Position numbers and translations under genes: made by a program. From positions 62,001 to 126,000 of the forward strand of contig NZ_NQVN01000013.1 of assembly GCF_002770725.1 (NCBI RefSeq): a DNA stretch of 64,000 nt, given 5' to 3'. Positions 1-64,000 of the stretch are shown here, in pieces (within the stretch, counting starts at the first letter, position 1; every line of letters starts with the position of its first letter). Source of the DNA: Pleomorphomonas carboxyditropha. GTDB lineage: Bacteria > Pseudomonadota > Alphaproteobacteria > Rhizobiales > Pleomorphomonadaceae. Under the pieces are notes generated by a model, which saw only the letters and a program-made list of their open reading frames with translations, ran no database searches and had not been told where the DNA came from.

Positions 1-402
1 GACCGCCTTCTGGGTGGGCGCGAAGATGTTGTCGGCCACGGCACCGACGTTGCGCCCCATGCCGACGGCGACGATCATGCCGTCGAGCAGCGTCTTGTCG
101 AGATAGTTGGCCACGAGGTTGGCGAGCGCCGACCGCTGGGCGTCGGGATCGCGATTGTCGGCGGCGATCAACACCCGGTCGACCCCGAAGCGCTTCACGA
201 ACTCCTGCTCCAGCCTGAGGCTCAGCGTCGGATGGGTCCGGACGGCGATCTCGACGATGCCCTCCTCGCGCGCCTGGCGGAGCAGCCGGCCGATCTTGGC
301 GCGCGACATGTGATATTTGCGGGAGAGCGCCTCCTGCGTCTCCTGCTCGAGATAGTAGGCCGCGGCAATCTCGGTGAGGATGGTCAGCTCTGGATCGTTC
401 AT
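1..402 (-). CDS. SorC/DeoR-family sugar-binding transcriptional regulator, partial (3' end outside window)
   Basis: The 134 visible residues start MNDPELTILTEIAAAYYLEQ and contain an N-terminal helix-turn-helix (about residues 20-55, with LSRKYHMSRAKIGRLLRQAR). A linker then leads into the effector-binding domain around GMIVAVGMGRNVGAVADN. This is the layout of SorC-type regulators, which bind a phosphorylated sugar or sugar alcohol in the C-terminal domain. EryD, the erythritol regulator of rhizobia and Brucella, belongs to this family. The gene runs off the left edge, so the C-terminal half is not visible. An in-frame ATG four codons upstream (position 414) is an alternative start; neither start has a strong ribosome site. 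The gene is divided from the first sugar ABC operon by a chemoreceptor gene. A link to that operon is an inference. Confidence 0.85.
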   Translation of the reverse strand, partial: MNDPELTILTEIAAAYYLEQETQEALSRKYHMSRAKIGRLLRQAREEGIVEIAVRTHPTLSLRLEQEFVKRFGVDRVLIAADNRDPDAQRSALANLVANYLDKTLLDGMIVAVGMGRNVGAVADNIFAPTQKAV

Positions 403-504
403 GGTCTCTGGCATCCCATCCCGCCGCGCCGACGGCTCGCCCGAACGGTGATTTAACACGGGAGGCGGGGCATGATCAGCCCCGCCGACCGGCGTAGGAT
501 GAGA

Positions 505-2199
505 TCAGGCCGCCCGGATCTCCTCGACGAAGGCGCACACTTCCTCGCCGAGCTGGGCCGACTGCCGCTTCAGCTCCTCGGAGACGGTGAGCACGTGCCG
601 CGCCGTCGTGTCGGTCAGTTGCGAGGAGGCGCCGACCTTTTCCATGATCGCCGTCACCTCCGAGGCCGCCTCGGCGGCGCGCTGGGTGTTGCGGGCGATC
701 TCGGAGGTCGCCGAGCCCTGCTCCTCGACGGCCGAGGCGATCGACTGCGAGGACAGCTCGATGCTGGAAAGCGTTTCGACGATGCCGTCCATCGCCCGCT
801 CCGCCGCGTCGGTCGCCGCCTTGATCTCGCCGATCTTGCCGCCGATCTTCTCGGTCGCCCCGGTGGTCTGGTTGGCCAGTTCCTTGACCTCGGCGGCGAC
901 GATGGCAAAGCCCCGGCCGGCCTCGCCGGCCCTCGCCGCCTCGATGGCGGCGTTGAGCGCCAGGAGGTTGGTCTGGGAGGCGATGTCGCTGATCATGCTG
1001 ACCACCTCGCCGATCTCGTGCACCGCCGTCGACAGCACCCTTACGCTGGAAACGCTGTCGCGGGCTTCCTCGGCCGCCTGGCTGGCGGTCAGCGACGAGC
1101 GTTCGACCAGCGAGGCGATTTCCTGGATGGAGGCGGCGAGCTCCTCGGCGCTGGCGGCGACGGCATGCACGTTCTGCGAGGCGTGATCGGCGGACGACGA
1201 GCCCTCCTGCCCCTGCCGCGCCGTGTCGCTGGCCGTCTCGGTCAGATTGTTGGCCGAATCGGCGAGCGCCATCGACGACGCTCCGAAGCCGGACACCATC
1301 TCCTGCGTCCGCTCGACGAAGCGCTCGGCCAGCCTGGCGCGCTCGGCGATCACCGCCTGCTGACGGGCATCGATCTCCTTCTGGGCGGCGCGCTCGGCAA
1401 CGCCGGCCGCCAGGGCGCGGCGCAGGGCCTCGAGGCTCTCGGCCAGCGCGCCGACCTCGTCCTTGCGGCGGTCGTGGGGAATGGCAAGATCGTAGTTGCC
1501 GCCCTCGATCTCGGCCATCAGGCCGAGCAGCCGGCGCAGCGGCCGCGAAACCGTCCGGCTCATGAAGCCGATGCCGACGGCCATCACGACGATGACGGCG
1601 AGCAGCGTTCCGCCGGCGGCGAATCCGATCGACAGCCAGGAATAGGCGTTGTTGGCCTGCGACTCCGTCCGCACATCCTTCAGCAGCAGATCGTTGAAGC
1701 GGACGGCGGTGGCCTGGGTCTTTTCGATGACCGGCGTGCAGGACTTCTGCATGTCGTCGACGGCGGCGGCGATCTGTCCGCGATCGGAGGAGGCCAGCCG
1801 CTCCATGACGCTGCCGCAGGTCTCCAGGAAGACCTTGTCAATGCTGGCGCGGATCGCCTTCAGCTCCGCGTCCTTGGCCGGCAGCGCCTTGGCGGCGGCG
1901 TCGATGTATTTGTTGAAATTGGAGCGGCTGGTGGTGCGCAGCATCGCCGCTTCCTGGATCTGCTCCGGGCTGGACGCCGCCGCGTTCTGATACATCGATG
2001 TTACGATGTCGGAGATCGCGCGATTGGCTCGGCCGACGTAATCGGCCGCCGCCACCGAACCGTTGAGCAGATCCGAATAGCGCTGGTCGACCATCAGCAT
2101 GTTGACCGACGAGTAGCCGCTGCCGAGCAGCGCCATCACGCCCAGCATGCCGACCAGCAAATTGGTCTTGACCATCAGTGAAGCATTGACGATTCGCAT
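505..2199 (-). CDS. Methyl-accepting chemotaxis protein
   Basis: This 564-residue inner-membrane chemoreceptor has an N-terminal membrane segment (about 10-30) and a helical periplasmic sensor of four-helix-bundle type with two cysteines (LETCGSV and QKSCTPV). A second membrane segment (about 190-212) is followed by a HAMP domain with P-type start [14 protein letters not shown] long cytoplasmic coiled-coil signalling domain follows, whose conserved hairpin tip reads [20 protein letters not shown] near residue 415. The tip contacts CheA and CheW. No C-terminal CheR-binding pentapeptide is visible; the protein ends EEIRAA. No che genes are nearby. The gene sits alone between a SorC regulator and a sugar ABC operon, all on the same strand. 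A sugar-related ligand is possible but not shown. Confidence 0.93.
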
Positions 2200-2533
2200 G
2201 ACCTCTCCCTTCCAGAACCAGACTTGTGCTCCCTGAGGACCTGCCTCGCCGCCGGTTCACAGCAAGCCGTCATTCGGCGGCCACTCCTCCTCCTGTGATC
2301 CACAACCGTTGTTCGGCTCTCTTCCGTGACGGATCACAAGAAGCGACACGACAAAGTGCCGGGATTTCCCCGCCCTCCTGGAGGCGGCGGCCGGCGATTG
2401 TCACTTCATCGCCGATAATATCATCATGATTGTTGATATTATTCTAACGCGAGAGCGTCATATGCAATCATCGGATCCGAGACGGCCGGCATGGCCGCCG
2501 ATAGGCCGATGCAAGCGGTCCGGACGACAAAAG

Positions 2534-2559
2534 GCCCGCATCGCGTTGGCGATGCGGGC
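2534..2559 (-). terminator. Rho-independent terminator of the first ABC operon
   Basis: A perfect 11-bp stem (GCCCGCATCGC / GCGATGCGGGC) encloses a 4-base loop. Read on the minus strand the stem is followed by CTTTTGTC, and it lies about 260 bases past the stop of the binding-protein gene. It is the obvious place for leftward transcription to end before the chemoreceptor. Confidence 0.7.
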
Positions 2560-2577
2560 AAAAGCCCTGCTTCCGGG

Positions 2578-2672
2578 CCGGAGCGGCGGACGCCCGGATA
2601 TATCGGGCCGCCGCTCCGGTCTTTTGTTGGCGCATCGGACCGAAAAGCGGAGCCACTTTTCGGTCCGGATGC
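2578..2672. repeat. Interspersed palindromic repeat (two adjacent hairpins)
   Basis: The first hairpin, 2578-2619, pairs CCGGAGCGGCGG with CCGCCGCTCCGG around an inner GCCCG/CGGGC stem and is followed by TCTTTTGT. The second, 2632-2672, pairs GCATCGGACCGAAAAG with CTTTTCGGTCCGGATGC. Degenerate copies of the first occur near 11759-11812, and a close copy of the second is at 30383-30423. The second resembles the short palindromes scattered through Rhizobiales intergenic regions. Confidence 0.75.
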
Positions 2673-2821
2673 TCCGGCGGTGCGCACCGCACACCTCGGC
2701 AGTGCGACCGGCGTCGATTCGACCGTCTCCGGCTCCGTTCGTTCCTTTCGGGGGACCAAAGGCCGACGGAGCCGGACGGCCCGGCAAGCACGGCTTCGTC
2801 CGGAGGGTCGCTACCCTGTCG

Positions 2822-3769
2822 TTACTCGGCCAGCACGAAGGGCGAGGTCATCTTGTCGACGTTGTCCTTGGTGATCAGGATGCAGTCGTAGAGCTGCTTC
2901 TCGGTGTCGACGCCGGTCTTGCCGGTCTTGATGAAGCTGTCCGCCTGCTCGACGGCCTTCTGCGAGAAGATCGCCACCGGTTGGAGGACGGTGTACTGCA
3001 GTTCGCCGGCCTTGATGGCGGCGACCGCGTCGGGCGAACCGTCGAAGCCGCCCACCTTCACCTGATCGAGCTTGCCGGCTTCCTTGAGAGCGGCGATCGC
3101 GCCGAGCGCCATCTCGTCGTTGCCGGAGATCACGCCGATGATGTCGGGATGAGCCTGCAGCAGCGACTGCATCTTCTGGTGGCCCTGGGCGCGGTCCCAG
3201 TTGGCGACTTCGCGGCCGACCTTGACCAGATCGGGATACTGGGTCAGCACGGTCTCGAAGCCGTTGGAACGGGTGGCGGCGTTGTTGTCGGCCGGGTTGC
3301 CGAACAGCTCGACGTAGTTACCCGTCTCGCCGACCATCTGCACCCACTGCTGGGCGCCGGCCGCCGCTCCCTGGGCGTTGTTGGAAACCAGCTGCGCCTT
3401 GGCGAGGCCTTCCTGGTTGATCTCGGCGTTGACCAGGAACACCGGGATATTGGCGGCGATCGCCTTCTTGACGGCGCCCACCGAACCATCGGCATTGGCC
3501 GGATCGAGGATGATCGCCACCGACTTGTTGGTGATCGCCGTGTCGATCAGCGTGCTTTCGGTGTTGGTGTCGCCCTTGTGGGCGGCGACGTTGGCCGTAT
3601 AGCCGAGCTTCTCGGCGGTCGCCTTGGCCACTTCACCTTCGGTGAACCAGTAGGGGTTGGCCGGATCGGTGACGATGATGGAGATGAGGCCGTCGGCATA
3701 GGCGTAGCCGCTCATCATAGGAGCCACGGCGGCGGCGGCCAGAAGCACGCGGCGGAAGGCGTTAGGCAT
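2822..3769 (-). CDS. Sugar ABC transporter substrate-binding protein (RbsB-like, CUT2), system 1
   Basis: This 315-residue periplasmic binding protein has a signal peptide ending near residue 25 (MSGYAYA-D) and a type 1 periplasmic-binding fold. Family hallmarks are IIVTDPANPYWFTEGEVAKA at the start of the mature domain, the Asp-rich ligand segment LDPANADGS, the hinge VELFGNPADNN and ISGNDEMALGAIAAL. The protein belongs to the ribose/polyol group often annotated as D-ribose binding; rhizobial erythritol-binding EryG proteins lie in the same broad family. It is the last gene of the four-gene operon and follows the permease gene by about 100 bases, with a terminator about 260 bases downstream. 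Ligand: a sugar or sugar alcohol, most plausibly a short polyol given the neighbouring pathway. That ligand assignment is inference. Confidence 0.88.
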   Translation of the reverse strand: MPNAFRRVLLAAAAVAPMMSGYAYADGLISIIVTDPANPYWFTEGEVAKATAEKLGYTANVAAHKGDTNTESTLIDTAITNKSVAIILDPANADGSVGAVKKAIAANIPVFLVNAEINQEGLAKAQLVSNNAQGAAAGAQQWVQMVGETGNYVELFGNPADNNAATRSNGFETVLTQYPDLVKVGREVANWDRAQGHQKMQSLLQAHPDIIGVISGNDEMALGAIAALKEAGKLDQVKVGGFDGSPDAVAAIKAGELQYTVLQPVAIFSQKAVEQADSFIKTGKTGVDTEKQLYDCILITKDNVDKMTSPFVLAE

Positions 3770-3872
3770 ATTTCTCTCTCCCTAGGTTGTTTTCGCGCCG
3801 AACAGGCAGCGAAGCTTTCCGCCCAGGCATTTTCCTCCGGCCTGGAGCAGAGAAGAGCGGAAGGACGGCGGC

Positions 3873-4931
3873 TCAGAAGCGCTTGCCACCGTACTGAAGG
3901 CTGTTGAGCAACACGGCGAGAACGATGACCGCGCCGGTGAATACGGTCTGCCAGTAGGCGGAGACGCCGATGATCACCAGGCCGTCCGACAGGAAGCCGA
4001 TGACGAAGGCGCCCAGCATGGTGCCGCGCACCGTGCCGCGACCGCCGCTGAGCGACGCGCCACCGATCACCACGGCGGCGATGGCGATCATCTCGTAGGT
4101 GAAGCCGGCGGTCGGACCGGCCGAGGTGAGCTGCGAGGACAGCACCAGACCGGCGACCGACGCCAGCATGCCGGACAGCGCGTAGACGCAGATGTGAACG
4201 AAGGGCACCGGCACGCCCGACAGCTCGGCGGCGCGCTGATTGCCGCCGGTGGCGTAGATCCAGCGGCCGAAGGCGCTGCGGGCCAGCACGATGCCGAAGA
4301 TGGCGGCCAGCAAGGCAAGGATGATGACGCTGACCGGGATGCCGAACAGACGGTTGAAGCCCAGCCAGTCGAAACCGGTGTTGCCATAGGCCTCGTTGCC
4401 GCCGAGGTTGTTGTAGGTGAGGCCGTTGGTGATGAGCAGAGCGATGCCGCGCGCGACGTACATGATGCCCAGCGTCGCCACGAAGGACGGGACGCGCAGA
4501 TAGGCGACGAGAACGCCGGTGATCGAGCCGAGAAAGGCGCCGAAGGCCAGCGTCATCACCGTCACCGCCCACACCGGCGGATAGACGATGACGCCAAGCG
4601 AGTTGAAGCTGACGCCCTGCATCAGGAAGCCGGCGATGATGCCGGCAAGCCCGAGCAACGAGCCGACCGACAGATCGATGCCGCCGGTCAGGATCACCAG
4701 GAGCATGCCGATCGCCAGGATGCCGTAGATCGCCACATGCGACGACATGATGAGAAGATTGCTGACCGTCAGGTAGTTCGGCGACATCAGCGAAAAGAAG
4801 ACGATGATGACCAGAAGCGCCCCGAAAGCGCGGCCTTCGATGAGAAGGTCGGCAAGGTTGATCTTCTGCTTTGCAGCGGTCGGGTTCATTTTTGAAACAT
4901 CTGTGCTAGACATCGACGTTGTCCTGCTCAT
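3873..4931 (-). CDS. Sugar ABC transporter permease (RbsC-like, CUT2), system 1
   Basis: This 352-residue integral membrane protein of the BPD_transp_2 family has eight or more hydrophobic segments. The family signature ILTGGIDLSVGSLLGLAGII lies near residue 85, and the C-terminal EAA-like loop reads IAIAAVVIGGASLSGGRG. It forms the membrane channel for the binding protein at 2822-3769 and pairs with the fused ATPase encoded immediately upstream, with 6 bases between stop and start. An internal ATG at codon 7 or 15 could also serve as start. The N-terminus is polar for about 30 residues, which is long for the family. Confidence 0.92.
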   Translation of the reverse strand: MSRTTSMSSTDVSKMNPTAAKQKINLADLLIEGRAFGALLVIIVFFSLMSPNYLTVSNLLIMSSHVAIYGILAIGMLLVILTGGIDLSVGSLLGLAGIIAGFLMQGVSFNSLGVIVYPPVWAVTVMTLAFGAFLGSITGVLVAYLRVPSFVATLGIMYVARGIALLITNGLTYNNLGGNEAYGNTGFDWLGFNRLFGIPVSVIILALLAAIFGIVLARSAFGRWIYATGGNQRAAELSGVPVPFVHICVYALSGMLASVAGLVLSSQLTSAGPTAGFTYEMIAIAAVVIGGASLSGGRGTVRGTMLGAFVIGFLSDGLVIIGVSAYWQTVFTGAVIVLAVLLNSLQYGGKRF

Positions 4932-4937
4932 TCGACT

Positions 4938-6482
4938 TTAGTGGACAACGGCTTCACCCGAAGCCGCCATAATTCGTGCCTTGGTCACGTCCGAGCCGAA
5001 CTCGGCAGAGATCTTGCCCTTGTGCATGACGATGATGCGGTGAGCGACGCTCAGGCATTCGCCGACTTCCGAAGTGGTGTAGAGAACGGCCAGCCCCTCG
5101 CGGGCGCCCTCGGCGAGCAGGCGGAAGACCTCCGCCTTGGCGCCGATGTCGATGCCGCGGCTCGGCTCGTCGAGCAGGATCGCCTTGGGGTTGGTCGACC
5201 ACATCTTGCCGATCACCACCTTCTGCTGGTTGCCGCCGGACAGCGAGCCGATCAGGTGATCGGGCGAGCCGGCCTTGACGGTGGTGCGGCGGATGGCGTT
5301 GTCGATATGCTCGCGTTCGAGCCGCCTGGAGGTGAACAGGCCGCGCACCAGACGGCGCAGATTGGCAAGCGACAGGTTCTGGCCGATGGTCATGGTCTGC
5401 ACCAGGCCGTCGCGCTGGCGGTCCTCGGGGACCAGCACCAGGCCCTCGGCGATCCGCTCGGCGATGCTGGCACGGGTGATGTCGCGGTCGTTGAGCGCGA
5501 CCTTGCCGTGCCGGGCGGCGAGCCGTCCGGCCAGGCATTCGAGCAGTTCGGTGCGTCCGGCGCCCATCAGCCCGTAGATGCAGACGATTTCTCCGGCGCG
5601 CACGTCGAGCGACAGCTCGTCGACCAGCTTCTGGTTGCCGGTGGCATCGACCACCGTGACTTCCTCGACCTGCAGCACGACGTTGCCGAACGGATAGCCG
5701 GTGGGCGGAGAGCCGAGGTTGAAGTGCTCGCCGACCATGTGGCGGACGATCCATTCGAGGTCGATGTCGCCGCGCGGCGCGTAGGCCGTCATGTTGCCGT
5801 CGCGCAGGACGACGGCGTGATCGGTGATCTGCAGCGCTTCCTCGAGGTGATGGGAAATATAGACGATCGACACGCCCCGGCTCTTCAGGTCGCGGATCAC
5901 CTTGAACAGCACCTCGACCTCGGAGGCGGACAGCGCGGACGTCGGCTCGTCCATGATCAGGATGCGGCTGTTGACCGACAGGGCGCGGGCGATCTCGACG
6001 ATCTGCTGCTGGCCGAGGCGCAGATCCTCGACCTTGGTGCGCGGATCGATGTTCTCCTCGAGCTCGGCGAGCAGCAGGCGGCACTGCCGCTCCTCCTCGG
6101 CGAAGTCCACCCCCTTCATGGTGCGGATCTCGCGGCCCATGAAGATGTTGTCGCGCACCGTCATGTTCGGCGCGAGGCTGAGCTCCTGATGGATGATGGA
6201 AATGCCGTGGTTGCGCGCGTCGGTCGACGAGTCGAACTCGATCGGCTCGCCGTCGAGGATGATGGTGCCGGAGGTCGGCTTGTAGACGCCCGACAGGATC
6301 TTCATCAGGGTCGACTTGCCGGCGCCGTTCTCGCCGAACAGCGCGGTCACCTGGCCGCGCCGGACGTCGAAGTTCACGCCCTTGAGCGCCTGGATGCTGC
6401 CGAACACCTTGGCGACGTTGCGCGCGCTCAGCACGATCTCGGAGGTTTCGGGCGCGGCGACGGGGATGACGGACGTGTCCAC
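4938..6482 (-). CDS. Sugar ABC transporter ATP-binding protein with two ABC domains (RbsA-like), system 1
   Basis: This 514-residue cytoplasmic ATPase has two ABC cassettes in tandem, as in RbsA, MglA and XylG. The first carries Walker A GENGAGKST, signature LRLGQQQIVEIAR and Walker B ILIMDEPTSAL. The second has a degenerate P-loop (GLMGAGRTE), signature LSGGNQQKVVIGK and Walker B ILLDEPSRGID. A degenerate second P-loop is normal for CUT2 ATPases. The start is a GTG, one base after the stop of the DUF2291 gene, with GGAGG about 11 bases upstream, so translation is probably coupled. It powers uptake through the permease at 3873-4931. Confidence 0.93.
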   Translation of the reverse strand: MDTSVIPVAAPETSEIVLSARNVAKVFGSIQALKGVNFDVRRGQVTALFGENGAGKSTLMKILSGVYKPTSGTIILDGEPIEFDSSTDARNHGISIIHQELSLAPNMTVRDNIFMGREIRTMKGVDFAEEERQCRLLLAELEENIDPRTKVEDLRLGQQQIVEIARALSVNSRILIMDEPTSALSASEVEVLFKVIRDLKSRGVSIVYISHHLEEALQITDHAVVLRDGNMTAYAPRGDIDLEWIVRHMVGEHFNLGSPPTGYPFGNVVLQVEEVTVVDATGNQKLVDELSLDVRAGEIVCIYGLMGAGRTELLECLAGRLAARHGKVALNDRDITRASIAERIAEGLVLVPEDRQRDGLVQTMTIGQNLSLANLRRLVRGLFTSRRLEREHIDNAIRRTTVKAGSPDHLIGSLSGGNQQKVVIGKMWSTNPKAILLDEPSRGIDIGAKAEVFRLLAEGAREGLAVLYTTSEVGECLSVAHRIIVMHKGKISAEFGSDVTKARIMAASGEAVVH

Positions 6483-6483
6483 T

Positions 6484-7161
6484 TTATTGGACCTCCAGGC
6501 GCACCGGCGTCACCAGCCAGCTCTTGGGATTGATCAGCCGGAAGGCGCCGACGATGCTGACCGTCTTGCCGGCCAGCGCGGAGGTGTCGACCTCGGCGAG
6601 AACGGTCTTCTTCATCTCGTTGTTCAGCGCCGAGCCGGCGTTCTGATATTCGATCTGGTTGGTGAACTGGCCGAAGGAGACGGTGCCGGTGGCATCCCGC
6701 AGCTCGGTGCCGTTGATGGCCGGCCCGGTCTGGACGCGGATCTTGACGTCCGGCACGTCGGCGACCGTGATCTCGCACAGCCCGGAGGCCAGCCGCTCGC
6801 CGGCGACGCCGGTGAATTTCACCGAGAAGACCGGCCCCGAGCCACCGGCGATGCCGTATTTGGCGACGGCCTCGTCCTTGTTGGCGGCGATCGCCTGCTG
6901 CAGGGTCGCCGCCTCGACGGCGCGCGCCTCGATCGCCGCCTTGATGTCGGGAAAGGCCTTGGCGCCGTAGACGGCGGCCGAGAAGCCGGCCTGCCGGAGG
7001 TCCTCGGACGAGCCGATCCGCACCACCTTGGTGTCCAGCGCGATGGCGAGGACAACGACGATCACGCCGCCAAGCAACGCGAAGCGGCGCCACTTCGGCC
7101 GTCCGGACGACAGCCCGCCCGCCTTCATTTCCACAGTTGACGCCTTTGCCTTGTTGATCAT
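6484..7161 (-). CDS. DUF2291 family membrane-anchored protein
   Basis: This protein has one N-terminal membrane segment (FALLGGVIVVVLAIALDTKV, about residue 30-50) and a periplasmic domain of about 170 residues with the family pattern VKFTGVAGERLASG and IVGAFRLINPKSWLVTPV. DUF2291 proteins are regularly encoded beside CUT2 sugar ABC transporters in Proteobacteria, including erythritol-type loci; their molecular role is unknown. It is the first gene of the operon. The start chosen (MINKAKAS) has GAGG about 12 bases upstream. An in-frame ATG ten codons further up (7191) is possible but has no clear ribosome site. A 13-bp hairpin lies just upstream of the coding region (7231-7269). Confidence 0.8.
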   Translation of the reverse strand: MINKAKASTVEMKAGGLSSGRPKWRRFALLGGVIVVVLAIALDTKVVRIGSSEDLRQAGFSAAVYGAKAFPDIKAAIEARAVEAATLQQAIAANKDEAVAKYGIAGGSGPVFSVKFTGVAGERLASGLCEITVADVPDVKIRVQTGPAINGTELRDATGTVSFGQFTNQIEYQNAGSALNNEMKKTVLAEVDTSALAGKTVSIVGAFRLINPKSWLVTPVRLEVQ

Positions 7162-7230
7162 CGCCCAGGAACCTCGACCATTGATACCCATTCGCGAGGA
7201 TGCCGACGCATCCGCTCATTGAGCGCCATT

Positions 7231-7269
7231 GCCGGTTTCTCATCTGCATCAAGGGCATGAGAAATCGGC
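7231..7269 (-). promoter_or_regulatory. Leader hairpin upstream of the DUF2291 gene
   Basis: A 13-base arm at 7231-7243 pairs with 7257-7269 (12 of 13 positions) across a 13-base loop. It sits in the roughly 300-base untranslated leader between the promoter and the first gene of ABC operon 1. It has no T tract, so it is not a standard terminator. A role in mRNA stability or attenuation is possible. Confidence 0.45.
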
Positions 7270-7448
7270 AAGCGGACTGCCAAGAGGCATTTTCGATGCC
7301 CCCTGGCACGACGATCACAGCGAGGCCGGTTGGAAGCGGCGCACTTTGCCGGCACCCTGCCGGCAGCCGAGGCATACTCCCCCGACAACGATGCCAACGC
7401 CGGCATCGCCAGTGAAAATGTCCGGATTTCCTCCCAGTCGACGCGCCT

Positions 7449-7531
7449 CGGACTCTCCTCGCCACCGAGCGTGTGATCTGTTGTTATTTTGATCAAACCA
7501 TACGGCAACCGTAACACGGATGTCAATGACT
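7449..7531 (-). promoter_or_regulatory. Promoter/operator of ABC operon 1, shared with ABC operon 2
   Basis: On the minus strand a -35 box TTGACA (7521-7526) and a -10 box TATGGT (7497-7502) are 18 bases apart. The spacer contains TGTTACGGT, and TAACA recurs just beyond the -10 box, giving a TGTTA...TAACA inverted pair around the promoter. Nearly the whole 80-base stretch, including sequence downstream of the -10 box, is repeated upstream of the second ABC operon (23473-23553). The DeoR-type regulator at 25213-26031 is a candidate binder; this is inference. Confidence 0.75.
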
Positions 7532-7869
7532 TATGTTTTCTTTATACCACAAATATGTTCTTTTTCGGCGAACCCGCGCGGGAAAATCGCAAGCCGCTCG
7601 CGTACCGGGAGAGTTGGCCCGGTTTGGAGACGAGATGATTTATATAATCTAAACAATTATTTGAAGGGACATGGCTCCTGCGGTGGCGCGAGGCCGGCCG
7701 GCCTCCGCCTCCGTCCGCAACCATGCATCATGGAACGTAACAACATTCCCTCACCCACCCCGCCCGAGCGAGGCACCCAGATCCGGTGCGGGGCCACGGC
7801 GCTAGGGCTGCGCGATATGATCCGCGCGACAATGGCGGGATAGCCTTGGCGGACCAATTCCATACTGTC

Positions 7870-7898
7870 TTGATCATATACATTCATGCATGTATGTA
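7870..7898 (+). promoter_or_regulatory. Promoter and TetR operator of the TetR-hydrolase-DUF4105 operon
   Basis: A -35 box TTGATC (7870-7875) and a -10 box TATGTA (7893-7898) lie 17 bases apart. They overlap a 20-base palindrome (7879-7898) with arms TACATTCATG and CATGTATGTA matching at 9 of 10 positions. This resembles the known AcrR operator, in which TACATACAT faces ATGTATGTA. Autorepression by the downstream TetR protein is the natural reading. Confidence 0.7.
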
Positions 7899-7924
7899 AA
7901 CGTCCGCAAAGGATGTGCATCGAC

Positions 7925-8575
7925 ATGCCGCGCAGAACCAAGCCCGAAGCCGAGCATACGCGAGAAACGGTGCTGGACGCCGCCATCCAGGTGTTTCTGG
8001 ACCAAGGCGTTGCAAGGGCTACCTTGGAAGATATCGGCCGGGTAGCGGGGACGACGCGAGGCGCCGTCTATTGGCATTTCCACAGCAAGATCAATCTACT
8101 GATCGCGATCGACGAACGAGTCCGCCTGTTCGGCGAGGAGGTGCTGGCCAAGGTCGGCTCCTATAGCGGGCCGGATCCGCTGGGGGAGTTGGGCCGGGCG
8201 CTGATCGCCGCCTTCGAAATCATCGAATCCGACCCGCATCTTCGGCCCATGCTGACGGTGCTGCTGCTGCGGTGCGAATATACCAGCGAGATGGCGCCGA
8301 TGAGGGAGCGGCAACAGCGTTCCAACGAGGCGCTGCGGGCCGAGCTCGGCAGGATTTCCCGACTTGCGGCCACGGCGGGCCTGCTTGCTCCGCCGTGGCG
8401 ACCGGAGACGGCGGTAACAGCGCTGCGTGCCCTGCTGGCCGGTTTGATTCACAACTGGCTTCAGGACGCGGAATTTCGTCTCGCCGTCGACGGAGGGGAC
8501 GCGGTGCGATCCCTCATGATGTCGATGGGCGTTTCTTCCCCTTCGGCAGCCGCCCGGTCGACCTCGGAGGCTTGA
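7925..8575 (+). CDS. TetR/AcrR-family transcriptional repressor
   Basis: This 216-residue regulator starts MPRRTKPEAEHTRETVLDAA. The N-terminal helix-turn-helix (ATLEDIGRVAGTTRGAVYWHF, about residues 30-52) is close to AcrR and TtgR, and the C-terminal ligand domain also follows the AcrR type (residues 80-200). AAAGGA lies 11 bases before the chosen ATG; an in-frame ATG at 7913 is the alternative. An AcrR-like palindrome overlaps its promoter. Unlike acrR, no efflux pump genes stand next to it. Instead its stop codon directly abuts the start of a lipoprotein hydrolase gene, so the regulator heads a three-gene operon. Confidence 0.9.
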   Translation: MPRRTKPEAEHTRETVLDAAIQVFLDQGVARATLEDIGRVAGTTRGAVYWHFHSKINLLIAIDERVRLFGEEVLAKVGSYSGPDPLGELGRALIAAFEIIESDPHLRPMLTVLLLRCEYTSEMAPMRERQQRSNEALRAELGRISRLAATAGLLAPPWRPETAVTALRALLAGLIHNWLQDAEFRLAVDGGDAVRSLMMSMGVSSPSAAARSTSEA

Positions 8576-9697
8576 TTGAAGCTCTGTTCCAGCCTTGTGC
8601 TTTTCGCCCTCCTGACCCTGCTCGCCGCCTGTGCCGACCGCCCCGGTCCCGATGCTCTGCGCGCCACGGCCGTTTCGGCGCCGGGCGCCAGGACGGTGAC
8701 GGTCTACGTCGCGACGACCAGACAGCGCGCCGAGGGCCAGGACGACCTGTTCACCGCCAGCCGCGCCGATCAGGTGAGCTATGCCAGGTTCACCATATCG
8801 GTCCCGCCCGGGCACAAGGCCGGCGAGATCGAATGGCCGGGGCGGACACCCGATCCGGGCAAGGACTTCGTCACCGTCGAGCGACGGCTTCTCGACCGGG
8901 CCGCATTCGAACAGGAGGTGTCGCGCCGGCGGGGCGGACGGCCGCCGTCCGTCGGCGTCTTTGTGCACGGCTACAACACCAACTTCACCGAAGCCGTGTT
9001 CCGGATGGCGCAAATGTCCGCCGATGCCGGAGTGGATGGCGTCCCGATCCTTTTTGCCTGGCCGTCCGAAGGCAGCGTCACCGGCTACGTGGCCGACAAG
9101 GATGCCGTCACCTATTCCCGTGACCAGCTCACGGAGCTGCTGACCATGCTGGCCCGCAGGCGGACGACCGGCCCGATCACGCTCGTCGGCCACAGCATGG
9201 GCGGGTGGCTGACGGCCGAGACGGTGCGCCAGCTTCGCCTGACGGGACAGGATGCCGTCGTCCGTCGCCTGCACGTCATTCTCGCGGCTCCGGACATCGA
9301 TGTGGATGTCTTCCGCTCCCAACTGGCGGTGATCGGCCCGCTTGACCCGCCGATGGTCATCCTGGTCTCGCCGGACGATTCGGCCCTCGGCCTGTCGGAG
9401 TTTCTTTCGGCCGACCGGCGGCGGACGGGCAGGCTCGACGTCAACGATCCGGCAATCCAGGAGGCGACCCGTGCCGCCGGGATTCAGGTCGTCGACATCT
9501 CGGGACTGGAGACGTCGGACAGCTTCAGGCACAACAGGTTTGTCGCGCTGGCCGCCCGATACCCCCAGTTCGCGACGATGGAGCAGAGCGGGGCCGGCGC
9601 CAGCTTGCGGCAGACCGGCGCCTTCGTCCTCAACACGGTCGGAACGGCCGTGTCGAGCCCGTTCGTGCTGGCCGGAAAGGTGATCGGCAGTGAATGA
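8576..9697 (+). CDS. Alpha/beta-hydrolase lipoprotein (DUF900 family)
   Basis: This is a 373-residue predicted lipoprotein. The signal peptide ends in the lipobox LLAAC, so the mature protein starts at a lipidated Cys near residue 19. The body is an alpha/beta-hydrolase with the DUF900 pattern: TVTVYVATTRQ at the start, the strand-turn VGVFVHGYNTNF near residue 125, the nucleophile elbow GHSMGG (Ser near 205) and a late His in DSFRHNRF. The start is TTG, immediately after the TetR stop, with GGAGG five bases upstream, so it is translationally coupled. DUF900 proteins are esterase-like enzymes of unknown substrate. The next gene overlaps its end by 8 bases. Confidence 0.85.
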   Translation: MKLCSSLVLFALLTLLAACADRPGPDALRATAVSAPGARTVTVYVATTRQRAEGQDDLFTASRADQVSYARFTISVPPGHKAGEIEWPGRTPDPGKDFVTVERRLLDRAAFEQEVSRRRGGRPPSVGVFVHGYNTNFTEAVFRMAQMSADAGVDGVPILFAWPSEGSVTGYVADKDAVTYSRDQLTELLTMLARRRTTGPITLVGHSMGGWLTAETVRQLRLTGQDAVVRRLHVILAAPDIDVDVFRSQLAVIGPLDPPMVILVSPDDSALGLSEFLSADRRRTGRLDVNDPAIQEATRAAGIQVVDISGLETSDSFRHNRFVALAARYPQFATMEQSGAGASLRQTGAFVLNTVGTAVSSPFVLAGKVIGSE

Positions 9698-10751
9698 GGC
9701 CGCGACAGACAGGACGCCTGGACCCGAGACGGAGACGGGGCAGCGGCTCCGCTCCCGGCGTCGCGTCCTGGCGAAGGGGGCGCTCGCCCTTCTCATTGTC
9801 CCAGGGGCGGCATGGACGGCAGCAGCCGTATGGTTCCAGACGGAGCCGCCGCTCGGATGGCTCTGGCTCGCGGTGGTGGCCATGGTCGCCGGCGGCATTC
9901 TCCTTGCCGCGCGGCGCCGGCCGGGGCGGGCCTGGTTGGCCCTTGGCCTGGCGGCTGTTCTGACCGGTCTGTGGTGGACCTCGATCCGCCCGTCGAACGA
10001 TCGCGACTGGGCCGAGGATGTCGCACGCGGGGTGACCGCCGAGATCGGCGGGTCCGAGGTCGTGGTCCACAATGTTCGTGCCTTCGACTGGCGAAGCGAG
10101 GAAGATTTTGTTCCGCGCTGGGAAAGCCGGCGCTATCGGCTCGACGACATCGCCTCCGTCGATCTCGTCAGTTCGGTGTGGGGCCACCCGGCGATCGCGC
10201 ACACCCTGGTCAGCTTCGGCTTTGCGACCGGCGAGCACCTCGTCTTTTCGGCCGAGATCCGGAAAGAGCGGCATGAAGTCTTTTCCGAGCTCGGCGGCTT
10301 CTTCAAGGAATTCGAGCTGGTGATGATCGCCGCGGATGAAAGCGACATCCTCCGGCTGCGCACCAATATCCGGCGGGAGGAGGTTTCGCTGTTTCCCCTG
10401 CGCCTGAGGCCGGCGGAGGCGCGGGCGCTGTTCCTGTCCTATCTCGCCAAAGGCAATGCTCTGGCGGACACCCCTCAATTCTATCATACGGTTACCGCCA
10501 ACTGCACGACGGTGATCTTTCAGCTCGCACGTCTGATCGAGCCCGGCATCCCCACCGACTGGCGCATCCTGCTCTCGGGCTACCTGCCGGACTATGTTCA
10601 TGAACATGGCGGGATGCTTGCGACGCTTCCGCTGTCGGAGATCAAGCGGCGGGCGGCCATCAGCCGGCGCGCGCAACAAGCCGATCCATCGCTTCCTTAT
10701 TCCCGCGTCATTCGGACAGGGCTGCCCGAGGCCCTCGTGGATGGACCGTGA
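9690..10751 (+). CDS. DUF4105 (Lnb N-terminal-like) membrane protein
   Basis: This 353-residue protein has three hydrophobic segments in the first 115 residues and then an extracytoplasmic domain with the DUF4105 pattern. The pattern includes HTLVSFGF, FSAEIRKER near residue 190, and a conserved Cys in TVTANCTTVIFQLAR near residue 272 that is the likely nucleophile. The DUF4105 domain forms the N-terminal periplasmic part of Lnb, the lipoprotein acyl-transfer enzyme described in Gram-positive bacteria. The reaction here is unknown. The gene overlaps the lipoprotein hydrolase gene by 8 bases, so the two are probably made together, one at the membrane face and one as a lipoprotein. Confidence 0.78.
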   Translation: MNEAATDRTPGPETETGQRLRSRRRVLAKGALALLIVPGAAWTAAAVWFQTEPPLGWLWLAVVAMVAGGILLAARRRPGRAWLALGLAAVLTGLWWTSIRPSNDRDWAEDVARGVTAEIGGSEVVVHNVRAFDWRSEEDFVPRWESRRYRLDDIASVDLVSSVWGHPAIAHTLVSFGFATGEHLVFSAEIRKERHEVFSELGGFFKEFELVMIAADESDILRLRTNIRREEVSLFPLRLRPAEARALFLSYLAKGNALADTPQFYHTVTANCTTVIFQLARLIEPGIPTDWRILLSGYLPDYVHEHGGMLATLPLSEIKRRAAISRRAQQADPSLPYSRVIRTGLPEALVDGP

Positions 10752-10792
10752 CGGGCTCCGCCTGGGGCAGACGCGATCTCCGGCGGCGCTCG

Positions 10793-10857
10793 AAATTGCG
10801 CCCAATCAAAGAGATAGAGCATTTCCGGTGAACCTGTCTTCGCCGGAAATGCTCTAG
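10793..10857. repeat. TAGAGCATTTCCGG hairpin repeat
   Basis: TAGAGCATTTCCGGTG (10815-10830) pairs with CGCCGGAAATGCTCTA (10841-10856) across a 10-base loop. The 65 bases are a near match to the reverse complement of 15058-15119. It lies just past the DUF4105 stop codon and may double as a terminator. Confidence 0.75.
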
Positions 10858-10943
10858 TTCGTCGTGTGTACCTAGGGCAAGTTCCCGGGCACGCGAACGT
10901 TCCTGTCACGCCGTCATCGCCGAGCGCATCGCCTCCATAGATC

Positions 10944-11076
10944 GTCATCCTCGCGAAGGCGAGGACCTCGGGACGAGAAGATGACGAGGGATGTATCAGG
11001 CGCCCCAGCGTTGCTGGAGCGCTATATCGGTGTCGAGCTTTGTTCTGCCTGAGGTCCTCGCCTGCGCGAGGATGAC
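10944..11076. repeat. 133-bp interspersed repeat, copy R1
   Basis: The element opens GTCATCCTCGCGAAGGCGAG and closes with the near reverse complement ending GCGAGGATGAC. It is over 90 percent identical by eye to R2 (11233-11365). R3 and R4 at 29.9-30.3 kb are the same element in reverse orientation. No coding capacity. Confidence 0.85.
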
Positions 11077-11232
11077 AGAATTATATATAGGGAACAAATG
11101 GATAGGCCGGCACACTGGTACCCGAGGCAAATTCCCCGGATACGCTATCTCTCAAGCTTGCCCGGGAATTTGCCCGGGTCCGTGAACGTCCCTGTCACGC
11201 CGTCGCCGCCGAGCACATCGATCCCATAAATT

Positions 11233-11365
11233 GTCATCCTCGCGCAGGCGAGGACCTCGGGACGAGAAGGTGACGAGGGATGTATCAGGCGCCTCAGCGT
11301 TGCTGGAGCGCCATATCGGCGTCGAGCTTTGTCCTGCCTGAGGTCCTCGCCTGCGCGAGGATGAC
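11233..11365. repeat. 133-bp interspersed repeat, copy R2
   Basis: Second copy, same orientation as R1, separated from it by about 156 bases of a second repeated module (CACACTGGTACCC and CAAATTCCCGG motifs). The far end lies 24 bases before the stop of the truncated hdeD-like frame. Confidence 0.85.
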
Positions 11366-11388
11366 AGCTTTATATGAGGATGATAGCT

Positions 11389-11592
11389 TTATACATGGGG
11401 AACAAAGGGATAGGCCGGCACACTGGTACCCAGGCAAATTCCCGAGTGCGCGAACGTTCCTATCAAGCCGCCGCCGCCGAGTACCGCGGCGCCGACGAGA
11501 CAGATGGTCGCGACGGTGGTCAGGAGAGAATTGCCCAGCGCGGCCAGCCCGAGGACGAAAAGGGCGAGGCCGGCTACCAACAGCCGCCCCAT
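11389..11592 (-). pseudogene. Truncated HdeD-like (DUF308) membrane protein, interrupted by repeat block A
   Basis: The first 45 residues (MGRLLVAGLALFVLGLAALG...) form two membrane helices with the alternating Gly and small-residue pattern that opens HdeD/DUF308 acid-stress proteins. Those are normally about 180 residues with six helices. Here the frame then enters the repeat block and ends in repeat-encoded residues (SVPAYPFVPHV), giving only 67 codons. The simplest reading is that a repeat inserted into, or recombined with, an hdeD-type gene and left its 5' end. No clear ribosome site is visible. The neighbours to the right (DUF2934, glycogen phosphorylase) are also stress-associated types. 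Confidence 0.5.
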
Positions 11593-11758
11593 TTCGCGCG
11601 CAGGAGATCAAGATCTTCCTAGCCGGTGTTCAGCGTGATCAATGGCGGCACAATTCTCCCCTGGGTAGCCGTTATGGAATTTCGACATTCCCGCGGATCT
11701 ACCTACGCTTCCTCGTCGGGGACGTGCTTCGAATCGCCGCATCTCCTCGAGCGTCGGG

Positions 11759-11812
11759 CGCCCGGACATGGCCCGGGCCGCCGCTCCAGTCCTTTTGTTT
11801 GCGCAACGGCCC
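11759..11812. repeat. Degenerate copy of the 2578-2640 hairpin repeat
   Basis: GCCCGGACATG..CCGGGCCGCCGCTCCAGTCCTTTTGTTTGCGCAACGG follows the same order as 2592-2637. The left arm is eroded. It lies between the hdeD remnant and the DUF2934 gene and contains a possible T-tract terminator on the plus strand. Confidence 0.6.
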
Positions 11813-11840
11813 TCCCCTCACGCCTGGAAACGCCGTTTTG

Positions 11841-12077
11841 CTATTCCGTTGCTTTTCCCGACGATCTGGGCCGTCTCTTTACGGGCGCCTCTCCATTATC
11901 GGTATTCTGCGCCACGATAGGATCACCGGGCGGGCTCTCCTCGTCTCTCTCGACCAGCGACAGATATTCGTCCATGGCCTGAAACCAGTGGTCGAGTTCT
12001 TTTCCCTCCGGGCAACCTTCTTTTTCCCATAGTTCATGTGCGCGATTGCGAACCCAGGTCTCATCGATGTTCGGCAT
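11841..12077 (-). CDS. DUF2934 small protein
   Basis: This 78-residue hydrophilic protein starts MPNIDETWVRNRAHELWEKE and continues EGCPEGKELDHWFQAMDEY. That Arg-Ala-His-x-Leu-Trp and Gly-x-x-x-x-x-x-His-Trp pattern defines DUF2934, a short family frequent in Rhizobiales and often found near glycogen and general-stress genes. The C-terminal 35 residues are acidic and disordered-looking. Function is unknown. It lies leftward of, and on the same strand as, a small unknown gene and glycogen phosphorylase, and could be read from the same transcript. Confidence 0.8.
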   Translation of the reverse strand: MPNIDETWVRNRAHELWEKEGCPEGKELDHWFQAMDEYLSLVERDEESPPGDPIVAQNTDNGEAPVKRRPRSSGKATE

Positions 12078-12172
12078 TTGATCTTCTTCCTCAAGTGTGT
12101 GGATCGTCGTTGCGGCTGTCGCGGATCAGTCGGGTCAATAGCCGGCGCCTCCGCTCTCACCGGCTATCGGCG

Positions 12173-12373
12173 TCACCGCCGGTTTCGCTCGTCCGTGGGC
12201 ATCGCCCAAGGGCGAAAGGCCGTAGCGGCGTCTTCATCTCCCCGATGTCCGCCACGATGCGATCTCCCAACCTTTCCCGTCATTTGGGAAATACGCGCCA
12301 TGTCCTTCGAGGTTAGCCTCGGTGACGGGTCCTCCTCGCCGGTGTCGTCCGGTCTTGTCCTGGGCCTGTTCAT
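12173..12373 (-). CDS. Small hypothetical protein downstream of glycogen phosphorylase
   Basis: This is a 66-codon frame, MNRPRTRPDDTGEEDPSPRL..., preceded by an exceptionally strong ribosome site (AGGAGGAGG ending two bases before the ATG). It begins 80 bases past the glgP stop on the same strand. The product is charged, Arg-rich and without a membrane segment or recognisable domain. The ribosome site and position argue that it is translated. The low-complexity composition argues for caution. Not recognised. Confidence 0.45.
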   Translation of the reverse strand: MNRPRTRPDDTGEEDPSPRLTSKDMARISQMTGKVGRSHRGGHRGDEDAATAFRPWAMPTDERNRR

Positions 12374-12453
12374 TGCCTCCTCCTCTCCTTGGGTGGCGAC
12401 GCGGTTGGCAACCGTCCTCCCGGAAACCGACACGGCCACGCCGTTGTTCCGGT

Positions 12454-14970
12454 TCACCCCGGCCAGACGATGGTCGCCAGATCCAGCGGGACCCGGGCTA
12501 GCGGATGATGGGGAACCAGACGCGGCGTGTAGTCCGTCGCGGGTCTGTCCGCCGGCACCGTGCATGCGTATCGGCAATAGCCGTCCGGATTGGAATCGGC
12601 ACCTTGCCGCCGGGCTTTCCCGACGAATGGCGCTTCCTCGCCGATGCCGTCCGCATAGATCTCCACCGCGAGATCGGCCGGGGAAAGCTGACCGAGGTAG
12701 ACCTCGATCGAAAAGAGATGCGATTGGTCCCGCTGCTCGACCTGGACGGCCCCGAAGTGGATCGACGCGCCATGATCGCGCCAGCGCTTTCTCCACATGT
12801 TCATGTCCGTGGCAGGGTCGTTCAGCGCCGTCACCCGTTCTTCGTAGGCTTGGGCGGCGGGAAGATAAAATCCTTGAGTATAGTCGCGCACGTTTCGATT
12901 GGCCGAGAAGCGCGGCGTCAGGCGCGCCATGCTTTCCCGGACCCTTCCGATCCATCTGCCCGGCACGCCATCCGCTTGCCGGTCATAGAACTCCGGGATG
13001 ATCTCCTCTTCGAGAAGCCGATAGAGTTCCGCCGCCTCCGCGGCGTCGATCGCCGGGTCGTCGCCGTGCTCCTGGCCGTCGCCGAGCGCCCACCCGACTT
13101 CCGGGCCGAACGCCTCCTGCCACCAACCGTCCAGCTCGGACAGATTCAACCCGCCATTGACGAGAATCTTCATGCCGCTCGTGCCGCTTGCCTCCCACGG
13201 ACGCCTCGGCGTGTTGATCCACACATCGACTCCCTGCACGAGCCATTCGGCCTGCCGCATGTTGTAGTCGCGCAGGAAAATGAGCCGCGTTCGTAATTCG
13301 GGTTTCCTGGCGAAACCGTGCCACAGCCGGATGAGATCCTGGCCGCCCCGATCCTGCGGATGCGCCTTGCCCGCCAGGACCAGTTGAACCGGCCGCTCCC
13401 TGCTGGTCAGAATGCGGGCCAGCCGCTCGGGATCACTCAGGAGAAGCGCGGGACGCTTGTAGGTGGCGAAGCGCCGCGCGAAGCCGAGCGTCAGTGCGTT
13501 CGGATCGAAGACATCCCGGATTTCCTCCGGGTCGATCTCGATATCGCCGTCCTGAACCCTTTGGACGAGATAGTGCTTGCGGACTTCCTCGCACAAGGTT
13601 TTCCGGGCCTCGCAGCGCACCTGCCAGAGGCGGGACACGCCGGCCTTCCGGATGTTTTCTCCCAACCGATCGAGATTTCCCCGCCATCGGTCCTTCCCGC
13701 AAAGCTCGGTCCAGAGCTCGTCCGAGCCGGGTGAATCCCAGGTGGGGGCGTGGATTCCGTTCGTAACGTGGCCGACCGGTACCTCGCGTTGGGGCCACCG
13801 GGGAAAAAGGGGCTGGAAGAGTTTGCGGCTGACCGCTCCATGCAAGGCGCTCACGCCGTTGACGGCCCCGCTCGCACGTACCGCCAGGTAGGCCATGTTG
13901 AACGGTTCGAGGGGATTTTCGGCGCTCTGCCGGCCGAGCGCCAGAAATTTCTCCATCGTCGTTCCGAGGAATTTTTCCACATAAGTGCGGAAATACTTCC
14001 GTATCAGGCTCGGCTGGAAAAGATCGAAACCGGCCTCGACCGCGGTATGCGTGGTGAAGATGTTGCCGGCGCGGGTGACCGCGAGAGCCTCGTCGAAAGG
14101 TATACCTCTCTCGACCTGGAAGCAGCGCGCGCGCTCGATGGCGGCGAAGGCGGCATGTCCTTCGTTGAGATGGCAGACTTCAGGTTCGATCCCGAGTTTT
14201 TTGAGAAGCTGCCAACCGCAGATGCCCAGAACGATTTCCTGTTGGAGGCGGGTTTCCGATCCGCCTCCGTAGAGTTGGCTCGTGACGCTCCTGAACGTCA
14301 CGGGATTGGCCGGATCGTTGGTGTCGAGAAGATAGAGCTTGTTTCTGCCAACCCTGACCTCCCAGGCCCTTATCCAGATGGAAGCGCCGGGGAGATCGAT
14401 CTGCAGGCGCAGCAACTCCCCGTCGTCGGTGCGGATCGGCTGGATCGGCAACTGGTCGGGCTCGTTTGCGGGGTACAGAGCTTCCTGGTTGCCATCCGGA
14501 TCGATGGCCTGGCGAAAGTAACCCTGCCCGTAGAGAAGCCCGACACCGATCACGGGAACGCCCAGATCGGCCGCCGCTTTCAACTGATCGCCGGCGACGT
14601 TGCCCAAGCCGCCCGAGTAGATCGGCAATGCCTCCGTCAGCATGAATTCCATGCTGAAATAGGCGATGGCCTTGGGCCGGCTCGCCTCGCATGCCTGCTC
14701 GTACCAACTGGATGCGGCATCGGCCTGCCGCGTCTCCTCCTGCACCTTCGTTATCCGGCTCAGGAAATCCGTCGTCCGCAGTAGCCATCTCAGCCTGTCG
14801 CGGGACACCGTGTGAAGAACGGCGACCGGGTTGCGGGTCGCCTGCCAGGTTTCCGCGTCGATTTCCTGCCAGAGGGCGTCGGAGAGATGGTTCCAGGACC
14901 ACCGCAAATCCAGCGCGATTTCATTGAGGGCCAGATATCCCGCAAGATCTTCCGCTCTTTCAATCAACAC
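12454..14970 (-). CDS. glgP: Alpha-glucan (glycogen) phosphorylase
   Basis: This 838-residue enzyme releases glucose 1-phosphate from glycogen or maltodextrin. It has an N-terminal DUF3417-type segment (ALNEIALDLRWSWNHLSDALW), as in the TIGR02094 class, then the GT-B phosphorylase fold with YFSMEFMLTEALPIYSGGLG near residue 105. The pyridoxal-phosphate lysine is in GTSGMK, near residue 600. The C-terminus carries an extra beta-rich domain of about 100 residues (FGAVQVEQRDQSHLFSIEVY), also typical of this class. A repeat palindrome lies directly upstream. The gene is followed on the same strand by a small unknown frame and DUF2934, a combination that suggests storage-glucan turnover under stress. 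Confidence 0.93.
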   Translation of the reverse strand: MLIERAEDLAGYLALNEIALDLRWSWNHLSDALWQEIDAETWQATRNPVAVLHTVSRDRLRWLLRTTDFLSRITKVQEETRQADAASSWYEQACEASRPKAIAYFSMEFMLTEALPIYSGGLGNVAGDQLKAAADLGVPVIGVGLLYGQGYFRQAIDPDGNQEALYPANEPDQLPIQPIRTDDGELLRLQIDLPGASIWIRAWEVRVGRNKLYLLDTNDPANPVTFRSVTSQLYGGGSETRLQQEIVLGICGWQLLKKLGIEPEVCHLNEGHAAFAAIERARCFQVERGIPFDEALAVTRAGNIFTTHTAVEAGFDLFQPSLIRKYFRTYVEKFLGTTMEKFLALGRQSAENPLEPFNMAYLAVRASGAVNGVSALHGAVSRKLFQPLFPRWPQREVPVGHVTNGIHAPTWDSPGSDELWTELCGKDRWRGNLDRLGENIRKAGVSRLWQVRCEARKTLCEEVRKHYLVQRVQDGDIEIDPEEIRDVFDPNALTLGFARRFATYKRPALLLSDPERLARILTSRERPVQLVLAGKAHPQDRGGQDLIRLWHGFARKPELRTRLIFLRDYNMRQAEWLVQGVDVWINTPRRPWEASGTSGMKILVNGGLNLSELDGWWQEAFGPEVGWALGDGQEHGDDPAIDAAEAAELYRLLEEEIIPEFYDRQADGVPGRWIGRVRESMARLTPRFSANRNVRDYTQGFYLPAAQAYEERVTALNDPATDMNMWRKRWRDHGASIHFGAVQVEQRDQSHLFSIEVYLGQLSPADLAVEIYADGIGEEAPFVGKARRQGADSNPDGYCRYACTVPADRPATDYTPRLVPHHPLARVPLDLATIVWPG

Positions 14971-15057
14971 CGTTCTCCTTGGGGGCTGTCGCTACGCCGG
15001 GCCTATCCGTCCACCCTCCATGTCGCGGAAACGCGAACCGGACACTCGCCAACTCGG

Positions 15058-15164
15058 CTAGAGCATTTCCGGCGAAAACAGGTTCGCCGGGAATGCTCCA
15101 TTTCTTTGATCAGGCGCAATTTCGGACGCAAAACCGGTTCCCACCTTTGCTGAAATTGCTCTAG
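15058..15164. repeat. Rhizobiales-type intergenic palindromic repeat
   Basis: The element has inverted ends CTAGAGCA and AATTGCTCTAG and two internal modules. The first is the TAGAGCATTTCCGG hairpin also found at 10793-10857 in the opposite orientation. The second contains AAAACCGGTTCCCAC, a sequence common to intergenic repeats across Rhizobiales. Its last bases overlap the stop codon of the SDR gene. Confidence 0.8.
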
Positions 15165-15943
15165 ATTTTCGTTGCACCGTGATCGACGGGGATCTGGGCG
15201 GCGGTGATGGTGCGCGCTTCGTCGCTGGCGAGGAACAGGATGGCGTTTGCAACGTCTTCCGGCTCCGAAATCGGCGGATCGAGGAGAATCTGCCCCATCG
15301 CGGTCGCATAAGTCGGATTTTCCTCGAACAGCCTGCGCATCTCGGGATCGTCTTCGCTCATCGCCGTCCGCATGCCCCAGGGATGAACGGAATTGACGCG
15401 GATGCGATAGGGGGCGAGTTCGATCGCAGCGGATTTGACCAGTCCGACGACCCCGTGCTTGGCAGCGCTGTAATGCGCCTGACCGGGGAGCGATTTGATG
15501 CCGGCCACCGAGCTGACCGCGATGACCGAACCGCCATTGCCCGCCGCGATCATCGCCGGCGCGGCGGCCCGGAAGGTGTTGAAGACTCCGGTCAGGTTGA
15601 TATCGATCATGTCCCGCCAGCGCTGCGGATCGATTTCCCAGAACCGTCCCCAGGTAATGATTCCGGCATTTGCGACGACGACGTCGAGACGGCCGGACTC
15701 ATTCACGCCTTGTCGAACGAATTGTTCCAGGGCATCAAGATCCCGAACGTCGGCAAAGGCATGCGTCGCGCGCCGGCCGCGTTTGCGAACAGCGTGGCAG
15801 GTCGCAATCAGATCCAGCTCCACAGCCGGGATGTCCGAAAGTAGCAGGTCGGCCCCCTCCTCGGCCAACCGCAGGGCGATGGCCCGGCCGAGACCGCGTG
15901 CCGCTCCCGTCACGAATGCAACCTTTCCACCGACGCGATTCAT
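15161..15943 (-). CDS. SDR-family oxidoreductase resembling mycofactocin-coupled dehydrogenases
   Basis: This 260-residue Rossmann-fold enzyme has the dinucleotide motif GAARGLG (residues 12-18), NAG at about 95, a catalytic Ser in AVSSVAG and YSAAK at about 160. The central part, DVVVANAGI...W..MIDINLTGVFNTFRAA and YRIRVNSVHPWGMRT, follows the TIGR03971 subfamily, whose actinobacterial members hold a nicotinamide cofactor tightly and pass electrons to mycofactocin. No mycofactocin genes are visible here. The start is set by AAGGAG seven bases before the ATG. The stop codon lies in the first bases of an intergenic repeat. Substrate unknown; an alcohol is likely. Confidence 0.82.
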   Translation of the reverse strand: MNRVGGKVAFVTGAARGLGRAIALRLAEEGADLLLSDIPAVELDLIATCHAVRKRGRRATHAFADVRDLDALEQFVRQGVNESGRLDVVVANAGIITWGRFWEIDPQRWRDMIDINLTGVFNTFRAAAPAMIAAGNGGSVIAVSSVAGIKSLPGQAHYSAAKHGVVGLVKSAAIELAPYRIRVNSVHPWGMRTAMSEDDPEMRRLFEENPTYATAMGQILLDPPISEPEDVANAILFLASDEARTITAAQIPVDHGATKI

Positions 15944-16679
15944 CCGACGTCTCCTTTTGCGTTTTGTCCAAGCCGCCATCCCGGCTCCGGCCTGACGCAG
16001 GAATGTCCCGAACCGGCGCCGCTCGCTGCGCTTAGGCGAACATGGGCCGGAAGCCAAAGGAAAGGCGGACGGATGGAGCGGGGGACTGGGCAGTGATCGC
16101 TCCATCCGTCCTTTCAGCCTGAGGGGGTTCTTCAGGCCGACGGGGGCCGCTCTCCGATCGTGTCTTGCAGATAACCGATGAAGGCTTCCTCGAGAGGGGT
16201 GGTAGAGTTCGTCTCGACGATTTCGGAGGAAGACCCGCCCGTTCGAGCAAGTCATCGATGCGGCGCTGTCGTTCCTGCCAATCTTGGCCGAGCAGGCGAC
16301 CAAAGAAATCGATCATGACATCATGGCCTTCGAGCCGGAGCCAAGAACAAAAGACAGATAATGTCCTAAGCCCAACTTCTGAGCTAATTAGGGATTCCCC
16401 ACTGGATTCTTCCAAGCAACGGCTACTTCATTGGAGTCCAATTCAGCACTTCACCGAAATGTTACTGGAGAGGACGCTCCAAGAAAACTGCCTTCCTCCT
16501 CATTCCGAGGGCAAGCTAGATTAATCATCAGTAGATGACAACAAGAATCATCACCTGATGACAACTTTTTCAAGATTGATAGCGGCCGGGAACCCGGTGA
16601 TATGAACCTTCGCCAGCGGGGGGGTGTGGCGTGGCTTGCCGGAGCATCGAACCTGGGCAACGCCGCCCTTGTTACGACT
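15944..16679. other. Intergenic region with a possible broken small gene
   Basis: Between the SDR gene and gltS no intact gene is convincing. A frameshifted small frame lies at 16132-16316 (separate entry). The segment 16330-16620 is lower in GC than its surroundings and shows no coding pattern in any frame. Confidence 0.55.
16132..16316 (-). pseudogene. Possible frameshifted small protein gene
   Basis: The frame from 16316 reads MIDFFGRLLGQDWQERQRRI and DDLLERAG, a normal amphipathic protein. It then becomes arginine/serine-rich out-of-frame sequence. In a neighbouring frame a natural-looking continuation, SSEIVETNSTTPLEEAFIGY then LQDTIGERPPSA, runs to a TGA at 16132. Joining the two needs one frameshift near 16235-16245. 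The total would be about 61 residues. Family not recognised. It could be a decayed gene or a sequencing error. Confidence 0.3.
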
Positions 16680-17876
16680 TCAGCCGACGAAAGCGGAAAT
16701 GATGAAAGCGTTGACGATATCGATGAAGAAGCCGCAGACGAGGGGAACGACTATGAAGGCCCGGTGCGCCGCTCCGTATTGCTGCGTGACCGCCGTCATG
16801 TTGGCGATCGCGGTCGCAGTCGAGCCCAGCGTGATGCCGCCGAAGCCGGCCGACATCACCACCGCCTCGTAATCGCGCCCCATGAGGCGGAAAACGATGG
16901 TGACGGTATAGATCACGGTCAGGGCGATCTGGATCGCCAACGTGCAGGCGATGAAAGTGAAGACGCCATTGAGCTGCCACAACTGCAGTCCCATCAGCGC
17001 CATCGTCAGGAAAAGGCCCAGCGAGAGGTCCGACACCAGGGCAAGTCCGTCGTCGACACCTAGCCAGATGCGTTGGATCGCAGCGCTGAGGGTATAGGGA
17101 ACGACGTTCCTGATCAGAATCCCGGCAAACAGGCAACTGACGAAGGTTGGAACCGTAAAGCCGCTGAGCGCGATCAACTGGCTGATCCCAAAGCCCAGGA
17201 TAATGGCGATATTCAGGGCTAGAATAGCCCAGAGGACGCAGAAATAGTCCAGCCTGGATTGCGGGCGGTCGTTCGAGACGCCGATGTCGAGATCGCTGCC
17301 ATGGGCCGGCGCGATCCGGTGCCTGCTCATGAGAAAGGCGGCGATCGGCCCGCCGATCACGCATGCGGCGATCAATCCCACGGTGTTGCTCGCGACACCG
17401 AGTTCCATGGCGTTTTCGATGCCGAGGCGATCGGTGAATAGCGGGGCCCAGGCGAGCGTCGTGCCGATACCGCCCGTCAGGGAGATGGAGCCGGTCATGA
17501 GTCCCGCCTTCGCCTCCAGCCCGAACCAGGACGCCATGACCATGCCCATGGCATTCTGGAGCAGCATGAACACGATGGCGAGAAGGAGAAGAATCAGCAA
17601 CGGCTTGCCGCCCGACAACAGGCTGCCGACATCGGCCTTGAGGCCTATGCCGGCAAAAAAGATCAGAAGCAGGAAGTCGCGCATGCCGAGCTCGAAGGTG
17701 ATTTTCTCGCCCAGGATGGCGTAAACTCCGGCGACGAGCGCCGCGCAGACGAGACCGCCCACCACCGGCTCCGGTACCGAGTATTTGCGAAGGAACGCGA
17801 CATTCATGGAGAGAATCTTGCCGATGATCAGGAGAATCACGGCGATCGTGAAGGAAAGGAAGGCGTCTACCTGCAT
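16680..17876 (-). CDS. gltS: Sodium/glutamate symporter (GltS family)
   Basis: This membrane transporter of about 398 residues has ten or more hydrophobic segments and the GltS family pattern. After MQVDAFLSFTIAVILLIIGK come the reentrant-loop motifs TGSISLTGGIGTTLAWAP (about residue 140) and the second-half counterpart GGITLGSTATAIANMTAV. GltS proteins import glutamate with sodium, although distant members take other dicarboxylates. The start at MQVDAF is chosen by family alignment. A longer frame to 17945 adds 23 polar residues and has no better ribosome site. The gene is divergent from a TetR regulator 277 bases away, its likely regulator. Confidence 0.85.
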   Translation of the reverse strand: MQVDAFLSFTIAVILLIIGKILSMNVAFLRKYSVPEPVVGGLVCAALVAGVYAILGEKITFELGMRDFLLLIFFAGIGLKADVGSLLSGGKPLLILLLLAIVFMLLQNAMGMVMASWFGLEAKAGLMTGSISLTGGIGTTLAWAPLFTDRLGIENAMELGVASNTVGLIAACVIGGPIAAFLMSRHRIAPAHGSDLDIGVSNDRPQSRLDYFCVLWAILALNIAIILGFGISQLIALSGFTVPTFVSCLFAGILIRNVVPYTLSAAIQRIWLGVDDGLALVSDLSLGLFLTMALMGLQLWQLNGVFTFIACTLAIQIALTVIYTVTIVFRLMGRDYEAVVMSAGFGGITLGSTATAIANMTAVTQQYGAAHRAFIVVPLVCGFFIDIVNAFIISAFVG

Positions 17877-18153
17877 GTGAACCCGTCGTCGCTGTCGTGG
17901 AAGGGATGGGAATGCCGCGAAGCGGTCAAACGGTGTGGAATCCATTCAAGCTGGTGTTGCTCGATGATGTCCGCTCCATTCCGGGACGGGTTCGATCATC
18001 GCTGCTGCCATTTGCGTTCACCCGTCGTGCATGGATAGTTTACGCCTTTGACATGTCCGGGCGCCTTGGGGCCTGAATGTCGGTCATCACTCGTTGACTG
18101 CCTGGCGATGTGCCGATAGACCCACGCCGACGTCAATAGGTTTAGGGAAGAAA

Positions 18154-18768
18154 ATGTCGAAACGAGTCATCCGTTCGGAAGCCGATGACACGACGCGGGA
18201 GCGAATCCTGAAAGCGGCGATGCTACGGTTTTCCGCGCATTCCTACGAGGAAACGGGATTGCGCGACATCGCGGCGGACGCCAAAGTCGACATGGCCTAC
18301 GTTCACCGTTGCTTTGGTTCGAAGGAAAAGCTGTTCTACGAAGCCGTCAAGGCGACATTCCAGCCGGAACGCGTGTTCGTCGGAGAAACTCGCGACCTGC
18401 CTTCCATCTTGGCGAAAGACGTTCTGACGGACAGAGGCAAGGACGAGATCCGCTCTCTCGATATCGCCATCCGCTCCCTTTCCAGCCCCGACGCGTCGCG
18501 CGTGCTCCGCGAACTGATGATGGAGGACTTTGTCGGGCCGCTCATGCGCAAGCATGATGGGGTGTCCGAAAAAAGGGCGGCGGTGATCGCCGCGCTTCTG
18601 GGCGGTGTCGGCGTGCTCAGGGACGTGATCGGCGCCGCGGCTCTCCAGGAGGAGGAAGGCGGAGAACTGGAGCGCATCATCACAAACGTGATCGCCAGCC
18701 TTCTTGATGGCGAGCCGGACAACGACTGCACGAAGTCTACGAGCCCTTCGATGCGACCATCCGGTTGA
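18154..18768 (+). CDS. TetR-family transcriptional regulator
   Basis: This 204-residue protein begins MSKRVIRSEADDTTRERILK. The helix-turn-helix is GLRDIAADAKVDMAYVHRCF (about residues 35-55). The C-terminal ligand-binding part is short and ends in an acidic and then Ser/Pro-rich tail. The ribosome site AGGGAAG precedes the ATG by five bases. It is divergently transcribed from gltS, and the 277-base gap between them has no other gene, so control of gltS is a reasonable inference. It shares no close similarity with the TetR proteins at 7925 and 42520. Confidence 0.85.
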   Translation: MSKRVIRSEADDTTRERILKAAMLRFSAHSYEETGLRDIAADAKVDMAYVHRCFGSKEKLFYEAVKATFQPERVFVGETRDLPSILAKDVLTDRGKDEIRSLDIAIRSLSSPDASRVLRELMMEDFVGPLMRKHDGVSEKRAAVIAALLGGVGVLRDVIGAAALQEEEGGELERIITNVIASLLDGEPDNDCTKSTSPSMRPSG

Positions 18769-18859
18769 TCAGGGCATCCAGGTCAGCGAAATCCCCCGGA
18801 AGCTCCGCGGTGCGCGTGAGCAGTTCCAACATAGGCAAACGAGTATCGATTGCCTGGAC

Positions 18860-18885
18860 GGCCGGGCGTCGCGGGCCGCCCGGCC
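18860..18885. terminator. Bidirectional hairpin between convergent genes
   Basis: GGCCGGGCG pairs with CGCCCGGCC over 9 bp with an 8-base loop. It sits between the TetR stop (18768) and the stop of the opposing SDR gene (18932). No T tract follows, so termination strength is uncertain. Confidence 0.5.
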
Positions 18886-18931
18886 CCTGATGAAACGAAC
18901 GTCCCGCCCAACGGAATGGCGGCCGCCGGGC

Positions 18932-19702
18932 TCAGACGATGGTGTAGCCGCCGTCGATCAGCAGGTCGGCGCCGGTGATCATGTCGGCGGCGCTCGACGC
19001 CAGGAACACGGCGGCGGCGGCGATTTCCTCGGGCAGCGCGAAGCGGCCCACGGGAATGCGCGTCTTCAGCGCCTCGCCCTTGGGATTGTCCCAGGCCTTC
19101 CTGCCGAGGTCGGTGAGGACGACGGTGGGAGAGAGGGTGTTGACGTTGATGCCGTATTTACCCCACTCGGCGGCCAGCACCTTGCTGAGGCCGATGACGC
19201 CGAACTTCGACGCGCAGTAGGAGACGTGCTGGTCGATGGCCACGGTGCCGGCCTGCGAGGCCATGTTGATGATCTTGCCGCCCCGGCCGGCCCTGATCAT
19301 CGCCTTGCCGGCGGCCTGCGACATGTAGAAGGTGCCGGACAGGTTGACGGCAATCGTCTGCTGCCAGTAGTCACGCGGCAGTTCCTCGGCCGGGGCGAGC
19401 TGCACGATTCCAGCGCTGTTGACCATGATGTCGAGGCGGCCGAATGCGTTCACGGCATCGGCGATCACCTGTTCGGCGGCGTCGGGATTGGAGACATCGC
19501 AGCCGAAGGACCGCGCGTCCCTGCCGAGCGTGTCGGCCCTGGCCCGGGCGATCTTTTCGTCGATGTCGATGACGCCGACCGTCGCTCCCTTGGCGGCGAA
19601 GGCGGAGGCGATGGCGCTGCCGATGCCGGAGCCGCCGCCGGTGACGAGCGCGACCTTGCCGGTCAGGGAGAAGCTGAGATCGATGGTGCTGGACTCGGTC
19701 AT
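18932..19702 (-). CDS. SDR-family polyol dehydrogenase, D-threitol dehydrogenase-like (GolD/DthD family)
   Basis: This 256-residue enzyme likely oxidises a sugar alcohol to a ketose with NAD. It has GGGSGIG (about residues 22-28), NSAGI, a catalytic Ser in NMASQAG and YCASK (Tyr near 160), and ends with LLIDGGYTIV. The DthD group, defined in Mycobacterium smegmatis, converts D-threitol to D-erythrulose. Assignment to that group is from recall of the family pattern and is supported by context: the gene is the last of a CUT2 sugar ABC operon. An erythritol/L-threitol-dehydrogenase-like enzyme, a DhaK/DhaL kinase and an RpiB-type isomerase are encoded nearby. A strong 12-bp hairpin separates it from the binding-protein gene, probably lowering its expression relative to that gene. 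Confidence 0.75.
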   Translation of the reverse strand: MTESSTIDLSFSLTGKVALVTGGGSGIGSAIASAFAAKGATVGVIDIDEKIARARADTLGRDARSFGCDVSNPDAAEQVIADAVNAFGRLDIMVNSAGIVQLAPAEELPRDYWQQTIAVNLSGTFYMSQAAGKAMIRAGRGGKIINMASQAGTVAIDQHVSYCASKFGVIGLSKVLAAEWGKYGINVNTLSPTVVLTDLGRKAWDNPKGEALKTRIPVGRFALPEEIAAAAVFLASSAADMITGADLLIDGGYTIV

Positions 19703-19720
19703 GACTGTCCTCGATTTCCA

Positions 19721-19748
19721 GGCGAGGGGCGGCGGTCCGCCCCTCGCC
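19721..19748 (-). promoter_or_regulatory. Intercistronic hairpin downstream of the binding-protein gene
   Basis: GGCGAGGGGCGG pairs perfectly with CCGCCCCTCGCC across a 4-base loop, in the 77 bases between the binding-protein stop and the dehydrogenase start. Hairpins in this position commonly protect the upstream message from decay, which raises binding-protein yield. No T tract follows. Confidence 0.65.
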
Positions 19749-19779
19749 TCGCTGGTAGGTTAGGGATCGGACGTGCCGA

Positions 19780-20772
19780 TTACTGGCGCGTGGCAAGCAG
19801 CGCGTCGACGTTCTCGGCGGTGACCGGCGTCCACGGCACGTTGTATTCCTTGTCCTTGCCGTCGTTCCACGGCATGTCCTTGCCGTACTTGGCCCAGATG
19901 TCGGACTCGGGCTTGTAGTCGCCCTTCTTGGCGTAGAAGATGGCGAGGTCCATGGCGCCCTGGGCCTGGGCGGTGGCGTCCTGCAGGATGGAGGTCATCT
20001 CGCCGGCCTTGGCGGCGCGCAGGCCGTCGGTGATGCCGTCGATGCCGGCAATGGCGAAGGACTTGACGTCGTTGCCGGCCGCCTTGATCGCCTCGATGGC
20101 GCCGAGCGCCATCTCGTCGTTCTGGCCGATGACGCCCTGGATCTGGCCCGGATGGGCGGTGAGCCAGTTCTCCATCAGCTTCTGCGCCTCGGCGCGCGAC
20201 CAGTTGGCGGTCTGGTCCTCAAGCACCTTGACGTCGGGGCACTCGGCGAGCGCCTTCTTGTTGCCCTCGAGGCGCTGGATCTGGGCCGACTGGCCGATCG
20301 GGCCCTCGATGATCACCACGTTGCCCTTGCAGCCGATCTTGTCGAGGACGATCTTGGCTTCCATGTAGCCGGAAACCGTGTCGTCGGAGCCGACATAGGC
20401 GGACAGCAGGTCGGAATTGACGCGGGTGTTGGAGCCGATGACCGGAATCCCGGCGTCATGGGCGGTCTGTACGCCGGTCGCGCCGGCGTCGATGTCGATC
20501 GGCACGAAGATGATGGCGTCGAACTTCTGCGTCACCATGGACTTGAACTGGTCGTTCTGGACCAGGGCGTCGTAGCGGCCGTCGAACACCGTCAGCTCGA
20601 CGTCGCCGTTCTTGACGGCCGGGTGCTGCTGCAGCGCCGCCGACCAGATCTGCATGAACTCGGCGTTGAGGCCGTAGGGCGCGGCGCCGATCTTGAGCTT
20701 CGCCGTCTGCGCCGTGGCCGGCACGGCCAGAAGGGCGGTAGCGGCGACGAGAGCAAGTGCCAGTTTTTTCAT
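19780..20772 (-). CDS. Sugar ABC transporter substrate-binding protein (CUT2), system 2
   Basis: This 330-residue periplasmic protein has a signal peptide (MKKLALALVAATALLAVPATA, cleaved near residue 21) and a type 1 binding-protein fold. Hallmarks are KIGAAPYGLNAEFMQIWSAA, FVPIDIDAGATG, VIIEGPIGQSAQIQRLEGNK and VIGQNDEMALGAIEAIKAAG. Sequence between the lobes differs from system 1, so the ligands may differ even though both operons share a promoter element. The gene lies third in the ATPase-permease-binding protein-dehydrogenase operon, 86 bases after the permease gene. A short polyol such as threitol or erythritol is the best guess from context. Confidence 0.88.
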   Translation of the reverse strand: MKKLALALVAATALLAVPATAQTAKLKIGAAPYGLNAEFMQIWSAALQQHPAVKNGDVELTVFDGRYDALVQNDQFKSMVTQKFDAIIFVPIDIDAGATGVQTAHDAGIPVIGSNTRVNSDLLSAYVGSDDTVSGYMEAKIVLDKIGCKGNVVIIEGPIGQSAQIQRLEGNKKALAECPDVKVLEDQTANWSRAEAQKLMENWLTAHPGQIQGVIGQNDEMALGAIEAIKAAGNDVKSFAIAGIDGITDGLRAAKAGEMTSILQDATAQAQGAMDLAIFYAKKGDYKPESDIWAKYGKDMPWNDGKDKEYNVPWTPVTAENVDALLATRQ

Positions 20773-20858
20773 GACGTTTCCTCCACCTTTTCTTATGACG
20801 CCAATCGACACACCACATGACGGACGGCCGGAGCGGCCCCGTCCTCCTCCTGAAAGAG

Positions 20859-21860
20859 CTAGGCGCCGTAGCTTCTCTTCTGGTCCAGCATGACGGCGCC
20901 GACGATCAGGGCTCCCTTCAGCACCTGCTGGTAGTAGGATTGGATCCCCATCAGATCGAGGCCGTTGTTCATGACGCCGATGATCAGGGCGCCGATCAGC
21001 GTTCCGGTGATGCGGCCGACGCCGCCGGAGAGACTGGTGCCGCCGATGACCACCGCGGCGATGGCGTCGAGCTCGTAGGCGATGCCGGCCTGCGGCAGCG
21101 CCGAGCCGGTGCGGGCGCTGAGCAGCATGCCGGCGATGCCGGCGAGGCCCGCCGAGATGACGTAGACGGCGAAGCGGATGCGCACGACGTCGATGCCCGA
21201 GGTCTTGGCGGCGTGGGCGTTGCCGCCGACGGCGTAGATGTAGCGGCCGAAACGGGTTCGGGTCAGCGTCCACCAGGCCAGCCCGAAGATGACGGCCAGG
21301 ATGATCACCGGGGCGGGAATGCCGAACACGTGGCCGGTGCCGATCCAGCGGAATTCGGGCGTCAGCGCCGGCACGGGACGGCCGCCGCCGTAGATCAGCG
21401 TCAGGCCGCGCGCCGCCGACAGCATGCCGAGCGTGGTGACGAAGGCGGGAACCGCGAAATAGGAGACGATGAGGCCCGACAGCGCGCCGCAGGCGACGCC
21501 GACCAGGACGCCGATCGCGAGCGGAATGACCACCGGATAGGGCGCGCCGTAGACGGCGGCGGTCGACGAGGTGGTGGCGAAGCTGGCGCTGACGATGCCG
21601 GCGAGCGCCACCACCGAGCCGACCGACAGGTCGATGCCGCCGGTCAGGATGACGAAGGTCATGCCGACGGCCAGCACGCCGTTGATCGACGTCTGGAGCA
21701 GCACGTTGGAAATGTTGCCGGGCGTCAGGAAGAACTCGTTGGACACCGAGAGAATGACAGCCAGGATCAGGAAGGCCAGAAAGATGCCGTATTCCTGGAT
21801 GAGGGCCCGCCGCTGCTCGGCGGTGAACCATCTGGACCGGGTCTCGCTCATTGACACCAT
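20859..21860 (-). CDS. Sugar ABC transporter permease (CUT2), system 2
   Basis: This 333-residue membrane protein has the BPD_transp_2 signature FVILTGGIDLSVGSVVALAG near residue 75 and the late loop ELDAIAAVVIGGTSLSGGVG. About nine hydrophobic segments are visible. AGGAG lies just before the ATG at 21860. A second in-frame ATG three codons later (MSETRS) has a more usual spacing and may be the true start. It pairs with the two-domain ATPase encoded directly upstream and with the binding protein encoded downstream. Confidence 0.92.
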   Translation of the reverse strand: MVSMSETRSRWFTAEQRRALIQEYGIFLAFLILAVILSVSNEFFLTPGNISNVLLQTSINGVLAVGMTFVILTGGIDLSVGSVVALAGIVSASFATTSSTAAVYGAPYPVVIPLAIGVLVGVACGALSGLIVSYFAVPAFVTTLGMLSAARGLTLIYGGGRPVPALTPEFRWIGTGHVFGIPAPVIILAVIFGLAWWTLTRTRFGRYIYAVGGNAHAAKTSGIDVVRIRFAVYVISAGLAGIAGMLLSARTGSALPQAGIAYELDAIAAVVIGGTSLSGGVGRITGTLIGALIIGVMNNGLDLMGIQSYYQQVLKGALIVGAVMLDQKRSYGA

Positions 21861-21894
21861 TCTCTCCTCTTGCGGCCGAGGCCGTGCGAACCGC

Positions 21895-23373
21895 TCAGGT
21901 CGACAGGTTGACGAGCGCCTGCGCGTCCGTCTCGCCGCGATCGAAGGTGCCGACGCTCCTGCCGTTCCTCATCACCATGATCCGGTCGGCCATGCCCAGG
22001 ACCTCGTCGATCTCCGACGACACCATCACCACCGTGCCGCCGGAATTGGCGAAGTCGCACATGATGCGGTAGATCTCGCGCTTGGCGCCGACGTCGACGC
22101 CGCGCGTCGGCTCGTCCAGCAGCAGAATCCGGGGGTTGCGCAGAAACCACTTGCCGAGCACGACCTTCTGCTGGTTGCCGCCCGACAGGCCGGATACCGG
22201 CATGGTGTCGCGGGCCGCCTTGATCTGGAAATCGGCGCGCATGCGGCGGCTGGCGTCGGCCTCGCCGGCGCGGTTCATGACGAACAGCGGGCTGAGCGTC
22301 GGCAGGCTGGCCATGCAGATGTTGGCCCGGACGGAATCGAGCAGGTTGAGGCCGGTGGACTTGCGGTCCTCGGTGACCAGCGCCACGCCGAGCGCCATGG
22401 CGTCGGCCGGCCTGCGGATGGTCACCTGTTGGTCGTCGATGAGGATGGCGCCGGCCGACGCCTTCTCCAGGCCGAACAGGCACTCGAAGATCTCGGTGCG
22501 CCCCGATCCCATCAGGCCGTAGATCGCGAAGATCTCGCCCTTATGGGCGGAGAAGGAAATCGCCTCGAAGGCGTCCGGCCGGCAAAGATCCTCGACCCTG
22601 ATTCCCACCGCGTCGCTCGGCGTGTTGGTCTTGACGTATTCTTCCGACAGCTCGCGGCCGACGATCATGCGGATCAGGTCCTGGCGCCTGACCTCGGCGA
22701 GCAGGCCGCTGCCGACATAGGCGCCGTCGCGGAAGGCGGTGTAGCTGTCGGCGATCTCGAAGATTTCCGACAGGCGGTGCGAGACGTAGACGACGCCGCG
22801 GCCGAGCGCCTGCAGGCGGCGGATGGCGGCGAACAGCCGCTGCGCCTCCCGCTCGCCGATCGCCGAGGTCGGCTCGTCCATGAAGATCACCTCGGCGTCG
22901 TGGCTGAGCGCCTTGGCGATCTCGACGAGCTGCATCTCGGCCACCGTCAGGTCGTTCATCCGCCGGGTGGCGCGGATGTTGAATTCGAGCTCGTCGAGGA
23001 GGGCCTGCGCCGCCCGGTTCATCGAATTGAAGTCGATGCCGCCGAACCGCCGCGACGGCTCCCGGCCGAGGTAGATGTTCTCGGCCACCGTCATGTGGGG
23101 AACCGGGCTGAGCTCCTGCTCGATGATGGCGATACCGGCGGCCAGCGCCTCGGCGGGGCTGGCGTAATCCACCTCGACGCCCCGGCGCCGGATGACGCCG
23201 CCGTCGCGCTTGTAGATGCCCATCAGGATCTTGAGGAACGTCGACTTGCCGGCGCCGTTGCCGCCGCACAGCGCGTGAACCGACCCGGCGCGCAATTCGA
23301 GCCGCCCATCGGACAAAGCTGCCACGCCGCCGAAGGACTTCTTCAGCCCCTCGACCTCAAGAAGACGTTCCAC
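21895..23373 (-). CDS. Sugar ABC transporter ATP-binding protein with two ABC domains, system 2
   Basis: This 492-residue ATPase is the first gene of ABC operon 2. Domain one has Walker A GGNGAGKST, signature LTVAEMQLVEIAK and Walker B VIFMDEPTSAI. Domain two has P-loop GLMGSGRTE, signature LSGGNQQKVVLGK and Walker B ILLLDEPTRGVD. The start codon is GTG, with GGAGGAG about six bases upstream. It has no DUF2291 gene in front, unlike system 1, although its promoter region is nearly the same. The protein energises sugar uptake from the inner face of the membrane. Confidence 0.93.
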   Translation of the reverse strand: MERLLEVEGLKKSFGGVAALSDGRLELRAGSVHALCGGNGAGKSTFLKILMGIYKRDGGVIRRRGVEVDYASPAEALAAGIAIIEQELSPVPHMTVAENIYLGREPSRRFGGIDFNSMNRAAQALLDELEFNIRATRRMNDLTVAEMQLVEIAKALSHDAEVIFMDEPTSAIGEREAQRLFAAIRRLQALGRGVVYVSHRLSEIFEIADSYTAFRDGAYVGSGLLAEVRRQDLIRMIVGRELSEEYVKTNTPSDAVGIRVEDLCRPDAFEAISFSAHKGEIFAIYGLMGSGRTEIFECLFGLEKASAGAILIDDQQVTIRRPADAMALGVALVTEDRKSTGLNLLDSVRANICMASLPTLSPLFVMNRAGEADASRRMRADFQIKAARDTMPVSGLSGGNQQKVVLGKWFLRNPRILLLDEPTRGVDVGAKREIYRIMCDFANSGGTVVMVSSEIDEVLGMADRIMVMRNGRSVGTFDRGETDAQALVNLST

Positions 23374-23854
23374 GTGCTCTCCTCCCGCATGCGTCCCCTT
23401 GCTCCGGGACGCATCTTCGAGCCGCCGCAGCCGCGACGTGGCTTATCGACGGCATTCCTCCATCATCAGCCCCGGACTGTCCTCACCACCGGGGGCTGTG
23501 ATCTATTGTTATTTTGCTCAAATCATATGACGACCGTAACACATATGTCAATAGTAGCTGTTTTTATCCTACCAAATGAGTGTGAAATTGTTGCATTTGA
23601 TGGATGGAGCACATCCGGCCAAGACGTGTTGGTCACCCGTCGCGGCATGAATCCGAGAAGGAGGAAGATAATTTCGATTGCGAAAACAATATGTTCTTCC
23701 GGATTCACATCGGTCGAAGGTTTACCCGCCAATGCGCAGCCGCCGGCGGGATGGAGCCATCGCCCCATCCCAAACGTAACAACATCGGCGAGGGAGACGG
23801 GACCGTGGATCCCGCGCGCGATCGGCGACCGGCGCGGGACGACCCGGAACCGGC
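23374..23854. other. Intergenic region upstream of ABC operon 2
   Basis: It contains the shared promoter element (23473-23553). The following 300 bases are lower in GC, include the 3' flank of transaldolase and show no coding pattern in any frame. Confidence 0.65.
23473..23553 (-). promoter_or_regulatory. Promoter/operator of ABC operon 2, shared with ABC operon 1
   Basis: On the minus strand TTGACA (23546-23551) and TATGAT (23522-23527) are 18 bases apart. TGTTACGGT lies in the spacer and AATAACA just after the -10 box, in the same positions as at 7449-7531. Some 60 or more of about 80 bases match, including leader sequence past the expected start site. This conservation beyond the core promoter points to a common regulator-binding site or leader function. 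Confidence 0.75.
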
Positions 23855-24814
23855 TCAGGCCGGCAGCCTGGCGCGCAGCAGCCCGCACAGGGTTTCGGTG
23901 TCCTTGCCGAACTGGCGGATACCCTCGGCCAGCTTTTCGGTGGCCATGGCATCCTCGTTGAGCTGCCAGCGGAAGTTGGTCTCGTCGAGATCGAGCGGCC
24001 GGATGTCGCGCGACGGCGGATTGGCGCCGAGATGACGCTCCACCGGTCCTTCGGCGGCGCGCAATTCCTCCAGGAGGTTGGGACTGATGGTCAGGCGATC
24101 GCAGCCGGCAAGACCGAGGATCTGGTCTGTGTTGCGGAAGGAGGCGCCCATCACCACCGTCTTGTAGCCGAAGGCCCGGAAGTAGTCGTAAATCTCCCGG
24201 ACCGAACGGACGCCCGGATCATCCTCGGCGGAGGTGACGACGGTGCCGTGGGCCTTGTGCCAGTCGGTGATGCGCCCGACGAAGGGCGAGATCAGGAAGA
24301 CGCCGGCGGCGCCGCACAGGGCGGCCTGGGCCTTGGCGAAGATCAGCGTCAGGTTGCAGGCGATGCCCTTTTCCTTGAGCTCGGCCGCCGCCCTGACGCC
24401 CTCCCAGGTGGCGGCGATCTTGATCAGGATGCGCGACGGATCGACGCCGGCCTCCCGATAGATGGCGATCAGCCGTTCGGCGCGCTTCACCGTGCGGGCC
24501 GTGTCGAACGACAGCCGGGCGTCCACTTCGGTCGACACGTAGCCCGGCACGATGCGGGACAGCTCGGCGCCGAAATTGACCGCCAGCTTGTCGAGCGCCA
24601 GCTCGAGGCGGGCCTCCCCGCCGCGCTCGCGGGCAACGGCGTAGGCGACGGCGTCATCCATCAGCGCGGCATATTCGGGCTTGCTCGCCGCCTTGAGGAT
24701 GAGGCTGGGATTGGTGGTGCAGTCCTCGGCCCGCACCGCCTTGATCTGGGCGATGTCGCCGGTGTCGGCGACGATCACCGTGTGACGGGCAAGTCCGGCC
24801 AGTTTGTCGGTCAT
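23855..24814 (-). CDS. tal: Transaldolase
   Basis: This 319-residue enzyme transfers a dihydroxyacetone unit between sugar phosphates in the non-oxidative pentose phosphate pathway. It uses sedoheptulose 7-phosphate plus glyceraldehyde 3-phosphate, with erythrose 4-phosphate plus fructose 6-phosphate as the other pair. Visible motifs are VVADTGDIAQI, AEDCTTNPSL near residue 30, the Schiff-base lysine in ILIKIAATWEG near residue 132, CNLTLIFAKAQA and FVGRITDW. Length and motifs match the classical TalB type. It lies between the polyol ABC operon and a divergent DeoR regulator, which fits a role in disposing of erythrose 4-phosphate made from a C4 polyol. Confidence 0.94.
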   Translation of the reverse strand: MTDKLAGLARHTVIVADTGDIAQIKAVRAEDCTTNPSLILKAASKPEYAALMDDAVAYAVARERGGEARLELALDKLAVNFGAELSRIVPGYVSTEVDARLSFDTARTVKRAERLIAIYREAGVDPSRILIKIAATWEGVRAAAELKEKGIACNLTLIFAKAQAALCGAAGVFLISPFVGRITDWHKAHGTVVTSAEDDPGVRSVREIYDYFRAFGYKTVVMGASFRNTDQILGLAGCDRLTISPNLLEELRAAEGPVERHLGANPPSRDIRPLDLDETNFRWQLNEDAMATEKLAEGIRQFGKDTETLCGLLRARLPA

Positions 24815-25212
24815 GACGGTTTACCTTCCTTCCGGCGTCCGGCGGCAACCGCGCCGCCCGCGCAGGCTTCGTTGGAAATGGGATGATCCGAACGTAGCAC
24901 GCCATCGATCCGAGTCAAGAAAATATAACGTCATTATGTTATTAATGTATCATATATGTAGTTATATTGATACAAACTGGGCATCGCCGATGTGTCTCGC
25001 CCGGCAGGGGCGCAAAACCGGCGATCTCTCGCGAGCGACGACCAGCATGGTCGTCCATGGACCGCGAGCGGCCGGACGACCCGGCCTCATCGGTGCGGCA
25101 CCGACCTGCCGATATCCGCCTAAAGCAGCGCGAGATGTAACGACAAGGTGCTATAATTTTCGCCGAATTGTGCTAACACCGGTACGGATTCCCTAGGAGG
25201 AACGTTACGACC
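24815..25212. promoter_or_regulatory. Divergent promoter region of tal and the DeoR gene
   Basis: An AT-rich stretch at 24917-24985 contains ATAAC-N8-GTTAT around 24922-24941 and several TATA-like tracts, suitable for leftward transcription of tal. A TATAAT at 25152-25157 lies about 55 bases before the DeoR start without a clear -35 box. CTAACACC at 25172-25179 resembles the TAACA half-sites of the two ABC promoters. No gene is supported here. Confidence 0.5.
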
Positions 25213-26031
25213 GTGGATATCGAACATGATCGACGCCGAGGCGTGAAGCCGTCTTCCGGACCGGAAGGACGGCGCAAGGCGCTTCTCGAGTATCTCCTGC
25301 CTGTCGGCTCCGCCCAGGTGGACGAGCTGGCGACGCATTTCGGCGTCAGCCGCATGACCGTTCACCGCGACCTGAAGGTCCTGGAGGAGCAAGGCATCGT
25401 TCGTCGCGTCCACGGCGGCGTCACCGTGCATTCCTCCAGCCTGGTCGAAAGCACCATCCTCTACCGGTCGCGCCTCGCCGACGCCGAGAAGGAGGCGATC
25501 GCCCGCGCCGCCATCGAGATGGTCGAGCCGGGACAGGCCATCATCCTCGACGATTCCACCACCGTGTCGCGCATGGCGCCGCTGATCGTCGGCTGCAAGC
25601 CGCTGACGGTGATCACCAACAGCCTGACGGTGATCGACATGTTGAAGGAGGCGCACGGCATCGAGACCATCTGCCTCGGCGGCCACTACAACTCCCGCTT
25701 CAACGCCTTTTTCGGCTACCTCTGCGAGAAGACCGTGTCGACGCTGAGGGCCAACACGCTGTTCATGTCGACCTCGACCATCCTCGGCGCCGTCGCCTAC
25801 CACCAACAGGAAGACGTGGTGCGCACCAAGCGGGCGCTGATGGAGGCGGTCGACCGCCGGGTCCTGCTGGTCGACAGCTCCAAGTTCGGCATCACGGCGC
25901 TTATCCGCCTGGCCGGCCTCAACGAGTTCGACATCGTGATCACCGACTCCGGCATCCCGCCGGCCGAGGCCGAACTCTTGCGCAAGAGCAACGTGCAACT
26001 GCGCATCGTCGAGACGACGCCGGCGGAGTGA
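25213..26031 (+). CDS. DeoR/GlpR-family transcriptional regulator
   Basis: This 272-residue regulator has an N-terminal winged helix-turn-helix with the family pattern VDELATHFGVSRMTVHRDLK and VLEEQGIVRRVHGGV (about residues 35-72). A DeoRC sugar-phosphate sensor follows with ILDDSTTVSRMAPLI, ITNSLTVIDML and VLLVDSSKFG. Members usually repress carbohydrate operons until a phosphorylated intermediate binds. The start is GTG, with AGGAGG eleven bases upstream. It is divergent from transaldolase and lies between ABC operon 2 and the polyol dehydrogenase-kinase operon, so it is the best candidate for the regulator of the whole polyol region. Confidence 0.9.
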   Translation: MDIEHDRRRGVKPSSGPEGRRKALLEYLLPVGSAQVDELATHFGVSRMTVHRDLKVLEEQGIVRRVHGGVTVHSSSLVESTILYRSRLADAEKEAIARAAIEMVEPGQAIILDDSTTVSRMAPLIVGCKPLTVITNSLTVIDMLKEAHGIETICLGGHYNSRFNAFFGYLCEKTVSTLRANTLFMSTSTILGAVAYHQQEDVVRTKRALMEAVDRRVLLVDSSKFGITALIRLAGLNEFDIVITDSGIPPAEAELLRKSNVQLRIVETTPAE

Positions 26032-26047
26032 CCGGCAGGGTTGAAGA

Positions 26048-26068
26048 GCGGGCGGCACTGCCGCCCGC
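26048..26068. terminator. Bidirectional terminator hairpin
   Basis: GCGGGCGGC (26048-26056) and GCCGCCCGC (26060-26068) form a perfect 9-bp stem with a 3-base loop. It lies between the convergent DeoR and zinc-dehydrogenase genes. A T tract is absent in both directions. Confidence 0.6.
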
Positions 26069-26080
26069 CCGCGTCCTTCA

Positions 26081-27196
26081 TCAGGGAACCAGCATGATCT
26101 TGAGGGACTTGTCGCCCTTCTTCATCATCTTGAAGCCCTCGTCATAGTCCTTGAGCGGCAGCGTGTGGGTCACCACGCCCTCGGTCGGCAGACGGCCATC
26201 GGCGATGGCGTCGATGACGAAGGGATAGACGTAGGGGCTGAGATGGGCGCCGAGCACATCGAGCTCCTTGCGGTCGGAGATGATCGACCAGTCGCAAGTG
26301 ACGTCGTGGCTGAACACGCTGAACTCGACGAAGCGGCCGAGCTTGCGGATCATCTTCAGGCCCTGCAGCACGCTGGACGGATGGCCGGTGGCCTCGATGT
26401 AGACGTCGCAGCCATAGCCGTCGGTCAGGTCCTTGACGATCTTGTCGACGTCCTCCTTGAACGGGTTGAGGACCATGTCGGCGCCGAACTTCCTGGCGAG
26501 CTCGAGACGGTCTTCCTTGCCGTCGAGGACGATCAGCTTCTTGGGATTCCTCAGCCTTAGGGCGCCGACCATGCCGAGGCCGAGCGTGCCGGCGCCGGAC
26601 AGCACCACCACGTCGTCGAACTGGACGTTGCCGCGGTTGACCGCGTGCGCCGAGCAGGCATAGGGCTCGACGAGAATCGCCTTCTCGAGCGGCAGGTCGT
26701 TGGGAACCTTATGGGTGCGCGATTCCTTGGGGAAGCGCATGTAGGCGGCCATGGCGCCGTTGACGTTGGTCTGGAAGCCGTAGACGTCGTGCCTCTCGCA
26801 CATCCAATATTCGCCGCGCTGGCAGAAGCGGCAATGGCCGCACGGCACGATCTGCTCCGAGATCAGCCGCTCGCCGAGCTTGTACTTGCCCTCGGCGGCG
26901 ACGTTCTCGCCGAGCTCGACGGCGATGCCGACGAATTCGTGGCCGGGGATCATCGGCGCCTTGATGTAGGCCGGCTGGTCCTTGTCGCCCCAGAAGGACG
27001 GCGCGCCGTCATAGCTCTTGATGTCGCCGGCGCAGATGCCGCAGCCCTCGACCTTGATGATGATCTCGTCCGGACCGGCGCGCGGCACGTCGACCTGGGC
27101 GAAGCGAAAATCGCCGGGGGCGTAGGCGACGACGGCGTCCATCTTGGCCGGCAGCTCGCCGAGCGACACCGACTTGGGTTGTTTCACGAAATTCAT
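26081..27196 (-). CDS. Zinc-dependent alcohol dehydrogenase, erythritol/L-threitol dehydrogenase-like
   Basis: This 371-residue medium-chain dehydrogenase has catalytic zinc ligands in GCGICAGDIK and PGHEFVG. The structural zinc loop CGHCRFCQRGEYWMC is complete (four Cys), and the NAD motif is VVLSGAGTLGLGM. The opening MNFVKQPKSVSLGELPAKMD and the pattern YDGAPSFWGDKDQPAYIKAP match, from recall, the EltD erythritol/L-threitol dehydrogenases first characterised in Mycobacterium smegmatis. The ATG is chosen for its AGGGAGG ribosome site; the frame extends further upstream without one. It is the third gene after dhaK and dhaL. Oxidation of erythritol or threitol to erythrulose is the proposed reaction. 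Confidence 0.78.
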   Translation of the reverse strand: MNFVKQPKSVSLGELPAKMDAVVAYAPGDFRFAQVDVPRAGPDEIIIKVEGCGICAGDIKSYDGAPSFWGDKDQPAYIKAPMIPGHEFVGIAVELGENVAAEGKYKLGERLISEQIVPCGHCRFCQRGEYWMCERHDVYGFQTNVNGAMAAYMRFPKESRTHKVPNDLPLEKAILVEPYACSAHAVNRGNVQFDDVVVLSGAGTLGLGMVGALRLRNPKKLIVLDGKEDRLELARKFGADMVLNPFKEDVDKIVKDLTDGYGCDVYIEATGHPSSVLQGLKMIRKLGRFVEFSVFSHDVTCDWSIISDRKELDVLGAHLSPYVYPFVIDAIADGRLPTEGVVTHTLPLKDYDEGFKMMKKGDKSLKIMLVP

Positions 27197-27322
27197 GTCT
27201 TCCTCCCTGAGGGTTCGGCGGCACGGCCTCCCGGCCGAAAACGCCCGCCAGCTTTTGGTGCAATCGTCAGCCCCTGACCGTGACGGGTCGCTCACGGCCG
27301 TCCTCCTGAAAGGGGCCTCCGG

Positions 27323-27979
27323 TCAGTCGATCTTCGAGGCGACGCTGGCGGCAAGCGTCTCCAGAATGACGCAGCAGGACGCCGAGCCGGCGTCCATGAC
27401 GCCGCGCGACCGCTCGCCGAGACGGCTCGCCCGCCCCACTTTGGCGATCATCGCAACGGTGGAATCGCGCCCCTTGCGCGCAGCCTCCGTCATGTCGTCG
27501 AGGGCGACCCGATAGGGCTTGCCGGCCGCGGTGGCCGCCTCGAAGGCTTCGACCGCCGGCACCAGGGTGTCGAGCAGCGTCTTGTCGCCCGGCTTGGCGC
27601 CGCCGATGTCGAGCACGCCGTCGAGGCCGGCGCGGATCATCCGGCCGAAGGCGGCGGCGTCGAGCTCGGCGGCGCCGTCGAGGGAATCGGCCATCTCGTT
27701 GAAGAAGGTGCCGTAGAGCGGCCCCATCGAACCGCCGATGCCGGCCATCAGCGTGTTGCCGAGGATGCCGAGGCTCTCCTTCAGGCCGGGCGTCGGCGAG
27801 CCGAGCGCCTGGGCGCACAGGTTGAAGCCCTTGGCCATGTTGATGCCGTGGTCGCCGTCGCCGATGGCGCCGTCGATGTCGCTGAGGTGGTCGCGCTCGG
27901 CAACGATCGCCTTGACCAGATCGGTCACCAGGAAGCCGGCCGCGCTGACGGGAAGGGTCATGACAAGCTCCCCGCTCAT
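27323..27979 (-). CDS. dhaL: Dihydroxyacetone kinase-type subunit DhaL
   Basis: This 218-residue protein binds the nucleotide for a DhaK/DhaL kinase. It has the magnesium and ADP-binding pattern IDGAIGDGDHGINMAKGF near residue 40, LMAGIGGSMGPLYG, GAKPGDKTLLDTL and a C-terminal DAGSAS loop. Its ATG overlaps the dhaK stop by four bases (ATGA), so the subunits are made in equal amounts. No PTS phosphotransfer subunit (DhaM) is visible, so ATP is the likely donor, or DhaM lies elsewhere. In C4 polyol pathways related kinases phosphorylate erythrulose. Which ketose is used here cannot be read from sequence. Confidence 0.88.
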   Translation of the reverse strand: MSGELVMTLPVSAAGFLVTDLVKAIVAERDHLSDIDGAIGDGDHGINMAKGFNLCAQALGSPTPGLKESLGILGNTLMAGIGGSMGPLYGTFFNEMADSLDGAAELDAAAFGRMIRAGLDGVLDIGGAKPGDKTLLDTLVPAVEAFEAATAAGKPYRVALDDMTEAARKGRDSTVAMIAKVGRASRLGERSRGVMDAGSASCCVILETLAASVASKID

Positions 27980-28971
27980 TTCACGAGACCGATCGAACGG
28001 GCCGGCCGGGCGAGCAGCCGGTCGAGCTCGTCGTCGAGGCGCATGACGGTGAGGGTGGCCCCCATCATCTCGAGGGAGGTGAAGTAGTTGCCGACGAAGT
28101 TATGCTTGATGGCGATCTTCTTCTGCCCGAGCACCTCGGCGATCCGATTGTAGAGAATATAGAGCTCCATGATCGGCGTGGCGCCGAGGCCGGACAGCAG
28201 GACCGCCACCTTGTCGCCGGCGGCGAACGGCAGATCGGGCAGCACGTAGTCCAGCATCATGTCGGCCATCTCGGCCGCCGGCTTGGTCTTCATCACCGAC
28301 ACGCCGGGCTCGCCGTGATGGCCGATGCCGACCTCCATCTCCCCGTCCTTGATCTGGAAGTTGGGATGCCCGACGGCGACGATCGTGCAGGGGCTGAGGC
28401 CGATGCCGATCGAGCGGGTGTTGTCGATGGCCTTCTGCGCCGCCGCGATCACTTCGTCGAGGCTGCCGCCCTCGGCGGCGCGCGCCGCGCCGACCTTCCA
28501 CATCAGGATCTCGCCGGCGACGCCGCGGCGCTTGGCCAACTCGTCCTTGGGCGCCGAGGCGACGTCGTCGTTGGCCACCACGGTCTTGACGGCGATGCCC
28601 TCCTTGGCGGCCATCTTGACGGCCATCTTCACGTTCATGTTGTCGCCGGCATAGTTGCCGTAGAGGCAGGCGACGCCGGCGCCGCCATTGCTGGCCTTGA
28701 AGGCGTCGAAGAAGGCCTGCGCCGTGGGGGAGGAAAAGATTTCGCCGACGGCCACCGCATCGACCATGTCCTCGCCGACATAGCCGAGAAAGGCCGGCTC
28801 GTGGCCGGAGCCGCCGCCGGTCACCACGCCGACCTTGCCGGCCTTGGGCGCCGACTTGACCTTGATCACGCGCGGGTTCGTCGTCGCCGACACCAGATCG
28901 TCATGCGCCTTGAGATAGCCGCTGACGGCATCCTCGACCATCAGATCAGGGTCATTGAATATTCTATTCAT
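27976..28971 (-). CDS. dhaK: Dihydroxyacetone kinase-type subunit DhaK (possible erythrulose kinase)
   Basis: This 331-residue protein is the ketose-binding subunit. The substrate loop GGGSGHEPAFLGYVG is near residue 55, and the His that covalently holds the ketose is in GIGHHGEPG near residue 218. The start at MNRIFNDPD follows GGTGGAG by about six bases; longer in-frame extension is non-homologous. DhaK proteins phosphorylate dihydroxyacetone, but sister groups (DerK, LerK) act on D- or L-erythrulose. The downstream EltD-like enzyme, the DthD-like SDR and the RpiB-type isomerase favour erythrulose. First gene of the dhaK-dhaL-dehydrogenase operon. Confidence 0.9.
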   Translation of the reverse strand: MNRIFNDPDLMVEDAVSGYLKAHDDLVSATTNPRVIKVKSAPKAGKVGVVTGGGSGHEPAFLGYVGEDMVDAVAVGEIFSSPTAQAFFDAFKASNGGAGVACLYGNYAGDNMNVKMAVKMAAKEGIAVKTVVANDDVASAPKDELAKRRGVAGEILMWKVGAARAAEGGSLDEVIAAAQKAIDNTRSIGIGLSPCTIVAVGHPNFQIKDGEMEVGIGHHGEPGVSVMKTKPAAEMADMMLDYVLPDLPFAAGDKVAVLLSGLGATPIMELYILYNRIAEVLGQKKIAIKHNFVGNYFTSLEMMGATLTVMRLDDELDRLLARPARSIGLVK

Positions 28972-29468
28972 CGGTCGTCTCCACCCTAAGCCAGTTATCG
29001 TTATCCATCCGGCAGTCACCGCCGGACGCACCTTGCCCGTTACTGCCGACGCCATGGACGAAAGCAGTCACTGTCCTTCAAAACTTGGCAAGCCGCTCGC
29101 CGGCACGTCTGCAGACGCGGCCCGGCGACCCAATTCCTTCCCTAGCGCAGTCTTCAATGCTGCGTTGTTTCTTTAGGAAACGCTACGCCCGGCCCGACCG
29201 GATGTCAACACGAATGAGCGTTTGTTCGCGTTCTTACGGGCGAAAATGACATTAGTTATGATACAAATATCCCAAATATCACAGGTGCACGCCTGTTTTG
29301 TGGGTATTTCGGATCATTCCGCCCCTTCGGGCTGAGATCATGCTCAAAGCCGGATAAGGGCGTCTCCCGGTGGATGTGAGCGCTCGATCATCGCCTGGAC
29401 ATTTGCGCATCGGTCATTTCAGCGCTTGCGGCTCTCGATGGAAGTTGCCTTCAAAAATCGAAACTTAA

Positions 29469-29523
29469 ATTTCAAATATTTCAATAATATGTGCGATTCA
29501 TCAAAGACATATATATTTGAAAT
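29469..29523. other. AT-rich inverted repeat
   Basis: ATTTCAAATAT (29469-29479) and its exact reverse complement ATATTTGAAAT (29513-29523) lie 33 bases apart within a 160-base patch that is strongly AT-rich in an otherwise GC-rich window. It could bind a nucleoid protein or mark foreign DNA. No gene is present. Confidence 0.5.
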
Positions 29524-29859
29524 CATCAAATATCCGAATATATTTAAACTGTTCTTGAATTCGATACAACGAAATATCAAAGAACAATCCTGGCGAGGCG
29601 GAGGACAGGGATATCTTATGGCGATATGCGGTGTTTCATCTGGCTCGGCATGGAATTGTCGGTGAAGCCGTACGCGAACAGTCGCTACATAGCCTTGTAA
29701 CGGTTGCGCCATCGGCCAATCAGCGGCGTGCGCGCTCCGATCCTCGCCGGGCCACGGCCTGGAAGGCCCGAACGTCAGGATATGAGAAACAGCGTGCCCG
29801 GGAATTTGCCCTGGGCACCAGTGTGCCGACCTATCCCTTTGTTCTTCATATATAAAGCT

Positions 29860-29991
29860 GTCATCCTCGCGCAGGCGAGGACCTCAGGCAGAACAAAGCT
29901 CCAGCGCAGATATAGCGCTCCAGGACGCAAGGCGCCTGATACGCCCTTCATCACCTTCTCGTCCTGAGGTCCTCGCCTTCGCGAGGATGAC
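29860..29991. repeat. 133-bp interspersed repeat, copy R3 (reverse orientation)
   Basis: Same element as R1 and R2 read on the other strand. It begins GTCATCCTCGCGCAGGCGAG and ends GCGAGGATGAC. The central part differs from R4 at several positions, so it is an older or diverged copy. Confidence 0.8.
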
Positions 29992-30146
29992 AATCTATGG
30001 GAAGCGATGCGCTCGGCGGCGACGGCGTGACAGGGACGTTCCGTAACCGGGCAAATTTCCGGGCAAGCTTGAGAGATAGCGTGTCCGGGGAATTTGCCTC
30101 GGGTCCCAGTGCGCCGGTCTATTCCTTTGTTCCCCAATATAAAGCT

Positions 30147-30278
30147 GTCATCCTCGCGCAGGCGAGGACCTCAGGCAGAACAAAGCTCGACGCCGATATG
30201 GCGCTCCAGCAACGCAAGGCGCCTGATACGCCCCTCATCCCCTTCTCGTCCCGAGGTCCTCGCCTTCGCGAGGATGAC
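30147..30278. repeat. 133-bp interspersed repeat, copy R4 (reverse orientation)
   Basis: It closely matches the reverse complement of R2, including CGACGCCGATATGGCGCTCC. The module between R3 and R4 is the reverse complement of the one between R1 and R2 (CAAGCTTGAGAGATAGCGT shared). Block B is therefore an inverted copy of block A. Confidence 0.85.
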
Positions 30279-30382
30279 AATCTATGGGAAGCGATGCGCT
30301 CAGGATCACGGCGTGATCGGAACGTGCGCGTACCCGGGAATTTGCCCCGGGTACGCACACGACGAACCAGTTCTTTGTTGTC

Positions 30383-30423
30383 GCATCGGGCCGAAAACCG
30401 GAATCCACTTTTCGGTCCGATGC
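30383..30423. repeat. Palindromic repeat 14 bases past the hydrogenase stop codon
   Basis: GCATCGGGCCGAAAA pairs with TTTTCGGTCCGATGC. It is a copy of the element at 2632-2672. Its position suggests use as the transcription terminator of the hydrogenase operon. Confidence 0.65.
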
Positions 30424-30436
30424 CGACGCGACGCCA

Positions 30437-32191
30437 TCAGCGCTTGTATTCCGGCAGCACCTGATAGCCGGTGTGCAGGAGATCGTGGGCCTTGTGGCTG
30501 CCGATGTCGCCGAGGAAGTCGGCGTAGAGCTCCTTGATGTAGGGATTGTGGTGCGAGCAGCGCCACAGGCCCGCCTGGTCTTCCTGATACAGCCCGGCCG
30601 CCCGCTTGGTCCTGAGCTCGTTGGTGGCGCCGTAGGGCTGGCCGCCGCCGCCGACGCAGCCGCCGGCGCAGGCCATCACCTCGATGAAGTGATAGGGCAG
30701 CTCCTCGCCGGCCTCGCGGGCGGTCCGCACCTTTTCGAGCACCTGCTCGACGTTGGCGAGACCGTGCGCCACGGCGACGCGGATCTCCTTGCCGGCGACG
30801 GTGAGCTTGCCTTCCTTGACGCCCTTGAGGCCGCGGGTCATCTCGAAGTCGACGCGCGGCGCGTCCTCGCCGGTGACGTAGTAGTGCGCCGTGCGCAGCG
30901 CCGCTTCCATGACGCCGCCGGTGGCGCCGAAGATGGTGCCGGCGCCGGTATAGGCGCCGAGCATATGGTCCGGCTGCTCCTCGGGGATGCCGACGAAATC
31001 GATGCCGGACTGCTTGATCATGCGGGCGAACTCACGCGTGGTCAGCGACACGTCGACGTCCTGATAGCCCGACGAGCTCATCTCCTTGGAGCGGATGATC
31101 TCGGACTTCTTGGCCGTGCAGGGCATGACCGACACGACGAAGATCCTGGCCGGATCGATGCCCATCTTCTCGGCGTAATAGGTCTTGGACAGGACGCCGA
31201 CCATCTCGTGCGGCGACTTGCAGCTCGAGAAATGGTCGATCATGTCGCCATGGAACTTCTCCATGAAGTCGACCCAGCCCGGACAGCAGCTGGTGATCAG
31301 CGGCAGCGCGCCCGTTCCTTCGAGCAGCCGGCTCTTGAACTCGGCCGCTTCCTCGATGATCGTCAGGTCGGCACCGAAATTGGTGTCGAACACCGCCTTG
31401 AAGCCCATCCGGCGCAGCGAGGCGTAGATCTTGCCGGTCAGGTTGGCGCCCATCGGGAAGCCGAAGGCCTCGCCGACGGCGACGCGGACGGCCGGCGCGA
31501 TCTGCACCACGCAATAGGCATCGGGATCCTGCAGCCTGTTCCAGACGTCGACGGTCTCGTCATACTCGACGATGGCGCCGGTCGGGCAATGGGCCGAGCA
31601 CTGGCCGCAGCGCACGCAGGGCGAATCGGCCAGAGGAATGTCGCCGGCCGCCGCGATGCGCGTCTTGAAGCCGCGGTTGAGGAAACTCAGCGCCCAGACG
31701 TTCTGGTGCTGCTGGCAGACGGTGATGCAGCGGCCGCACAGCACGCATTTGCGCGGATCGAGCACGATGCTGCGGGTGGAGGTGTCGAGCGGCAGGTCGG
31801 GGACGACGCTCGGCAGCTCGGAGCCGGTCATGCCGAAGTCGGCGGCGAGCGCCTGCAATTCGCAGTTCTGGTTGCGGAGGCAGGTCAGGCATTCGTTGGG
31901 GTGCCGCGACAGCGTCAGTTCCAGGACGCCGCGCCGCACTTCGACGATTTCCGGCGTTTCCGTCAGGATGTCCATGCCGTCGTCGATGGGCGTGCAGCAC
32001 GAGCGCAGCATCTTGCCGGTGTTGTTCACCTTGACGATGCAGATGCCGCAGGCGCCGGTCGCCTCGAGATCCGGATGCTTGCAGAGCGTCGGAATCTTCA
32101 CGTGAGCCTTGCGCGCCGCGTCCAGGATGGTGGTTCCCGGAGCAACCTCCACGGGCACGCCGTTAATCGTTGCGTTGATCATGTCTGTCAT
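30437..32191 (-). CDS. hndD: [FeFe]-hydrogenase catalytic subunit (HndD/HydA type)
   Basis: This 584-residue enzyme reduces protons or oxidises hydrogen at an H-cluster. From the N-terminus it has a plant-type [2Fe-2S] domain (CKHPDLEATGACGIC) and a His-Cys cluster site HPNECLTCLRNQNC. Two [4Fe-4S] motifs follow (CVLCGRCITVC, CVRCGQCSAHCP). The three H-cluster signatures are TSCCPGW near residue 304, MPCTAKKSE near 360 and EVMACAGGCVGGGGQP near 510. All match active group A enzymes, so this is not a sensory homologue. Length equals HndD. ATG at 32191 was chosen; ATG at 32182 is possible. Encoded with NuoF- and NuoE-like subunits, it is probably an NAD(P)-linked, possibly electron-bifurcating enzyme. 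No HydE, HydF or HydG maturase gene is in the window. Confidence 0.95.
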   Translation of the reverse strand: MTDMINATINGVPVEVAPGTTILDAARKAHVKIPTLCKHPDLEATGACGICIVKVNNTGKMLRSCCTPIDDGMDILTETPEIVEVRRGVLELTLSRHPNECLTCLRNQNCELQALAADFGMTGSELPSVVPDLPLDTSTRSIVLDPRKCVLCGRCITVCQQHQNVWALSFLNRGFKTRIAAAGDIPLADSPCVRCGQCSAHCPTGAIVEYDETVDVWNRLQDPDAYCVVQIAPAVRVAVGEAFGFPMGANLTGKIYASLRRMGFKAVFDTNFGADLTIIEEAAEFKSRLLEGTGALPLITSCCPGWVDFMEKFHGDMIDHFSSCKSPHEMVGVLSKTYYAEKMGIDPARIFVVSVMPCTAKKSEIIRSKEMSSSGYQDVDVSLTTREFARMIKQSGIDFVGIPEEQPDHMLGAYTGAGTIFGATGGVMEAALRTAHYYVTGEDAPRVDFEMTRGLKGVKEGKLTVAGKEIRVAVAHGLANVEQVLEKVRTAREAGEELPYHFIEVMACAGGCVGGGGQPYGATNELRTKRAAGLYQEDQAGLWRCSHHNPYIKELYADFLGDIGSHKAHDLLHTGYQVLPEYKR

Positions 32192-32217
32192 TTCGACCAC
32201 TTCTCGATCTCGGGAAA

Positions 32218-33873
32218 TCAGGCTTCGGCAGCCACGGGCTTCTTCAGGCGCTCGGTGAACTCCGAGCTGAAATGCTTCAGCGCCGACAGCACCGGGTTGG
32301 GAGCCGTCTGTCCGAGCGCGCACAGCGAGCCCTTCTGCATGGCCTGGGCGATCATCCTGATGTTGGCGATGTCCTCTTCGGTGCCGTCGCCGGCCACGAT
32401 CTTGTCGAGAAGATGCAGCATCTGCGTGCCGCCGATGCGGCAGGGCGCGCACTTGCCGCAGGATTCGTCGACGCAGAAGTCGAGATAGAAGCGGGCGAGC
32501 TCGACGACGCTGTCGTGGTCGTCGATGACGATGAGGCCGCCGGACCCCATCATCGAGCCGAGCTGCTGCAGGTGCTCGTAGGAGATCGGCGTGTCGAACT
32601 GGCTTTCCGGGATCATGCCGCCCGACGGACCGCCGGTCTGCACGCCCTTCACCTTGCGGTCCGTGCCGGTGCCGCCGCCGATCGTCTCGACGATCTCGCG
32701 GATGGTGATGCCCATGGGAACCTCGACGAGGCCGTTGTGGGCGATCTTGCCGGTCAGCGCGAACACCTTGGTGCCCTTGGACTTTTCGGTGCCCTTGGCG
32801 GCGAACCACTCGGCGCCCTTCAGCAGGATGCGCGGCACGTTGGCCAGCGTCTCGACGTTGTTGACGCAGCTCGGCTTGTCCCACAGGCCCTTGACCGAGG
32901 GGAACGGCGGACGCGGACGCGGCGTGCCGCGCTTGCCCTCCACCGAGGCGATCAGGGCGGTTTCCTCGCCGCAGACGAAGGCGCCGGCGCCGAGGCGGAC
33001 GTCGAAGTCGAAGCTCCAGCCGGAGTTCAGGATGTTGCGGCCGACGAGGCCGGCCTGGCGCGCCTGGCGGATGGCCTTCTCGATGCGGTCGACGGCCAGC
33101 GGATATTCGGCGCGGATGTAGAACACGCCGTTGGTGGCGTTCATGGCGCGCGCGGCGATCATCATGCCCTCGAGCACCGCATGCGGGTCGCCTTCGAGCA
33201 CCGAGCGGTCCATGAAGGCGCCGGGATCGCCCTCGTCGCCGTTGCAGATGACGTATTTGACGTCGGACTGCATGCGGCGGGCGAAATCCCACTTGAGGCC
33301 CGTCGGGTAGCCGGCGCCGCCGCGGCCGCGCAGGCCGGAGGCCAGCACTTCCTGGCAGATTTCCTCGGCCGACATGCTCAGCGCCTTCCTGAGGCCCTGA
33401 TAGCCGCCGTGCACCAGGTAGTCGGCGAGCTTCTCCGGATCGGCGTGGCCGTTGTTGGAGAGCACGACGCGCTCCTGCATGGCGAAGAAGGCGGCGTGCA
33501 GGTCGACGACGTGGGCGCCGAGCGCGCCGACCGGGTCGTCGAGCTTTTCGCCGCCGGCGATCGGCGCGATCACCTCGTCGACGAGACGCGTCGCGAGGTC
33601 GGGGGTCATCTCGCTGAACAGGATGTCCTCGTGCGCCTTGGAGGTCATGCGCACCAGCGGCCCCTTGCTGCACAGGCCCATGCAGCCCGTGCCGCCGACC
33701 TGAACCTTGCCCTCCAGCCCCTTCGCCGCGAGATCGGCCTTGAGGCGCGCGACGATGTCCGCCGCGCCGGACGACTGGCAGCCCGTGCTCGAGCAGCAGA
33801 CCAGGCGCACTTCCATCGCTTGCTGTTTGGCAAGCTCGGCGGCAGCTTTCACTTCAAGCTCTTCCGGCTTCAT
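32218..33873 (-). CDS. hndC: NADH-binding hydrogenase subunit (NuoF/HndC/HydB-like)
   Basis: This 551-residue flavoprotein connects NAD(P)H with the hydrogenase. An N-terminal thioredoxin-like [2Fe-2S] domain (CCSSTGCQSSG and GTGCMGLCSKGP) precedes the NuoF core with GLRGRGGAGYPTGLKWDF for NADH and ICNGDEGDPGAFMDR for FMN. An SLBB domain and the [4Fe-4S] site SCGKCAPCRIGGTQM...GSLCALG follow. The protein ends soon after, at KKPVAAEA. It therefore lacks the C-terminal two-cluster ferredoxin domain found in Thermotoga HydB and many HndC proteins. It lies 26 bases upstream of the catalytic subunit gene. The missing domain bears on how ferredoxin would bind if the enzyme bifurcates electrons. Confidence 0.93.
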   Translation of the reverse strand: MKPEELEVKAAAELAKQQAMEVRLVCCSSTGCQSSGAADIVARLKADLAAKGLEGKVQVGGTGCMGLCSKGPLVRMTSKAHEDILFSEMTPDLATRLVDEVIAPIAGGEKLDDPVGALGAHVVDLHAAFFAMQERVVLSNNGHADPEKLADYLVHGGYQGLRKALSMSAEEICQEVLASGLRGRGGAGYPTGLKWDFARRMQSDVKYVICNGDEGDPGAFMDRSVLEGDPHAVLEGMMIAARAMNATNGVFYIRAEYPLAVDRIEKAIRQARQAGLVGRNILNSGWSFDFDVRLGAGAFVCGEETALIASVEGKRGTPRPRPPFPSVKGLWDKPSCVNNVETLANVPRILLKGAEWFAAKGTEKSKGTKVFALTGKIAHNGLVEVPMGITIREIVETIGGGTGTDRKVKGVQTGGPSGGMIPESQFDTPISYEHLQQLGSMMGSGGLIVIDDHDSVVELARFYLDFCVDESCGKCAPCRIGGTQMLHLLDKIVAGDGTEEDIANIRMIAQAMQKGSLCALGQTAPNPVLSALKHFSSEFTERLKKPVAAEA

Positions 33874-33916
33874 AACAGTCCTACTTCATGTCTGGAATTG
33901 TTCGGATTTCGGCGGC

Positions 33917-34462
33917 CTATTCGGCGTCGGCGGCCTCGGCGGCAACGTGCATCGGCTGGTCGTGCCCGACCTGCTCGAGCAGCCCGTGGGCGTTGGTGAC
34001 GTCCTGCTTGCCGTAGACCTTGCCGTTGACCGAGGCGAGCGGCGCGAGACCGCAACAGCCGAGGCAGCGCACCCCCTGGAGGTGGTATTCGCCGTCCGGC
34101 GTGCTTTCGCCTTCCTTGATGCCGAGCTCGTCCTCGATGCCGTGCAGCAGCTTCGGCGAGCCCTTGATATGGCAGGCCGTGCCGGTGCACACCGAGATGA
34201 TGTATTTTCCGGGACTTTCCAGCTTGAAGTAATTGTAGAAGGTCAGCACCTCGTAGATGTTGGCCAGCGGAACCCCCATCTCGCGCCCGAGCTTCATGGC
34301 GGATTCGCGCGGCACATAGCCGAGCCGCCCCTGAAGTTCGTGCAGCGCCATGATGAGGCTGCCCCGCTTCCTCTTCCATTTTTGCGCCAGGACGATGATT
34401 TCGTCCTCCGGAGCCTCTTCGACTTCGGATTCGATGTCCTCCACCACGCTGTCTTCACTCAT
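33917..34462 (-). CDS. hndA: NuoE-like [2Fe-2S] hydrogenase subunit (HndA/HydC-like)
   Basis: This 181-residue protein starts with an acidic tail (EDSVVEDIESEVEEAPEDE), longer than usual, then the NuoE core: LIMALHELQGRLGYVPRESA, YNYFKLESPGKY, and the four cluster ligands in VCTGTACHIKGS and CLGCCGLAP. It carries one [2Fe-2S] cluster and forms part of the NADH-oxidising module with the NuoF-like subunit. It is the first gene of the three-gene operon, with 43 bases to the next. Confidence 0.93.
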   Translation of the reverse strand: MSEDSVVEDIESEVEEAPEDEIIVLAQKWKRKRGSLIMALHELQGRLGYVPRESAMKLGREMGVPLANIYEVLTFYNYFKLESPGKYIISVCTGTACHIKGSPKLLHGIEDELGIKEGESTPDGEYHLQGVRCLGCCGLAPLASVNGKVYGKQDVTNAHGLLEQVGHDQPMHVAAEAADAE

Positions 34463-34872
34463 CTTTTTTGTCCGTGCAGCCTTTGTTGTTATTTCAATCG
34501 ATTTAATTGCCAGGCGAACAGTTCTGCCTATCCAAGTCCGTCAGTTAATGAGGAATCCCTCCAACCAACCCGCCGTCCGGTCGGCCCCGAATATTTAGAT
34601 GTTTATTGTCATGTTTTCGGAGTCCACCAGGCGTTACGGTCCGTGCGTCCGCCCAACACTTCGATAGGCTTTCACATCATCGCGCCGTCATCAAGAAGTA
34701 GAGTTCCATATACGGCAATATAAACATGCAAATCGAAACGTTACGATGGATCAATCATTCCGTTTTTCGCCTGTAGACCGGTCTTGGGACGGCTTTCAGC
34801 CGCCCGCTTCCGTCCGGCCGACATGGCGGGACGGGGTCCCCCAGCCGGGATGTTGCGCCACCTTCGGCGCTG
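34463..34872. other. Intergenic region upstream of the hydrogenase operon
   Basis: Leftward promoter DNA for the hydrogenase genes should lie in 34463-34750, which is AT-richer than average. TGTTGTTATTT at 34484-34494 is identical to part of the ABC operon 1 promoter region (7479-7489). The rest, up to the stop of the isomerase gene at 34873, shows no coding pattern. An FNR-type site was looked for and not found convincingly. Confidence 0.5.
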
Positions 34873-35355
34873 TCAGCGGTCGCACGCGCCAAGGCTCGCC
34901 GCGTATTTCCGGTCGACGTCCTCGATGGCTTTCACATTCCCTCCCGATGGCCCGTTCGGATCAAACTTTCCGGTGAGGTCGAGGAAGGTCTCGGCGATCA
35001 GCTTGGCGTGCTCGACGCCGACGACGCGGGCGCCCATGGTGATGATCTGGGCGTCGTTGGAAAGCGCGGCCCGCTGGGCGGAATAGACGTCGTGCGTCAG
35101 GGCGGCCCGAATGCCGCGCACCTTGTTGGCGCTGATGCAGACGCCGATGCCGGTTCCGCAGATGAGGATGGCCCGGTCGTAGGTGCCGTCCAGCACGCCC
35201 GTCGCGACGCGGTCGGCAAGATTGGCGTAGAAGGGGTCAGCGACATTGCCGGTACGCGACACTTCGAACACGTCGAAGCGCGTCTTGAGATGCTCGGCCA
35301 GCACATGGGCCAGCCCTTCCCCGGCACTGTCACCGGCCACCGCCACCTTGATCAT
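34873..35355 (-). CDS. RpiB/LacAB-family sugar-phosphate isomerase (EryI/DerI-like candidate)
   Basis: This 160-residue cytoplasmic isomerase has the family opening [20 protein letters not shown], the phosphate-binding and catalytic loop [20 protein letters not shown] (Cys near residue 70) and late His/Arg contacts. RpiB proteins interconvert ribose and ribulose 5-phosphates. EryI of Brucella and DerI of mycobacteria belong to the same fold and turn erythrulose 4-phosphate into erythrose 4-phosphate. Location between polyol catabolic genes and a divergent transketolase favours the C4 reaction here. The start is fixed by GAGAGGAAAG before the ATG; eight more in-frame codons upstream look non-coding. 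Confidence 0.82.
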
Positions 35356-35500
35356 GCTTTCCTCTCCGCGTGTTGGCACCCGTCTGCGCCGGTCGGGCCT
35401 TATGGCCTCTGCCGCGTGGATGTGAACTCACCCGGCGCGTCTCCCGGCGGGGACGATCAGAGTCTCATCATTCTGTGCGTCTCGGGGCTTTCTGGGCGGA

Positions 35501-35607
35501 ACATAACACCGTAACAGGCAAAATCAACCTATTTGTGTTGGTTTGATAACTTATGTTGATATTTTTGTGCCTTTGCGCTAGGAACTGTCTCAAACAGGAG
35601 AGGCATC
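35501..35607 (+). promoter_or_regulatory. Divergent promoter region of isomerase and transketolase genes
   Basis: The AT-rich stretch 35515-35580 contains ACCGTAACA at 35508-35516, the same nine bases found at the core of both ABC promoters (7508-7516 and 23533-23541). TTGATAACTTATGTTGAT follows. CAGGAGAGG, ending six bases before the ATG, is the transketolase ribosome site. Clear -35 and -10 boxes cannot be assigned with certainty. Confidence 0.5.
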
Positions 35608-37644
35608 ATGTCGACCACGTCTCAATGGATCATGGAAAAGGCCACGCGTGCCCCGATCGATTTCCAGCTCGCCAATTGCATCCGGGCGCTCGCCATCGAC
35701 GCCGTCGAAGCGGCCAATTCCGGGCATCCCGGCGCGCCGCTCGGCATGGCGGACGCCGCCACGGTGCTGTTCGCACGCCATTTGAAGTTCGACGCCGCCC
35801 ATCCCGACTGGCCCGACCGCGACCGGTTCGTGCTGTCCAACGGCCATGCCTCGGCGCTGCTTTACGCGATGCTCTATCTCACCGGCTATGAGGATATGAC
35901 CATCGATCATATCAAGGCCTTCCGCCAATGGGGATCCAGGGCGGCCGGCCATCCGGAATACGGCCATGCCAGGGGCATCGAGACCACCACCGGCCCGCTC
36001 GGCCAGGGCATCGCCGGGGCGGTCGGCATGGCATTGGCGGAACGGCGCCTGGCCGACGAATTCGGCGCCGACCTCGTCGATCACCACATCTTCGCGCTGT
36101 GCGGCGACGGCTGCCTCGAGGAAGGCATCAGCCAGGAGGCCGCCTCGCTGGCCGGCCATCTCGGCCTCGGCAAGCTGATCGTCCTTTACGACGACAACGG
36201 CATCACCATCGACGGCTCCACGACGATCAGCTTCTCCGAAGACGTTCCCGCCCGCTTCCGCGCCTGCGGCTGGCACGTCCAGGCCTGCGACGGGCACAAC
36301 GTGGCTGCCCTCGACCAGGCGATCGCCGCCGCCAAGGCCGCCACCACCCGTCCGTCGCTGATCGCCATGCGCACGGTGATCGGCTTCGGCTCGCCCAACA
36401 AGGCGGGCAAGGAATCCTCGCACGGCGCGCCGCTCGGCGCCGTCGAGGCGGCCGCCACCAAGGCGGCGCTCGGCTGGACCGCCGCCCCGTTCGAGATTCC
36501 CGGCGAGCTGCTCGCCCGCTGGCGCGAGATCGGCGGCCGCGGCATGACGGCGCGCAAGGCCTGGCAGGAGCGCCTGGCGGCCCGGCCGGCCGATGTTCGG
36601 GCGGAGTTCGAGCGGCGGATGGGCGGCGCGCTGCCCGCCGGTTATCCGGACGCCGTCGAGGCGCTCAAGCGCGACCTGTTCGCCAAGCCGCAGAAGGTGG
36701 CGACGCGCCGCGCCAGCCAGATCGCCCTCGAGGCGATCACCGCCGCGGTGCCGGAAATGATCGGCGGCTCGGCCGATCTCACCGGCTCCAACCTCACCCG
36801 CGTCAAGGCGGTGGACAGCCAGTTCACCCGCTCGCAGTCCGGCCGCTATGTCGGCTACGGCGTGCGCGAGTTCGCCATGGGCGCCGTCATGAACGGCATG
36901 GCCGCCCACGGCGGCCTCATTCCCTATGGCGGCACCTTCCTGGTGTTCTCCGATTATGCGCGCGGCGCCATCCGCCTGTCGGCGCTGATGCGCGTCGGCA
37001 CCATCTACGTGATGACCCACGATTCGATCGGCCTCGGCGAGGATGGCCCCACGCACCAGCCGGTGGAACATCTGGCCTCGCTGCGCGCCCTGCCGCGCCT
37101 CCTGGTATTCCGGCCGGCCGACGTGGTCGAGACGCTCGAATGCTGGGACGTCGCCGTGCGCAACCGCCATCGGCCGTCGCTGCTCGCCCTGTCGCGGCAG
37201 GCGGTGCCGCAACTGCGCGGCGGCGAAGGAGAAGACCCCGCCGGGAATCGCGCCGGCCTCGGCGCCTATGTCATCCGCAGCTTCGGCGGCGACAAGCGGG
37301 ACGTGACGCTGCTCGCCACCGGCACCGAGGTGTCGCTGGCGGTCGAGGCGGCGGAAGCGCTGGCAAAGGACGGCCTGGCGGTGGCCGTGGTGTCGATGCC
37401 GTGCTGGGAGCTGTTCGAGGAGCAGCCGAAGGCCTATCGGCAGCAGGTGCTCGGCGCGGCGCCGCGCCTTGCCGTGGAGGCCGCCGGCAAGTTCGGCTGG
37501 ACGCGCTACGTCGAGAGCGAGGACGACGTCGTCGGCCTCGACGACTTCGGGGCGTCGGCGCCGGCCGAGCGGCTCTACGCCGAGTTCGGCATCACCCGCG
37601 AGGCCATCGTCGCCAAGGCGAAGGCCCTGGCGGGGCGCGCCTGA
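35608..37644 (+). CDS. tkt: Transketolase
   Basis: This 678-residue thiamine-diphosphate enzyme moves two-carbon units between sugar phosphates. Conserved segments include AVEAANSGHPGAPLGMADAA near residue 35, the thiamine-binding pattern GDGCLEEGISQEAASLAGHL...YDDN near residue 170, and ETTTGPLGQG. The second half has the pyrimidine domain FAMGAVMNGMAAHG and THDSIGLGEDGPTHQPVEHL. It uses erythrose 4-phosphate with xylulose 5-phosphate to give fructose 6-phosphate and glyceraldehyde 3-phosphate. The gene is divergent from the RpiB-type isomerase and shares promoter sequence with the ABC operons, so it looks like a pathway-dedicated copy rather than the housekeeping one; that is inference. Confidence 0.95.
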   Translation: MSTTSQWIMEKATRAPIDFQLANCIRALAIDAVEAANSGHPGAPLGMADAATVLFARHLKFDAAHPDWPDRDRFVLSNGHASALLYAMLYLTGYEDMTIDHIKAFRQWGSRAAGHPEYGHARGIETTTGPLGQGIAGAVGMALAERRLADEFGADLVDHHIFALCGDGCLEEGISQEAASLAGHLGLGKLIVLYDDNGITIDGSTTISFSEDVPARFRACGWHVQACDGHNVAALDQAIAAAKAATTRPSLIAMRTVIGFGSPNKAGKESSHGAPLGAVEAAATKAALGWTAAPFEIPGELLARWREIGGRGMTARKAWQERLAARPADVRAEFERRMGGALPAGYPDAVEALKRDLFAKPQKVATRRASQIALEAITAAVPEMIGGSADLTGSNLTRVKAVDSQFTRSQSGRYVGYGVREFAMGAVMNGMAAHGGLIPYGGTFLVFSDYARGAIRLSALMRVGTIYVMTHDSIGLGEDGPTHQPVEHLASLRALPRLLVFRPADVVETLECWDVAVRNRHRPSLLALSRQAVPQLRGGEGEDPAGNRAGLGAYVIRSFGGDKRDVTLLATGTEVSLAVEAAEALAKDGLAVAVVSMPCWELFEEQPKAYRQQVLGAAPRLAVEAAGKFGWTRYVESEDDVVGLDDFGASAPAERLYAEFGITREAIVAKAKALAGRA

Positions 37645-37740
37645 CGGCGGTCCTCGATAGCGGAGGTTAGCCGGCGTAGGTTTTGGGTCCTCGACCGCTC
37701 CGGCGCCTCCGATCAACGGGCGGCCTCCTCCCGCCCGATC

Positions 37741-37780
37741 GGAGCCGTGCCGGAAGCTCTCCCGATCCGGCACGGCCTCC
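37741..37780 (+). terminator. Transketolase terminator hairpin
   Basis: GGAGCCGTGCCGG (37741-37753) pairs with CCGGCACGGCCTCC (37767-37780), with one bulged base and a 13-base loop. A pyrimidine-rich tail (GGCTTTCCTT) follows, about 100 bases past the transketolase stop. Confidence 0.6.
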
Positions 37781-37834
37781 GGCTTTCCTTGCGGGCCGGC
37801 CGCAAGGCGCCGGAACGCCGTACCTCCCGCAGAA

Positions 37835-38284
37835 ATGCCGCAAACGCCGCGTATCGACCTTGTCGACGATGACAAGGGCCATACGATGAATCTGCATGCG
37901 CGCAACATCGAGCCGGACCTCGGCCCGCTGCTCGACCTGACCGACGACCTGCCGGATCAGGATGCCTCGGGATACGGCAAGACCGAACCTCGCCTCGAGG
38001 CCGACGACCGGAAAAAGCCCGGCCTGGCGTTCGGCCCGATGGACCGGATCGGCCCGGAGAGCCCCTTGCCCGCCGATAAACCCTCGCGGCGGGACAGCGT
38101 TGCGGCAGCGCCATCCGGCTCCGCCCTGCTGACGGCATGGGGCGGCTTCTGGCGCGCCGTCGTCATCGGCATCGTCTCGGGCACGGTGGGCGGCGTGGTC
38201 GGCGCCTTCACCCTGGTCTGGCTCACCGGCGCGGGATGGAGCGTCTTTGCCAAGCTGCTCGTCGACGCGATCGGCCATCTCTGA
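37835..38284 (+). CDS. Hypothetical membrane-anchored protein
   Basis: This 149-residue frame has a charged, Asp-rich N-terminal half (EPDLGPLLDLTDDLPDQD) and one C-terminal membrane segment, AVVIGIVSGTVGGVVGAFTL. The membrane part suggests a small tail-anchored protein. The start may be ATG 37835 or ATG 37886 (MNLHARN); neither has a strong ribosome site. It converges on the chrA gene with a gap of only three bases. Family not recognised. Composition and a clear hydrophobic helix make it a probable real gene. Confidence 0.5.
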   Translation: MPQTPRIDLVDDDKGHTMNLHARNIEPDLGPLLDLTDDLPDQDASGYGKTEPRLEADDRKKPGLAFGPMDRIGPESPLPADKPSRRDSVAAAPSGSALLTAWGGFWRAVVIGIVSGTVGGVVGAFTLVWLTGAGWSVFAKLLVDAIGHL

Positions 38285-38287
38285 CGC

Positions 38288-39505
38288 TCAGCCAAGCAGC
38301 ATCAGGCCGACGCCGCCCGCCGCCGACAGAACGACGACGAGCCATGGCGGCGCCTTTCCCACCGTGAGCGCCACGAAACCGGCGAGCGCCAGGGCGAAGT
38401 CGCGCGGACCGGCGACCGCGCTGGTGAAGACCGGGGAATAGAGGGCGGCGCCCAGCACACCGACGACGGCGGCATTTGCGCCCCGCATCAAGGATCGGGC
38501 GGCGGCCCCGCTACGGAACCGGTCCCAGAACGGCAGAACGCCGACGAGCACCAGAAAGCCCGGAAGAAAGATCGCCAGCAGGGCAAGTCCGGCGCCGGTG
38601 ACGCCGTTCGGCCCGGGCGCCAGTATCGCCCCGAGATAGGCGGCGAAGGTGAAAAGCGGTCCCGGCACGGCCTGGGCCGCGCCGTAGCCGGCGAGAAAAG
38701 CGTCGTGCGTCACCCAGCCGCCTTGCACCACTTCGGCATCGAGCAGCGGCAGCACGACATGGCCGCCGCCAAAGACGAGCGCTCCCGCCCGATAAAAGCG
38801 ATCGACGACGGCGAGCGCCGGCGACTGTCCGGCCAAAAGCGGCAACAAGACCAGCAGAGCGAAAAAGACGACGAGGACGCCGACGGCCATCCATCGGGAG
38901 ACCGGAACGGCGACGTGACCGCCGGTCGGCCTGGCCTCCCCTCGGCCGAGGGCCAGCCCGGCCATTGCGCCCAAGGCAATCGCCGCCAACATGCCGAGGC
39001 CGCCCGGCGCAAAGGCCAGCAGGATAACGGCGGCAACGGCGATCGCCGCGCGCTCACGGTCGGGGCACAGGTTTCCTGCCATGCCCCAGACCGCCTGCGC
39101 CACGATGGCGACGGCGACGATCTTCAGGCCATGCAGGGCGCCGGTTCCAACCGGCCCGCCGATCGCCGGCGCGGCCAGCGCGAAAGCCAGCAGGATCAGC
39201 GCCGACGGCAGGGTGAACGCCAGGAAGGCGGCGAAGGCGCCCAGCCAGCCGGCCCGCATCATGCCCAGGGCGAAACCGACCTGGCTGGAGGTCGGCCCCG
39301 GCAGGAACTGGCAGAGCGCCACGAGATCGACATAGGCATGGTCGTCCAGCCAGCGCCGGCGAACCACCAGTTCCTCGCGGAAATAGCCCAGATGGGCGAT
39401 GGGACCGCCGAAGGAGGTCAGGCCCAGCTTGAGGAAGGCGGCAAACACCTCGACGGCATTTCCGCGCATCCCTTGTTCGCCGGAGCCAACACCCTGATTT
39501 GCCAT
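38288..39505 (-). CDS. chrA: Chromate transporter ChrA, two-domain
   Basis: This membrane protein of about 405 residues has two homologous CHR domains in inverted repeat arrangement, the long-chain form. Domain one has GLTSFGGPIAHLGYFREELV and FLPGPTSSQVGFALG. Domain two has GALVFGGGHVVLPLLDAEVV and AVPGPLFTFAAYLG. These are the paired GG and PGP motifs of chromate efflux proteins. Members export chromate and give resistance, though many are of unproven substrate. MANQGV (39505) is used as the start; MRGNAVEVF (39469) matches better where homology begins. Not in an operon; converges with the small membrane protein gene. Confidence 0.9.
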   Translation of the reverse strand: MANQGVGSGEQGMRGNAVEVFAAFLKLGLTSFGGPIAHLGYFREELVVRRRWLDDHAYVDLVALCQFLPGPTSSQVGFALGMMRAGWLGAFAAFLAFTLPSALILLAFALAAPAIGGPVGTGALHGLKIVAVAIVAQAVWGMAGNLCPDRERAAIAVAAVILLAFAPGGLGMLAAIALGAMAGLALGRGEARPTGGHVAVPVSRWMAVGVLVVFFALLVLLPLLAGQSPALAVVDRFYRAGALVFGGGHVVLPLLDAEVVQGGWVTHDAFLAGYGAAQAVPGPLFTFAAYLGAILAPGPNGVTGAGLALLAIFLPGFLVLVGVLPFWDRFRSGAAARSLMRGANAAVVGVLGAALYSPVFTSAVAGPRDFALALAGFVALTVGKAPPWLVVVLSAAGGVGLMLLG

Positions 39506-39638
39506 CGGCCGCCACCCCGCGCTGCCCATTCCCGCAGAGTGTCATGGTGGCGGCGTATGACAAGCCGGTGACAAAAGGCATTGCAGGCGATATCGGCGGC
39601 GCCCACAGCCGACGACAGTATGGTCCGATGCCCGGACC

Positions 39639-40823
39639 TTAGGGCGCCGGGGCGGGTGGCTCGGCCGACGCCGTGTCGACCCTGGCGATGACCGACATGC
39701 CCGGCCGCAGCCGCTCGGCCAGCGGCTGCCCTTCCAGCAGGCGGATGCGGACGGGGATGCGCTGCACCACCTTGGTGAAGTTGCCGCTGGCGTTGTCGGC
39801 CTTGAGCACGCTGAATTCCGAGCCGGCGGCGGGGGCCAGCTCCTCGACGGTGCCGCGCAGGGCGGCGCCGTCGAGACCGTCGACCTCGATGGTCGCCGGC
39901 TGTCCCACCCGCATACGGGCGGTCTGCGTTTCCTTGTAGTTGGCGACGATCCAGCGGGCCGGCGGCACCAGGAACATCAACTGGGTGCCGGCCGTGACGT
40001 ATTGCCCCATCCTGACCGAGCTTTCGCTGATCTGGCCGTCGGTCGGCGCGGTGATCACCGTGTTGCCGAGATTGATGCGCGCCAGATCGACGGCCGCCTC
40101 GGCGGCGCGCACCTGCGCCGCCAGTCCCGAGCGCGACACGTCGGCGGCCCGCACCTGGGCGTCGGCCAGGCTGACGTTGGCCTCGGCGGCCGCGACGCCC
40201 GCCTGGGCGACCTTGAGGTTGGCCACGGCGCCATCGAGGTCGGTCTCGGCCCGGATGCCTTTCTGGGTCAGGGAACTGACGCGCTCGTAGGTGGCCTTCA
40301 CCTGGGCGAGCTGGGCCGTCGCCTGATCGAGGGCGGCCTTGCGGACGGCGACGGTGGCGACGGTCTGCGCCATCGTCTGGTCAACGTTGGCGAGCGAGGC
40401 CCTGGCGATATCGAGCTGCGCTTCGGCCTGCTCCAGTTGCTGGCGGTAGATGCGGTCGTCGACCTTGACCAGCGGCTCCCCGGCCTTGACGAACTGGAAG
40501 TCGCGCACCGGCACCTCCGTCACGTAGCCGCTGACCTGGGAGGACAGCGTCGTCACCTGGCCGCGCACGTAGCTGTTTTCCGTCACCTCGACGGTGCCGG
40601 CGAACGGCCAGAGGTGCCAGGCCCACAGGACGGCCGCCGCGCCGGCGAGCGCCACCAGCAGCATGGCGACGACGGTGACGGTGCCGGCCGTGGCCACCTT
40701 GGGCGGCGGCGCGGGCCGCTGTGGAGGCGCCGCGTCGGTGGTTTCGGTGTCCATGCTGCGGCGGGCGTGGGCGGCGACCGTGGTGGTCGATTCCGGCGAG
40801 GGCGGACGGACGGTCTGGTTCAT
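39639..40823 (-). CDS. HlyD/EmrA-family membrane fusion protein
   Basis: This 394-residue periplasmic adaptor has a cytoplasmic tail of about 45 residues and one membrane helix (VTVVAMLLVALAGAAAVLWA). A biotinyl-lipoyl-like half (GQVTTLSSQVSGYVTEVPV) and a long coiled-coil hairpin (about residues 125-240) follow, then the second lipoyl half and beta-barrel (PTDGQISESSVRMGQYVTAG). It links the MFS pump encoded upstream to an outer-membrane channel. Its ATG overlaps the stop of the pump gene by four bases. No outer-membrane TolC gene is nearby. Confidence 0.92.
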   Translation of the reverse strand: MNQTVRPPSPESTTTVAAHARRSMDTETTDAAPPQRPAPPPKVATAGTVTVVAMLLVALAGAAAVLWAWHLWPFAGTVEVTENSYVRGQVTTLSSQVSGYVTEVPVRDFQFVKAGEPLVKVDDRIYRQQLEQAEAQLDIARASLANVDQTMAQTVATVAVRKAALDQATAQLAQVKATYERVSSLTQKGIRAETDLDGAVANLKVAQAGVAAAEANVSLADAQVRAADVSRSGLAAQVRAAEAAVDLARINLGNTVITAPTDGQISESSVRMGQYVTAGTQLMFLVPPARWIVANYKETQTARMRVGQPATIEVDGLDGAALRGTVEELAPAAGSEFSVLKADNASGNFTKVVQRIPVRIRLLEGQPLAERLRPGMSVIARVDTASAEPPAPAP

Positions 40824-42523
40824 TGCGGATGGGTCCTGAGTTTGCGTGACCGCCTGTAACGGGCGACGGACAGGCGGCGGCGGGTCAGCCGGCCGGCCCT
40901 TTCGACGCCGCCCGTCAGCACGCGGAAGATGTCGCTGGCGAAGGTCCAGAACAGGAAGCCGAAGGCGATCAGGCTATTGAGCAGCGAGGCGTCGTTGTAG
41001 GCGCGGACGTTGGCCTCGCGCGTGGCGACCTGGGCGAGCAGCGCCCGCGCCTGGATGTCGCGCCGCGCCGGATCGACGATCGTCTTGGCGTAAGCGCCCT
41101 GGTAGAGCTTGATCCGTTGCGTCACCTGGGGATCGGCCGGATCGAGCCCGGCGGTGATGACCGCCGAATACTCGTGCTCGCGGTAGAGCTGATAGGTGCC
41201 GAGCACCGCCGGCCCGGCAAGGCCGCCGATGCCCTGCGACAGGCTGAACAGCACCGAGAAGGTGACGATGTGATCGGTGCCGCGCGCCAGCGCCTTGGTA
41301 ATTCCCATCAGCAACAGCGGCCCCATGAACATGCCGGTGGCGAGCGAGATCATCAACTGGCTGAGGTAGACGTCATGCGGCCGGGTGAGATTGGTGGCGC
41401 TGTGCTCGAGGTAGCTGCCGGCGATCACCAGGGCGATCGACACGCCGAGGATCGCCAGTATCCGCTTGGGGCCGAACATCAGCGCCGAGATCACCGCGCC
41501 GGCGATGGTGGCGGCGAAGATGACGGCATAGAGCGGCTGCAACTGGTCCGGTCCCATGCCGAGCGTCCGGAGCAGGCCCGGCGCCGTATAGCTCTGCTCG
41601 GACAGCAGGAAGCGCATGCCGATCGCCCCCATGCCGAAGCGGAAGGCGTCGCTGGTGCCGAGCCAGCGCGTCATCACCAGGGGGTGGGCCCGGTGGTGCT
41701 CGATCAGCACGGCCACCGTCGCCATCGCCATGGCGGCAATCACCGCGTAGGCCATCCACGGATTGTCCTCCCACCACTCGTAGCGCATCTGGGCGAACAC
41801 GGCGCCGATGAGGGCGATGGCCGGCGCCAGCAGGGCGAAGGCGAGAAAGTCGAGCGGCTCGAAGACCCGGATGCGGATGCCCTGCGGCAATTTGACGATG
41901 ACGATCGCCGCGAGGCTGAGGAGCGCCATGCCGAGCTCGAGCCGGTAGATCTCCCGGAAATCGCCGGTGCTGGCCAGCCACGGCGACAGCACCCAGGCGA
42001 GCGGCGTCATCGCCTGCATCAGCCCCAGGGCGAGGCAGAGGGCGCGGCCGAGATGCTTCAGCGGAAAGGCCTGCATCAGATAGAACATGCCGAGCGCGCT
42101 CATCGGCGCGGCGGCGAAGCCGGCGACGGCGCGCAGCAGCAGCGCCGTCGGATAATCGGCGATGACGAGGTGCAGGACGCAGATGACGACGTAGGCGGCG
42201 ATGCCGGCCTCGGCGAAGTGGCGGATGCCGAACCTCTGCCGGCACTTGAAGAGCACCAGGTTGGCCGAGGCGTTGAACATGACGTAGACGGCCGACAGCC
42301 ACGCCGCCTCCGACTGGGTCAGGCCGAGATGCCCCTGGATGTTCTGCAGGTTGGCGGCGACCAGGCCGGTGCCGAGGCCGCTGGTCGGAATGACCAGCAG
42401 CCCGACCAGGCCATAGGCGAGGCGGCGCCCGGGAGAGTGCTTGACGAAGGCGGGCGAGCCGGGAATGCGGGGGCGTTCCTCGGGGTCCCAGTCGGGCAGC
42501 GGATCGAGCGGCTGCTGGGTCAT
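40820..42523 (-). CDS. MFS multidrug efflux transporter, EmrB/DHA2-like
   Basis: This 567-residue protein has about 14 membrane helices. The N-terminal half carries GLGTGLVAANLQNIQGHLGL and SEAAWLSAVYVMFNASANLV, and an Arg-containing motif A equivalent follows helix 2. A soluble loop of about 50 residues (DPRRDIQARALLAQVATREA) precedes the last helix, as in EmrB-type pumps. It probably exports drugs or fatty acids using the proton gradient, together with the HlyD-type partner. The order regulator, pump, adaptor, with four-base overlaps at both joints, indicates one coupled transcript. Confidence 0.9.
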   Translation of the reverse strand: MTQQPLDPLPDWDPEERPRIPGSPAFVKHSPGRRLAYGLVGLLVIPTSGLGTGLVAANLQNIQGHLGLTQSEAAWLSAVYVMFNASANLVLFKCRQRFGIRHFAEAGIAAYVVICVLHLVIADYPTALLLRAVAGFAAAPMSALGMFYLMQAFPLKHLGRALCLALGLMQAMTPLAWVLSPWLASTGDFREIYRLELGMALLSLAAIVIVKLPQGIRIRVFEPLDFLAFALLAPAIALIGAVFAQMRYEWWEDNPWMAYAVIAAMAMATVAVLIEHHRAHPLVMTRWLGTSDAFRFGMGAIGMRFLLSEQSYTAPGLLRTLGMGPDQLQPLYAVIFAATIAGAVISALMFGPKRILAILGVSIALVIAGSYLEHSATNLTRPHDVYLSQLMISLATGMFMGPLLLMGITKALARGTDHIVTFSVLFSLSQGIGGLAGPAVLGTYQLYREHEYSAVITAGLDPADPQVTQRIKLYQGAYAKTIVDPARRDIQARALLAQVATREANVRAYNDASLLNSLIAFGFLFWTFASDIFRVLTGGVERAGRLTRRRLSVARYRRSRKLRTHPQ

Positions 42524-43098
42524 GCCGGCACCGCGGGGCCGACGGCCGTACGCGGCCGCAGGCCTTCGACCATCAGCTCGAAGATGCGCAGGCTGAGCCT
42601 GGCCTGCTCGTCGGCCGAGCGGCCGCGCAAGGCCGAGCCGAGCATGCTGACCAGCAGCGTGACGTCCTCGACCTGGATGTCGGAACGGCAGGTGCCGGCC
42701 TCGACGGCGCGAAAGATCAGCGGCGAGAATATCTGATGGAAGCGCTCGCGCACCCGCCGGACCTCCGGCGCATGTCGGTCGAGCACGCGCCAGTAGTCGA
42801 CCAGCGACGAGCGGGAATGGATACGCTCGGCATGGAAGCGCAGCAGCACGAAGAAGGCGTCGTCGCGGTCGCCGAGCTCGACCGCCTTGGCGGCGGTTTC
42901 CTCGAGACCCCGTTCGAGGAGAGCGACGATCAGGTGGTGGCGGTCCGGGAAGTGGCGGTAAAGCGTCGCCCGCCCGACGCCCGCCTGCCGGCAGACGAGA
43001 TCGAGCGGCACGGTGATGCCGTGGTTGGCGAAGACGAGATCGGCGGCCTCGAGGATAACCGAACGGTTTTCCTCGGCGTCTCTTCTGAGTTTTGACAT
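42520..43098 (-). CDS. TetR-family repressor of the efflux operon
   Basis: This 192-residue regulator starts at MSKLRRDAEENRSVILEAAD. The helix-turn-helix is PLDLVCRQAGVGRATLYRHF (about residues 30-50), and the C-terminal domain is of the SbtR/TetR_C type. GGAAG precedes the ATG. It is the first gene of the operon with the MFS pump and its adaptor, so autoregulation is likely, and palindromes at 43112-43131 and 43250-43271 are plausible operators. The frame continues 18 codons upstream through the operator, which is not expected to be translated. Confidence 0.9.
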   Translation of the reverse strand: MSKLRRDAEENRSVILEAADLVFANHGITVPLDLVCRQAGVGRATLYRHFPDRHHLIVALLERGLEETAAKAVELGDRDDAFFVLLRFHAERIHSRSSLVDYWRVLDRHAPEVRRVRERFHQIFSPLIFRAVEAGTCRSDIQVEDVTLLVSMLGSALRGRSADEQARLSLRIFELMVEGLRPRTAVGPAVPA

Positions 43099-43111
43099 GG
43101 CTTCCAAATCG

Positions 43112-43131
43112 GACAAAAACGTCCGTTTGTC
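43112..43131 (-). promoter_or_regulatory. TetR operator candidate 1 with overlapping -35 box
   Basis: GACAAAAACGTCCGTTTGTC has matching ends GACAAA/TTTGTC. It sits 14 bases before the regulator's ATG and covers TTGACA on the minus strand, a position suited to repression. Confidence 0.6.
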
Positions 43132-43249
43132 AACGTGCCGAAGGCTCACCAAGGCGAGAACGGTGATGACAATCGGGTGATACGAGGTAGTGGAGCGTTT
43201 GCGGCTACGCGCTTCTGCCGACTCTCAAGTCTGGGCCGTAACATAAACG

Positions 43250-43271
43250 GACAAAAACGTTCGATTTTGTC
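43250..43271. promoter_or_regulatory. TetR operator candidate 2
   Basis: GACAAAAACGTTCGATTTTGTC has perfect 7-base arms (GACAAAA/TTTTGTC) around eight bases. It shares GGACAAAAACGT with candidate 1. It is 140 bases away from candidate 1 and lies closer to the sigma factor operon on the other side. Confidence 0.6.
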
Positions 43272-43431
43272 TCATATCCGCCGGTCCGATGCGGTCCGGC
43301 ACATTTTTCCGTGTTCGCCGACGGATCGGCGCGTTGCGGCCGTTCAACGGGGAGGCCGGTCTTACAAAGGGCGCAACCCGAAGCGATAATCAGAACGATG
43401 GCAATAAATACCCTAGCGAGAAGCGGGAGCA

Positions 43432-43977
43432 TTGAACAACGATGATCCGGACGAGGCGCTGCTCGAGCGCGTGGCCAGCGGCGACAAGGGCGCCGTCCGG
43501 GAGATGGTCGCGCGCAAGCTTCCGCGCGTGCTCGGCCTCGCCAATCGTCTGCTCGGAGATCGCGGCGATGCCGAAGACGTGGCCCAGGAGGTGTTCCTGC
43601 GCGTCTGGCGTCGGGCCGGCGCATGGCGCCCCGGCGAGGCCTTGTTCGACACCTGGCTGCACCGGGTGGCGGTCAACCTCTGCCTGGACTGTCTGCGCAA
43701 GCGGCGCGACACCTATGTCGCCCAGCCGCCGGACCGTCCCGATCCGGGGCCGGGCCCCGACGCCGGGATTGCCATGAGGGAAGAGCGGGATGCGATCAAG
43801 GCGGCGATCGATGCGCTGCCGGATCGCCAGAGGGAGGCGATCGTGCTGCAGTATTACCAGGACCTCGGCAACGTCGAAGCGGCCGCCGTCATGGGGATCA
43901 GCGTCGAGGCGCTCGAAAGCCTGCTGGCGCGGGCCCGCCGCAACCTGCGGACCAGCCTGACCGGAGGCCAGCCATGA
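43432..43977 (+). CDS. ECF-family RNA polymerase sigma factor
   Basis: This 181-residue sigma factor has a sigma-2 region (LGDRGDAEDVAQEVFLRVWR, about residues 42-62) and a sigma-4 region (DRQREAIVLQYYQDLGNVEA then AAVMGISVEALESLLARARR). A Pro/Asp-rich linker lies between them (PDRPDPGPGPDAG). The start is TTG with GGGAG six bases upstream; no in-frame ATG fits. The next gene overlaps by four bases and encodes its probable anti-sigma factor. The operon also contains a Spy/CpxP-like sensor and a DUF1800/DUF1501 pair, pointing to an envelope or metal stress response. Confidence 0.92.
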   Translation: MNNDDPDEALLERVASGDKGAVREMVARKLPRVLGLANRLLGDRGDAEDVAQEVFLRVWRRAGAWRPGEALFDTWLHRVAVNLCLDCLRKRRDTYVAQPPDRPDPGPGPDAGIAMREERDAIKAAIDALPDRQREAIVLQYYQDLGNVEAAAVMGISVEALESLLARARRNLRTSLTGGQP

Positions 43978-44384
43978 CGCCCGAGAGATTCCGTGAGATC
44001 GTCGAGGCCTATGGCGCCGCGCCGCGGCGCTGGCCGGAGACGGAACGCGCGGCGGCCGAGGCCTTCGCGCGCGGCAACGCCGAGGCGCGGCACATGCTTG
44101 CCCGGGAAGCCGACCTCGACCGCCGGCTCGGCGCCTATCGGATCGCCCCGCCCGGCAGCGCGCTGACGGGAGCCGTCGTCGCCGCCGCTCCGTCCCGCCG
44201 GTCGTCGTGGACTTCGGTCCTCCAGGGCCTCGGCATCGTCGGCGCCGGCCTCGCCGGAGCGGTCGCCGGCGCCTTCCTGATGGCGATCTACGCCCCCTCG
44301 GTGCCAAACCTCATCGACGACGACGACCGGCCGATCCTCACCAGCTTCGACGCCGGGGATTTCGATCTGGGTGAAATCCAATGA
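43974..44384 (+). CDS. Membrane anti-sigma factor (putative)
   Basis: This 136-residue protein has a cytoplasmic N-terminal region (MTPERFREIVEAYGAAPRRW...ARHMLAREADLDRRL) and one membrane helix (VLQGLGIVGAGLAGAVAGAF, about residues 85-105). A short acidic periplasmic tail (LIDDDDRPILTSFDAGDFDL) follows. Position, topology and overlap with the ECF gene make it the likely anti-sigma factor. The common zinc-binding HxxxCxxC motif is absent. It overlaps the next gene by four bases. Confidence 0.75.
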   Translation: MTPERFREIVEAYGAAPRRWPETERAAAEAFARGNAEARHMLAREADLDRRLGAYRIAPPGSALTGAVVAAAPSRRSSWTSVLQGLGIVGAGLAGAVAGAFLMAIYAPSVPNLIDDDDRPILTSFDAGDFDLGEIQ

Positions 44385-44842
44385 GCGGACACACCATGAA
44401 AATCGCCCTGGCCTTGTCGCTGGCCCTCAATGTCTTCATTCTGGGCGCGGCGGTCGGCGCGTGGATCTGGCGGCTGGCCCCAATGCCCGCCGCCCAGCCG
44501 GCCGACCAGGGACTTGCATCGGCGGCGCAGGCCATGGCGCCGGACCAGCGCCAGGCCTTCCGCCAGGCGTTGGCCAAGGCCAGGAGCGACGCGCAGCCCG
44601 ATTCACAGGCGGCGCGCGACGCACGCGACAAGCTCGCCCGCCTGCTGAAGGAGGCGGATCTCGACCGCGACGCCATCGATGCGACGCTCGAAACGACCCG
44701 GGCCGCCGACATCAGGGTGCGCGCCCGCGTCGAAGCGGCGGTGATGGATTTCGCCGAAGGCCTGGATTCCCAAAGCCGCGCCCTGCTCATCGACGGGCTT
44801 TCCTCGCGCGGACAGATCCTGCCGCACAGCGCAAAAAAATAG
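44381..44842 (+). CDS. Periplasmic heavy-metal sensor/chaperone-like protein (Spy/CpxP/CnrX type)
   Basis: This 153-residue protein has an N-terminal membrane anchor (IALALSLALNVFILGAAVGA) and an all-helical periplasmic domain of about 110 residues rich in Ala, Arg and Asp (QAFRQALAKARSD...LLKEADLDRDAID). That fold pattern is shared by Metal_resist, CnrX and Spy proteins, which sense metals or misfolded proteins in the periplasm. It is the third gene of the sigma operon, so it may act upstream of the anti-sigma factor. No obvious His/Met metal cluster is visible. Confidence 0.7.
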   Translation: MSGHTMKIALALSLALNVFILGAAVGAWIWRLAPMPAAQPADQGLASAAQAMAPDQRQAFRQALAKARSDAQPDSQAARDARDKLARLLKEADLDRDAIDATLETTRAADIRVRARVEAAVMDFAEGLDSQSRALLIDGLSSRGQILPHSAKK

Positions 44843-44908
44843 ATCCCGTCCGACGGATCGCCGATTTTTCCCCGTTCAACGGCCATCGTTAACAGGCAGG
44901 AGGTTTGC

Positions 44909-46297
44909 GTGAGCACTCCCTCTCGTGGCGAGCGCGCCTTTATCGCGCTGAACCGCTTCGGCCTCGGCGCCCACCTGGGCGACGAGAGCCCCGACAATCC
45001 GAAAGGTTGGTTGCTCGGGCAATTCCAGGCCTATGAGCCCAAGCCGGCGGCGATGAGCGACCTGCCGTCGTCGGCCGACATATTCACCACCTATCGCGAA
45101 GACAGCGCCGACATCCGCGACCTGCCGGAGGCGGAGCGCCGGCAGGCGCGACAGGAGCTGCGCCAGCGCGGCCAGAAGCTCTACGAGGCGGAGGTCGAAG
45201 CCCGGATGCGCGCGGCGCTGGCGAGCCAGACGCCGTTCGTCGAGCGGCTCGTGCATTTCTGGGCCAACCATTTCGCCATCTCGGGCGACGAGCCGCTGGT
45301 GACGGCGCTCGCCGGCTCGTTCGAGCGCGAGGCGATCCGGCCGCATGTGCTCGGCCGTTTCGAGGACATGCTGCTGGCCGTCGAGACGCATCCGGCCATG
45401 CTGCTCTACCTCAACCAGGACCGCTCCATCGGCCCCAACAGTGTCCGCGCCAGACGCGCCGCCGAACAGGACGCATCGCGCAAGCCCGGCATCAACGAGA
45501 ACCTGGCCCGCGAAATCCTGGAGCTTCATACGCTCGGGGTGCGGACGGGATACAGCCAGCAGGACGTGACCCAGTTCGCTTTCGCGATGACCGGGTGGAC
45601 CATCGCCGGGCAAGGCGGAAACGACGAGACCGGGGCCGGCACGTTCGCGTTCAAGCCGCAGTTTCACGAGCCCGGTCCGCGCACCATCCTCGGCAAGACC
45701 TACGACCAGCAGGGGATGGACCAGGCGGAGGCCGTGTTGCGCGACGTCGCCCGCAGCGAGGCGACGGCAAGCCATCTGGCAACCAAGCTCGCCCGTCACT
45801 TCGTGGCGGATTCTCCGCCGTCCTCCCTGGTGCAGCGGCTGCAATCGGCCTTTGTCAAATCGCAAGGCGACCTGCCGACGGTCTATCGGGCGCTCGTCGA
45901 TGCCCCCGAGGCGTGGGAGGAGGAAGCCAGCAAGTTCAAGACGCCGTGGGAATGGAGCGTTTCGGCGCTGCGGGCGCTCGACGCCTCCCCGGAGATGACG
46001 GCGACCGCCGCCCAGATGGCGAGGCAGCTCGGCCAGCCGGTGTGGCGGCCGCAGTCGCCGGCCGGCTATGACGACATCGCCGCCAGTTGGGCGGCCCCCG
46101 ACGCGCTGATCCGGCGCGTCGAGGTGGCGCAAAGGCTGGCCCGCAAGGCCGACCCGACACTCGACGCGCGGGCGGCCGCCGGCGCGCTGATCGGCCCGGC
46201 GCTGTCGAAGACGACGGCGACCGAGATCGCCCGGGCGGAATCGCCTGCCACGGCAGTGGCGCTTCTGCTCGTTTCGCCGGAATTCCAGAGGAGATAG
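44909..46297 (+). CDS. DUF1800 family protein
   Basis: This 462-residue protein of the DUF1800 family has conserved blocks ALNRFGLGAHLGDE at the start, RLVHFWANHFAISGDEPLV near residue 115, HPAMLLYLNQDRSIGPNS, GINENLAREILELHTLGV and FAMTGWTI. The start is GTG with AGGAGG nine bases upstream. DUF1800 and DUF1501 genes occur as pairs in many Proteobacteria and Planctomycetes. DUF1501 proteins are exported, and a joint extracytoplasmic role is suspected but unproven. No classical signal peptide is visible in this member. Confidence 0.9.
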   Translation: MSTPSRGERAFIALNRFGLGAHLGDESPDNPKGWLLGQFQAYEPKPAAMSDLPSSADIFTTYREDSADIRDLPEAERRQARQELRQRGQKLYEAEVEARMRAALASQTPFVERLVHFWANHFAISGDEPLVTALAGSFEREAIRPHVLGRFEDMLLAVETHPAMLLYLNQDRSIGPNSVRARRAAEQDASRKPGINENLAREILELHTLGVRTGYSQQDVTQFAFAMTGWTIAGQGGNDETGAGTFAFKPQFHEPGPRTILGKTYDQQGMDQAEAVLRDVARSEATASHLATKLARHFVADSPPSSLVQRLQSAFVKSQGDLPTVYRALVDAPEAWEEEASKFKTPWEWSVSALRALDASPEMTATAAQMARQLGQPVWRPQSPAGYDDIAASWAAPDALIRRVEVAQRLARKADPTLDARAAAGALIGPALSKTTATEIARAESPATAVALLLVSPEFQRR

Positions 46298-46301
46298 GGC
46301 C

Positions 46302-47450
46302 ATGATGGACCGCCGAAACTTTCTGCGCGGAGCCGCGCTCGGCGCGGGCGCGCTGATGATCTCGCCGCGCATGGTGTTCGCCCACGTCGAGACGGACCGC
46401 CGCTTCGTCTTCGTGATCCAGCGCGGCGCCGCCGACGGGCTCGATACCGTCATTCCCTACGGCGATCCGGCGCTGGCCGGCCTGCGCGGCTCGCTGGCGA
46501 TCGATCCGGCCGACATGCACAAGCTCGACGGCATGTTCGCGCTGCATCCGTCGCTCGAGCGGCTGGCCGGCTTCTACAAGCAAAAGCAGTCGCTGTTCGT
46601 GCAGGCCGTTGCCTCGCCCTATCGCGAGCGCTCGCATTTCGACGGGCAGAACGTGCTGGAAAGCGGCGGATCGAGCCCCTACCAGTTGCGCGACGGCTGG
46701 CTGAACCGGCTGTCGACGCTGTTGCCGAAAACCCGCGACGAGGCGATCGCCCTCGCCCCGACCATTCCGCTTGCCCTGCGCGGGGCGGCGCCGGTCAATT
46801 CCTATGCGCCGTCGAACCTGCCGGAAGCGCCCGACGATCTCCTGACGCGGGTCAGCGCGCTCTACGACGCCGATCCCGAATTGCATACGCTCTGGAACCG
46901 GGCGATGGAAAACCGTGGGCTCGCCGAGGCGGTGGGCGCGCGGCAGGACTCCGCCACGGTCGGCAAGACGGCGGCGATGTTTCTCGGCCGCGAGAACGGG
47001 CCGCGCATCGCCATGATCGAGACCGCCGGCTGGGACACCCACGACGCCCAGAAGCAGCGTCTCACCAATCAGTTGCGCGGGCTCGACCAGTTGATCGGGG
47101 CGCTGCGCGACGGCCTCGGCGACGTGTGGAGCAACACCACCGTGCTGGTGGCGACGGAGTTCGGCCGCACGGCGGCGGTCAACGGCACCGACGGAACCGA
47201 TCACGGCACCGCCTCGGCCGCCATGCTGGCCGGCGGCGCGATCGACGGCGGGCGGGTGATCGCCGACTGGCCGGGCCTGTCGTCGCGGCAGCTCTACGAG
47301 AACCGGGACCTCGCCCCGACGCTCGACCTCGATGCGTTGATCGCCGTCGTCGCGGCGGAAAGCCTCGGGCTGGATCCGGAAAAGACCATGCGCACGCTGT
47401 TCCCCGGGCGCCCGTTCAACCGGAAGCTAACCGGCCTGGCGAGCGCCTGA
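46302..47450 (+). CDS. DUF1501 family exported protein (sulfatase-like fold)
   Basis: This 382-residue protein begins with a Tat-type signal (MDRRNFLRGAALGAGALMIS; RRNF in place of the RRxFL core), then the DUF1501 domain. Family blocks include FVIQRGAADGLDTVIPYGDP, HFDGQNVLESGG, IAMIETAGWDTHDAQ, VLVATEFGRTAAVNG and TDHGTASAAML. The domain belongs to the alkaline-phosphatase/sulfatase superfamily, although the reaction is unknown. It follows the DUF1800 gene by four bases and ends the sigma factor operon, three bases before the stop of a convergent amidohydrolase gene. Confidence 0.9.
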   Translation: MMDRRNFLRGAALGAGALMISPRMVFAHVETDRRFVFVIQRGAADGLDTVIPYGDPALAGLRGSLAIDPADMHKLDGMFALHPSLERLAGFYKQKQSLFVQAVASPYRERSHFDGQNVLESGGSSPYQLRDGWLNRLSTLLPKTRDEAIALAPTIPLALRGAAPVNSYAPSNLPEAPDDLLTRVSALYDADPELHTLWNRAMENRGLAEAVGARQDSATVGKTAAMFLGRENGPRIAMIETAGWDTHDAQKQRLTNQLRGLDQLIGALRDGLGDVWSNTTVLVATEFGRTAAVNGTDGTDHGTASAAMLAGGAIDGGRVIADWPGLSSRQLYENRDLAPTLDLDALIAVVAAESLGLDPEKTMRTLFPGRPFNRKLTGLASA

Positions 47451-47453
47451 ACG

Positions 47454-48710
47454 TTATGTCGCGGCCAACCCGGCCATCGCTTCCAGCGTGGCGTCGCACA
47501 GCACCTGCGCGCCGGCGATCGCCTGATGCGGCTCGACATATTCCGCCTCGTTGTGGCTGAGGCCGCCGCGGCAGGGCACGAAGATCATCGCCGCCGGACC
47601 GAGGCGGGCCATGAACAGCGCATCGTGGAAGGCGCCGGAGAACAGGCGCCGGCTGGGAAAGCCGCGCCGCTTCGCCGCGCCCTCGACGATGCCGACCAGC
47701 CGCGCGTCGAAGCGGGCCGGCGCCACATCCATGCTGCGCCGCACCGAGGCGCGGCAGCCGCCGTCCGCGGCCACCTCGCCGGCCAGAGCGACGATCTCGG
47801 CCTCCAGCCGGTCGATCTCGGCGCCGCTCGGATGGCGCAGGTCGATGGAGAAGGTCACTTCGCCGGGAATGACGTTGACGGCGCCCGGCGCCAGCGTCAG
47901 GCGGCCGACGGTAAGGCGCGCATCGACGTCGGCCGGCATCACCGTCGCCTGCAACCGGGCGATGACGGCGGCGGCCACCGCCATGGCGTCGCGGCGATCG
48001 GCGAGCGGCGTCGTGCCGGCATGCGCCACCTGCCCCTCGATCACCACCTCCAGCCAGCGCGTGCCCTGGATGCCCTCGACGACGCCGATCAGCGCGCCCT
48101 CGCGTTCGAGCAGCGGCCCCTGCTCGATGTGCAGCTCGAAATAGCCGGCCACCGGGCGGCCGAGCGGCCGTTCGGCCGCCTGCGGCAAGGCCGCCAGCGT
48201 CGCCGCCAGTTCGTCGGGGAGGCGGGCGCCGTCGTTGTCCAGCGTGTCCTGCCAGCCTCGCGGGAAGGCCCCGGCGGCATAGACCTGTGAGCCGAAGGCG
48301 CCGGGCGCAAAGCGGCTGCCCTCCTCGTTGGTCCAGGCCACCAGCTCGACGGGACCGGCCGTGACGACGCCGTGGTCCTCCAGCGTTTCCAGCACTTCGA
48401 GCGCGGCGAGCGTGCCGAGCGCGCCGTCGAAACGGCCGCCGGTCGGCTGGCTGTCGAGGTGGCTGCCGATCAACAAGGGAGGCCGGCCGTCGTCGGCGCC
48501 GGCCCGCCGCAGGAACAGGTTGGCGGCGGCGTCCTGGAACGGCGAAAAACCGCGCGCCGCGCCGAGGCCGGCCAGCAAGGCCCGCGCCGCCCGGTCCTCG
48601 GGGCCGAGCGCCGGCCGGTTGACGCCGCCGGCCGGCGTGGCGCCGATCGCCGCGAAGGCATCGAGCCGGGCGAGCAGGCGGCGGCCGTCGATGACGGGAC
48701 CGCCGGTCAT
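47454..48710 (-). CDS. M20-family Zn-dependent amidohydrolase (hydantoinase/carbamoylase type)
   Basis: This 418-residue enzyme has the dinuclear zinc site of HyuC, allantoate amidohydrolase and N-carbamoyl-amino-acid hydrolases. The ligands are in LIGSHLDSQPTGGRFDGALG near residue 80, AWTNEEGSRFAP near 125 and YFELHIEQGPLLE near 190; SGAFHDALFMA is near 375. Substrates in this group carry an N-carbamoyl or ureido group. It is the last gene of the long leftward operon starting at the XRE-cupin gene, and its ATG overlaps the BtpA/SgcQ stop by four bases. It implies a nitrogen-containing, amide or ureido bond in the compound degraded by this operon. Confidence 0.87.
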   Translation of the reverse strand: MTGGPVIDGRRLLARLDAFAAIGATPAGGVNRPALGPEDRAARALLAGLGAARGFSPFQDAAANLFLRRAGADDGRPPLLIGSHLDSQPTGGRFDGALGTLAALEVLETLEDHGVVTAGPVELVAWTNEEGSRFAPGAFGSQVYAAGAFPRGWQDTLDNDGARLPDELAATLAALPQAAERPLGRPVAGYFELHIEQGPLLEREGALIGVVEGIQGTRWLEVVIEGQVAHAGTTPLADRRDAMAVAAAVIARLQATVMPADVDARLTVGRLTLAPGAVNVIPGEVTFSIDLRHPSGAEIDRLEAEIVALAGEVAADGGCRASVRRSMDVAPARFDARLVGIVEGAAKRRGFPSRRLFSGAFHDALFMARLGPAAMIFVPCRGGLSHNEAEYVEPHQAIAGAQVLCDATLEAMAGLAAT

Positions 48711-49549
48711 GGGCGCAGCCCGGCCATGAAGGTCCTGACGCGGTCTGGATCGACCATGTTCCACCAGACGCCGTCGTATTTCAGGGCGCTGGCGACGATG
48801 ACGCCGTCGACGATGCCGAGGATGTCGCGGGCATTGTCGGGGGTGACGCCGCTGCCGACCAGCGTCGGCAGGTGCGAGGCCTCCTTGATCATCCGGATAT
48901 AGCCGAGATCGGCGGCGTGGCCGGTGCGCTGGCCGGTGGCGATCACCGCGTCGGCGTCGAAGAAGGCGAGATCGCGCACCAGCTCCTCGACCGGCCGGTC
49001 GGCGACGATGGCATGCGCGCCATGCTTGACGTGGGCGTCGGCGAAGATGCGGACGCCGTTCGCCCGGAGGCGGGCGCGGTAGCGCAGGGCGCGCGCCGCC
49101 TCGCCCTCGACGAAGCCCTCGTTGGCGACATAGGCGTTGGCCCACTGGTTGACGCGAACGAAGCCGGCGCCGGAGGCGCTGGCCACGGCGAGCGCCGGGA
49201 TGGCGGCGTTGGCCAGCACGTTGATACCGATCGGCCGGCCGAGCTCGCGGCGGATGCGGTCGGCGACCACCGCCATGTGGGCGGCCGTCTCGGGGCCGAT
49301 GTCGTCGGGCTTGGAGAACGGCACGTCGCCGTGGTTCTCGACGATGACGCCGTCGCAGCCGCCGTCGAGATAGGCGCGGGCGTCGGCGAGGCCGCGCCGA
49401 TAGATCTCTTCGACGGGCTCGCCGTCGTGGCGCGGCGCGCCGGGCAGCGGCGCCAGGTGGACGACGCCGATCACCACCTTGGTCCGGCCGAACAGATGCT
49501 GCAGGGCGTCGCCGGCCGTCTGGCCGACCGGTTTTGCGGCTTCGGTCAT
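48707..49549 (-). CDS. BtpA/SgcQ family protein
   Basis: This 280-residue TIM-barrel protein of the BtpA family has VVIGVVHLAPLPGAPRHDG near residue 25, GCDGVIVENHGDVPF, IGINVLANAAIPALA and a C-terminal phosphate-binding-like segment LVGSGVTPDNARDIL. BtpA was named for photosystem I assembly in cyanobacteria. SgcQ is its homologue in an E. coli sugar operon, and the catalytic role is unknown. Here it lies between a PfkB kinase and an M20 hydrolase with four-base overlaps on both sides. That suggests a step acting on a phosphorylated glycoside, such as cleavage of an N- or C-glycosidic bond. This is inference. Confidence 0.88.
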   Translation of the reverse strand: MTEAAKPVGQTAGDALQHLFGRTKVVIGVVHLAPLPGAPRHDGEPVEEIYRRGLADARAYLDGGCDGVIVENHGDVPFSKPDDIGPETAAHMAVVADRIRRELGRPIGINVLANAAIPALAVASASGAGFVRVNQWANAYVANEGFVEGEAARALRYRARLRANGVRIFADAHVKHGAHAIVADRPVEELVRDLAFFDADAVIATGQRTGHAADLGYIRMIKEASHLPTLVGSGVTPDNARDILGIVDGVIVASALKYDGVWWNMVDPDRVRTFMAGLRP

Positions 49550-50436
49550 GAAAGATCCCTCGATGTGCCGTTGATCAGGCCGGCGATTTCCGGACGGCTC
49601 GGACAGGCGGCGAGCGTTCCGCGCCGGGTGACGGCGACGGCCGCCGCCCGAACGCCGATCGCCACGGCGTCGAAAAGCGGCAGGCCACGGGCGAGGCAGC
49701 CGGACAGCACGCCGGCGAAGACGTCGCCGGCGCCGCTGGTGTCGACGGCAACGACCCGTGGCGCCGGCAGCAACCTCGGCTCGCCCCGCTCAAGAAGGAG
49801 CGCGCCTTCGGCGCCGAGCGTGACGACCACGCTCGCGGCGCCGTCGCGCGACAGGCGGTGCGCCGCCTCGGCCGGATCGGTGCAACCGGCCAGCGCCTCG
49901 GCCTCGACGGCATTGACGATCACGACGTCGGCCGTCGGTAGCGCGGTGGAGCCAAGCGGACTGGGGTTGAGGAGGGTGACGGCGCCCCGGTCCTTCGCTC
50001 TCTTGAGGCAGGCCCCGGTGACGTCGGCGCGAAGGTTGCCCTGCATCAGCAGGTAGTCGCCCCGCCCCGGCCGGACCGGAAACCCGGCCGGATCGAAAGC
50101 CATGGCCGACGCGGCGGCGGTGACGACGATATTCTCGCCCGTCCGGTCGACCAGGATGGTCGAGCGGTCGGTCGGCGTGTCGAGCACGGCGAGGCCGTCG
50201 AGCGGCAGTTCCCCGGCGAGCGCCGCCCGGACGAAACCTGCGTCGGCATCGGCGCCCAGCGCGGCGCGAAACACCACCTCGGCGCCGCTGCGCGCCGCCG
50301 CCACCGCCTGGTTGGCGCCCTTGCCGCCGACGCCGCGCGCCGACGCGACGGCATTGACCGTCTCGCCGGGCCGCGGCAGCCGGTCGACATAGAAGGTGTC
50401 GTCGACGCAGACGTTGCCGACCACGTGGAGCGCCAT
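49546..50436 (-). CDS. PfkB-family carbohydrate kinase (ribokinase-like)
   Basis: This 296-residue kinase has the first PfkB signature region ARGVGGKGANQAVAAARSGA near residue 35 and the second, DTSGAGDVFAGVLSG, near residue 230, with the catalytic Asp in GAGD. Strong similarity to ribokinase at GGKGANQ suggests a ribose, ribosyl compound or nucleoside as substrate. It overlaps the BtpA/SgcQ gene by four bases and lies three bases from the preceding gene, so it is tightly coupled in the operon. Confidence 0.9.
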   Translation of the reverse strand: MALHVVGNVCVDDTFYVDRLPRPGETVNAVASARGVGGKGANQAVAAARSGAEVVFRAALGADADAGFVRAALAGELPLDGLAVLDTPTDRSTILVDRTGENIVVTAAASAMAFDPAGFPVRPGRGDYLLMQGNLRADVTGACLKRAKDRGAVTLLNPSPLGSTALPTADVVIVNAVEAEALAGCTDPAEAAHRLSRDGAASVVVTLGAEGALLLERGEPRLLPAPRVVAVDTSGAGDVFAGVLSGCLARGLPLFDAVAIGVRAAAVAVTRRGTLAACPSRPEIAGLINGTSRDLS

Positions 50437-50439
50437 GGC

Positions 50440-51207
50440 TCAGTCCCGCCCGGTCGCCCAGGCCAGCATCTGCTCGAACAGCGTCTTGTAGCCCTTCCAA
50501 GCGACGAAATCGGGCGACAGCCAGTGCGGGCCGACGTCGGAGGTCCAGGCGACCGTGCGGCCCTTGCCGTAGGTTCCGGTGACCAGCAGCGGCAGCGCGC
50601 CATATTCGGACGATACGGTGGCCAGCACCTCGGCGCCCGGCTTGACCTCGACCTCGTTGAAGCCGAGCAGCACCGGCCATTCGCCGCCGAGGCCCCTGAG
50701 TATCGGATGATCGGCCTTGCCGGTGATCTCGGCGGTGAAGCCTTCCGGCACCTCGACGCGGTCGTCGTAGGGCAGGCAGGCGACCGGCAGCACCTCCTCG
50801 ACGGCGGTCTTGCGGTAGCGGGCGCCGCCGTTGATGCCCTGGAACGAGTAGTAGCCGCCGAACATCAAGAGGCCGCCGCCGTTCCGGACGTAATCGCGGA
50901 TCAGCTTCAGCCGGTTGGGCGTCGTCTGCGACTTGATCCAGGTGTCGGGGTGCAGCAGCAGCGTGTTGGCGCCGATGTCGGACAGCACCACCGCGTCGTA
51001 GGCCGTCAGCGCCTCCATGGTCTGCGGAAAGTCGCGCTGCGCCTCGTGCGAGGGCATGAAGGCGACGTCGAACGGCCCGCCCTTCAGCGCCGTCAGGAGT
51101 TCGTCGGCGCCGGTGTGGTAGGTGACGGTGGCGAACTGGTCGAAGCCCTTGATGTGGGTGGCCGTCGAAACCCAGGATTCGCCGGCCAGCAGGATCTTCT
51201 TGGTCAT
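50440..51207 (-). CDS. GATase1-like protein (putative glutamine amidotransferase fold)
   Basis: This 255-residue cytoplasmic protein starts MTKKILLAGESWVSTATHIK and contains DAVVLSDIGANTLLLHPDTW and YVRNGGGLLMFGGYYSFQGI. It then has RGLGGEWPVLLGFNEVEVKP and TSDVGPHWLSPDFVAWKGY. This is the pattern of the Pfam GATase1_like group (PF07090), close to the ThuA fold. The usual glutaminase Cys is not evident in the expected nucleophile elbow (LMFGGYYSF has none). It probably binds or processes a carbohydrate-like ligand rather than glutamine. Fifth enzyme or transporter gene of the operon. Confidence 0.72.
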   Translation of the reverse strand: MTKKILLAGESWVSTATHIKGFDQFATVTYHTGADELLTALKGGPFDVAFMPSHEAQRDFPQTMEALTAYDAVVLSDIGANTLLLHPDTWIKSQTTPNRLKLIRDYVRNGGGLLMFGGYYSFQGINGGARYRKTAVEEVLPVACLPYDDRVEVPEGFTAEITGKADHPILRGLGGEWPVLLGFNEVEVKPGAEVLATVSSEYGALPLLVTGTYGKGRTVAWTSDVGPHWLSPDFVAWKGYKTLFEQMLAWATGRD

Positions 51208-51243
51208 TTTTGCTTTCCTCGGCAGTATGTCCGGGGCGCTCCG

Positions 51244-52332
51244 TCAGGCGGAGAACACCGATTTCGGATTGTCGATGAGCATGCGGTCGATCACCGCGGC
51301 GTCGAGGCCGTGGCGCTTGAGGCGCGGCACGAAGTGGCGCAGCACGTGGGCGTAGCCGAAGCCGCCGTAGCGGGTCAGCATCATCTTGAGAAACACGTCC
51401 TGCGACATCAGCACGCGATCGGCGTAGCCCTTGTCGACGAGGCTCAGAATGCCGCGGGCGTTGTCCTCGTCGGACGGCGACTGGGCATCCTGGTCGGCGT
51501 AGTAATAGTCCATGCCGATCATGTCGTATTCGATGAAGGCGCCGCGGGCGGCGAGCGAGGTCTGATAGGCCGTGTCGTCCCAGCTCGGGTTCATGTGGCA
51601 GAGCACGGTATGGCGGAGGTCGGCGCCCTCCCCTTCCACGACGTCGAGAACCGCGTGGGCGAGCCGTTCCCAGCCCGGCAGGTGGATGGTCAGGGGCACG
51701 CCGGTGCGCGCCGACGCCCGCGCCGCGCCCGTGAGCGAGCGCCGCTCGGCCTCGGTGAAATCCTTGGAAACGCCGATCTCGCCGATGATGCCGGCCATCA
51801 CCGGCGGCTGCGTCTCGCCGCCGCCGACGTCGTCGACGATGAACCGGGCGATGGCCTCGGCGTCCATCGCCTTCAGCCAGTCGGGATGGCTGAATTCGAG
51901 ATAGAAGCCGGTGCCCATGACGATCCGGAGGCCGGACAGGCGGGCGATGCGGGCGAGCGCCGCGGGGTCGCGGCCGATGCCGATGGTGGTGGCGTCGATC
52001 ACCGTGTTGCCGCCGAAGCGCTTGTAGCGTTCGAGCTCGCGCAGGGCGAGGTCGGCGTCGTCGAGCGACACGTTGTCGCGGTTGAGATAGGGGTTCATCC
52101 TGAGTTCGCCGATGATCTCGATGTTCACCGGCTGCTCGGACACGCGGCGCCCCTCGTCGTCGATGTCGCAGGGGCAGCGCCACGCCTTGGCGCCGTCGAG
52201 CAGGATGTGCTCGTGCATCAGCGTGACGCCCATCTCGTCGACCGGTACCGGGCCGGTCACCGTCATCACCGTGCCGGAGCGGATGCCGATCGGCGACCGT
52301 TCGGCCGGCTTGCCCGCGAACAGATGCTCCAT
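51244..52332 (-). CDS. Phosphotriesterase-family metal-dependent hydrolase
   Basis: This 362-residue TIM-barrel amidohydrolase has the HxH pair in GVTLMHEHILLD near residue 40, GIIGEIGVSKDF with Glu where bacterial phosphotriesterase has a carboxylated Lys, PLTIHLPGW, VLCHMNPS and a late Asp in MSQDVF. The Glu-bridged form is seen in PHP and in sugar lactonases of this family. Related enzymes hydrolyse pentonolactone 5-phosphates, so a lactonase role beside a PfkB kinase is plausible. It lies two bases from the permease gene. Not expected to be a true organophosphate hydrolase. Confidence 0.88.
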   Translation of the reverse strand: MEHLFAGKPAERSPIGIRSGTVMTVTGPVPVDEMGVTLMHEHILLDGAKAWRCPCDIDDEGRRVSEQPVNIEIIGELRMNPYLNRDNVSLDDADLALRELERYKRFGGNTVIDATTIGIGRDPAALARIARLSGLRIVMGTGFYLEFSHPDWLKAMDAEAIARFIVDDVGGGETQPPVMAGIIGEIGVSKDFTEAERRSLTGAARASARTGVPLTIHLPGWERLAHAVLDVVEGEGADLRHTVLCHMNPSWDDTAYQTSLAARGAFIEYDMIGMDYYYADQDAQSPSDEDNARGILSLVDKGYADRVLMSQDVFLKMMLTRYGGFGYAHVLRHFVPRLKRHGLDAAVIDRMLIDNPKSVFSA

Positions 52333-52334
52333 GA

Positions 52335-53342
52335 TCAGCGGCTCCTGGATCCGCCCTTGAACAGGCGGAAGTTCAGCCAGATGGCGACGAGGATGATCAG
52401 GCCGGTGACGATCGGCGTCAGGAACGGCGACAGATGGGCGAGGATCAGGCCATTGGCGATCACCGCCACGGTCAGCGCGCCCAGGATGGTGCCGACCACC
52501 GAGCCACGGCCGCCGAACAGCGACGTGCCGCCCAGCACCACGGCGGCGATGACGTCGAGCTCGAAGCCCTGGCCGGAATTGGACGAGCCGGAACCGAGCC
52601 GCGAGGCAAGGATGATGCCGGCGAGCGCCGCCGCCGTGCCGGTCAGCACGTAGACCATCAGCGTCACCAGGCGGGTGTTGACGCCGGCCCGCCGCACCGC
52701 CTCGGCGTTGGCGCCGACGCCGGTGACGTAGCGGCCGAAAGCCGTCTCGTTGAAGACGAGATAGGCGACGGCCAGCACGACGACGGCAATGAGGGCCGGC
52801 ACCGGCACGCCGATGAACCAGGCGCGGCCGATGAAGTTGAAGCCGCTGGCCGGATCGACCGGGATCGAGTAGCCGCCGGTGATCAAAAGCGCGATGCCGC
52901 GGATCACCGACAGGCCGGCCAGCGTGACGATGAAGGCGGGGATGCCCTCATAGGCGATGAAGAAGCCCTGCGCCGCGCCGACGACGGCGCCGAGGCAGAG
53001 AAGACCCAGCACCACCAGCGGCCAGGGCACGCCCCATTGCAGCAGCACCGCCGACAGCGTGGCGGTCAGCGCCAGCACCGAGCCGACGGAGAGGTCGATG
53101 CCGCCGGTGGTGATGACGAAGGTCATGGCCGAGGCGACGATGAGGAGCGGCGCCGACTGGCGCACGATGTTGAGAAGGTTGGGCGTGGTCAGGAAGGCGT
53201 CGGTCGCCAGCGAGAAGACGATGCAGACCACGGCGAAGAACAGGGCGATGGAGACGACGCCGCCCCGGGCGACGGCCTTTTCGTGCCAGCTCGCCCTGAC
53301 GAGGCGCGAGGGCACCTGCTGCTTGATGGCGCCGTCGCTCAT
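52335..53342 (-). CDS. Sugar ABC transporter permease (CUT2, FrcC-like), system 3
   Basis: This 335-residue membrane protein has the signature FVITTGGIDLSVGSVLALTA near residue 80 and the late loop ELDVIAAVVLGGTSLFGGRG. About nine hydrophobic segments are visible. Its ATG overlaps the stop of the ATPase gene by four bases. With the separate one-domain ATPase and the binding protein it forms a complete importer of the fructose/ribose (Frc) kind. Confidence 0.92.
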   Translation of the reverse strand: MSDGAIKQQVPSRLVRASWHEKAVARGGVVSIALFFAVVCIVFSLATDAFLTTPNLLNIVRQSAPLLIVASAMTFVITTGGIDLSVGSVLALTATLSAVLLQWGVPWPLVVLGLLCLGAVVGAAQGFFIAYEGIPAFIVTLAGLSVIRGIALLITGGYSIPVDPASGFNFIGRAWFIGVPVPALIAVVVLAVAYLVFNETAFGRYVTGVGANAEAVRRAGVNTRLVTLMVYVLTGTAAALAGIILASRLGSGSSNSGQGFELDVIAAVVLGGTSLFGGRGSVVGTILGALTVAVIANGLILAHLSPFLTPIVTGLIILVAIWLNFRLFKGGSRSR

Positions 53343-54136
53343 GCCGTAACTCCCGCGCTGTCGGTCGCCCCGGCCGATCGGGCGGTGAACTTGCGCCCGA
53401 CGATCAGGTTGACCACCTCCTCGATGCTGGTTTCGGAAACGTGCCGCTCGGCGACGTTGCGGCCCTCGTACATCACCTGGATGCGGTCGCAGACCAGGAA
53501 CAGGTCCTGCAAACGGTGGGTGATCAGGATCACCGATACGCCGCGGGCGCTGACGGCGCGGATCAGGTCGAGCACGGCTTCCACCTCGGCGACGGCCAGC
53601 GCCGCCGTCGGCTCGTCCATGATCAGCACGCGCGGGTCGAAGGAGGCGGCGCGGCCGATGGCGATCGACTGCCGCTGGCCGCCGGAGAGGTTCTCGACCT
53701 TGAGGCGGGTGTCGGCGATGACGATGCCGAGCCGGTCGAGCATGGCGCGCGCCTCGGCATGCATGCGCGCCTCGTCGAGGAACGACAGGCCGGCGAGCCG
53801 GCGGCGCGGTTCGCGGCCGAGGAACAGGTTGCCGGCGACGTCCACCGTGTCGCAGAGCGACAGGTCCTGGTAGACCATCTCGACGCGAGCGGCGCGGGCG
53901 TCGGCCGGCGAGGCGAAGCTGACGACCTCGCCGTCGATCTCGATGCTGCCGGCGTCGGGAATGATGGCGCCGGACAGCACCTTGCTGAGCGTCGACTTGC
54001 CGGCGCCGTTGTCGCCGACCAGGCCGAGCACTTCGCCGGGCTTCAGCGTCAGCGACACGTCGTCGAGCACCTGGATGGGATGGTAGCGCTTGGAGATGCC
54101 GGTCATCCGGACGCGATAGGGCGAATTTTCCGTCAT
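53339..54136 (-). CDS. Sugar ABC transporter ATP-binding protein, single ABC domain (FrcA-like), system 3
   Basis: This 265-residue ATPase has Walker A GDNGAGKST, signature LSGGQRQSIAIGR, Walker B VLIMDEPTAAL and the switch His in ILITHRLQD. Unlike the ATPases of systems 1 and 2 it has a single cassette, so it must act as a homodimer. The start MTENSPYRVR is the point where homology begins; the frame runs about 30 codons further upstream without similarity. Encoded between binding protein and permease, 149 bases after the former. Confidence 0.92.
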   Translation of the reverse strand: MTENSPYRVRMTGISKRYHPIQVLDDVSLTLKPGEVLGLVGDNGAGKSTLSKVLSGAIIPDAGSIEIDGEVVSFASPADARAARVEMVYQDLSLCDTVDVAGNLFLGREPRRRLAGLSFLDEARMHAEARAMLDRLGIVIADTRLKVENLSGGQRQSIAIGRAASFDPRVLIMDEPTAALAVAEVEAVLDLIRAVSARGVSVILITHRLQDLFLVCDRIQVMYEGRNVAERHVSETSIEEVVNLIVGRKFTARSAGATDSAGVTA

Positions 54137-54190
54137 GCTGAAATCCACCGGGGAATGGCCGGCGACGGCGCACTCCGTTGAGCATGGCAT

Positions 54191-54223
54191 CCCGCCGGCC
54201 GGCCGATAGGGGCGGCCGGCGGG
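54191..54223 (-). promoter_or_regulatory. Intercistronic hairpin downstream of the system 3 binding-protein gene
   Basis: CCCGCCGGCC pairs with GGCCGGCGGG over 10 bp or more, between the binding-protein and ATPase genes. It has no T tract. As in system 2, it probably stabilises the binding-protein message and reduces read-through. Confidence 0.6.
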
Positions 54224-54285
54224 AGACAACGATGAACCGGGACGCCGCGAGTGATCCCGGCGCCCCGACCGTTCACGGTTTCAGA

Positions 54286-55221
54286 TCACTGGAACATCGC
54301 CTTGAAGTCGGCCACGTTGTCCTTGGTGACGATGGTCACGGGCACGTTGATGATCGGCTCGACGCTGCCGCCCTTCTTCAGCGTCGTCAGCGCCTCGACG
54401 GCGGCCTTGCCCTCGCCGGCCGGATCCTGCTGGACGACGGCGACGACCCAGCCTTCCTCGATGCCCTGTACGGCCTGCTTGGTCAGGTCCCAGCCGAACA
54501 CCTTGACGCTGTCGGTGTGGCCCTGGGCGGTGACGGCGGACACCGCGCCGATCAGCGCCGGCTCGCCGGTGGCATAGAGCGTCGACATCGAGGGATTGGC
54601 GGTCATCAGGTTCTCGGCGGCCGACAGCGCCACGTCCTGGACGTTCTGGCCGTCGACGGTGTCGAGGAAGGTGACGTCGGCGCCGCTCGCCTGAACGGCC
54701 GTCTTGAAGCCGTCGAGCCGCTGGTTCTGGATGAACGAGTTGAGCGCGCCGACGATGCCCACCGTCGCCTTGCCGCCCATCTCGGCCTTGACGTAGTCGG
54801 CGTAGAATTTGCCGATGTCCTCGCCGGCCTTGGTGTTGTCGACGCCGACGAAGGCGACGTTGTCGCCGTCGGGAATCTGGGCGTCGATGGCGATCACCGG
54901 AATGCCGGCCGCCTTGGCGGCGGTGATGGCCGGCTTGACGCCGTTGACGTCGATGGCGACGAGGATGATGCCGTCGACCTTCTGGGTGATGTAGTTTTCG
55001 ATGGCGTCGTTCTGGGCGGCCGGAACGTTGTTGGCGTTGAAGATGACGAGGTCGACGCCGGCTGCCTTGGCGGCGGCGGTGGCGCCGTCGTTGATCTGGT
55101 TGAAGAACAGCGCCTGCTGATTGATATTGACGAGCGCGAAGGTTTCGGCGGAAGCCGGCGACAGACTGGCGGCAAGGGCGGACGCGATGGCGCAGCCCGC
55201 GAGAATCCTGGAAAGACGCAT
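54286..55221 (-). CDS. Sugar ABC transporter substrate-binding protein (CUT2), system 3
   Basis: This 311-residue periplasmic protein has a signal peptide (MRLSRILAGCAIASALAASLSPASA, cleaved near residue 25) and a type 1 binding fold. Features are NINQQALFFNQINDGATAAA, IFNANNVPAAQNDAIENYIT, VAIDVNGVKPAITAAKAAGI and VNVPVTIVTKDNV at the end. It follows the ribose/fructose type (FrcB-like). It is the first structural gene after the XRE-cupin regulator and has its own promoter region with a palindrome at 55310-55322. The ligand is unknown but should match the kinase, lactonase-like and amidohydrolase genes downstream. Confidence 0.88.
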   Translation of the reverse strand: MRLSRILAGCAIASALAASLSPASAETFALVNINQQALFFNQINDGATAAAKAAGVDLVIFNANNVPAAQNDAIENYITQKVDGIILVAIDVNGVKPAITAAKAAGIPVIAIDAQIPDGDNVAFVGVDNTKAGEDIGKFYADYVKAEMGGKATVGIVGALNSFIQNQRLDGFKTAVQASGADVTFLDTVDGQNVQDVALSAAENLMTANPSMSTLYATGEPALIGAVSAVTAQGHTDSVKVFGWDLTKQAVQGIEEGWVVAVVQQDPAGEGKAAVEALTTLKKGGSVEPIINVPVTIVTKDNVADFKAMFQ

Positions 55222-55245
55222 TTCGGAATCCCCTTTGGTTTATTT

Positions 55246-55322
55246 GCCCCTTTGGGGCTTGTTGGCGTCGGATGACACGACGCGATGATTCAAGATCGTT
55301 GATTTTATGTCAAGTAACTTGA
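55246..55322 (-). promoter_or_regulatory. Promoter and operator of the system 3 operon
   Basis: On the minus strand TTGACA (at about 55308-55313) is followed after 17 bases by AATCAT. It overlaps the palindrome TCAAGTAACTTGA (55310-55322, perfect 6-base arms around one base), which a repressor such as the neighbouring XRE-cupin protein could occupy. GCCCC TTT GGGGC at 55246-55258 forms a short leader hairpin before the binding-protein start. Confidence 0.55.
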
Positions 55323-55461
55323 ATGCCGGTTTCTGCGGCAATTCGGCCAATCGGCAGGCGCCCGCGCGTGGCACTGCCGGTCATGCCGTGCCGCCGAAAG
55401 GGAGCCGATTTCAGCCCCGCGGCCGCAGTGCGAAAGCCTCGGCCCGCGTCCTTGCCCGACC

Positions 55462-56088
55462 TCAAAAAGTCGCCGGCGTATTGACCCAAAAAATGCTGGC
55501 CCGGCGGTCGCCGGCATTGCGATAGTGGTGCGGCAGGTCGGAGTTGAAGGCGAAGGCGTCACCCTCCAGCAAATGGAATCGCCGCTCGCCGACGATCAAT
55601 TCAACCTCGCCGGCGATGACGTAGCCGACTTCCTCGCCGACGTGCTGGATGGGGCCGGCGCTCTCGCCGCCCACTTCGACGTGGTGGATGTTGCACTGGA
55701 GAAGATGGCCGGGCGAATAGGGGATGATCCGCTCCAGCGCGATGCCCTTGCCGCGGCGCAACGGATCGAGCGTCAGCACCGGCCGCGTGCCGGCCCGGAA
55801 GATCATGCCCTCCTCGCCGTGCGATTCCTCGAAAAACCAGCCGATATTCTTGTCGAGCACCTTGATGATCCGGTGCAGCATGGGCAGCGACGGCGACGCC
55901 TTGCCGTTCTCGATCTTCGACAGCAGGCTTTCCGAGCAGTTGGCGGCCTGCGCCAGCGCCTTCAGCGTCATGCCGCGCGTCTGGCGCGCCAGCTTGAGGC
56001 GCGTGCCGAGGCCGACCGGCATGCCATGGCGGAGGTCCTCGGATCGGGCACCGGGGGAATCAGCGAGGACCATATCGTCCGTCTTCAT
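55462..56088 (-). CDS. XRE-family transcriptional regulator with C-terminal cupin domain
   Basis: This 208-residue regulator has an N-terminal helix-turn-helix (LKLARQTRGMTLKALAQAAN then CSESLLSKIENGKASPSL, about residues 32-70). A C-terminal cupin_2 domain follows (GPIQHVGEEVGYVIAGEVEL and LLEGDAFAFNSDLPHHYRNA) and senses a small ligand. PuuR-type relatives repress catabolic genes. It is encoded upstream of, and on the same strand as, the system 3 operon, with a 240-base gap that carries that operon's promoter. The ATG has a weak ribosome site; a start at the internal MVLADSP is possible. Confidence 0.88.
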   Translation of the reverse strand: MKTDDMVLADSPGARSEDLRHGMPVGLGTRLKLARQTRGMTLKALAQAANCSESLLSKIENGKASPSLPMLHRIIKVLDKNIGWFFEESHGEEGMIFRAGTRPVLTLDPLRRGKGIALERIIPYSPGHLLQCNIHHVEVGGESAGPIQHVGEEVGYVIAGEVELIVGERRFHLLEGDAFAFNSDLPHHYRNAGDRRASIFWVNTPATF

Positions 56089-56387
56089 CAAAACACTTTC
56101 CTGGCCGGCCGCCCTTTCGCTCCGATGGAAAGCTCCGCGGAGCCACTCCGGACGCGACGAACCGGTCCGCGCCGTCCGAGCCCGCCGGCAGCCGGCAGCC
56201 GCCGGACCGCGCCGCGCGGGCAAGATCGTTCGGATTGAGACTCAACTCGCGGCATTCGTCAATGTGGGCGGCCGCCACCGCAGGGAGAAGGCCGTTCGCC
56301 GCACAATTTCGGGTCATATCGAGGAGGCCGGGATCCGGCAGCCGCCAGACCCCCGCGCCATCGGTCAAAAAATCCAACCGCCCGTGG

Positions 56388-58091
56388 TCACGATCTCGTA
56401 TTCGGATTCACGCTGCCGTCGGCCGGCCGCAGCGCCTTTTCGACCGAAGCTTCCAGTGAAGCGGCGAGAAGAGCCTGGGTCGGGTCGGCTCCCTTGAAGC
56501 CGGCCTGGGCGAGAATCTCGTCCAGAATCGGCTTCTGGGCCGTGAAGTTCAGCAACTGGCTGGACAGGTCGTTCATTGGGCTGCCGCCCGGCTCGCCCGA
56601 TCTGCCGCCCAGGGAGCCCGGCAGTCCGCCGGTGCTGAAGATCCGGATATCGGAGATCTTCTCGATCGGCTTCATCGCCTCGGCAAGGGCCTGCGGCACG
56701 ATCTCGACGCGCGCCTTGGCTAGTTCGAAGTCGATGATGCTCGCGGCCAGCGCGTTGCGCGCCTCGTTCTTGGCCCGCTCGGCCCGCGCCTCCGCCTCGC
56801 CGAGCTCGATGACGCCGGCGGCCCGGATCTTGGCGGCCTCGGCTTCCGCGTTGGCCTGGATCTGCAACGCGGCGGCCAGGTTCTCGGCGGCCTGCCGCTC
56901 GGCCTCGGCCTTGACCGTGATGGCGGTCGCTGCCTGCTCGGCTTCCTTGCGGGCGGCGATCACCGCGATGCGCTTGGCGCGCTCGGCGATCTCCACTTCC
57001 TGAGCCGTGATCACCTGCTCTTCCGCCGTGATGGCGCCCGCCTTGGCCTCGTCCGCCTTGGCGCGGGCGGCCTGCTCCTCCTCGGTCTTCTGAGCGACGG
57101 CGATGGCGGCCTCGATACGCGCCGTCTCGGTAACTTTCCGCGCCTCCGCCTCGCGTTCGGCGATGCCGCGCTCGGCCACGATGCGGGCGGACTCCTTGGC
57201 CTGGCGCGCCTCGGCGTCCCGCTCGGCGATGCCGCGCTCGGTATCCAGCCGCGCCGTTTCCTCGGCCAGGCGGGCGAGTTGCTCGGCCTTGGCCGCCTCG
57301 GCCCGCGTCTCGGCGGTCTTGTTGGCGATGTCCCGTTCCTGCGTCAGCTCGGCGTCGCGCTGCTCGCGCTCGATCGTCAGGCGCCGCAGCGCGGCTTCCC
57401 GATCCTTGGTGGCGATCTCGACCTCGTTGTCGCGAACGATCTGGTTGCGCTCGCGCTTGCGCTCTTCGGTGATCTTGGTGAGGGCGGTGAGGCCCTCGGC
57501 GTCGAAGCTGTTGTTGGGATTGAAATGCTTGATGTCGGTCTGGTCGAGCCTGGTCAGCGACACCGATTCCAGTTCCAGGCCGTTCGACTGAAGGTCGTGG
57601 GCGACGGCCGCCTGAACCGACTTCACGAACTCGGCGCGCTGCTCCTGCAGATCGCGCAGCGTCATGGTGGCGGCCACCGAGCGCAGACCGTCGACGAACT
57701 TGGCCTCGACCAGGGCCTTGAGCGCGTCGGCATCGTTGGTGCGATCGCCCAGCGTCTGCGCCGCCAGCGCGATATTCTCGGAATCCGGCTTCACGCGGAC
57801 ATAGAACTCAGCGGTTATGTCGGCCCGCATGCGGTCCTTGGTGATCAGCGACTCGTTCTCGGCGCGCTTCACCTCCAGCCGCAGCGTGCTGAGCGACACC
57901 CAGGAATAGGAGTGGAACACCGGCAGGATGACGGAGCCGCCGTCGAGCACCACCTTCTTGCCGCCAAAGCCGGTCCGAACATAGGCCTTATCCCGCGTCG
58001 CCCTGATGTAGAGCGATGAGATGATAGTGCCGATGACAACGATCGCCATGACGATGACGCCGGCGATGATGCCCAGAGACAAGAACTCCAT
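56388..58091 (-). CDS. Flotillin/SPFH-family protein (YqiK-like)
   Basis: This 567-residue membrane scaffold protein has an N-terminal membrane segment (IIAGVIVMAIVVIGTIISSL), the SPFH/Band 7 domain (about residues 35-215) and a long charged coiled coil (220-480). The coil contains two near-identical Glu/Ala/Arg segments (TERGIAERDAEARQAKESAR and AERGIAEREAEARKVTETAR). The C-terminal flotillin end is rich in Gly and Pro. YqiK organises membrane microdomains and works with YqiJ. It lies three bases after the OB-fold membrane protein gene and completes the PspA-OB-flotillin unit, a membrane-integrity set. Confidence 0.92.
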   Translation of the reverse strand: MEFLSLGIIAGVIVMAIVVIGTIISSLYIRATRDKAYVRTGFGGKKVVLDGGSVILPVFHSYSWVSLSTLRLEVKRAENESLITKDRMRADITAEFYVRVKPDSENIALAAQTLGDRTNDADALKALVEAKFVDGLRSVAATMTLRDLQEQRAEFVKSVQAAVAHDLQSNGLELESVSLTRLDQTDIKHFNPNNSFDAEGLTALTKITEERKRERNQIVRDNEVEIATKDREAALRRLTIEREQRDAELTQERDIANKTAETRAEAAKAEQLARLAEETARLDTERGIAERDAEARQAKESARIVAERGIAEREAEARKVTETARIEAAIAVAQKTEEEQAARAKADEAKAGAITAEEQVITAQEVEIAERAKRIAVIAARKEAEQAATAITVKAEAERQAAENLAAALQIQANAEAEAAKIRAAGVIELGEAEARAERAKNEARNALAASIIDFELAKARVEIVPQALAEAMKPIEKISDIRIFSTGGLPGSLGGRSGEPGGSPMNDLSSQLLNFTAQKPILDEILAQAGFKGADPTQALLAASLEASVEKALRPADGSVNPNTRS

Positions 58092-58093
58092 AA

Positions 58094-58744
58094 TCAGCCC
58101 CTCTTGATGTCAACGCGACTGAATTCCTCAGGCGCCGGAATAGCTTGGAAAAGACCGTCCGCACCATCGACGATGATGACGAGCGCGCCGGTCTCGATCA
58201 GATGACCCGGCGCCGCCTGTGCGCGCAGGTTGTGAATGTTGTCGTGCTGGTCCTTGACGCGCACCACCCCGGGCTGCCCCTGGTCGAGCGGTCCGATCGT
58301 GACCACGCCGGCGAGACCGATGAAGCCGGCCTGGCTGACGGCGCTGGTCTCGTCGCGCGGCATGATGCGGGCGAGGCCGCGGCTCAGCCAGCGCGTCGCC
58401 GGAACGGCCAACATCAGCGCCAGCGGCCCGGCTGCGAACATGGGGAGAGGCGCGGCGACGCGCGCCGCCAGCATCTGGACGGAAAAGCCGAATACCGCGA
58501 AGGCCGAGAGCAGGAGCACGGCGAGCACCAGGATCGGCACGCCGCCCGCATTGAGCCAGGACATCCAGCCGCCCAGCAGCCCGGCGTCATGGTCGCCCGG
58601 TCCATGATAGCCGAAGCCGTCGTCCAGCAGCCCGGAGGCCGACACCCCAAACAGCACGGACACAAGCTCGATGAGCCCGAGGCCGGCCACCACCAGGAGC
58701 GCTTCCCAGAACAGTTCGGTGCCCGGCTGAACGATGGACTCCAT
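58094..58744 (-). CDS. YqiJ/NfeD-like membrane protein with OB-fold
   Basis: This 216-residue protein has three to four membrane helices (LFWEALLVVAGLGLIELVSV, ILVLAVLLLSAFAVFGFSVQ, PLALMLAVP) and a C-terminal beta-rich OB domain (GLAGVVTIGPLDQGQPGVVR then VKDQHDNIHNLRAQAAPGH). Such proteins partner with flotillins (yqiJ-yqiK, yuaF-yuaG). Its ATG shares one base with the PspA stop codon, and the flotillin gene follows after two bases. A rightward-running upstream extension of the frame is not homologous and overlaps pspA. Confidence 0.88.
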   Translation of the reverse strand: MESIVQPGTELFWEALLVVAGLGLIELVSVLFGVSASGLLDDGFGYHGPGDHDAGLLGGWMSWLNAGGVPILVLAVLLLSAFAVFGFSVQMLAARVAAPLPMFAAGPLALMLAVPATRWLSRGLARIMPRDETSAVSQAGFIGLAGVVTIGPLDQGQPGVVRVKDQHDNIHNLRAQAAPGHLIETGALVIIVDGADGLFQAIPAPEEFSRVDIKRG

Positions 58745-59385
58745 CAACGCTGCCCTTCGCGGAACACCCTGAGGCGCGCCTCGATGGCGTCTTCGCGCTG
58801 CATCTTGCCCAGCTCCTCGATTTCCGCCGCGCCGTGGACCGGCTTGGCCGGAACGCCGGTCACCCGCTCCACCGCCGCGAGCGCGGCGGCCAGGCGCTGG
58901 TCGTTGCGTTGCGAGGGCGTGGCGGCGGAAAATGCCGTCCGCTCGGCCCGCTGGGCGTCCTCGAGGCGCTTGGTCGCGTCGGCACGGGCCGAGGCGATGC
59001 TGCGCAGCGTCGCCTCGGCTTCGGCGATCTCGCCGGCGTTGTCGGCGATCGCCTTGTCGATGGCGTTGCACTGCGCTTCCAGATCGATCTGCAGGCCGGT
59101 CGCCACGCGGGCCAGATCCTCGCGCCCCTTGGCAAGACCGGTCTTGATCTTCTCATCGAGATCGCGAATCTCGGCGTCCAAATCCTCCGCCTTGGCCTTC
59201 AGGCGGTGGCCCGAGGCGATCGCCACGCCCAGCACGGCGCGCGCCTCGTCGGTGATCTTGTCGATCTCCCGCAAGGCCTGCTGCGCCACGGCGATCGGAT
59301 TGGAATTCTCCGCCGTGTCGACCGCGGTGTTGAGCACGCCGGCGATGACACGCCCGAGACGGGCCAGAATACCTTCATTGGACAT
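58744..59385 (-). CDS. pspA: PspA/IM30-family membrane-stress protein
   Basis: This 213-residue protein is almost wholly helical coiled coil and starts MSNEGILARLGRVIAGVLNT. The amphipathic first helix binds the membrane. The ESCRT-III-like pattern continues with NPIAVAQQALREIDKITDEA and AEDLDAEIRDLDEKIKTGLA. PspA supports the inner membrane when proton leak occurs. AAGAGA lies eight bases upstream of this ATG. The frame stays open for 155 further codons upstream and there encodes an unrelated TnpB-like fragment, so a fusion cannot be excluded. It is encoded with a YqiJ-like protein and a flotillin. Confidence 0.85.
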   Translation of the reverse strand: MSNEGILARLGRVIAGVLNTAVDTAENSNPIAVAQQALREIDKITDEARAVLGVAIASGHRLKAKAEDLDAEIRDLDEKIKTGLAKGREDLARVATGLQIDLEAQCNAIDKAIADNAGEIAEAEATLRSIASARADATKRLEDAQRAERTAFSAATPSQRNDQRLAAALAAVERVTGVPAKPVHGAAEIEELGKMQREDAIEARLRVFREGQR

Positions 59386-59850
59386 TGTGATCTCTTTCTG
59401 GAACTGAGGGCTGGTTTGCACTCCGACGAGGATTCTAAACAGTGCTCCGTCAAAGAAGAGGCGAGCTTCCGCGAAGTCATCCCAACCATGACGATAGCCT
59501 TCCACGGAATAGGGGACCGTGAACCGCCCCTTGACGGTAGATATGCTTAAGGTGTCCGGGCCTTTCAGCGAAAACAGCTTGGAATCGAGAGGAATATCGT
59601 TGACGGGGCCGCCGGCGGCGCGCCTGCTGCGATCGCGCAACGCCAAGGTCGCCATGCGCGACGGCAGGCCGGTCCTGGCACGGATCTCCTCGTAGGCCTC
59701 CTCGTGCAGCGCCACCAGATTGGCGCCCCGGGTTCCGTCGAGGATTTCCATCGCCTGCCGATAGGCCTCGAGCGTCTCGCAGAGCGCTTCGCGGCTTTCC
59801 TGCGGCGGCGACAAGGCGAGGCCCATCGCAAATTGTGGTTTTTCGATCAT
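59386..59850 (-). CDS. TnpB-like N-terminal fragment without nuclease domain, in frame with pspA
   Basis: These are 155 codons from the first ATG to the PspA start, all in one open frame. The sequence resembles the N-terminal wedge and recognition part of IS200/IS605-type TnpB (OrfB). Matching blocks are LETLEAYRQAMEIL, a Tyr-x-x-Ile-Arg helix ending in TGLPSRMATLALRDRSRRA, LDSKLFSLKGPDTLSISTVK then GRFTVPYSVEGY, and EARLFFDGALFRILVGVQ. In TnpB the RuvC-I block would follow directly; instead the frame passes into PspA. No RuvC motif, zinc ribbon, TnpA or IS end is seen nearby. It could be a decayed transposon gene serving as leader, a domesticated small protein, or part of a fusion. Confidence 0.6.
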
Positions 59851-59857
59851 ACAGGAA

Positions 59858-59886
59858 ACTATAAGTCACTTCTTTGGTGCTTTCAA
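59858..59886 (-). promoter_or_regulatory. Promoter of the TnpB-fragment/pspA unit
   Basis: On the minus strand TTGAAA (59881-59886) and TATAGT (59858-59863) are 17 bases apart. The expected start site falls at about 59850-59851, on or next to the ATG of the TnpB-like frame. The message would then be leaderless for that frame, or carry it as a long untranslated leader to pspA. Confidence 0.6.
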
Positions 59887-60075
59887 GGTTGCGGCTGGTT
59901 TTTCTCACGCAAAAATTGAAAAAACACGCCGATGAAGCCGGGCGACGAGATTCATGCGCCGGCGCGAGGCCCAGCCTGCACGCGGGGCCACTTGACAGCC
60001 TTCGCCACCGCCTCCTTAATGTCAGATGTCAGACCAATTCAACGGGCGTCGGCCCGATGACCGAGTGGCGGGCAG

Positions 60076-60789
60076 ATGGCCGACGGCACCTTTTCCTTCG
60101 AACGAATTCCGCGCGTCGACCGGGTCCGCAGCGTCATGAACGCGCTCGCCGACCACATCGACCGCTCGGGCATGAAGCCGGGCGACAAGCTGCCGACCGA
60201 ACGCGAGCTGTCGCTGGCGCTCGGCGTCGGGCGGTCGACGGTGCGCGAGGTGATCCGGCAGTTGCAGGCGCTCGGCGTCGCCGAGCCGCGCGTCGGCTCC
60301 GGCACCTTCCTGATCCGGACGATCACCCCCGGCACCATCCACATGCCGCTGTCGCTGGACATGTCGCACCTGAGGGACGCGCTGCTGCAGACGCTGGAAG
60401 TGCGGCGCGGCATCGAGGTGGAGGCGTCGGCGGTGGCGGCCCTGCGGCATACGGCCGACGACGTGCCCCATATGGAGGCGGCGTTGGTCGAGATGGAGCG
60501 CGTCCACATCGACAAGGGTACCGCCGGCCGGGAAGACCTCGCCTTTCACCTGTCGATCTACGACGCCACCCACAACCCGCTGTTCTCCCGCCTGCTCGAA
60601 CAGATGCGCGAGACCTTCGAAGGCTTCTTCGACCAGCCCTTCGACCGGCCGGATTTCGCCCGGCGGTCCTTCCCGTTCCACCGCGAGCTGTTCGAGGCGA
60701 TCGTCGCCCGCGATGTCGCGCTGGCGCGCGAGAAGACCTACGCGATCCTCGAAATCGTCGAGGAAGACATCAAGGACATGTCCAGATGA
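60076..60789 (+). CDS. GntR/FadR-family transcriptional regulator
   Basis: This 237-residue regulator has a winged helix (DKLPTERELSLALGVGRSTV then REVIRQLQALGVAEPRVGSG, about residues 38-78) and the all-helical FCD effector domain with metal ligands (EDLAFHLSIYDATHNP, and FPFHRELFEAIVARD near residue 200). FCD regulators respond to organic acids or amino acids. A likely promoter (TTGACA 59992-59997, TTAATG 60016-60021) is followed by a direct repeat TGTCAGA-TGTCAGA around 60019-60034. Its stop overlaps the start of the PLP lyase gene by four bases. Confidence 0.9.
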   Translation: MADGTFSFERIPRVDRVRSVMNALADHIDRSGMKPGDKLPTERELSLALGVGRSTVREVIRQLQALGVAEPRVGSGTFLIRTITPGTIHMPLSLDMSHLRDALLQTLEVRRGIEVEASAVAALRHTADDVPHMEAALVEMERVHIDKGTAGREDLAFHLSIYDATHNPLFSRLLEQMRETFEGFFDQPFDRPDFARRSFPFHRELFEAIVARDVALAREKTYAILEIVEEDIKDMSR

Positions 60790-61955
60790 GTGAGGAAGCC
60801 GACCCGATCAGCCGCGCCAGCCTGATCGTCGCCCATGACGAGGCGAATGCCTACGACGCCGTGGTGCCGCCGATCGCCCAGACGTCGCTGTTCACCTTCC
60901 CGTCCTATGACGAGATGAACCAGACCTACATGGGCAAGAAGACGCGGCCGACCTACAGCCGCGGCCTCAACCCGACCGTCCGCCATTTCGAGGAGATGCT
61001 CGCCCGGCTGGAAGGCGGCGAGGATGCCATCGGCTTCGCCTCCGGCATGGCGGCAATCTCCTCGACGGTGATGACCTTCGTCCGGCCCGGCGACAAGCTG
61101 CTCTGCGTCCGCCACGTCTATCCCGACGCCTACCGGCTGTTCGAGATCCTCCTGAAGCAATACGGCGTCCACACCGTCTATGTCGACGGCCGCGACGAGG
61201 CGGCGGTGGCCCGCGAGCTGCCCGGCGCCGCCCTGCTCTACCTCGAAAGCCCGACCAGCTGGTCGATGGACGCGCTCGACGTCGCCTCCCTCGCCGCGCT
61301 GGCCCGCAAGCACGGCGTCGTCACGGCGATCGACAACAGTTGGGCGTCGCCGGTGTTCCAGCAGCCGCTGTCGCTCGGCGTCGACCTGGTGCTCCACTCG
61401 GCGTCCAAGTATATCGGCGGCCATTCGGACGTCGTCGCCGGCGTGGTCACCGGATCGGCGGCGCTGATCGGCAAGATCCGCTCGACCACCTATCCCTATC
61501 TCGGCGGCAAGCTGTCGCCGTTCGACGCCTGGCTGCTGATCCGCGGCCTCCGGACGCTGCCGGCCCGCATGAAGGCGCACGAGGCGGCGGCGCTCCACGT
61601 CGCCCGCAAGCTCGCCGGCCATCCGCTCGTCGAGAACGTGCTGCACCCTGGCCTCGGCAATACGCTGCCGCCCGGCCTTTCCGGCACCTCGGGCCTGTTC
61701 TCGTTCACCTTCACCGACGGCGTCGACATCCCGAAATTCGCCGACCAGTTGAAGCTGTTCAAGCTCGGCGTCAGTTGGGGCGGCCACGAGAGCCTCGTCG
61801 TTCCGGCGACGGTCGTGCACAACCAGGCCGCCGGGCCGAATTCGGCGGTCGACTTCGGCATCAGTCCGCGCGTGGTGCGCCTGCATGTCGGCCTCGAAGG
61901 CGCCGAGGCGCTGTGGGCCGACCTCGGCGGGGCCATCGACGCGGCGCGCATCTAG
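60786..61955 (+). CDS. Cystathionine beta-lyase-like PLP-dependent enzyme
   Basis: This 389-residue Cys/Met-metabolism enzyme of fold type I has NAYDAVVPPIAQTSLFTFPS, the substrate Tyr-Ser-Arg loop RPTYSRGLNPTV, LEGGEDAIGFASGMAAISST for the cofactor phosphate, and a PLP lysine in LHSASKYIGGHSD near residue 205. These enzymes cleave or form C-S bonds in cystathionine, homocysteine and related compounds. Here it is coupled by a four-base overlap to a FadR-type regulator and followed by a CUT1 sugar-type importer. That suggests catabolism of an imported sulfur or amino compound rather than methionine synthesis; this is inference. Confidence 0.88.
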   Translation: MSEEADPISRASLIVAHDEANAYDAVVPPIAQTSLFTFPSYDEMNQTYMGKKTRPTYSRGLNPTVRHFEEMLARLEGGEDAIGFASGMAAISSTVMTFVRPGDKLLCVRHVYPDAYRLFEILLKQYGVHTVYVDGRDEAAVARELPGAALLYLESPTSWSMDALDVASLAALARKHGVVTAIDNSWASPVFQQPLSLGVDLVLHSASKYIGGHSDVVAGVVTGSAALIGKIRSTTYPYLGGKLSPFDAWLLIRGLRTLPARMKAHEAAALHVARKLAGHPLVENVLHPGLGNTLPPGLSGTSGLFSFTFTDGVDIPKFADQLKLFKLGVSWGGHESLVVPATVVHNQAAGPNSAVDFGISPRVVRLHVGLEGAEALWADLGGAIDAARI

Positions 61956-62002
61956 GAGACCTGCCTCCTCGACGACTCTCCGGCTTGGAGGGGCCGGCAA
62001 AG

Positions 62003-62041
62003 GCATCGGTGCAAATCAACAAACATCAGGGGCGCCGATGC
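62003..62041 (+). other. Stem-loop between the lyase and binding-protein genes
   Basis: GCATCGGTGC (62003-62012) pairs with GCGCCGATGC (62032-62041) at 9 of 10 positions with a 19-base loop. A second short palindrome (GGCCGG/CCGGCC) follows at about 62047-62062. This may attenuate or process the transcript between the two genes. No T tract is seen. Confidence 0.45.
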
Positions 62042-62138
62042 CCGATCGGCCGGCATGACCGGCCGGACAACGGAAAGACCGCCCGGCGGGGCCTCCAGCA
62101 CCCCGCCCTCATGCGGCAACCAAGGAAAGGGGAACTTC

Positions 62139-63401
62139 ATGAACAGGATATTGGCTATCGCATCGCTGTCGACGCTGCTCATGGCCGGCACCGCCCTTGC
62201 CGACACGACGCTGAAGCTCGTGGAGGTGATCACCAGCCCCGAGCGCACCGAGACGCTGAAGGGCATCGTCAAGACGTTCGAGGACGCCAACCCCGGCACC
62301 AAGGTGGAGATCATCTCGCTGCCGTGGAACCAAGCCTTCGAGAAGTTCGCCACCATGGTTTCGGCCGGCGAGACGCCCGACGTCGTCGAGATGCCCGACA
62401 CCTGGCTGGCGCTCTATGCCAACAACGGCGCGCTCGAAAGCCTCGAGCCCTATCTCGCCAAGTGGGAGTACACCTCCGGCCTGACGGCGCGCGCCCTCGA
62501 AATGGGCCGCTCGGTGAAGAACACGGCCTACATGCTGCCCTACGGCTTCTATCTCCGCGCCATGTTCTACAACAAGAAGCTGCTGTCCGAGGCCGGCGTC
62601 GCCGAGCCGCCGAAGACGCTCGACGAGTTCAAGGCCGCGTCCGAGAAGGTGTCGAAGCTGCCCGGCAAGTCGGGCTACTGCATGCGCGGCGGCCCCGGCG
62701 GCCTCAACGGCTGGGTGATGTTCGGCGCCACCATGGCCGGCGACAACGCCTTCTTCAAGGAGGACGGCACCTCGACCTTCGCCGACGAGGGATGGGTCAA
62801 GGGCATCAGCTACCTGATCGATCTCTACAAGTCCGGCCTCGCCCCCAAGGACAGCGTCAACTGGGGCTTCAACGAGATCGTCGGCGGCTTCTATTCGGGC
62901 ACCTGCGCCTTCCTCGACCAGGATCCGGACGCCCTGATCTCGATCGCCGAGCGCATGAAGCCGGAAGACTACGGCGTCGCGCCGTTCCCGAAGGGCCCGG
63001 CCGGCAAGGCCTTCCCGACGATCGGCTACGGCGGCTGGTCGATGTTCGCCAACAGCGAGCACAAGGACCTCGCCTGGAACCTGATCGCCACGCTGGAGGC
63101 GCCGGACGGCAACATCGCCTGGAACAAGCGGATCGGCGCGCTGCCGATCCACACGGCGGCCGAGAAGGATCCGTTCTACGCCAGCGAGCAGTTCAAGGGC
63201 TGGTTCGAGGAACTGGCCGATCCCGACGTGGTGCCGACGGTGATGCCGACGCATCTCGAGGAGTTCGCCTTCTTCAAGGACTCGCTGGTGATCAACACCA
63301 GCCAGAAGGCGCTGCTCGGCGAGATCACGCCCGAGGACCTCGCCAAACAGTGGGCCGACTACCTGACGGCCGCCCAGCAGAAGTTCCTCGCCGCCAAGTA
63401 A
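62139..63401 (+). CDS. Extracellular solute-binding protein family 1 (CUT1 ABC importer)
   Basis: This 420-residue periplasmic binding protein has a signal peptide (MNRILAIASLSTLLMAGTALA, cleaved near residue 21). The type 2 fold shows GIVKTFEDANPGTKVEIISL, SAGETPDVVEMPDTWLALYA, YNKKLLSEAGVAEPPKTLDE and FPTIGYGGWSMFANSEHK. This is the UgpB/MalE-like group that takes up di- or oligosaccharides, glycerol phosphate esters or similar. AAGGGGAAC precedes the ATG. It lies downstream of the PLP lyase gene and upstream of the first permease gene. Confidence 0.9.
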   Translation: MNRILAIASLSTLLMAGTALADTTLKLVEVITSPERTETLKGIVKTFEDANPGTKVEIISLPWNQAFEKFATMVSAGETPDVVEMPDTWLALYANNGALESLEPYLAKWEYTSGLTARALEMGRSVKNTAYMLPYGFYLRAMFYNKKLLSEAGVAEPPKTLDEFKAASEKVSKLPGKSGYCMRGGPGGLNGWVMFGATMAGDNAFFKEDGTSTFADEGWVKGISYLIDLYKSGLAPKDSVNWGFNEIVGGFYSGTCAFLDQDPDALISIAERMKPEDYGVAPFPKGPAGKAFPTIGYGGWSMFANSEHKDLAWNLIATLEAPDGNIAWNKRIGALPIHTAAEKDPFYASEQFKGWFEELADPDVVPTVMPTHLEEFAFFKDSLVINTSQKALLGEITPEDLAKQWADYLTAAQQKFLAAK

Positions 63402-63544
63402 CGGGAGCTCGGCCTTGGCGCTCGGCGGCCTCAGCGCCGCCGGGCGCCGATGGGACCGCCGGTGCCTTGGTTGTGCCGGCGATCGAGCTGTCGTGCCCGG
63501 ACTCCCCCAGCGTCCTTCCGAATACATCTGCGAGTTCCTGTCCG

Positions 63545-64000
63545 ATGACTTTCTATCCTGCGGCCGCACCGCCCGACGGCGATCGCCGGACGGCGAAACA
63601 GAAGATCGCCGCCTATCTGGAGCCCTGGCTCTACTCGGCTCCGGTGCTGATTTTGATCGTCGCCATCATGCTGGTGCCGCTGGCGCTCGGCATCTCCTAC
63701 GCCTTCCGCGACATCCGGCTGCTCAACCCGTTCAGCGGCGCCTTCGTCGGCCTCAAGCATTTCCGCGAGCTCGCCGGCGACGGCGCCTTTCGCGGCGCGC
63801 TCGTCAACACGCTGTGGTGGACGTTCAGCTCGGTGATCCTGCAATTCCTGTTCGGCCTGATCCTGGCCCTGCTGCTCAACCGGCCGTTCAGGGGGCGGGC
63901 GCTGGCGCAGGCGCTGTGCTTCCTGCCCTGGGCGGTGCCGAGCTTCCTGTCGGGCCTCGACTGGGCCTGGATGTTCAACCCGGTGGTTGGCCCCATTCCC
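63545..64000 (+). CDS. CUT1 ABC transporter permease (MalF/UgpA-like), partial (3' end outside window)
   Basis: The frame opens at ATG 63545 (MTFYPAAAPPDGDRRTAKQK) and stays open to the window edge, 152 codons. It has a first membrane helix (LYSAPVLILIVAIMLVPLAL) followed by GISYAFRDIRLLNP and FVGLKHFRELAGD. The start of the permease domain is FRGALVNTLWWTFSSVILQF...LALLLNRPFRGRAL and LPWAVPSFLSGLDWAWMFNP. These are standard for the first permease of a CUT1 importer. The EAA loop would lie beyond the edge. It starts 143 bases after the binding-protein gene. Confidence 0.9.
   Translation, partial: MTFYPAAAPPDGDRRTAKQKIAAYLEPWLYSAPVLILIVAIMLVPLALGISYAFRDIRLLNPFSGAFVGLKHFRELAGDGAFRGALVNTLWWTFSSVILQFLFGLILALLLNRPFRGRALAQALCFLPWAVPSFLSGLDWAWMFNPVVGPIP

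Follow-up and report, generated by a model that had tools for sequence, protein, structure and literature searches.

The mycobacterial tetritol kinases are reportedly fused proteins, and the tetritol pathway of M. smegmatis is said to use an SDR resembling DthD together with an importer of the CUT2 family. According to the accessible portions of two reports, pathways of the M. smegmatis type proceed by oxidation, then phosphorylation, then isomerisation to erythrose 4-phosphate (PMC12780249, PMC10733421). Erythritol is a mass-market sweetener, and bacterial gene sets for its use seem little mapped beyond this pathway and the classic ery loci of Brucella and rhizobia. Here we analysed a window of 64,000 nucleotides from Pleomorphomonas carboxyditropha (contig NZ_NQVN01000013.1), in which the stretch 18932-37644 is a portion of a supercluster of about 43 kb on one contig. 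An earlier sequence-only reading had named in this stretch a DthD-like SDR, a CUT2 importer, transaldolase, a DeoR regulator, an EltD-like Zn-dehydrogenase, DhaL, DhaK, an RpiB-type isomerase and transketolase; all are present as intact ORFs, at or close to where it had placed them. The features of the window are:

2822-3769, minus strand: SBP2, the binding protein belonging to CUT2-2, the second CUT2 importer; ery-locus type by similarity to ery-locus SBPs
3873-4931, minus: CUT2-2 permease, 70% to the Shinella ery-locus permease
4938-6482, minus: CUT2-2 ATPase, 76% to the Shinella ery-locus ATPase
6484-7191, minus: CUT2-2 operon protein of DUF2291 type, 52.5% to its counterpart in the Shinella ery locus
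7483-7526, minus: predicted CUT2-2 promoter region, common to CUT2-1 by sequence similarity
18932-19702, minus: DthD-like SDR (NCBIfam GolD/DthD model), proposed to convert D-threitol to D-erythrulose
19780-20772, minus: SBP1 of the first CUT2 importer (CUT2-1), proposed for D-threitol from rhizobial cassette similarity
20859-21860, minus: CUT2-1 permease, ribose-permease-like, under cut-off
21895-23373, minus: CUT2-1 ATPase, RbsA-like, under cut-off
23508-23551, minus: predicted CUT2-1 promoter region, by sequence similarity
23855-24814, minus: transaldolase, TIGR00874 (talAB) 431.5 vs 396.2
24959-24972, plus: putative operator WASTTATRTTGATA between tal and deoR, a recurring motif
25213-26031, plus: DeoR-family regulator, AgaR/SrlR-like, below every equivalog cut-off
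26081-27193, minus: EltD-like Zn-dehydrogenase, proposed to convert erythritol to D-erythrulose from an annotated relative and its dhaK neighbourhood
27323-27979, minus: DhaL kinase subunit, TIGR02365 165.3 vs 138.3
27976-28971, minus: DhaK kinase subunit, proposed D-erythrulose kinase (TIGR02363 and active-site motifs)
30437-34462, minus: HydABC, NADH-dependent [FeFe] hydrogenase (NF040763), outside the pathway
34873-35334, minus: RpiB-fold isomerase of DerI/EryI type (NF051858, Shinella EryI, PDB 5ifz)
35548-35561, plus: putative operator between rpiB and tkt, same motif as at 24959
35608-37644, plus: transketolase, TIGR00232 823 vs 682

We consider it likely that these genes belong to a regulated C4-polyol supercluster, in which erythritol and threitol would be oxidised first, then phosphorylated, and passed into central metabolism. 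Every substrate and every reaction of the scheme is a prediction. Erythritol would enter via the ery-type CUT2-2 importer and D-threitol via the rhizobial-type CUT2-1 importer; EltD (acting on erythritol) and DthD (acting on D-threitol) would both yield D-erythrulose, which the ATP-dependent two-subunit DhaKL would convert to D-erythrulose 4-phosphate and the RpiB-fold isomerase to D-erythrose 4-phosphate, for delivery to the pentose phosphate pathway via transaldolase and transketolase. L-threitol would probably pass through L-erythrulose, a second DhaKL and a LerI-like isomerase, joining at D-erythrulose 4-phosphate. The sequence-only reading had already proposed a route through erythrulose and its phosphate to erythrose 4-phosphate, finished by transaldolase and transketolase; both proposals draw support from gene context, as predicted substrates and activities, and a putative tetritol function of the cluster is well supported by that context. 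Its description of the pathway as nearly complete stands but was an understatement, as the contig also encodes a LerI/EryH-like isomerase and the second DhaKL, some 2-5 kb upstream of where the window starts, and the second CUT2 importer, near that of the classic ery locus in sequence, lies elsewhere in the window. The genes are grouped beyond chance, since 8 of the 13 other genomes of the genus have DhaK and EltD adjacent, with at least 91% identity. All eight carry dhaL and tal beside the pair and seven carry deoR, for which there was no match at the DhaK-EltD locus of G003.

The cluster resembles the M. smegmatis type, as far as the available parts of its reports describe it, in the oxidise-first order and in the EltD-, LerI- and DerI-like enzymes. 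The DthD-like SDR and CUT2 transport are further points in common with that pathway. Unlike that type, the Pleomorphomonas kinase is split into DhaK and DhaL, and the cluster has its own tal and tkt, a second, ery-type importer, and regulators of the DeoR and SorC types. With the classic eryABCD-eryH-eryI loci, as presented in the accessible part of one report (PMC3599248), it shares the importer type (ATPase 76%, permease 70%; Shinella L156) and the predicted end product, erythrose 4-phosphate. Isomerases of EryI type (71% identical in Shinella) and EryH type (50% for the LerI-like protein against Shinella EryH) are also common to both, whereas here phosphorylation would follow oxidation, no EryA ortholog was found and the SorC-type regulator matches Shinella EryD at just 25%. 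The best EryA match genome-wide, among 21 of FGGY type, reached only 31% identity over its full length, in agreement with the sequence-only reading, which had seen no eryA; the cluster proteins gave no match to EryB or EryC of Shinella L156. That reading's contrast with the classic rhizobial locus applies to the dehydrogenases and the kinase, but the importer type and both isomerase types are held in common. Rhizobial cassettes of the order ATPase-permease-SBP-DthD-DhaK-DhaL (Shinella L173, Sinorhizobium L175, Ensifer L176) are similar in SBP (83-86%), DthD (67-76%) and DhaK (66-67%), with no eltD, rpiB, tal or tkt match in the 18.9 kb stretches examined. Enterobacterial plasmid clusters share eltD, dhaK, dhaL, rpiB and tal, plus tkt (Raoultella) or an SDR (Salmonella), but have an MFS transporter instead of ABC importers, another regulator and no lerI match beside them. 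Judged by similarity, the Pleomorphomonas cluster pairs an ery-type importer and isomerases with predicted oxidise-first enzymes of mycobacterial type and a split kinase.

GolD acts on D-arabitol. The SDR passes NF005309 (384.1 bits, cut-off 286), a model spanning both GolD and DthD, and is 76% identical to a Sinorhizobium protein annotated as D-threitol dehydrogenase. Because the model includes GolD and the closest PDB entry (4npc, 1.9e-107) is named sorbitol dehydrogenase, D-threitol stays a proposed substrate. The Zn-dehydrogenase is above no curated NCBIfam cut-off; it is 54.7% to a Providencia erythritol/L-threitol dehydrogenase, the nearest named EltD, whose name comes from annotation only, and carries cysteine and GHE motifs, which we take to be its zinc sites. 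The RpiB-type protein scored 224.5 on NF051858 (D-erythrulose-4-phosphate isomerase equivalog), below the cut-off of 240, with Shinella EryI at 253.4; its best PDB match is 5ifz (6.8e-63). We infer that it acts like the NF051858 enzyme, yet outside formal membership. For the LerI-like protein the best PDB entry is an L-erythrulose-1-phosphate isomerase (11ef, 1.1e-76), with the best TIM trailing at 4.6e-53, and the protein also passes the NCBIfam triose-phosphate isomerase cut-off (347.6 vs 293). Since NF005309 covers GolD, the RpiB-type protein passes the generic RpiB subfamily model (148.6 vs 135) and tal and tkt suit any pentose phosphate route, the genes might instead serve a pentitol such as D-arabitol or xylitol, with a GolD-type arabitol dehydrogenase and an ordinary RpiB. 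We regard this as unlikely: on the DerI model the genome's two other RpiB proteins score no higher than 106-112, the contig of the cluster carries a DhaKL but not one of the 21 FGGY-type kinase matches, and the LerI-like isomerase would have no evident role.

DhaK scored 345.8 on TIGR02363 (dhaK1), under the cut-off of 406. It retains the motifs of the active site, to which we assign roles by assumption. No match to DhaM (TIGR02364) was found in this genome, the same model being positive in 3 of 14 controls, and we infer an ATP-dependent DhaKL without this PTS subunit. Both subunits match dihydroxyacetone kinase models, and DhaK such structures as well, as would be expected if DhaKL phosphorylated dihydroxyacetone formed by the dehydrogenases in a dihydroxyacetone or glycerol route. 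Such a route is highly improbable in our view, as RpiB, LerI, tal and tkt would be superfluous for DHAP. Also, in a quick tree with long branches, sampled mostly from kinases of EltD loci, the window DhaK grouped with mostly tetritol-linked kinases in a clade of 33 rows, outside of which the E. coli DHA kinase fell; another DhaK of the same genome (L004) joined the E. coli branch (SH-aLRT 99). Two members of the window DhaK's clade, from S. meliloti and Ponticoccus, show neither dehydrogenase nearby.

The two importers would bring in the two tetritols. SBP1 is 83-86% to the SBPs of the rhizobial cassettes, and its best PDB entries are from M. smegmatis (4rsm/4rs3/5hko). SBP2 is 82-85% to SBPs of Shinella, Rhizobium, Paracoccus and Roseibium (best 25 of 234 matches), and the Shinella SBP, at 85%, adjoins the ery-locus permease in CP093338. 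The promoter regions of CUT2-1 and CUT2-2 are 83% alike across 84 bp; 100 shuffles gave no match to the pattern, itself derived from the two sites. SBP2 also shows 52% identity to an SBP beside the isoapionate locus of R. etli, whose p42f region (L172) further matches lerI (49%), rpiB (58%) and dhaK2 (48%). Of the best PDB entries for SBP2 (5ibq/4ry0), 4ry0 is R. etli RHE_PF00037, placed in that region by gene number. An apiose/isoapionate route, for which R. etli has related SBP, DhaKL, TIM-like and RpiB-like proteins with OiaX, nevertheless seems extremely improbable here, as the ORFs read include neither an OiaX-like gene nor one for a four-carbon acid sugar kinase, SBP2 is far nearer the ery-locus SBPs, and EltD and DthD would have no evident role.

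Regulation within the proposed tetritol supercluster may involve the putative operator motif, which is also present upstream of deoR2. Across relatives the motif is patchy: in the tal-deoR gap it occurs with at most two mismatches in just 3 of the 7 relatives having that gap, and between rpiB and tkt it is present in G001, G005, G007, G008, G009 and G013 and absent from G003 and G011.

The span 18932-37644 that had been read as one pathway also takes in an [FeFe] hydrogenase, foreign to the system, which the sequence-only reading had left unmentioned. The three-subunit enzyme, whose HydA passes NF040763 (group A6; 782.7 vs 765), lies between dhaK and rpiB here and in five sister genomes (G001, G005, G008, G009, G013). 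This position, and the NADH dependence typical of the family, would suit a role in discharging NADH from polyol oxidation as H2 during fermentation. We find that role very unlikely: G002, G004 and G012 have HydABC but not the cluster (zero rpiB/tkt matches in the 19.9 kb examined), in G003 and G007 it lies outside, at the cluster's edge, and within the window no match to the operator motif precedes hydC. The hydrogenase is a neighbour of the tetritol system and no member of it.

The neighbourhoods of EltD homologues were compared, a check the sequence-only reading had proposed. Of 80 EltD loci, 74 had dhaK nearby, 61 rpiB and 49 tkt, tal or glpX; outside the genus the EltD-DhaKL-RpiB core proved widespread, with dhaK at 69, rpiB at 58 and tkt/tal/glpX at 44 of 75 loci, each within 10 kb. 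The combination with DhaKL, which had been called perhaps undescribed, is therefore common beyond this genome, and among the papers listed we found no description of it, judging by titles and abstract openings, with subscription journals mostly outside reach. No rpiB was nearby in 11 of 41 groups, Asaia included, some of them being cut by contig ends. The order is tkt-tal-rpiB|eltD-MFS-dhaK-dhaL on Raoultella plasmid pKPYL1, tal-rpiB|eltD-MFS-SDR-dhaK-dhaL on Salmonella plasmid pSA20021456.1 and eltD-MFS-rpiB-dhaK-dhaL-glpX in a Bacillota record, and one metagenome contig each carries the core in Verrucomicrobiota and Spirochaetota. According to the accessible part of a report, Brucella suis 513 can grow on erythritol only with either Tal or the Fba/bisphosphatase route (PMC11005471), a requirement that fits the presence of tal at some EltD loci and of glpX at others. 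We give about even chances to a widespread, little-described route in Proteobacteria, Bacillota, Verrucomicrobiota and Spirochaetota and on conjugative enterobacterial plasmids, with a portable EltD-DhaKL-RpiB core, exchange of CUT2 for MFS, DeoR for SorC and, at the seven-carbon step, transaldolase for GlpX, and a role as the genetic basis for telling Alicyclobacillus acidoterrestris from A. acidocaldarius in the erythritol test. With such a core, recognisable and with parts that can be exchanged, tetritol use could be predicted from genomes, enterobacterial plasmids too, and pathway engineering would gain further kinases and isomerases to choose from when building erythrulose phosphate modules. 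The genetic basis of the routine juice-industry test in Alicyclobacillus also becomes directly testable. Erythritol-positive isolates number 57 of 60 in A. acidoterrestris, which has the EltD module, and A. acidocaldarius DSM 446, without EltD, is negative, so that genotype fits phenotype in these two species.

The sequence-only reading proposed a C4 polyol (threitol/erythritol) pathway at window positions 18932-37644, and each of the genes it named proved to be an intact open reading frame of a fitting family, although the curated cut-off was not reached by all. In the source genome (5.88 Mb), where the window takes up positions 62001-126000 of contig C4, the features concerned are as follows.

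2822-7191: second, ery-locus-type importer, CUT2-2
18932-19702: DthD-like SDR
19780-23373: first importer, CUT2-1
23855-24814: transaldolase (tal)
25213-26031: DeoR regulator
26081-27193: EltD-like zinc dehydrogenase
27323-27979: dhaL
27976-28971: dhaK
30437-34462: hydrogenase genes hydABC
34873-35334: rpiB
35608-37644: transketolase (tkt)

Between dhaK and rpiB stands an NADH-dependent group A6 [FeFe] hydrogenase, encoded by three genes and absent from that reading. Upstream of the window on the same contig (C4 positions 45000-62000, L032) we found a second regulator gene (deoR2), a TIM-fold isomerase gene (lerI), second kinase genes (dhaK2 and dhaL2, 42.5% and 39.7% identical to the window's DhaK and DhaL) and a second zinc dehydrogenase with 24% identity to EltD. 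The TIM-fold protein scores above the NCBIfam cut-off as a triose-phosphate isomerase, but its best PDB match is 11ef, named L-erythrulose-1-phosphate isomerase (1.1e-76), with the best triose-phosphate isomerase reaching only 4.6e-53; it has a single other match in the genome (39% identity). We read the regulator lying across the window edge, 25% identical to Shinella EryD, as SorC-type. Measured on the contig from deoR2 to tkt, the system is about 43 kb long and has unrelated genes interspersed.

A DthD step is part of the M. smegmatis-type pathway. In the route that we propose for this Pleomorphomonas genome, CUT2-1 and CUT2-2 would import D-threitol and erythritol, respectively, which DthD and EltD, in the same order, would oxidise to D-erythrulose; DhaKL would form D-erythrulose 4-phosphate, the RpiB-fold enzyme would turn this into D-erythrose 4-phosphate, and transaldolase and transketolase would carry the product onward. 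L-threitol would be converted to L-erythrulose, which the upstream DhaKL (dhaK2, dhaL2) and then the LerI-like isomerase would take further; which kinase acts on which erythrulose is our reading of gene order alone. The proposed steps are modelled on the M. smegmatis pathways as given in excerpts of two reports (PMC10733421, PMC12780249). In the former, the selection relies on E. coli without either transketolase, a strain dependent on erythrose 4-phosphate. The chemistry is the same as in those tetritol pathways, and the importer and isomerases are in type those of ery loci. What is new is the combination of oxidise-first enzymes, a split kinase, an ery-type importer, dedicated tal and tkt, and two DeoR regulators. 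Among the titles and abstract openings listed in literature searches covering few subscription journals, none describes an EltD-DhaKL-RpiB gene set, and these searches gave no data on Pleomorphomonas growth on erythritol.

A scan of named genomes yielded at least 573 confirmed EltD loci; the best 80 were analysed, five of them from the genus Pleomorphomonas and with several genera over-represented.

Table. Genes within 10 kb around EltD (shorter at contig ends) in the best 80 of at least 573 loci, and in the 75 of these outside the genus
Gene: best 80; outside genus
dhaK: 74; 69
dhaL: 73; 68
rpiB: 61; 58
tkt: 30; 28
glpX: 25; 25
tal: 16 (10 at 45% or more); 11
DthD-like SDR: 25 (at 45% or more); 23
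lerI: 5; –

Jointly, dhaK, dhaL and rpiB occur in 56 of the 75 loci outside the genus. The best 80 loci carry 41 genus or group labels, taken from record titles and amounting to at most 40 groups, since L071 is G010 from the genus itself; by label, dhaK is present in 38/41 and rpiB in 30/41. Eleven labels, Asaia included, have no rpiB within 10 kb of EltD, which means that linkage of the third step is not universal.

In excerpts of a study of Brucella suis 513 (PMC11005471), growth on erythritol required transaldolase or the Fba/bisphosphatase route, which makes sedoheptulose 7-phosphate out of erythrose 4-phosphate, and an fba tal double mutant did not grow on this substrate. Among the best 80 of at least 573 EltD loci, tkt, tal or glpX lies beside EltD in 49 (44 of the 75 outside the genus), and a pathway whose end product is erythrose 4-phosphate would need just such genes; none of the three is nearby in the remaining loci.

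EltD relatives are also found on plasmids, with 21 of 72,556 plasmid records matching at 1e-60 and identities of 65-68% in Raoultella, Klebsiella, E. coli, Salmonella and a Pseudalkalibacillus. An example among the five plasmid records read is that of Raoultella, with the order tkt-tal-rpiB/eltD-MFS-dhaK-dhaL. The Salmonella plasmid has tal-rpiB/eltD-MFS-SDR-dhaK-dhaL, its SDR scoring above the GolD/DthD model cut-off (365.9 vs 286), and the Pseudalkalibacillus plasmid has eltD-MFS-rpiB-dhaK-dhaL-glpX, without tal or tkt. A Halomonas plasmid carries tal, rpiB, dhaK and kin of CUT2-2, and a Providencia record (EltD 54.7%, annotated erythritol/L-threitol dehydrogenase) has a CUT2 importer alone. 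The Providencia protein lies beside a CUT2 permease, as does a second EltD-like protein of G007, another genome of the genus (55%; G007:C62:84521-85597, L062). The Raoultella and Salmonella clusters (L063, L064) are tetritol-type clusters on enterobacterial plasmids typed as conjugative, with transposase genes close by. On a Klebsiella plasmid (L157), tkt-tal-rpiB occurs with a sorbitol-type PTS IIA subunit, a four-carbon acid sugar kinase and PdxA, together with a LerI-like TIM protein (51%) and a sugar-binding regulator; this is perhaps a four-carbon acid route with the same erythrulose phosphates as its end point.

The distribution of EltD in Alicyclobacillus can be set beside a known phenotype. 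According to excerpts of PMC6236696, A. acidoterrestris is told from A. acidocaldarius by erythritol use: in its Table 2, 57/60 A. acidoterrestris isolates were positive (3 non-typical) and 11/12 A. acidocaldarius isolates negative (1 non-typical). The A. acidocaldarius type strain DSM 446 produced no acid from erythritol (PMC3035248, in excerpt). An EltD at least 83% identical to that of A. fastidiosus is present in four of 15 Alicyclobacillus genomes, A. fastidiosus counted. In A. acidoterrestris DSM 3922, identities to the window are 66% for eltD, 39% for the SDR, 47% for rpiB, 49% for dhaK and 37% for dhaL, and the genome also has an MFS gene and a gene resembling tal (31%); the remaining two genomes with EltD are A. 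suci and G046. A. acidocaldarius DSM 446 has no EltD, its single match being at 31%. The fit between module and phenotype is a correlation based on no more than two named species, which have many gene differences. EryA had no match in the 15 genomes, in a search that ran without a positive control and shows little. Among the titles and abstract openings listed, again with few subscription journals covered, none describes a genetic basis of erythritol use in Alicyclobacillus.

Four DhaK matches were found in the source genome and none for DhaM, the DhaM model being positive in 3/14 control genomes. A PTS-linked DhaKLM system was rejected on this ground, and the DhaKL pair should therefore use ATP. 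In a tree built quickly from 87 DhaK rows, the window DhaK fell within a 33-row clade (SH-aLRT 100) that includes 27 rows from EltD loci, three from rhizobial DthD cassettes and two others; E. coli dihydroxyacetone kinase fell outside, grouped with another DhaK of the source genome. Given a row set drawn mostly from EltD loci, the length of several branches and the lack of either dehydrogenase next to the two other members, we take the tree as consistent with an erythrulose kinase and nothing stronger.

The two importers have separate counterparts. CUT2-2 resembles the transporter beside the Shinella eryA-B-C-D-H-I locus (L156; gene names assigned from gene order and product), with identities of 85% for the binding protein, 76% for the ATPase, 70% for the permease and 52.5% for the DUF2291 protein. 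With this classic ery locus the cluster also shares its isomerases, the window RpiB being 71% identical to EryI and the upstream TIM-fold protein 50% to EryH. CUT2-1 and the SDR correspond to a rhizobial cassette, ATPase-permease-SBP-DthD-DhaK-DhaL; in the Sinorhizobium example (L175) identities are 86% for the SBP, 76% for DthD (annotated D-threitol dehydrogenase) and 66% for DhaK, and the Shinella and Ensifer cassettes resemble it in this respect. The M. smegmatis binding proteins 4rsm and 4rs3 were reportedly crystallised with tetritol or pentitol ligands. An AlphaFold model of the CUT2-1 binding protein (pLDDT 83.7) added little to the sequence match. The promoters of CUT2-1 and CUT2-2 are 83% identical over 84 bp, and the importers are thus probably under one control. 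Of the eight relatives with the block, G005, G009 and G010 carry the CUT2-1/SDR cassette, G008 has only an ATPase match (69%), and none was seen in G001, G003, G007 and G013. By species, P. oryzae DSM 16300 (L072) carries it, and none was seen in P. koreensis DSM 23070 (L075). In rhizobial D-threitol-type cassettes (L173, L175, L176), a regulator is fused to a second DhaK (annotated thus in L173 and L176) and followed by a second DhaL; the fusion is possibly a ketose-binding sensor.

Nine of 13 other genomes in the genus have DhaK, eight of them with at least 91% identity and G011 with 65%; EltD reaches 91% or more in eight genomes and the hydrogenase 90% or more in ten. Among 26 genomes searched at the level of family and order, none gave a hydrogenase match at 1e-100. 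The hydrogenase lies between the polyol genes and rpiB/tkt in G000 (the source genome), G001, G005, G008, G009 and G013. In G002, G004 and G012 it is present with no rpiB or tkt match in the surrounding 19.9 kb, G003 and G007 have it at the edge of lerI-deoR2-tkt-rpiB-hydCBA (G007 with rpiB also beside dhaK), and in G011, where the order is dhaL-dhaK-rpiB-tkt, the hydrogenase is missing from that site. By these arrangements it is rpiB and tkt that go together with the polyol genes, not the hydrogenase; its occurrence without rpiB/tkt, or at the edge, led us to reject it as a pathway part. A 155-bp stretch upstream of deoR2 (L032 11090-11260) is 81% identical (126/155) to the tkt promoter and first codons, and looks like a remnant of the tkt arrangement still present in G003 and G007. 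Motif WASTTATRTTGATA occurs in the tal/deoR gap (24959), in the rpiB/tkt gap (35548) and upstream of deoR2, with none before hydC; its chance value (mean 0.05) is not independent, the motif having been derived from the same sites counted. At two mismatches or fewer it recurs in the rpiB/tkt gap of 6/8 relatives (missing in G003 and G011) and in the tal/deoR gap of only 3/7, and as a putative operator this patchy motif is suggestive at most.

The hydrogenase is itself a three-subunit, NADH-dependent group A6 enzyme in an alphaproteobacterial host, and a second HydA-like protein (43%) is encoded at G000:C55:112735-114459. A 29-base palindromic element, GTCATCCTCGCG..., is present in eight copies in two intergenic islands (window 10944-11365 and 29860-30278), each with four copies of alternating orientation; the island in the dhaK-hydrogenase gap may mark a rearrangement point. 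An SDR at window 15161-16303 scores above the mycofactocin-coupled SDR model cut-off (313 vs 300), which would be unexpected if the genome is without mycofactocin genes.
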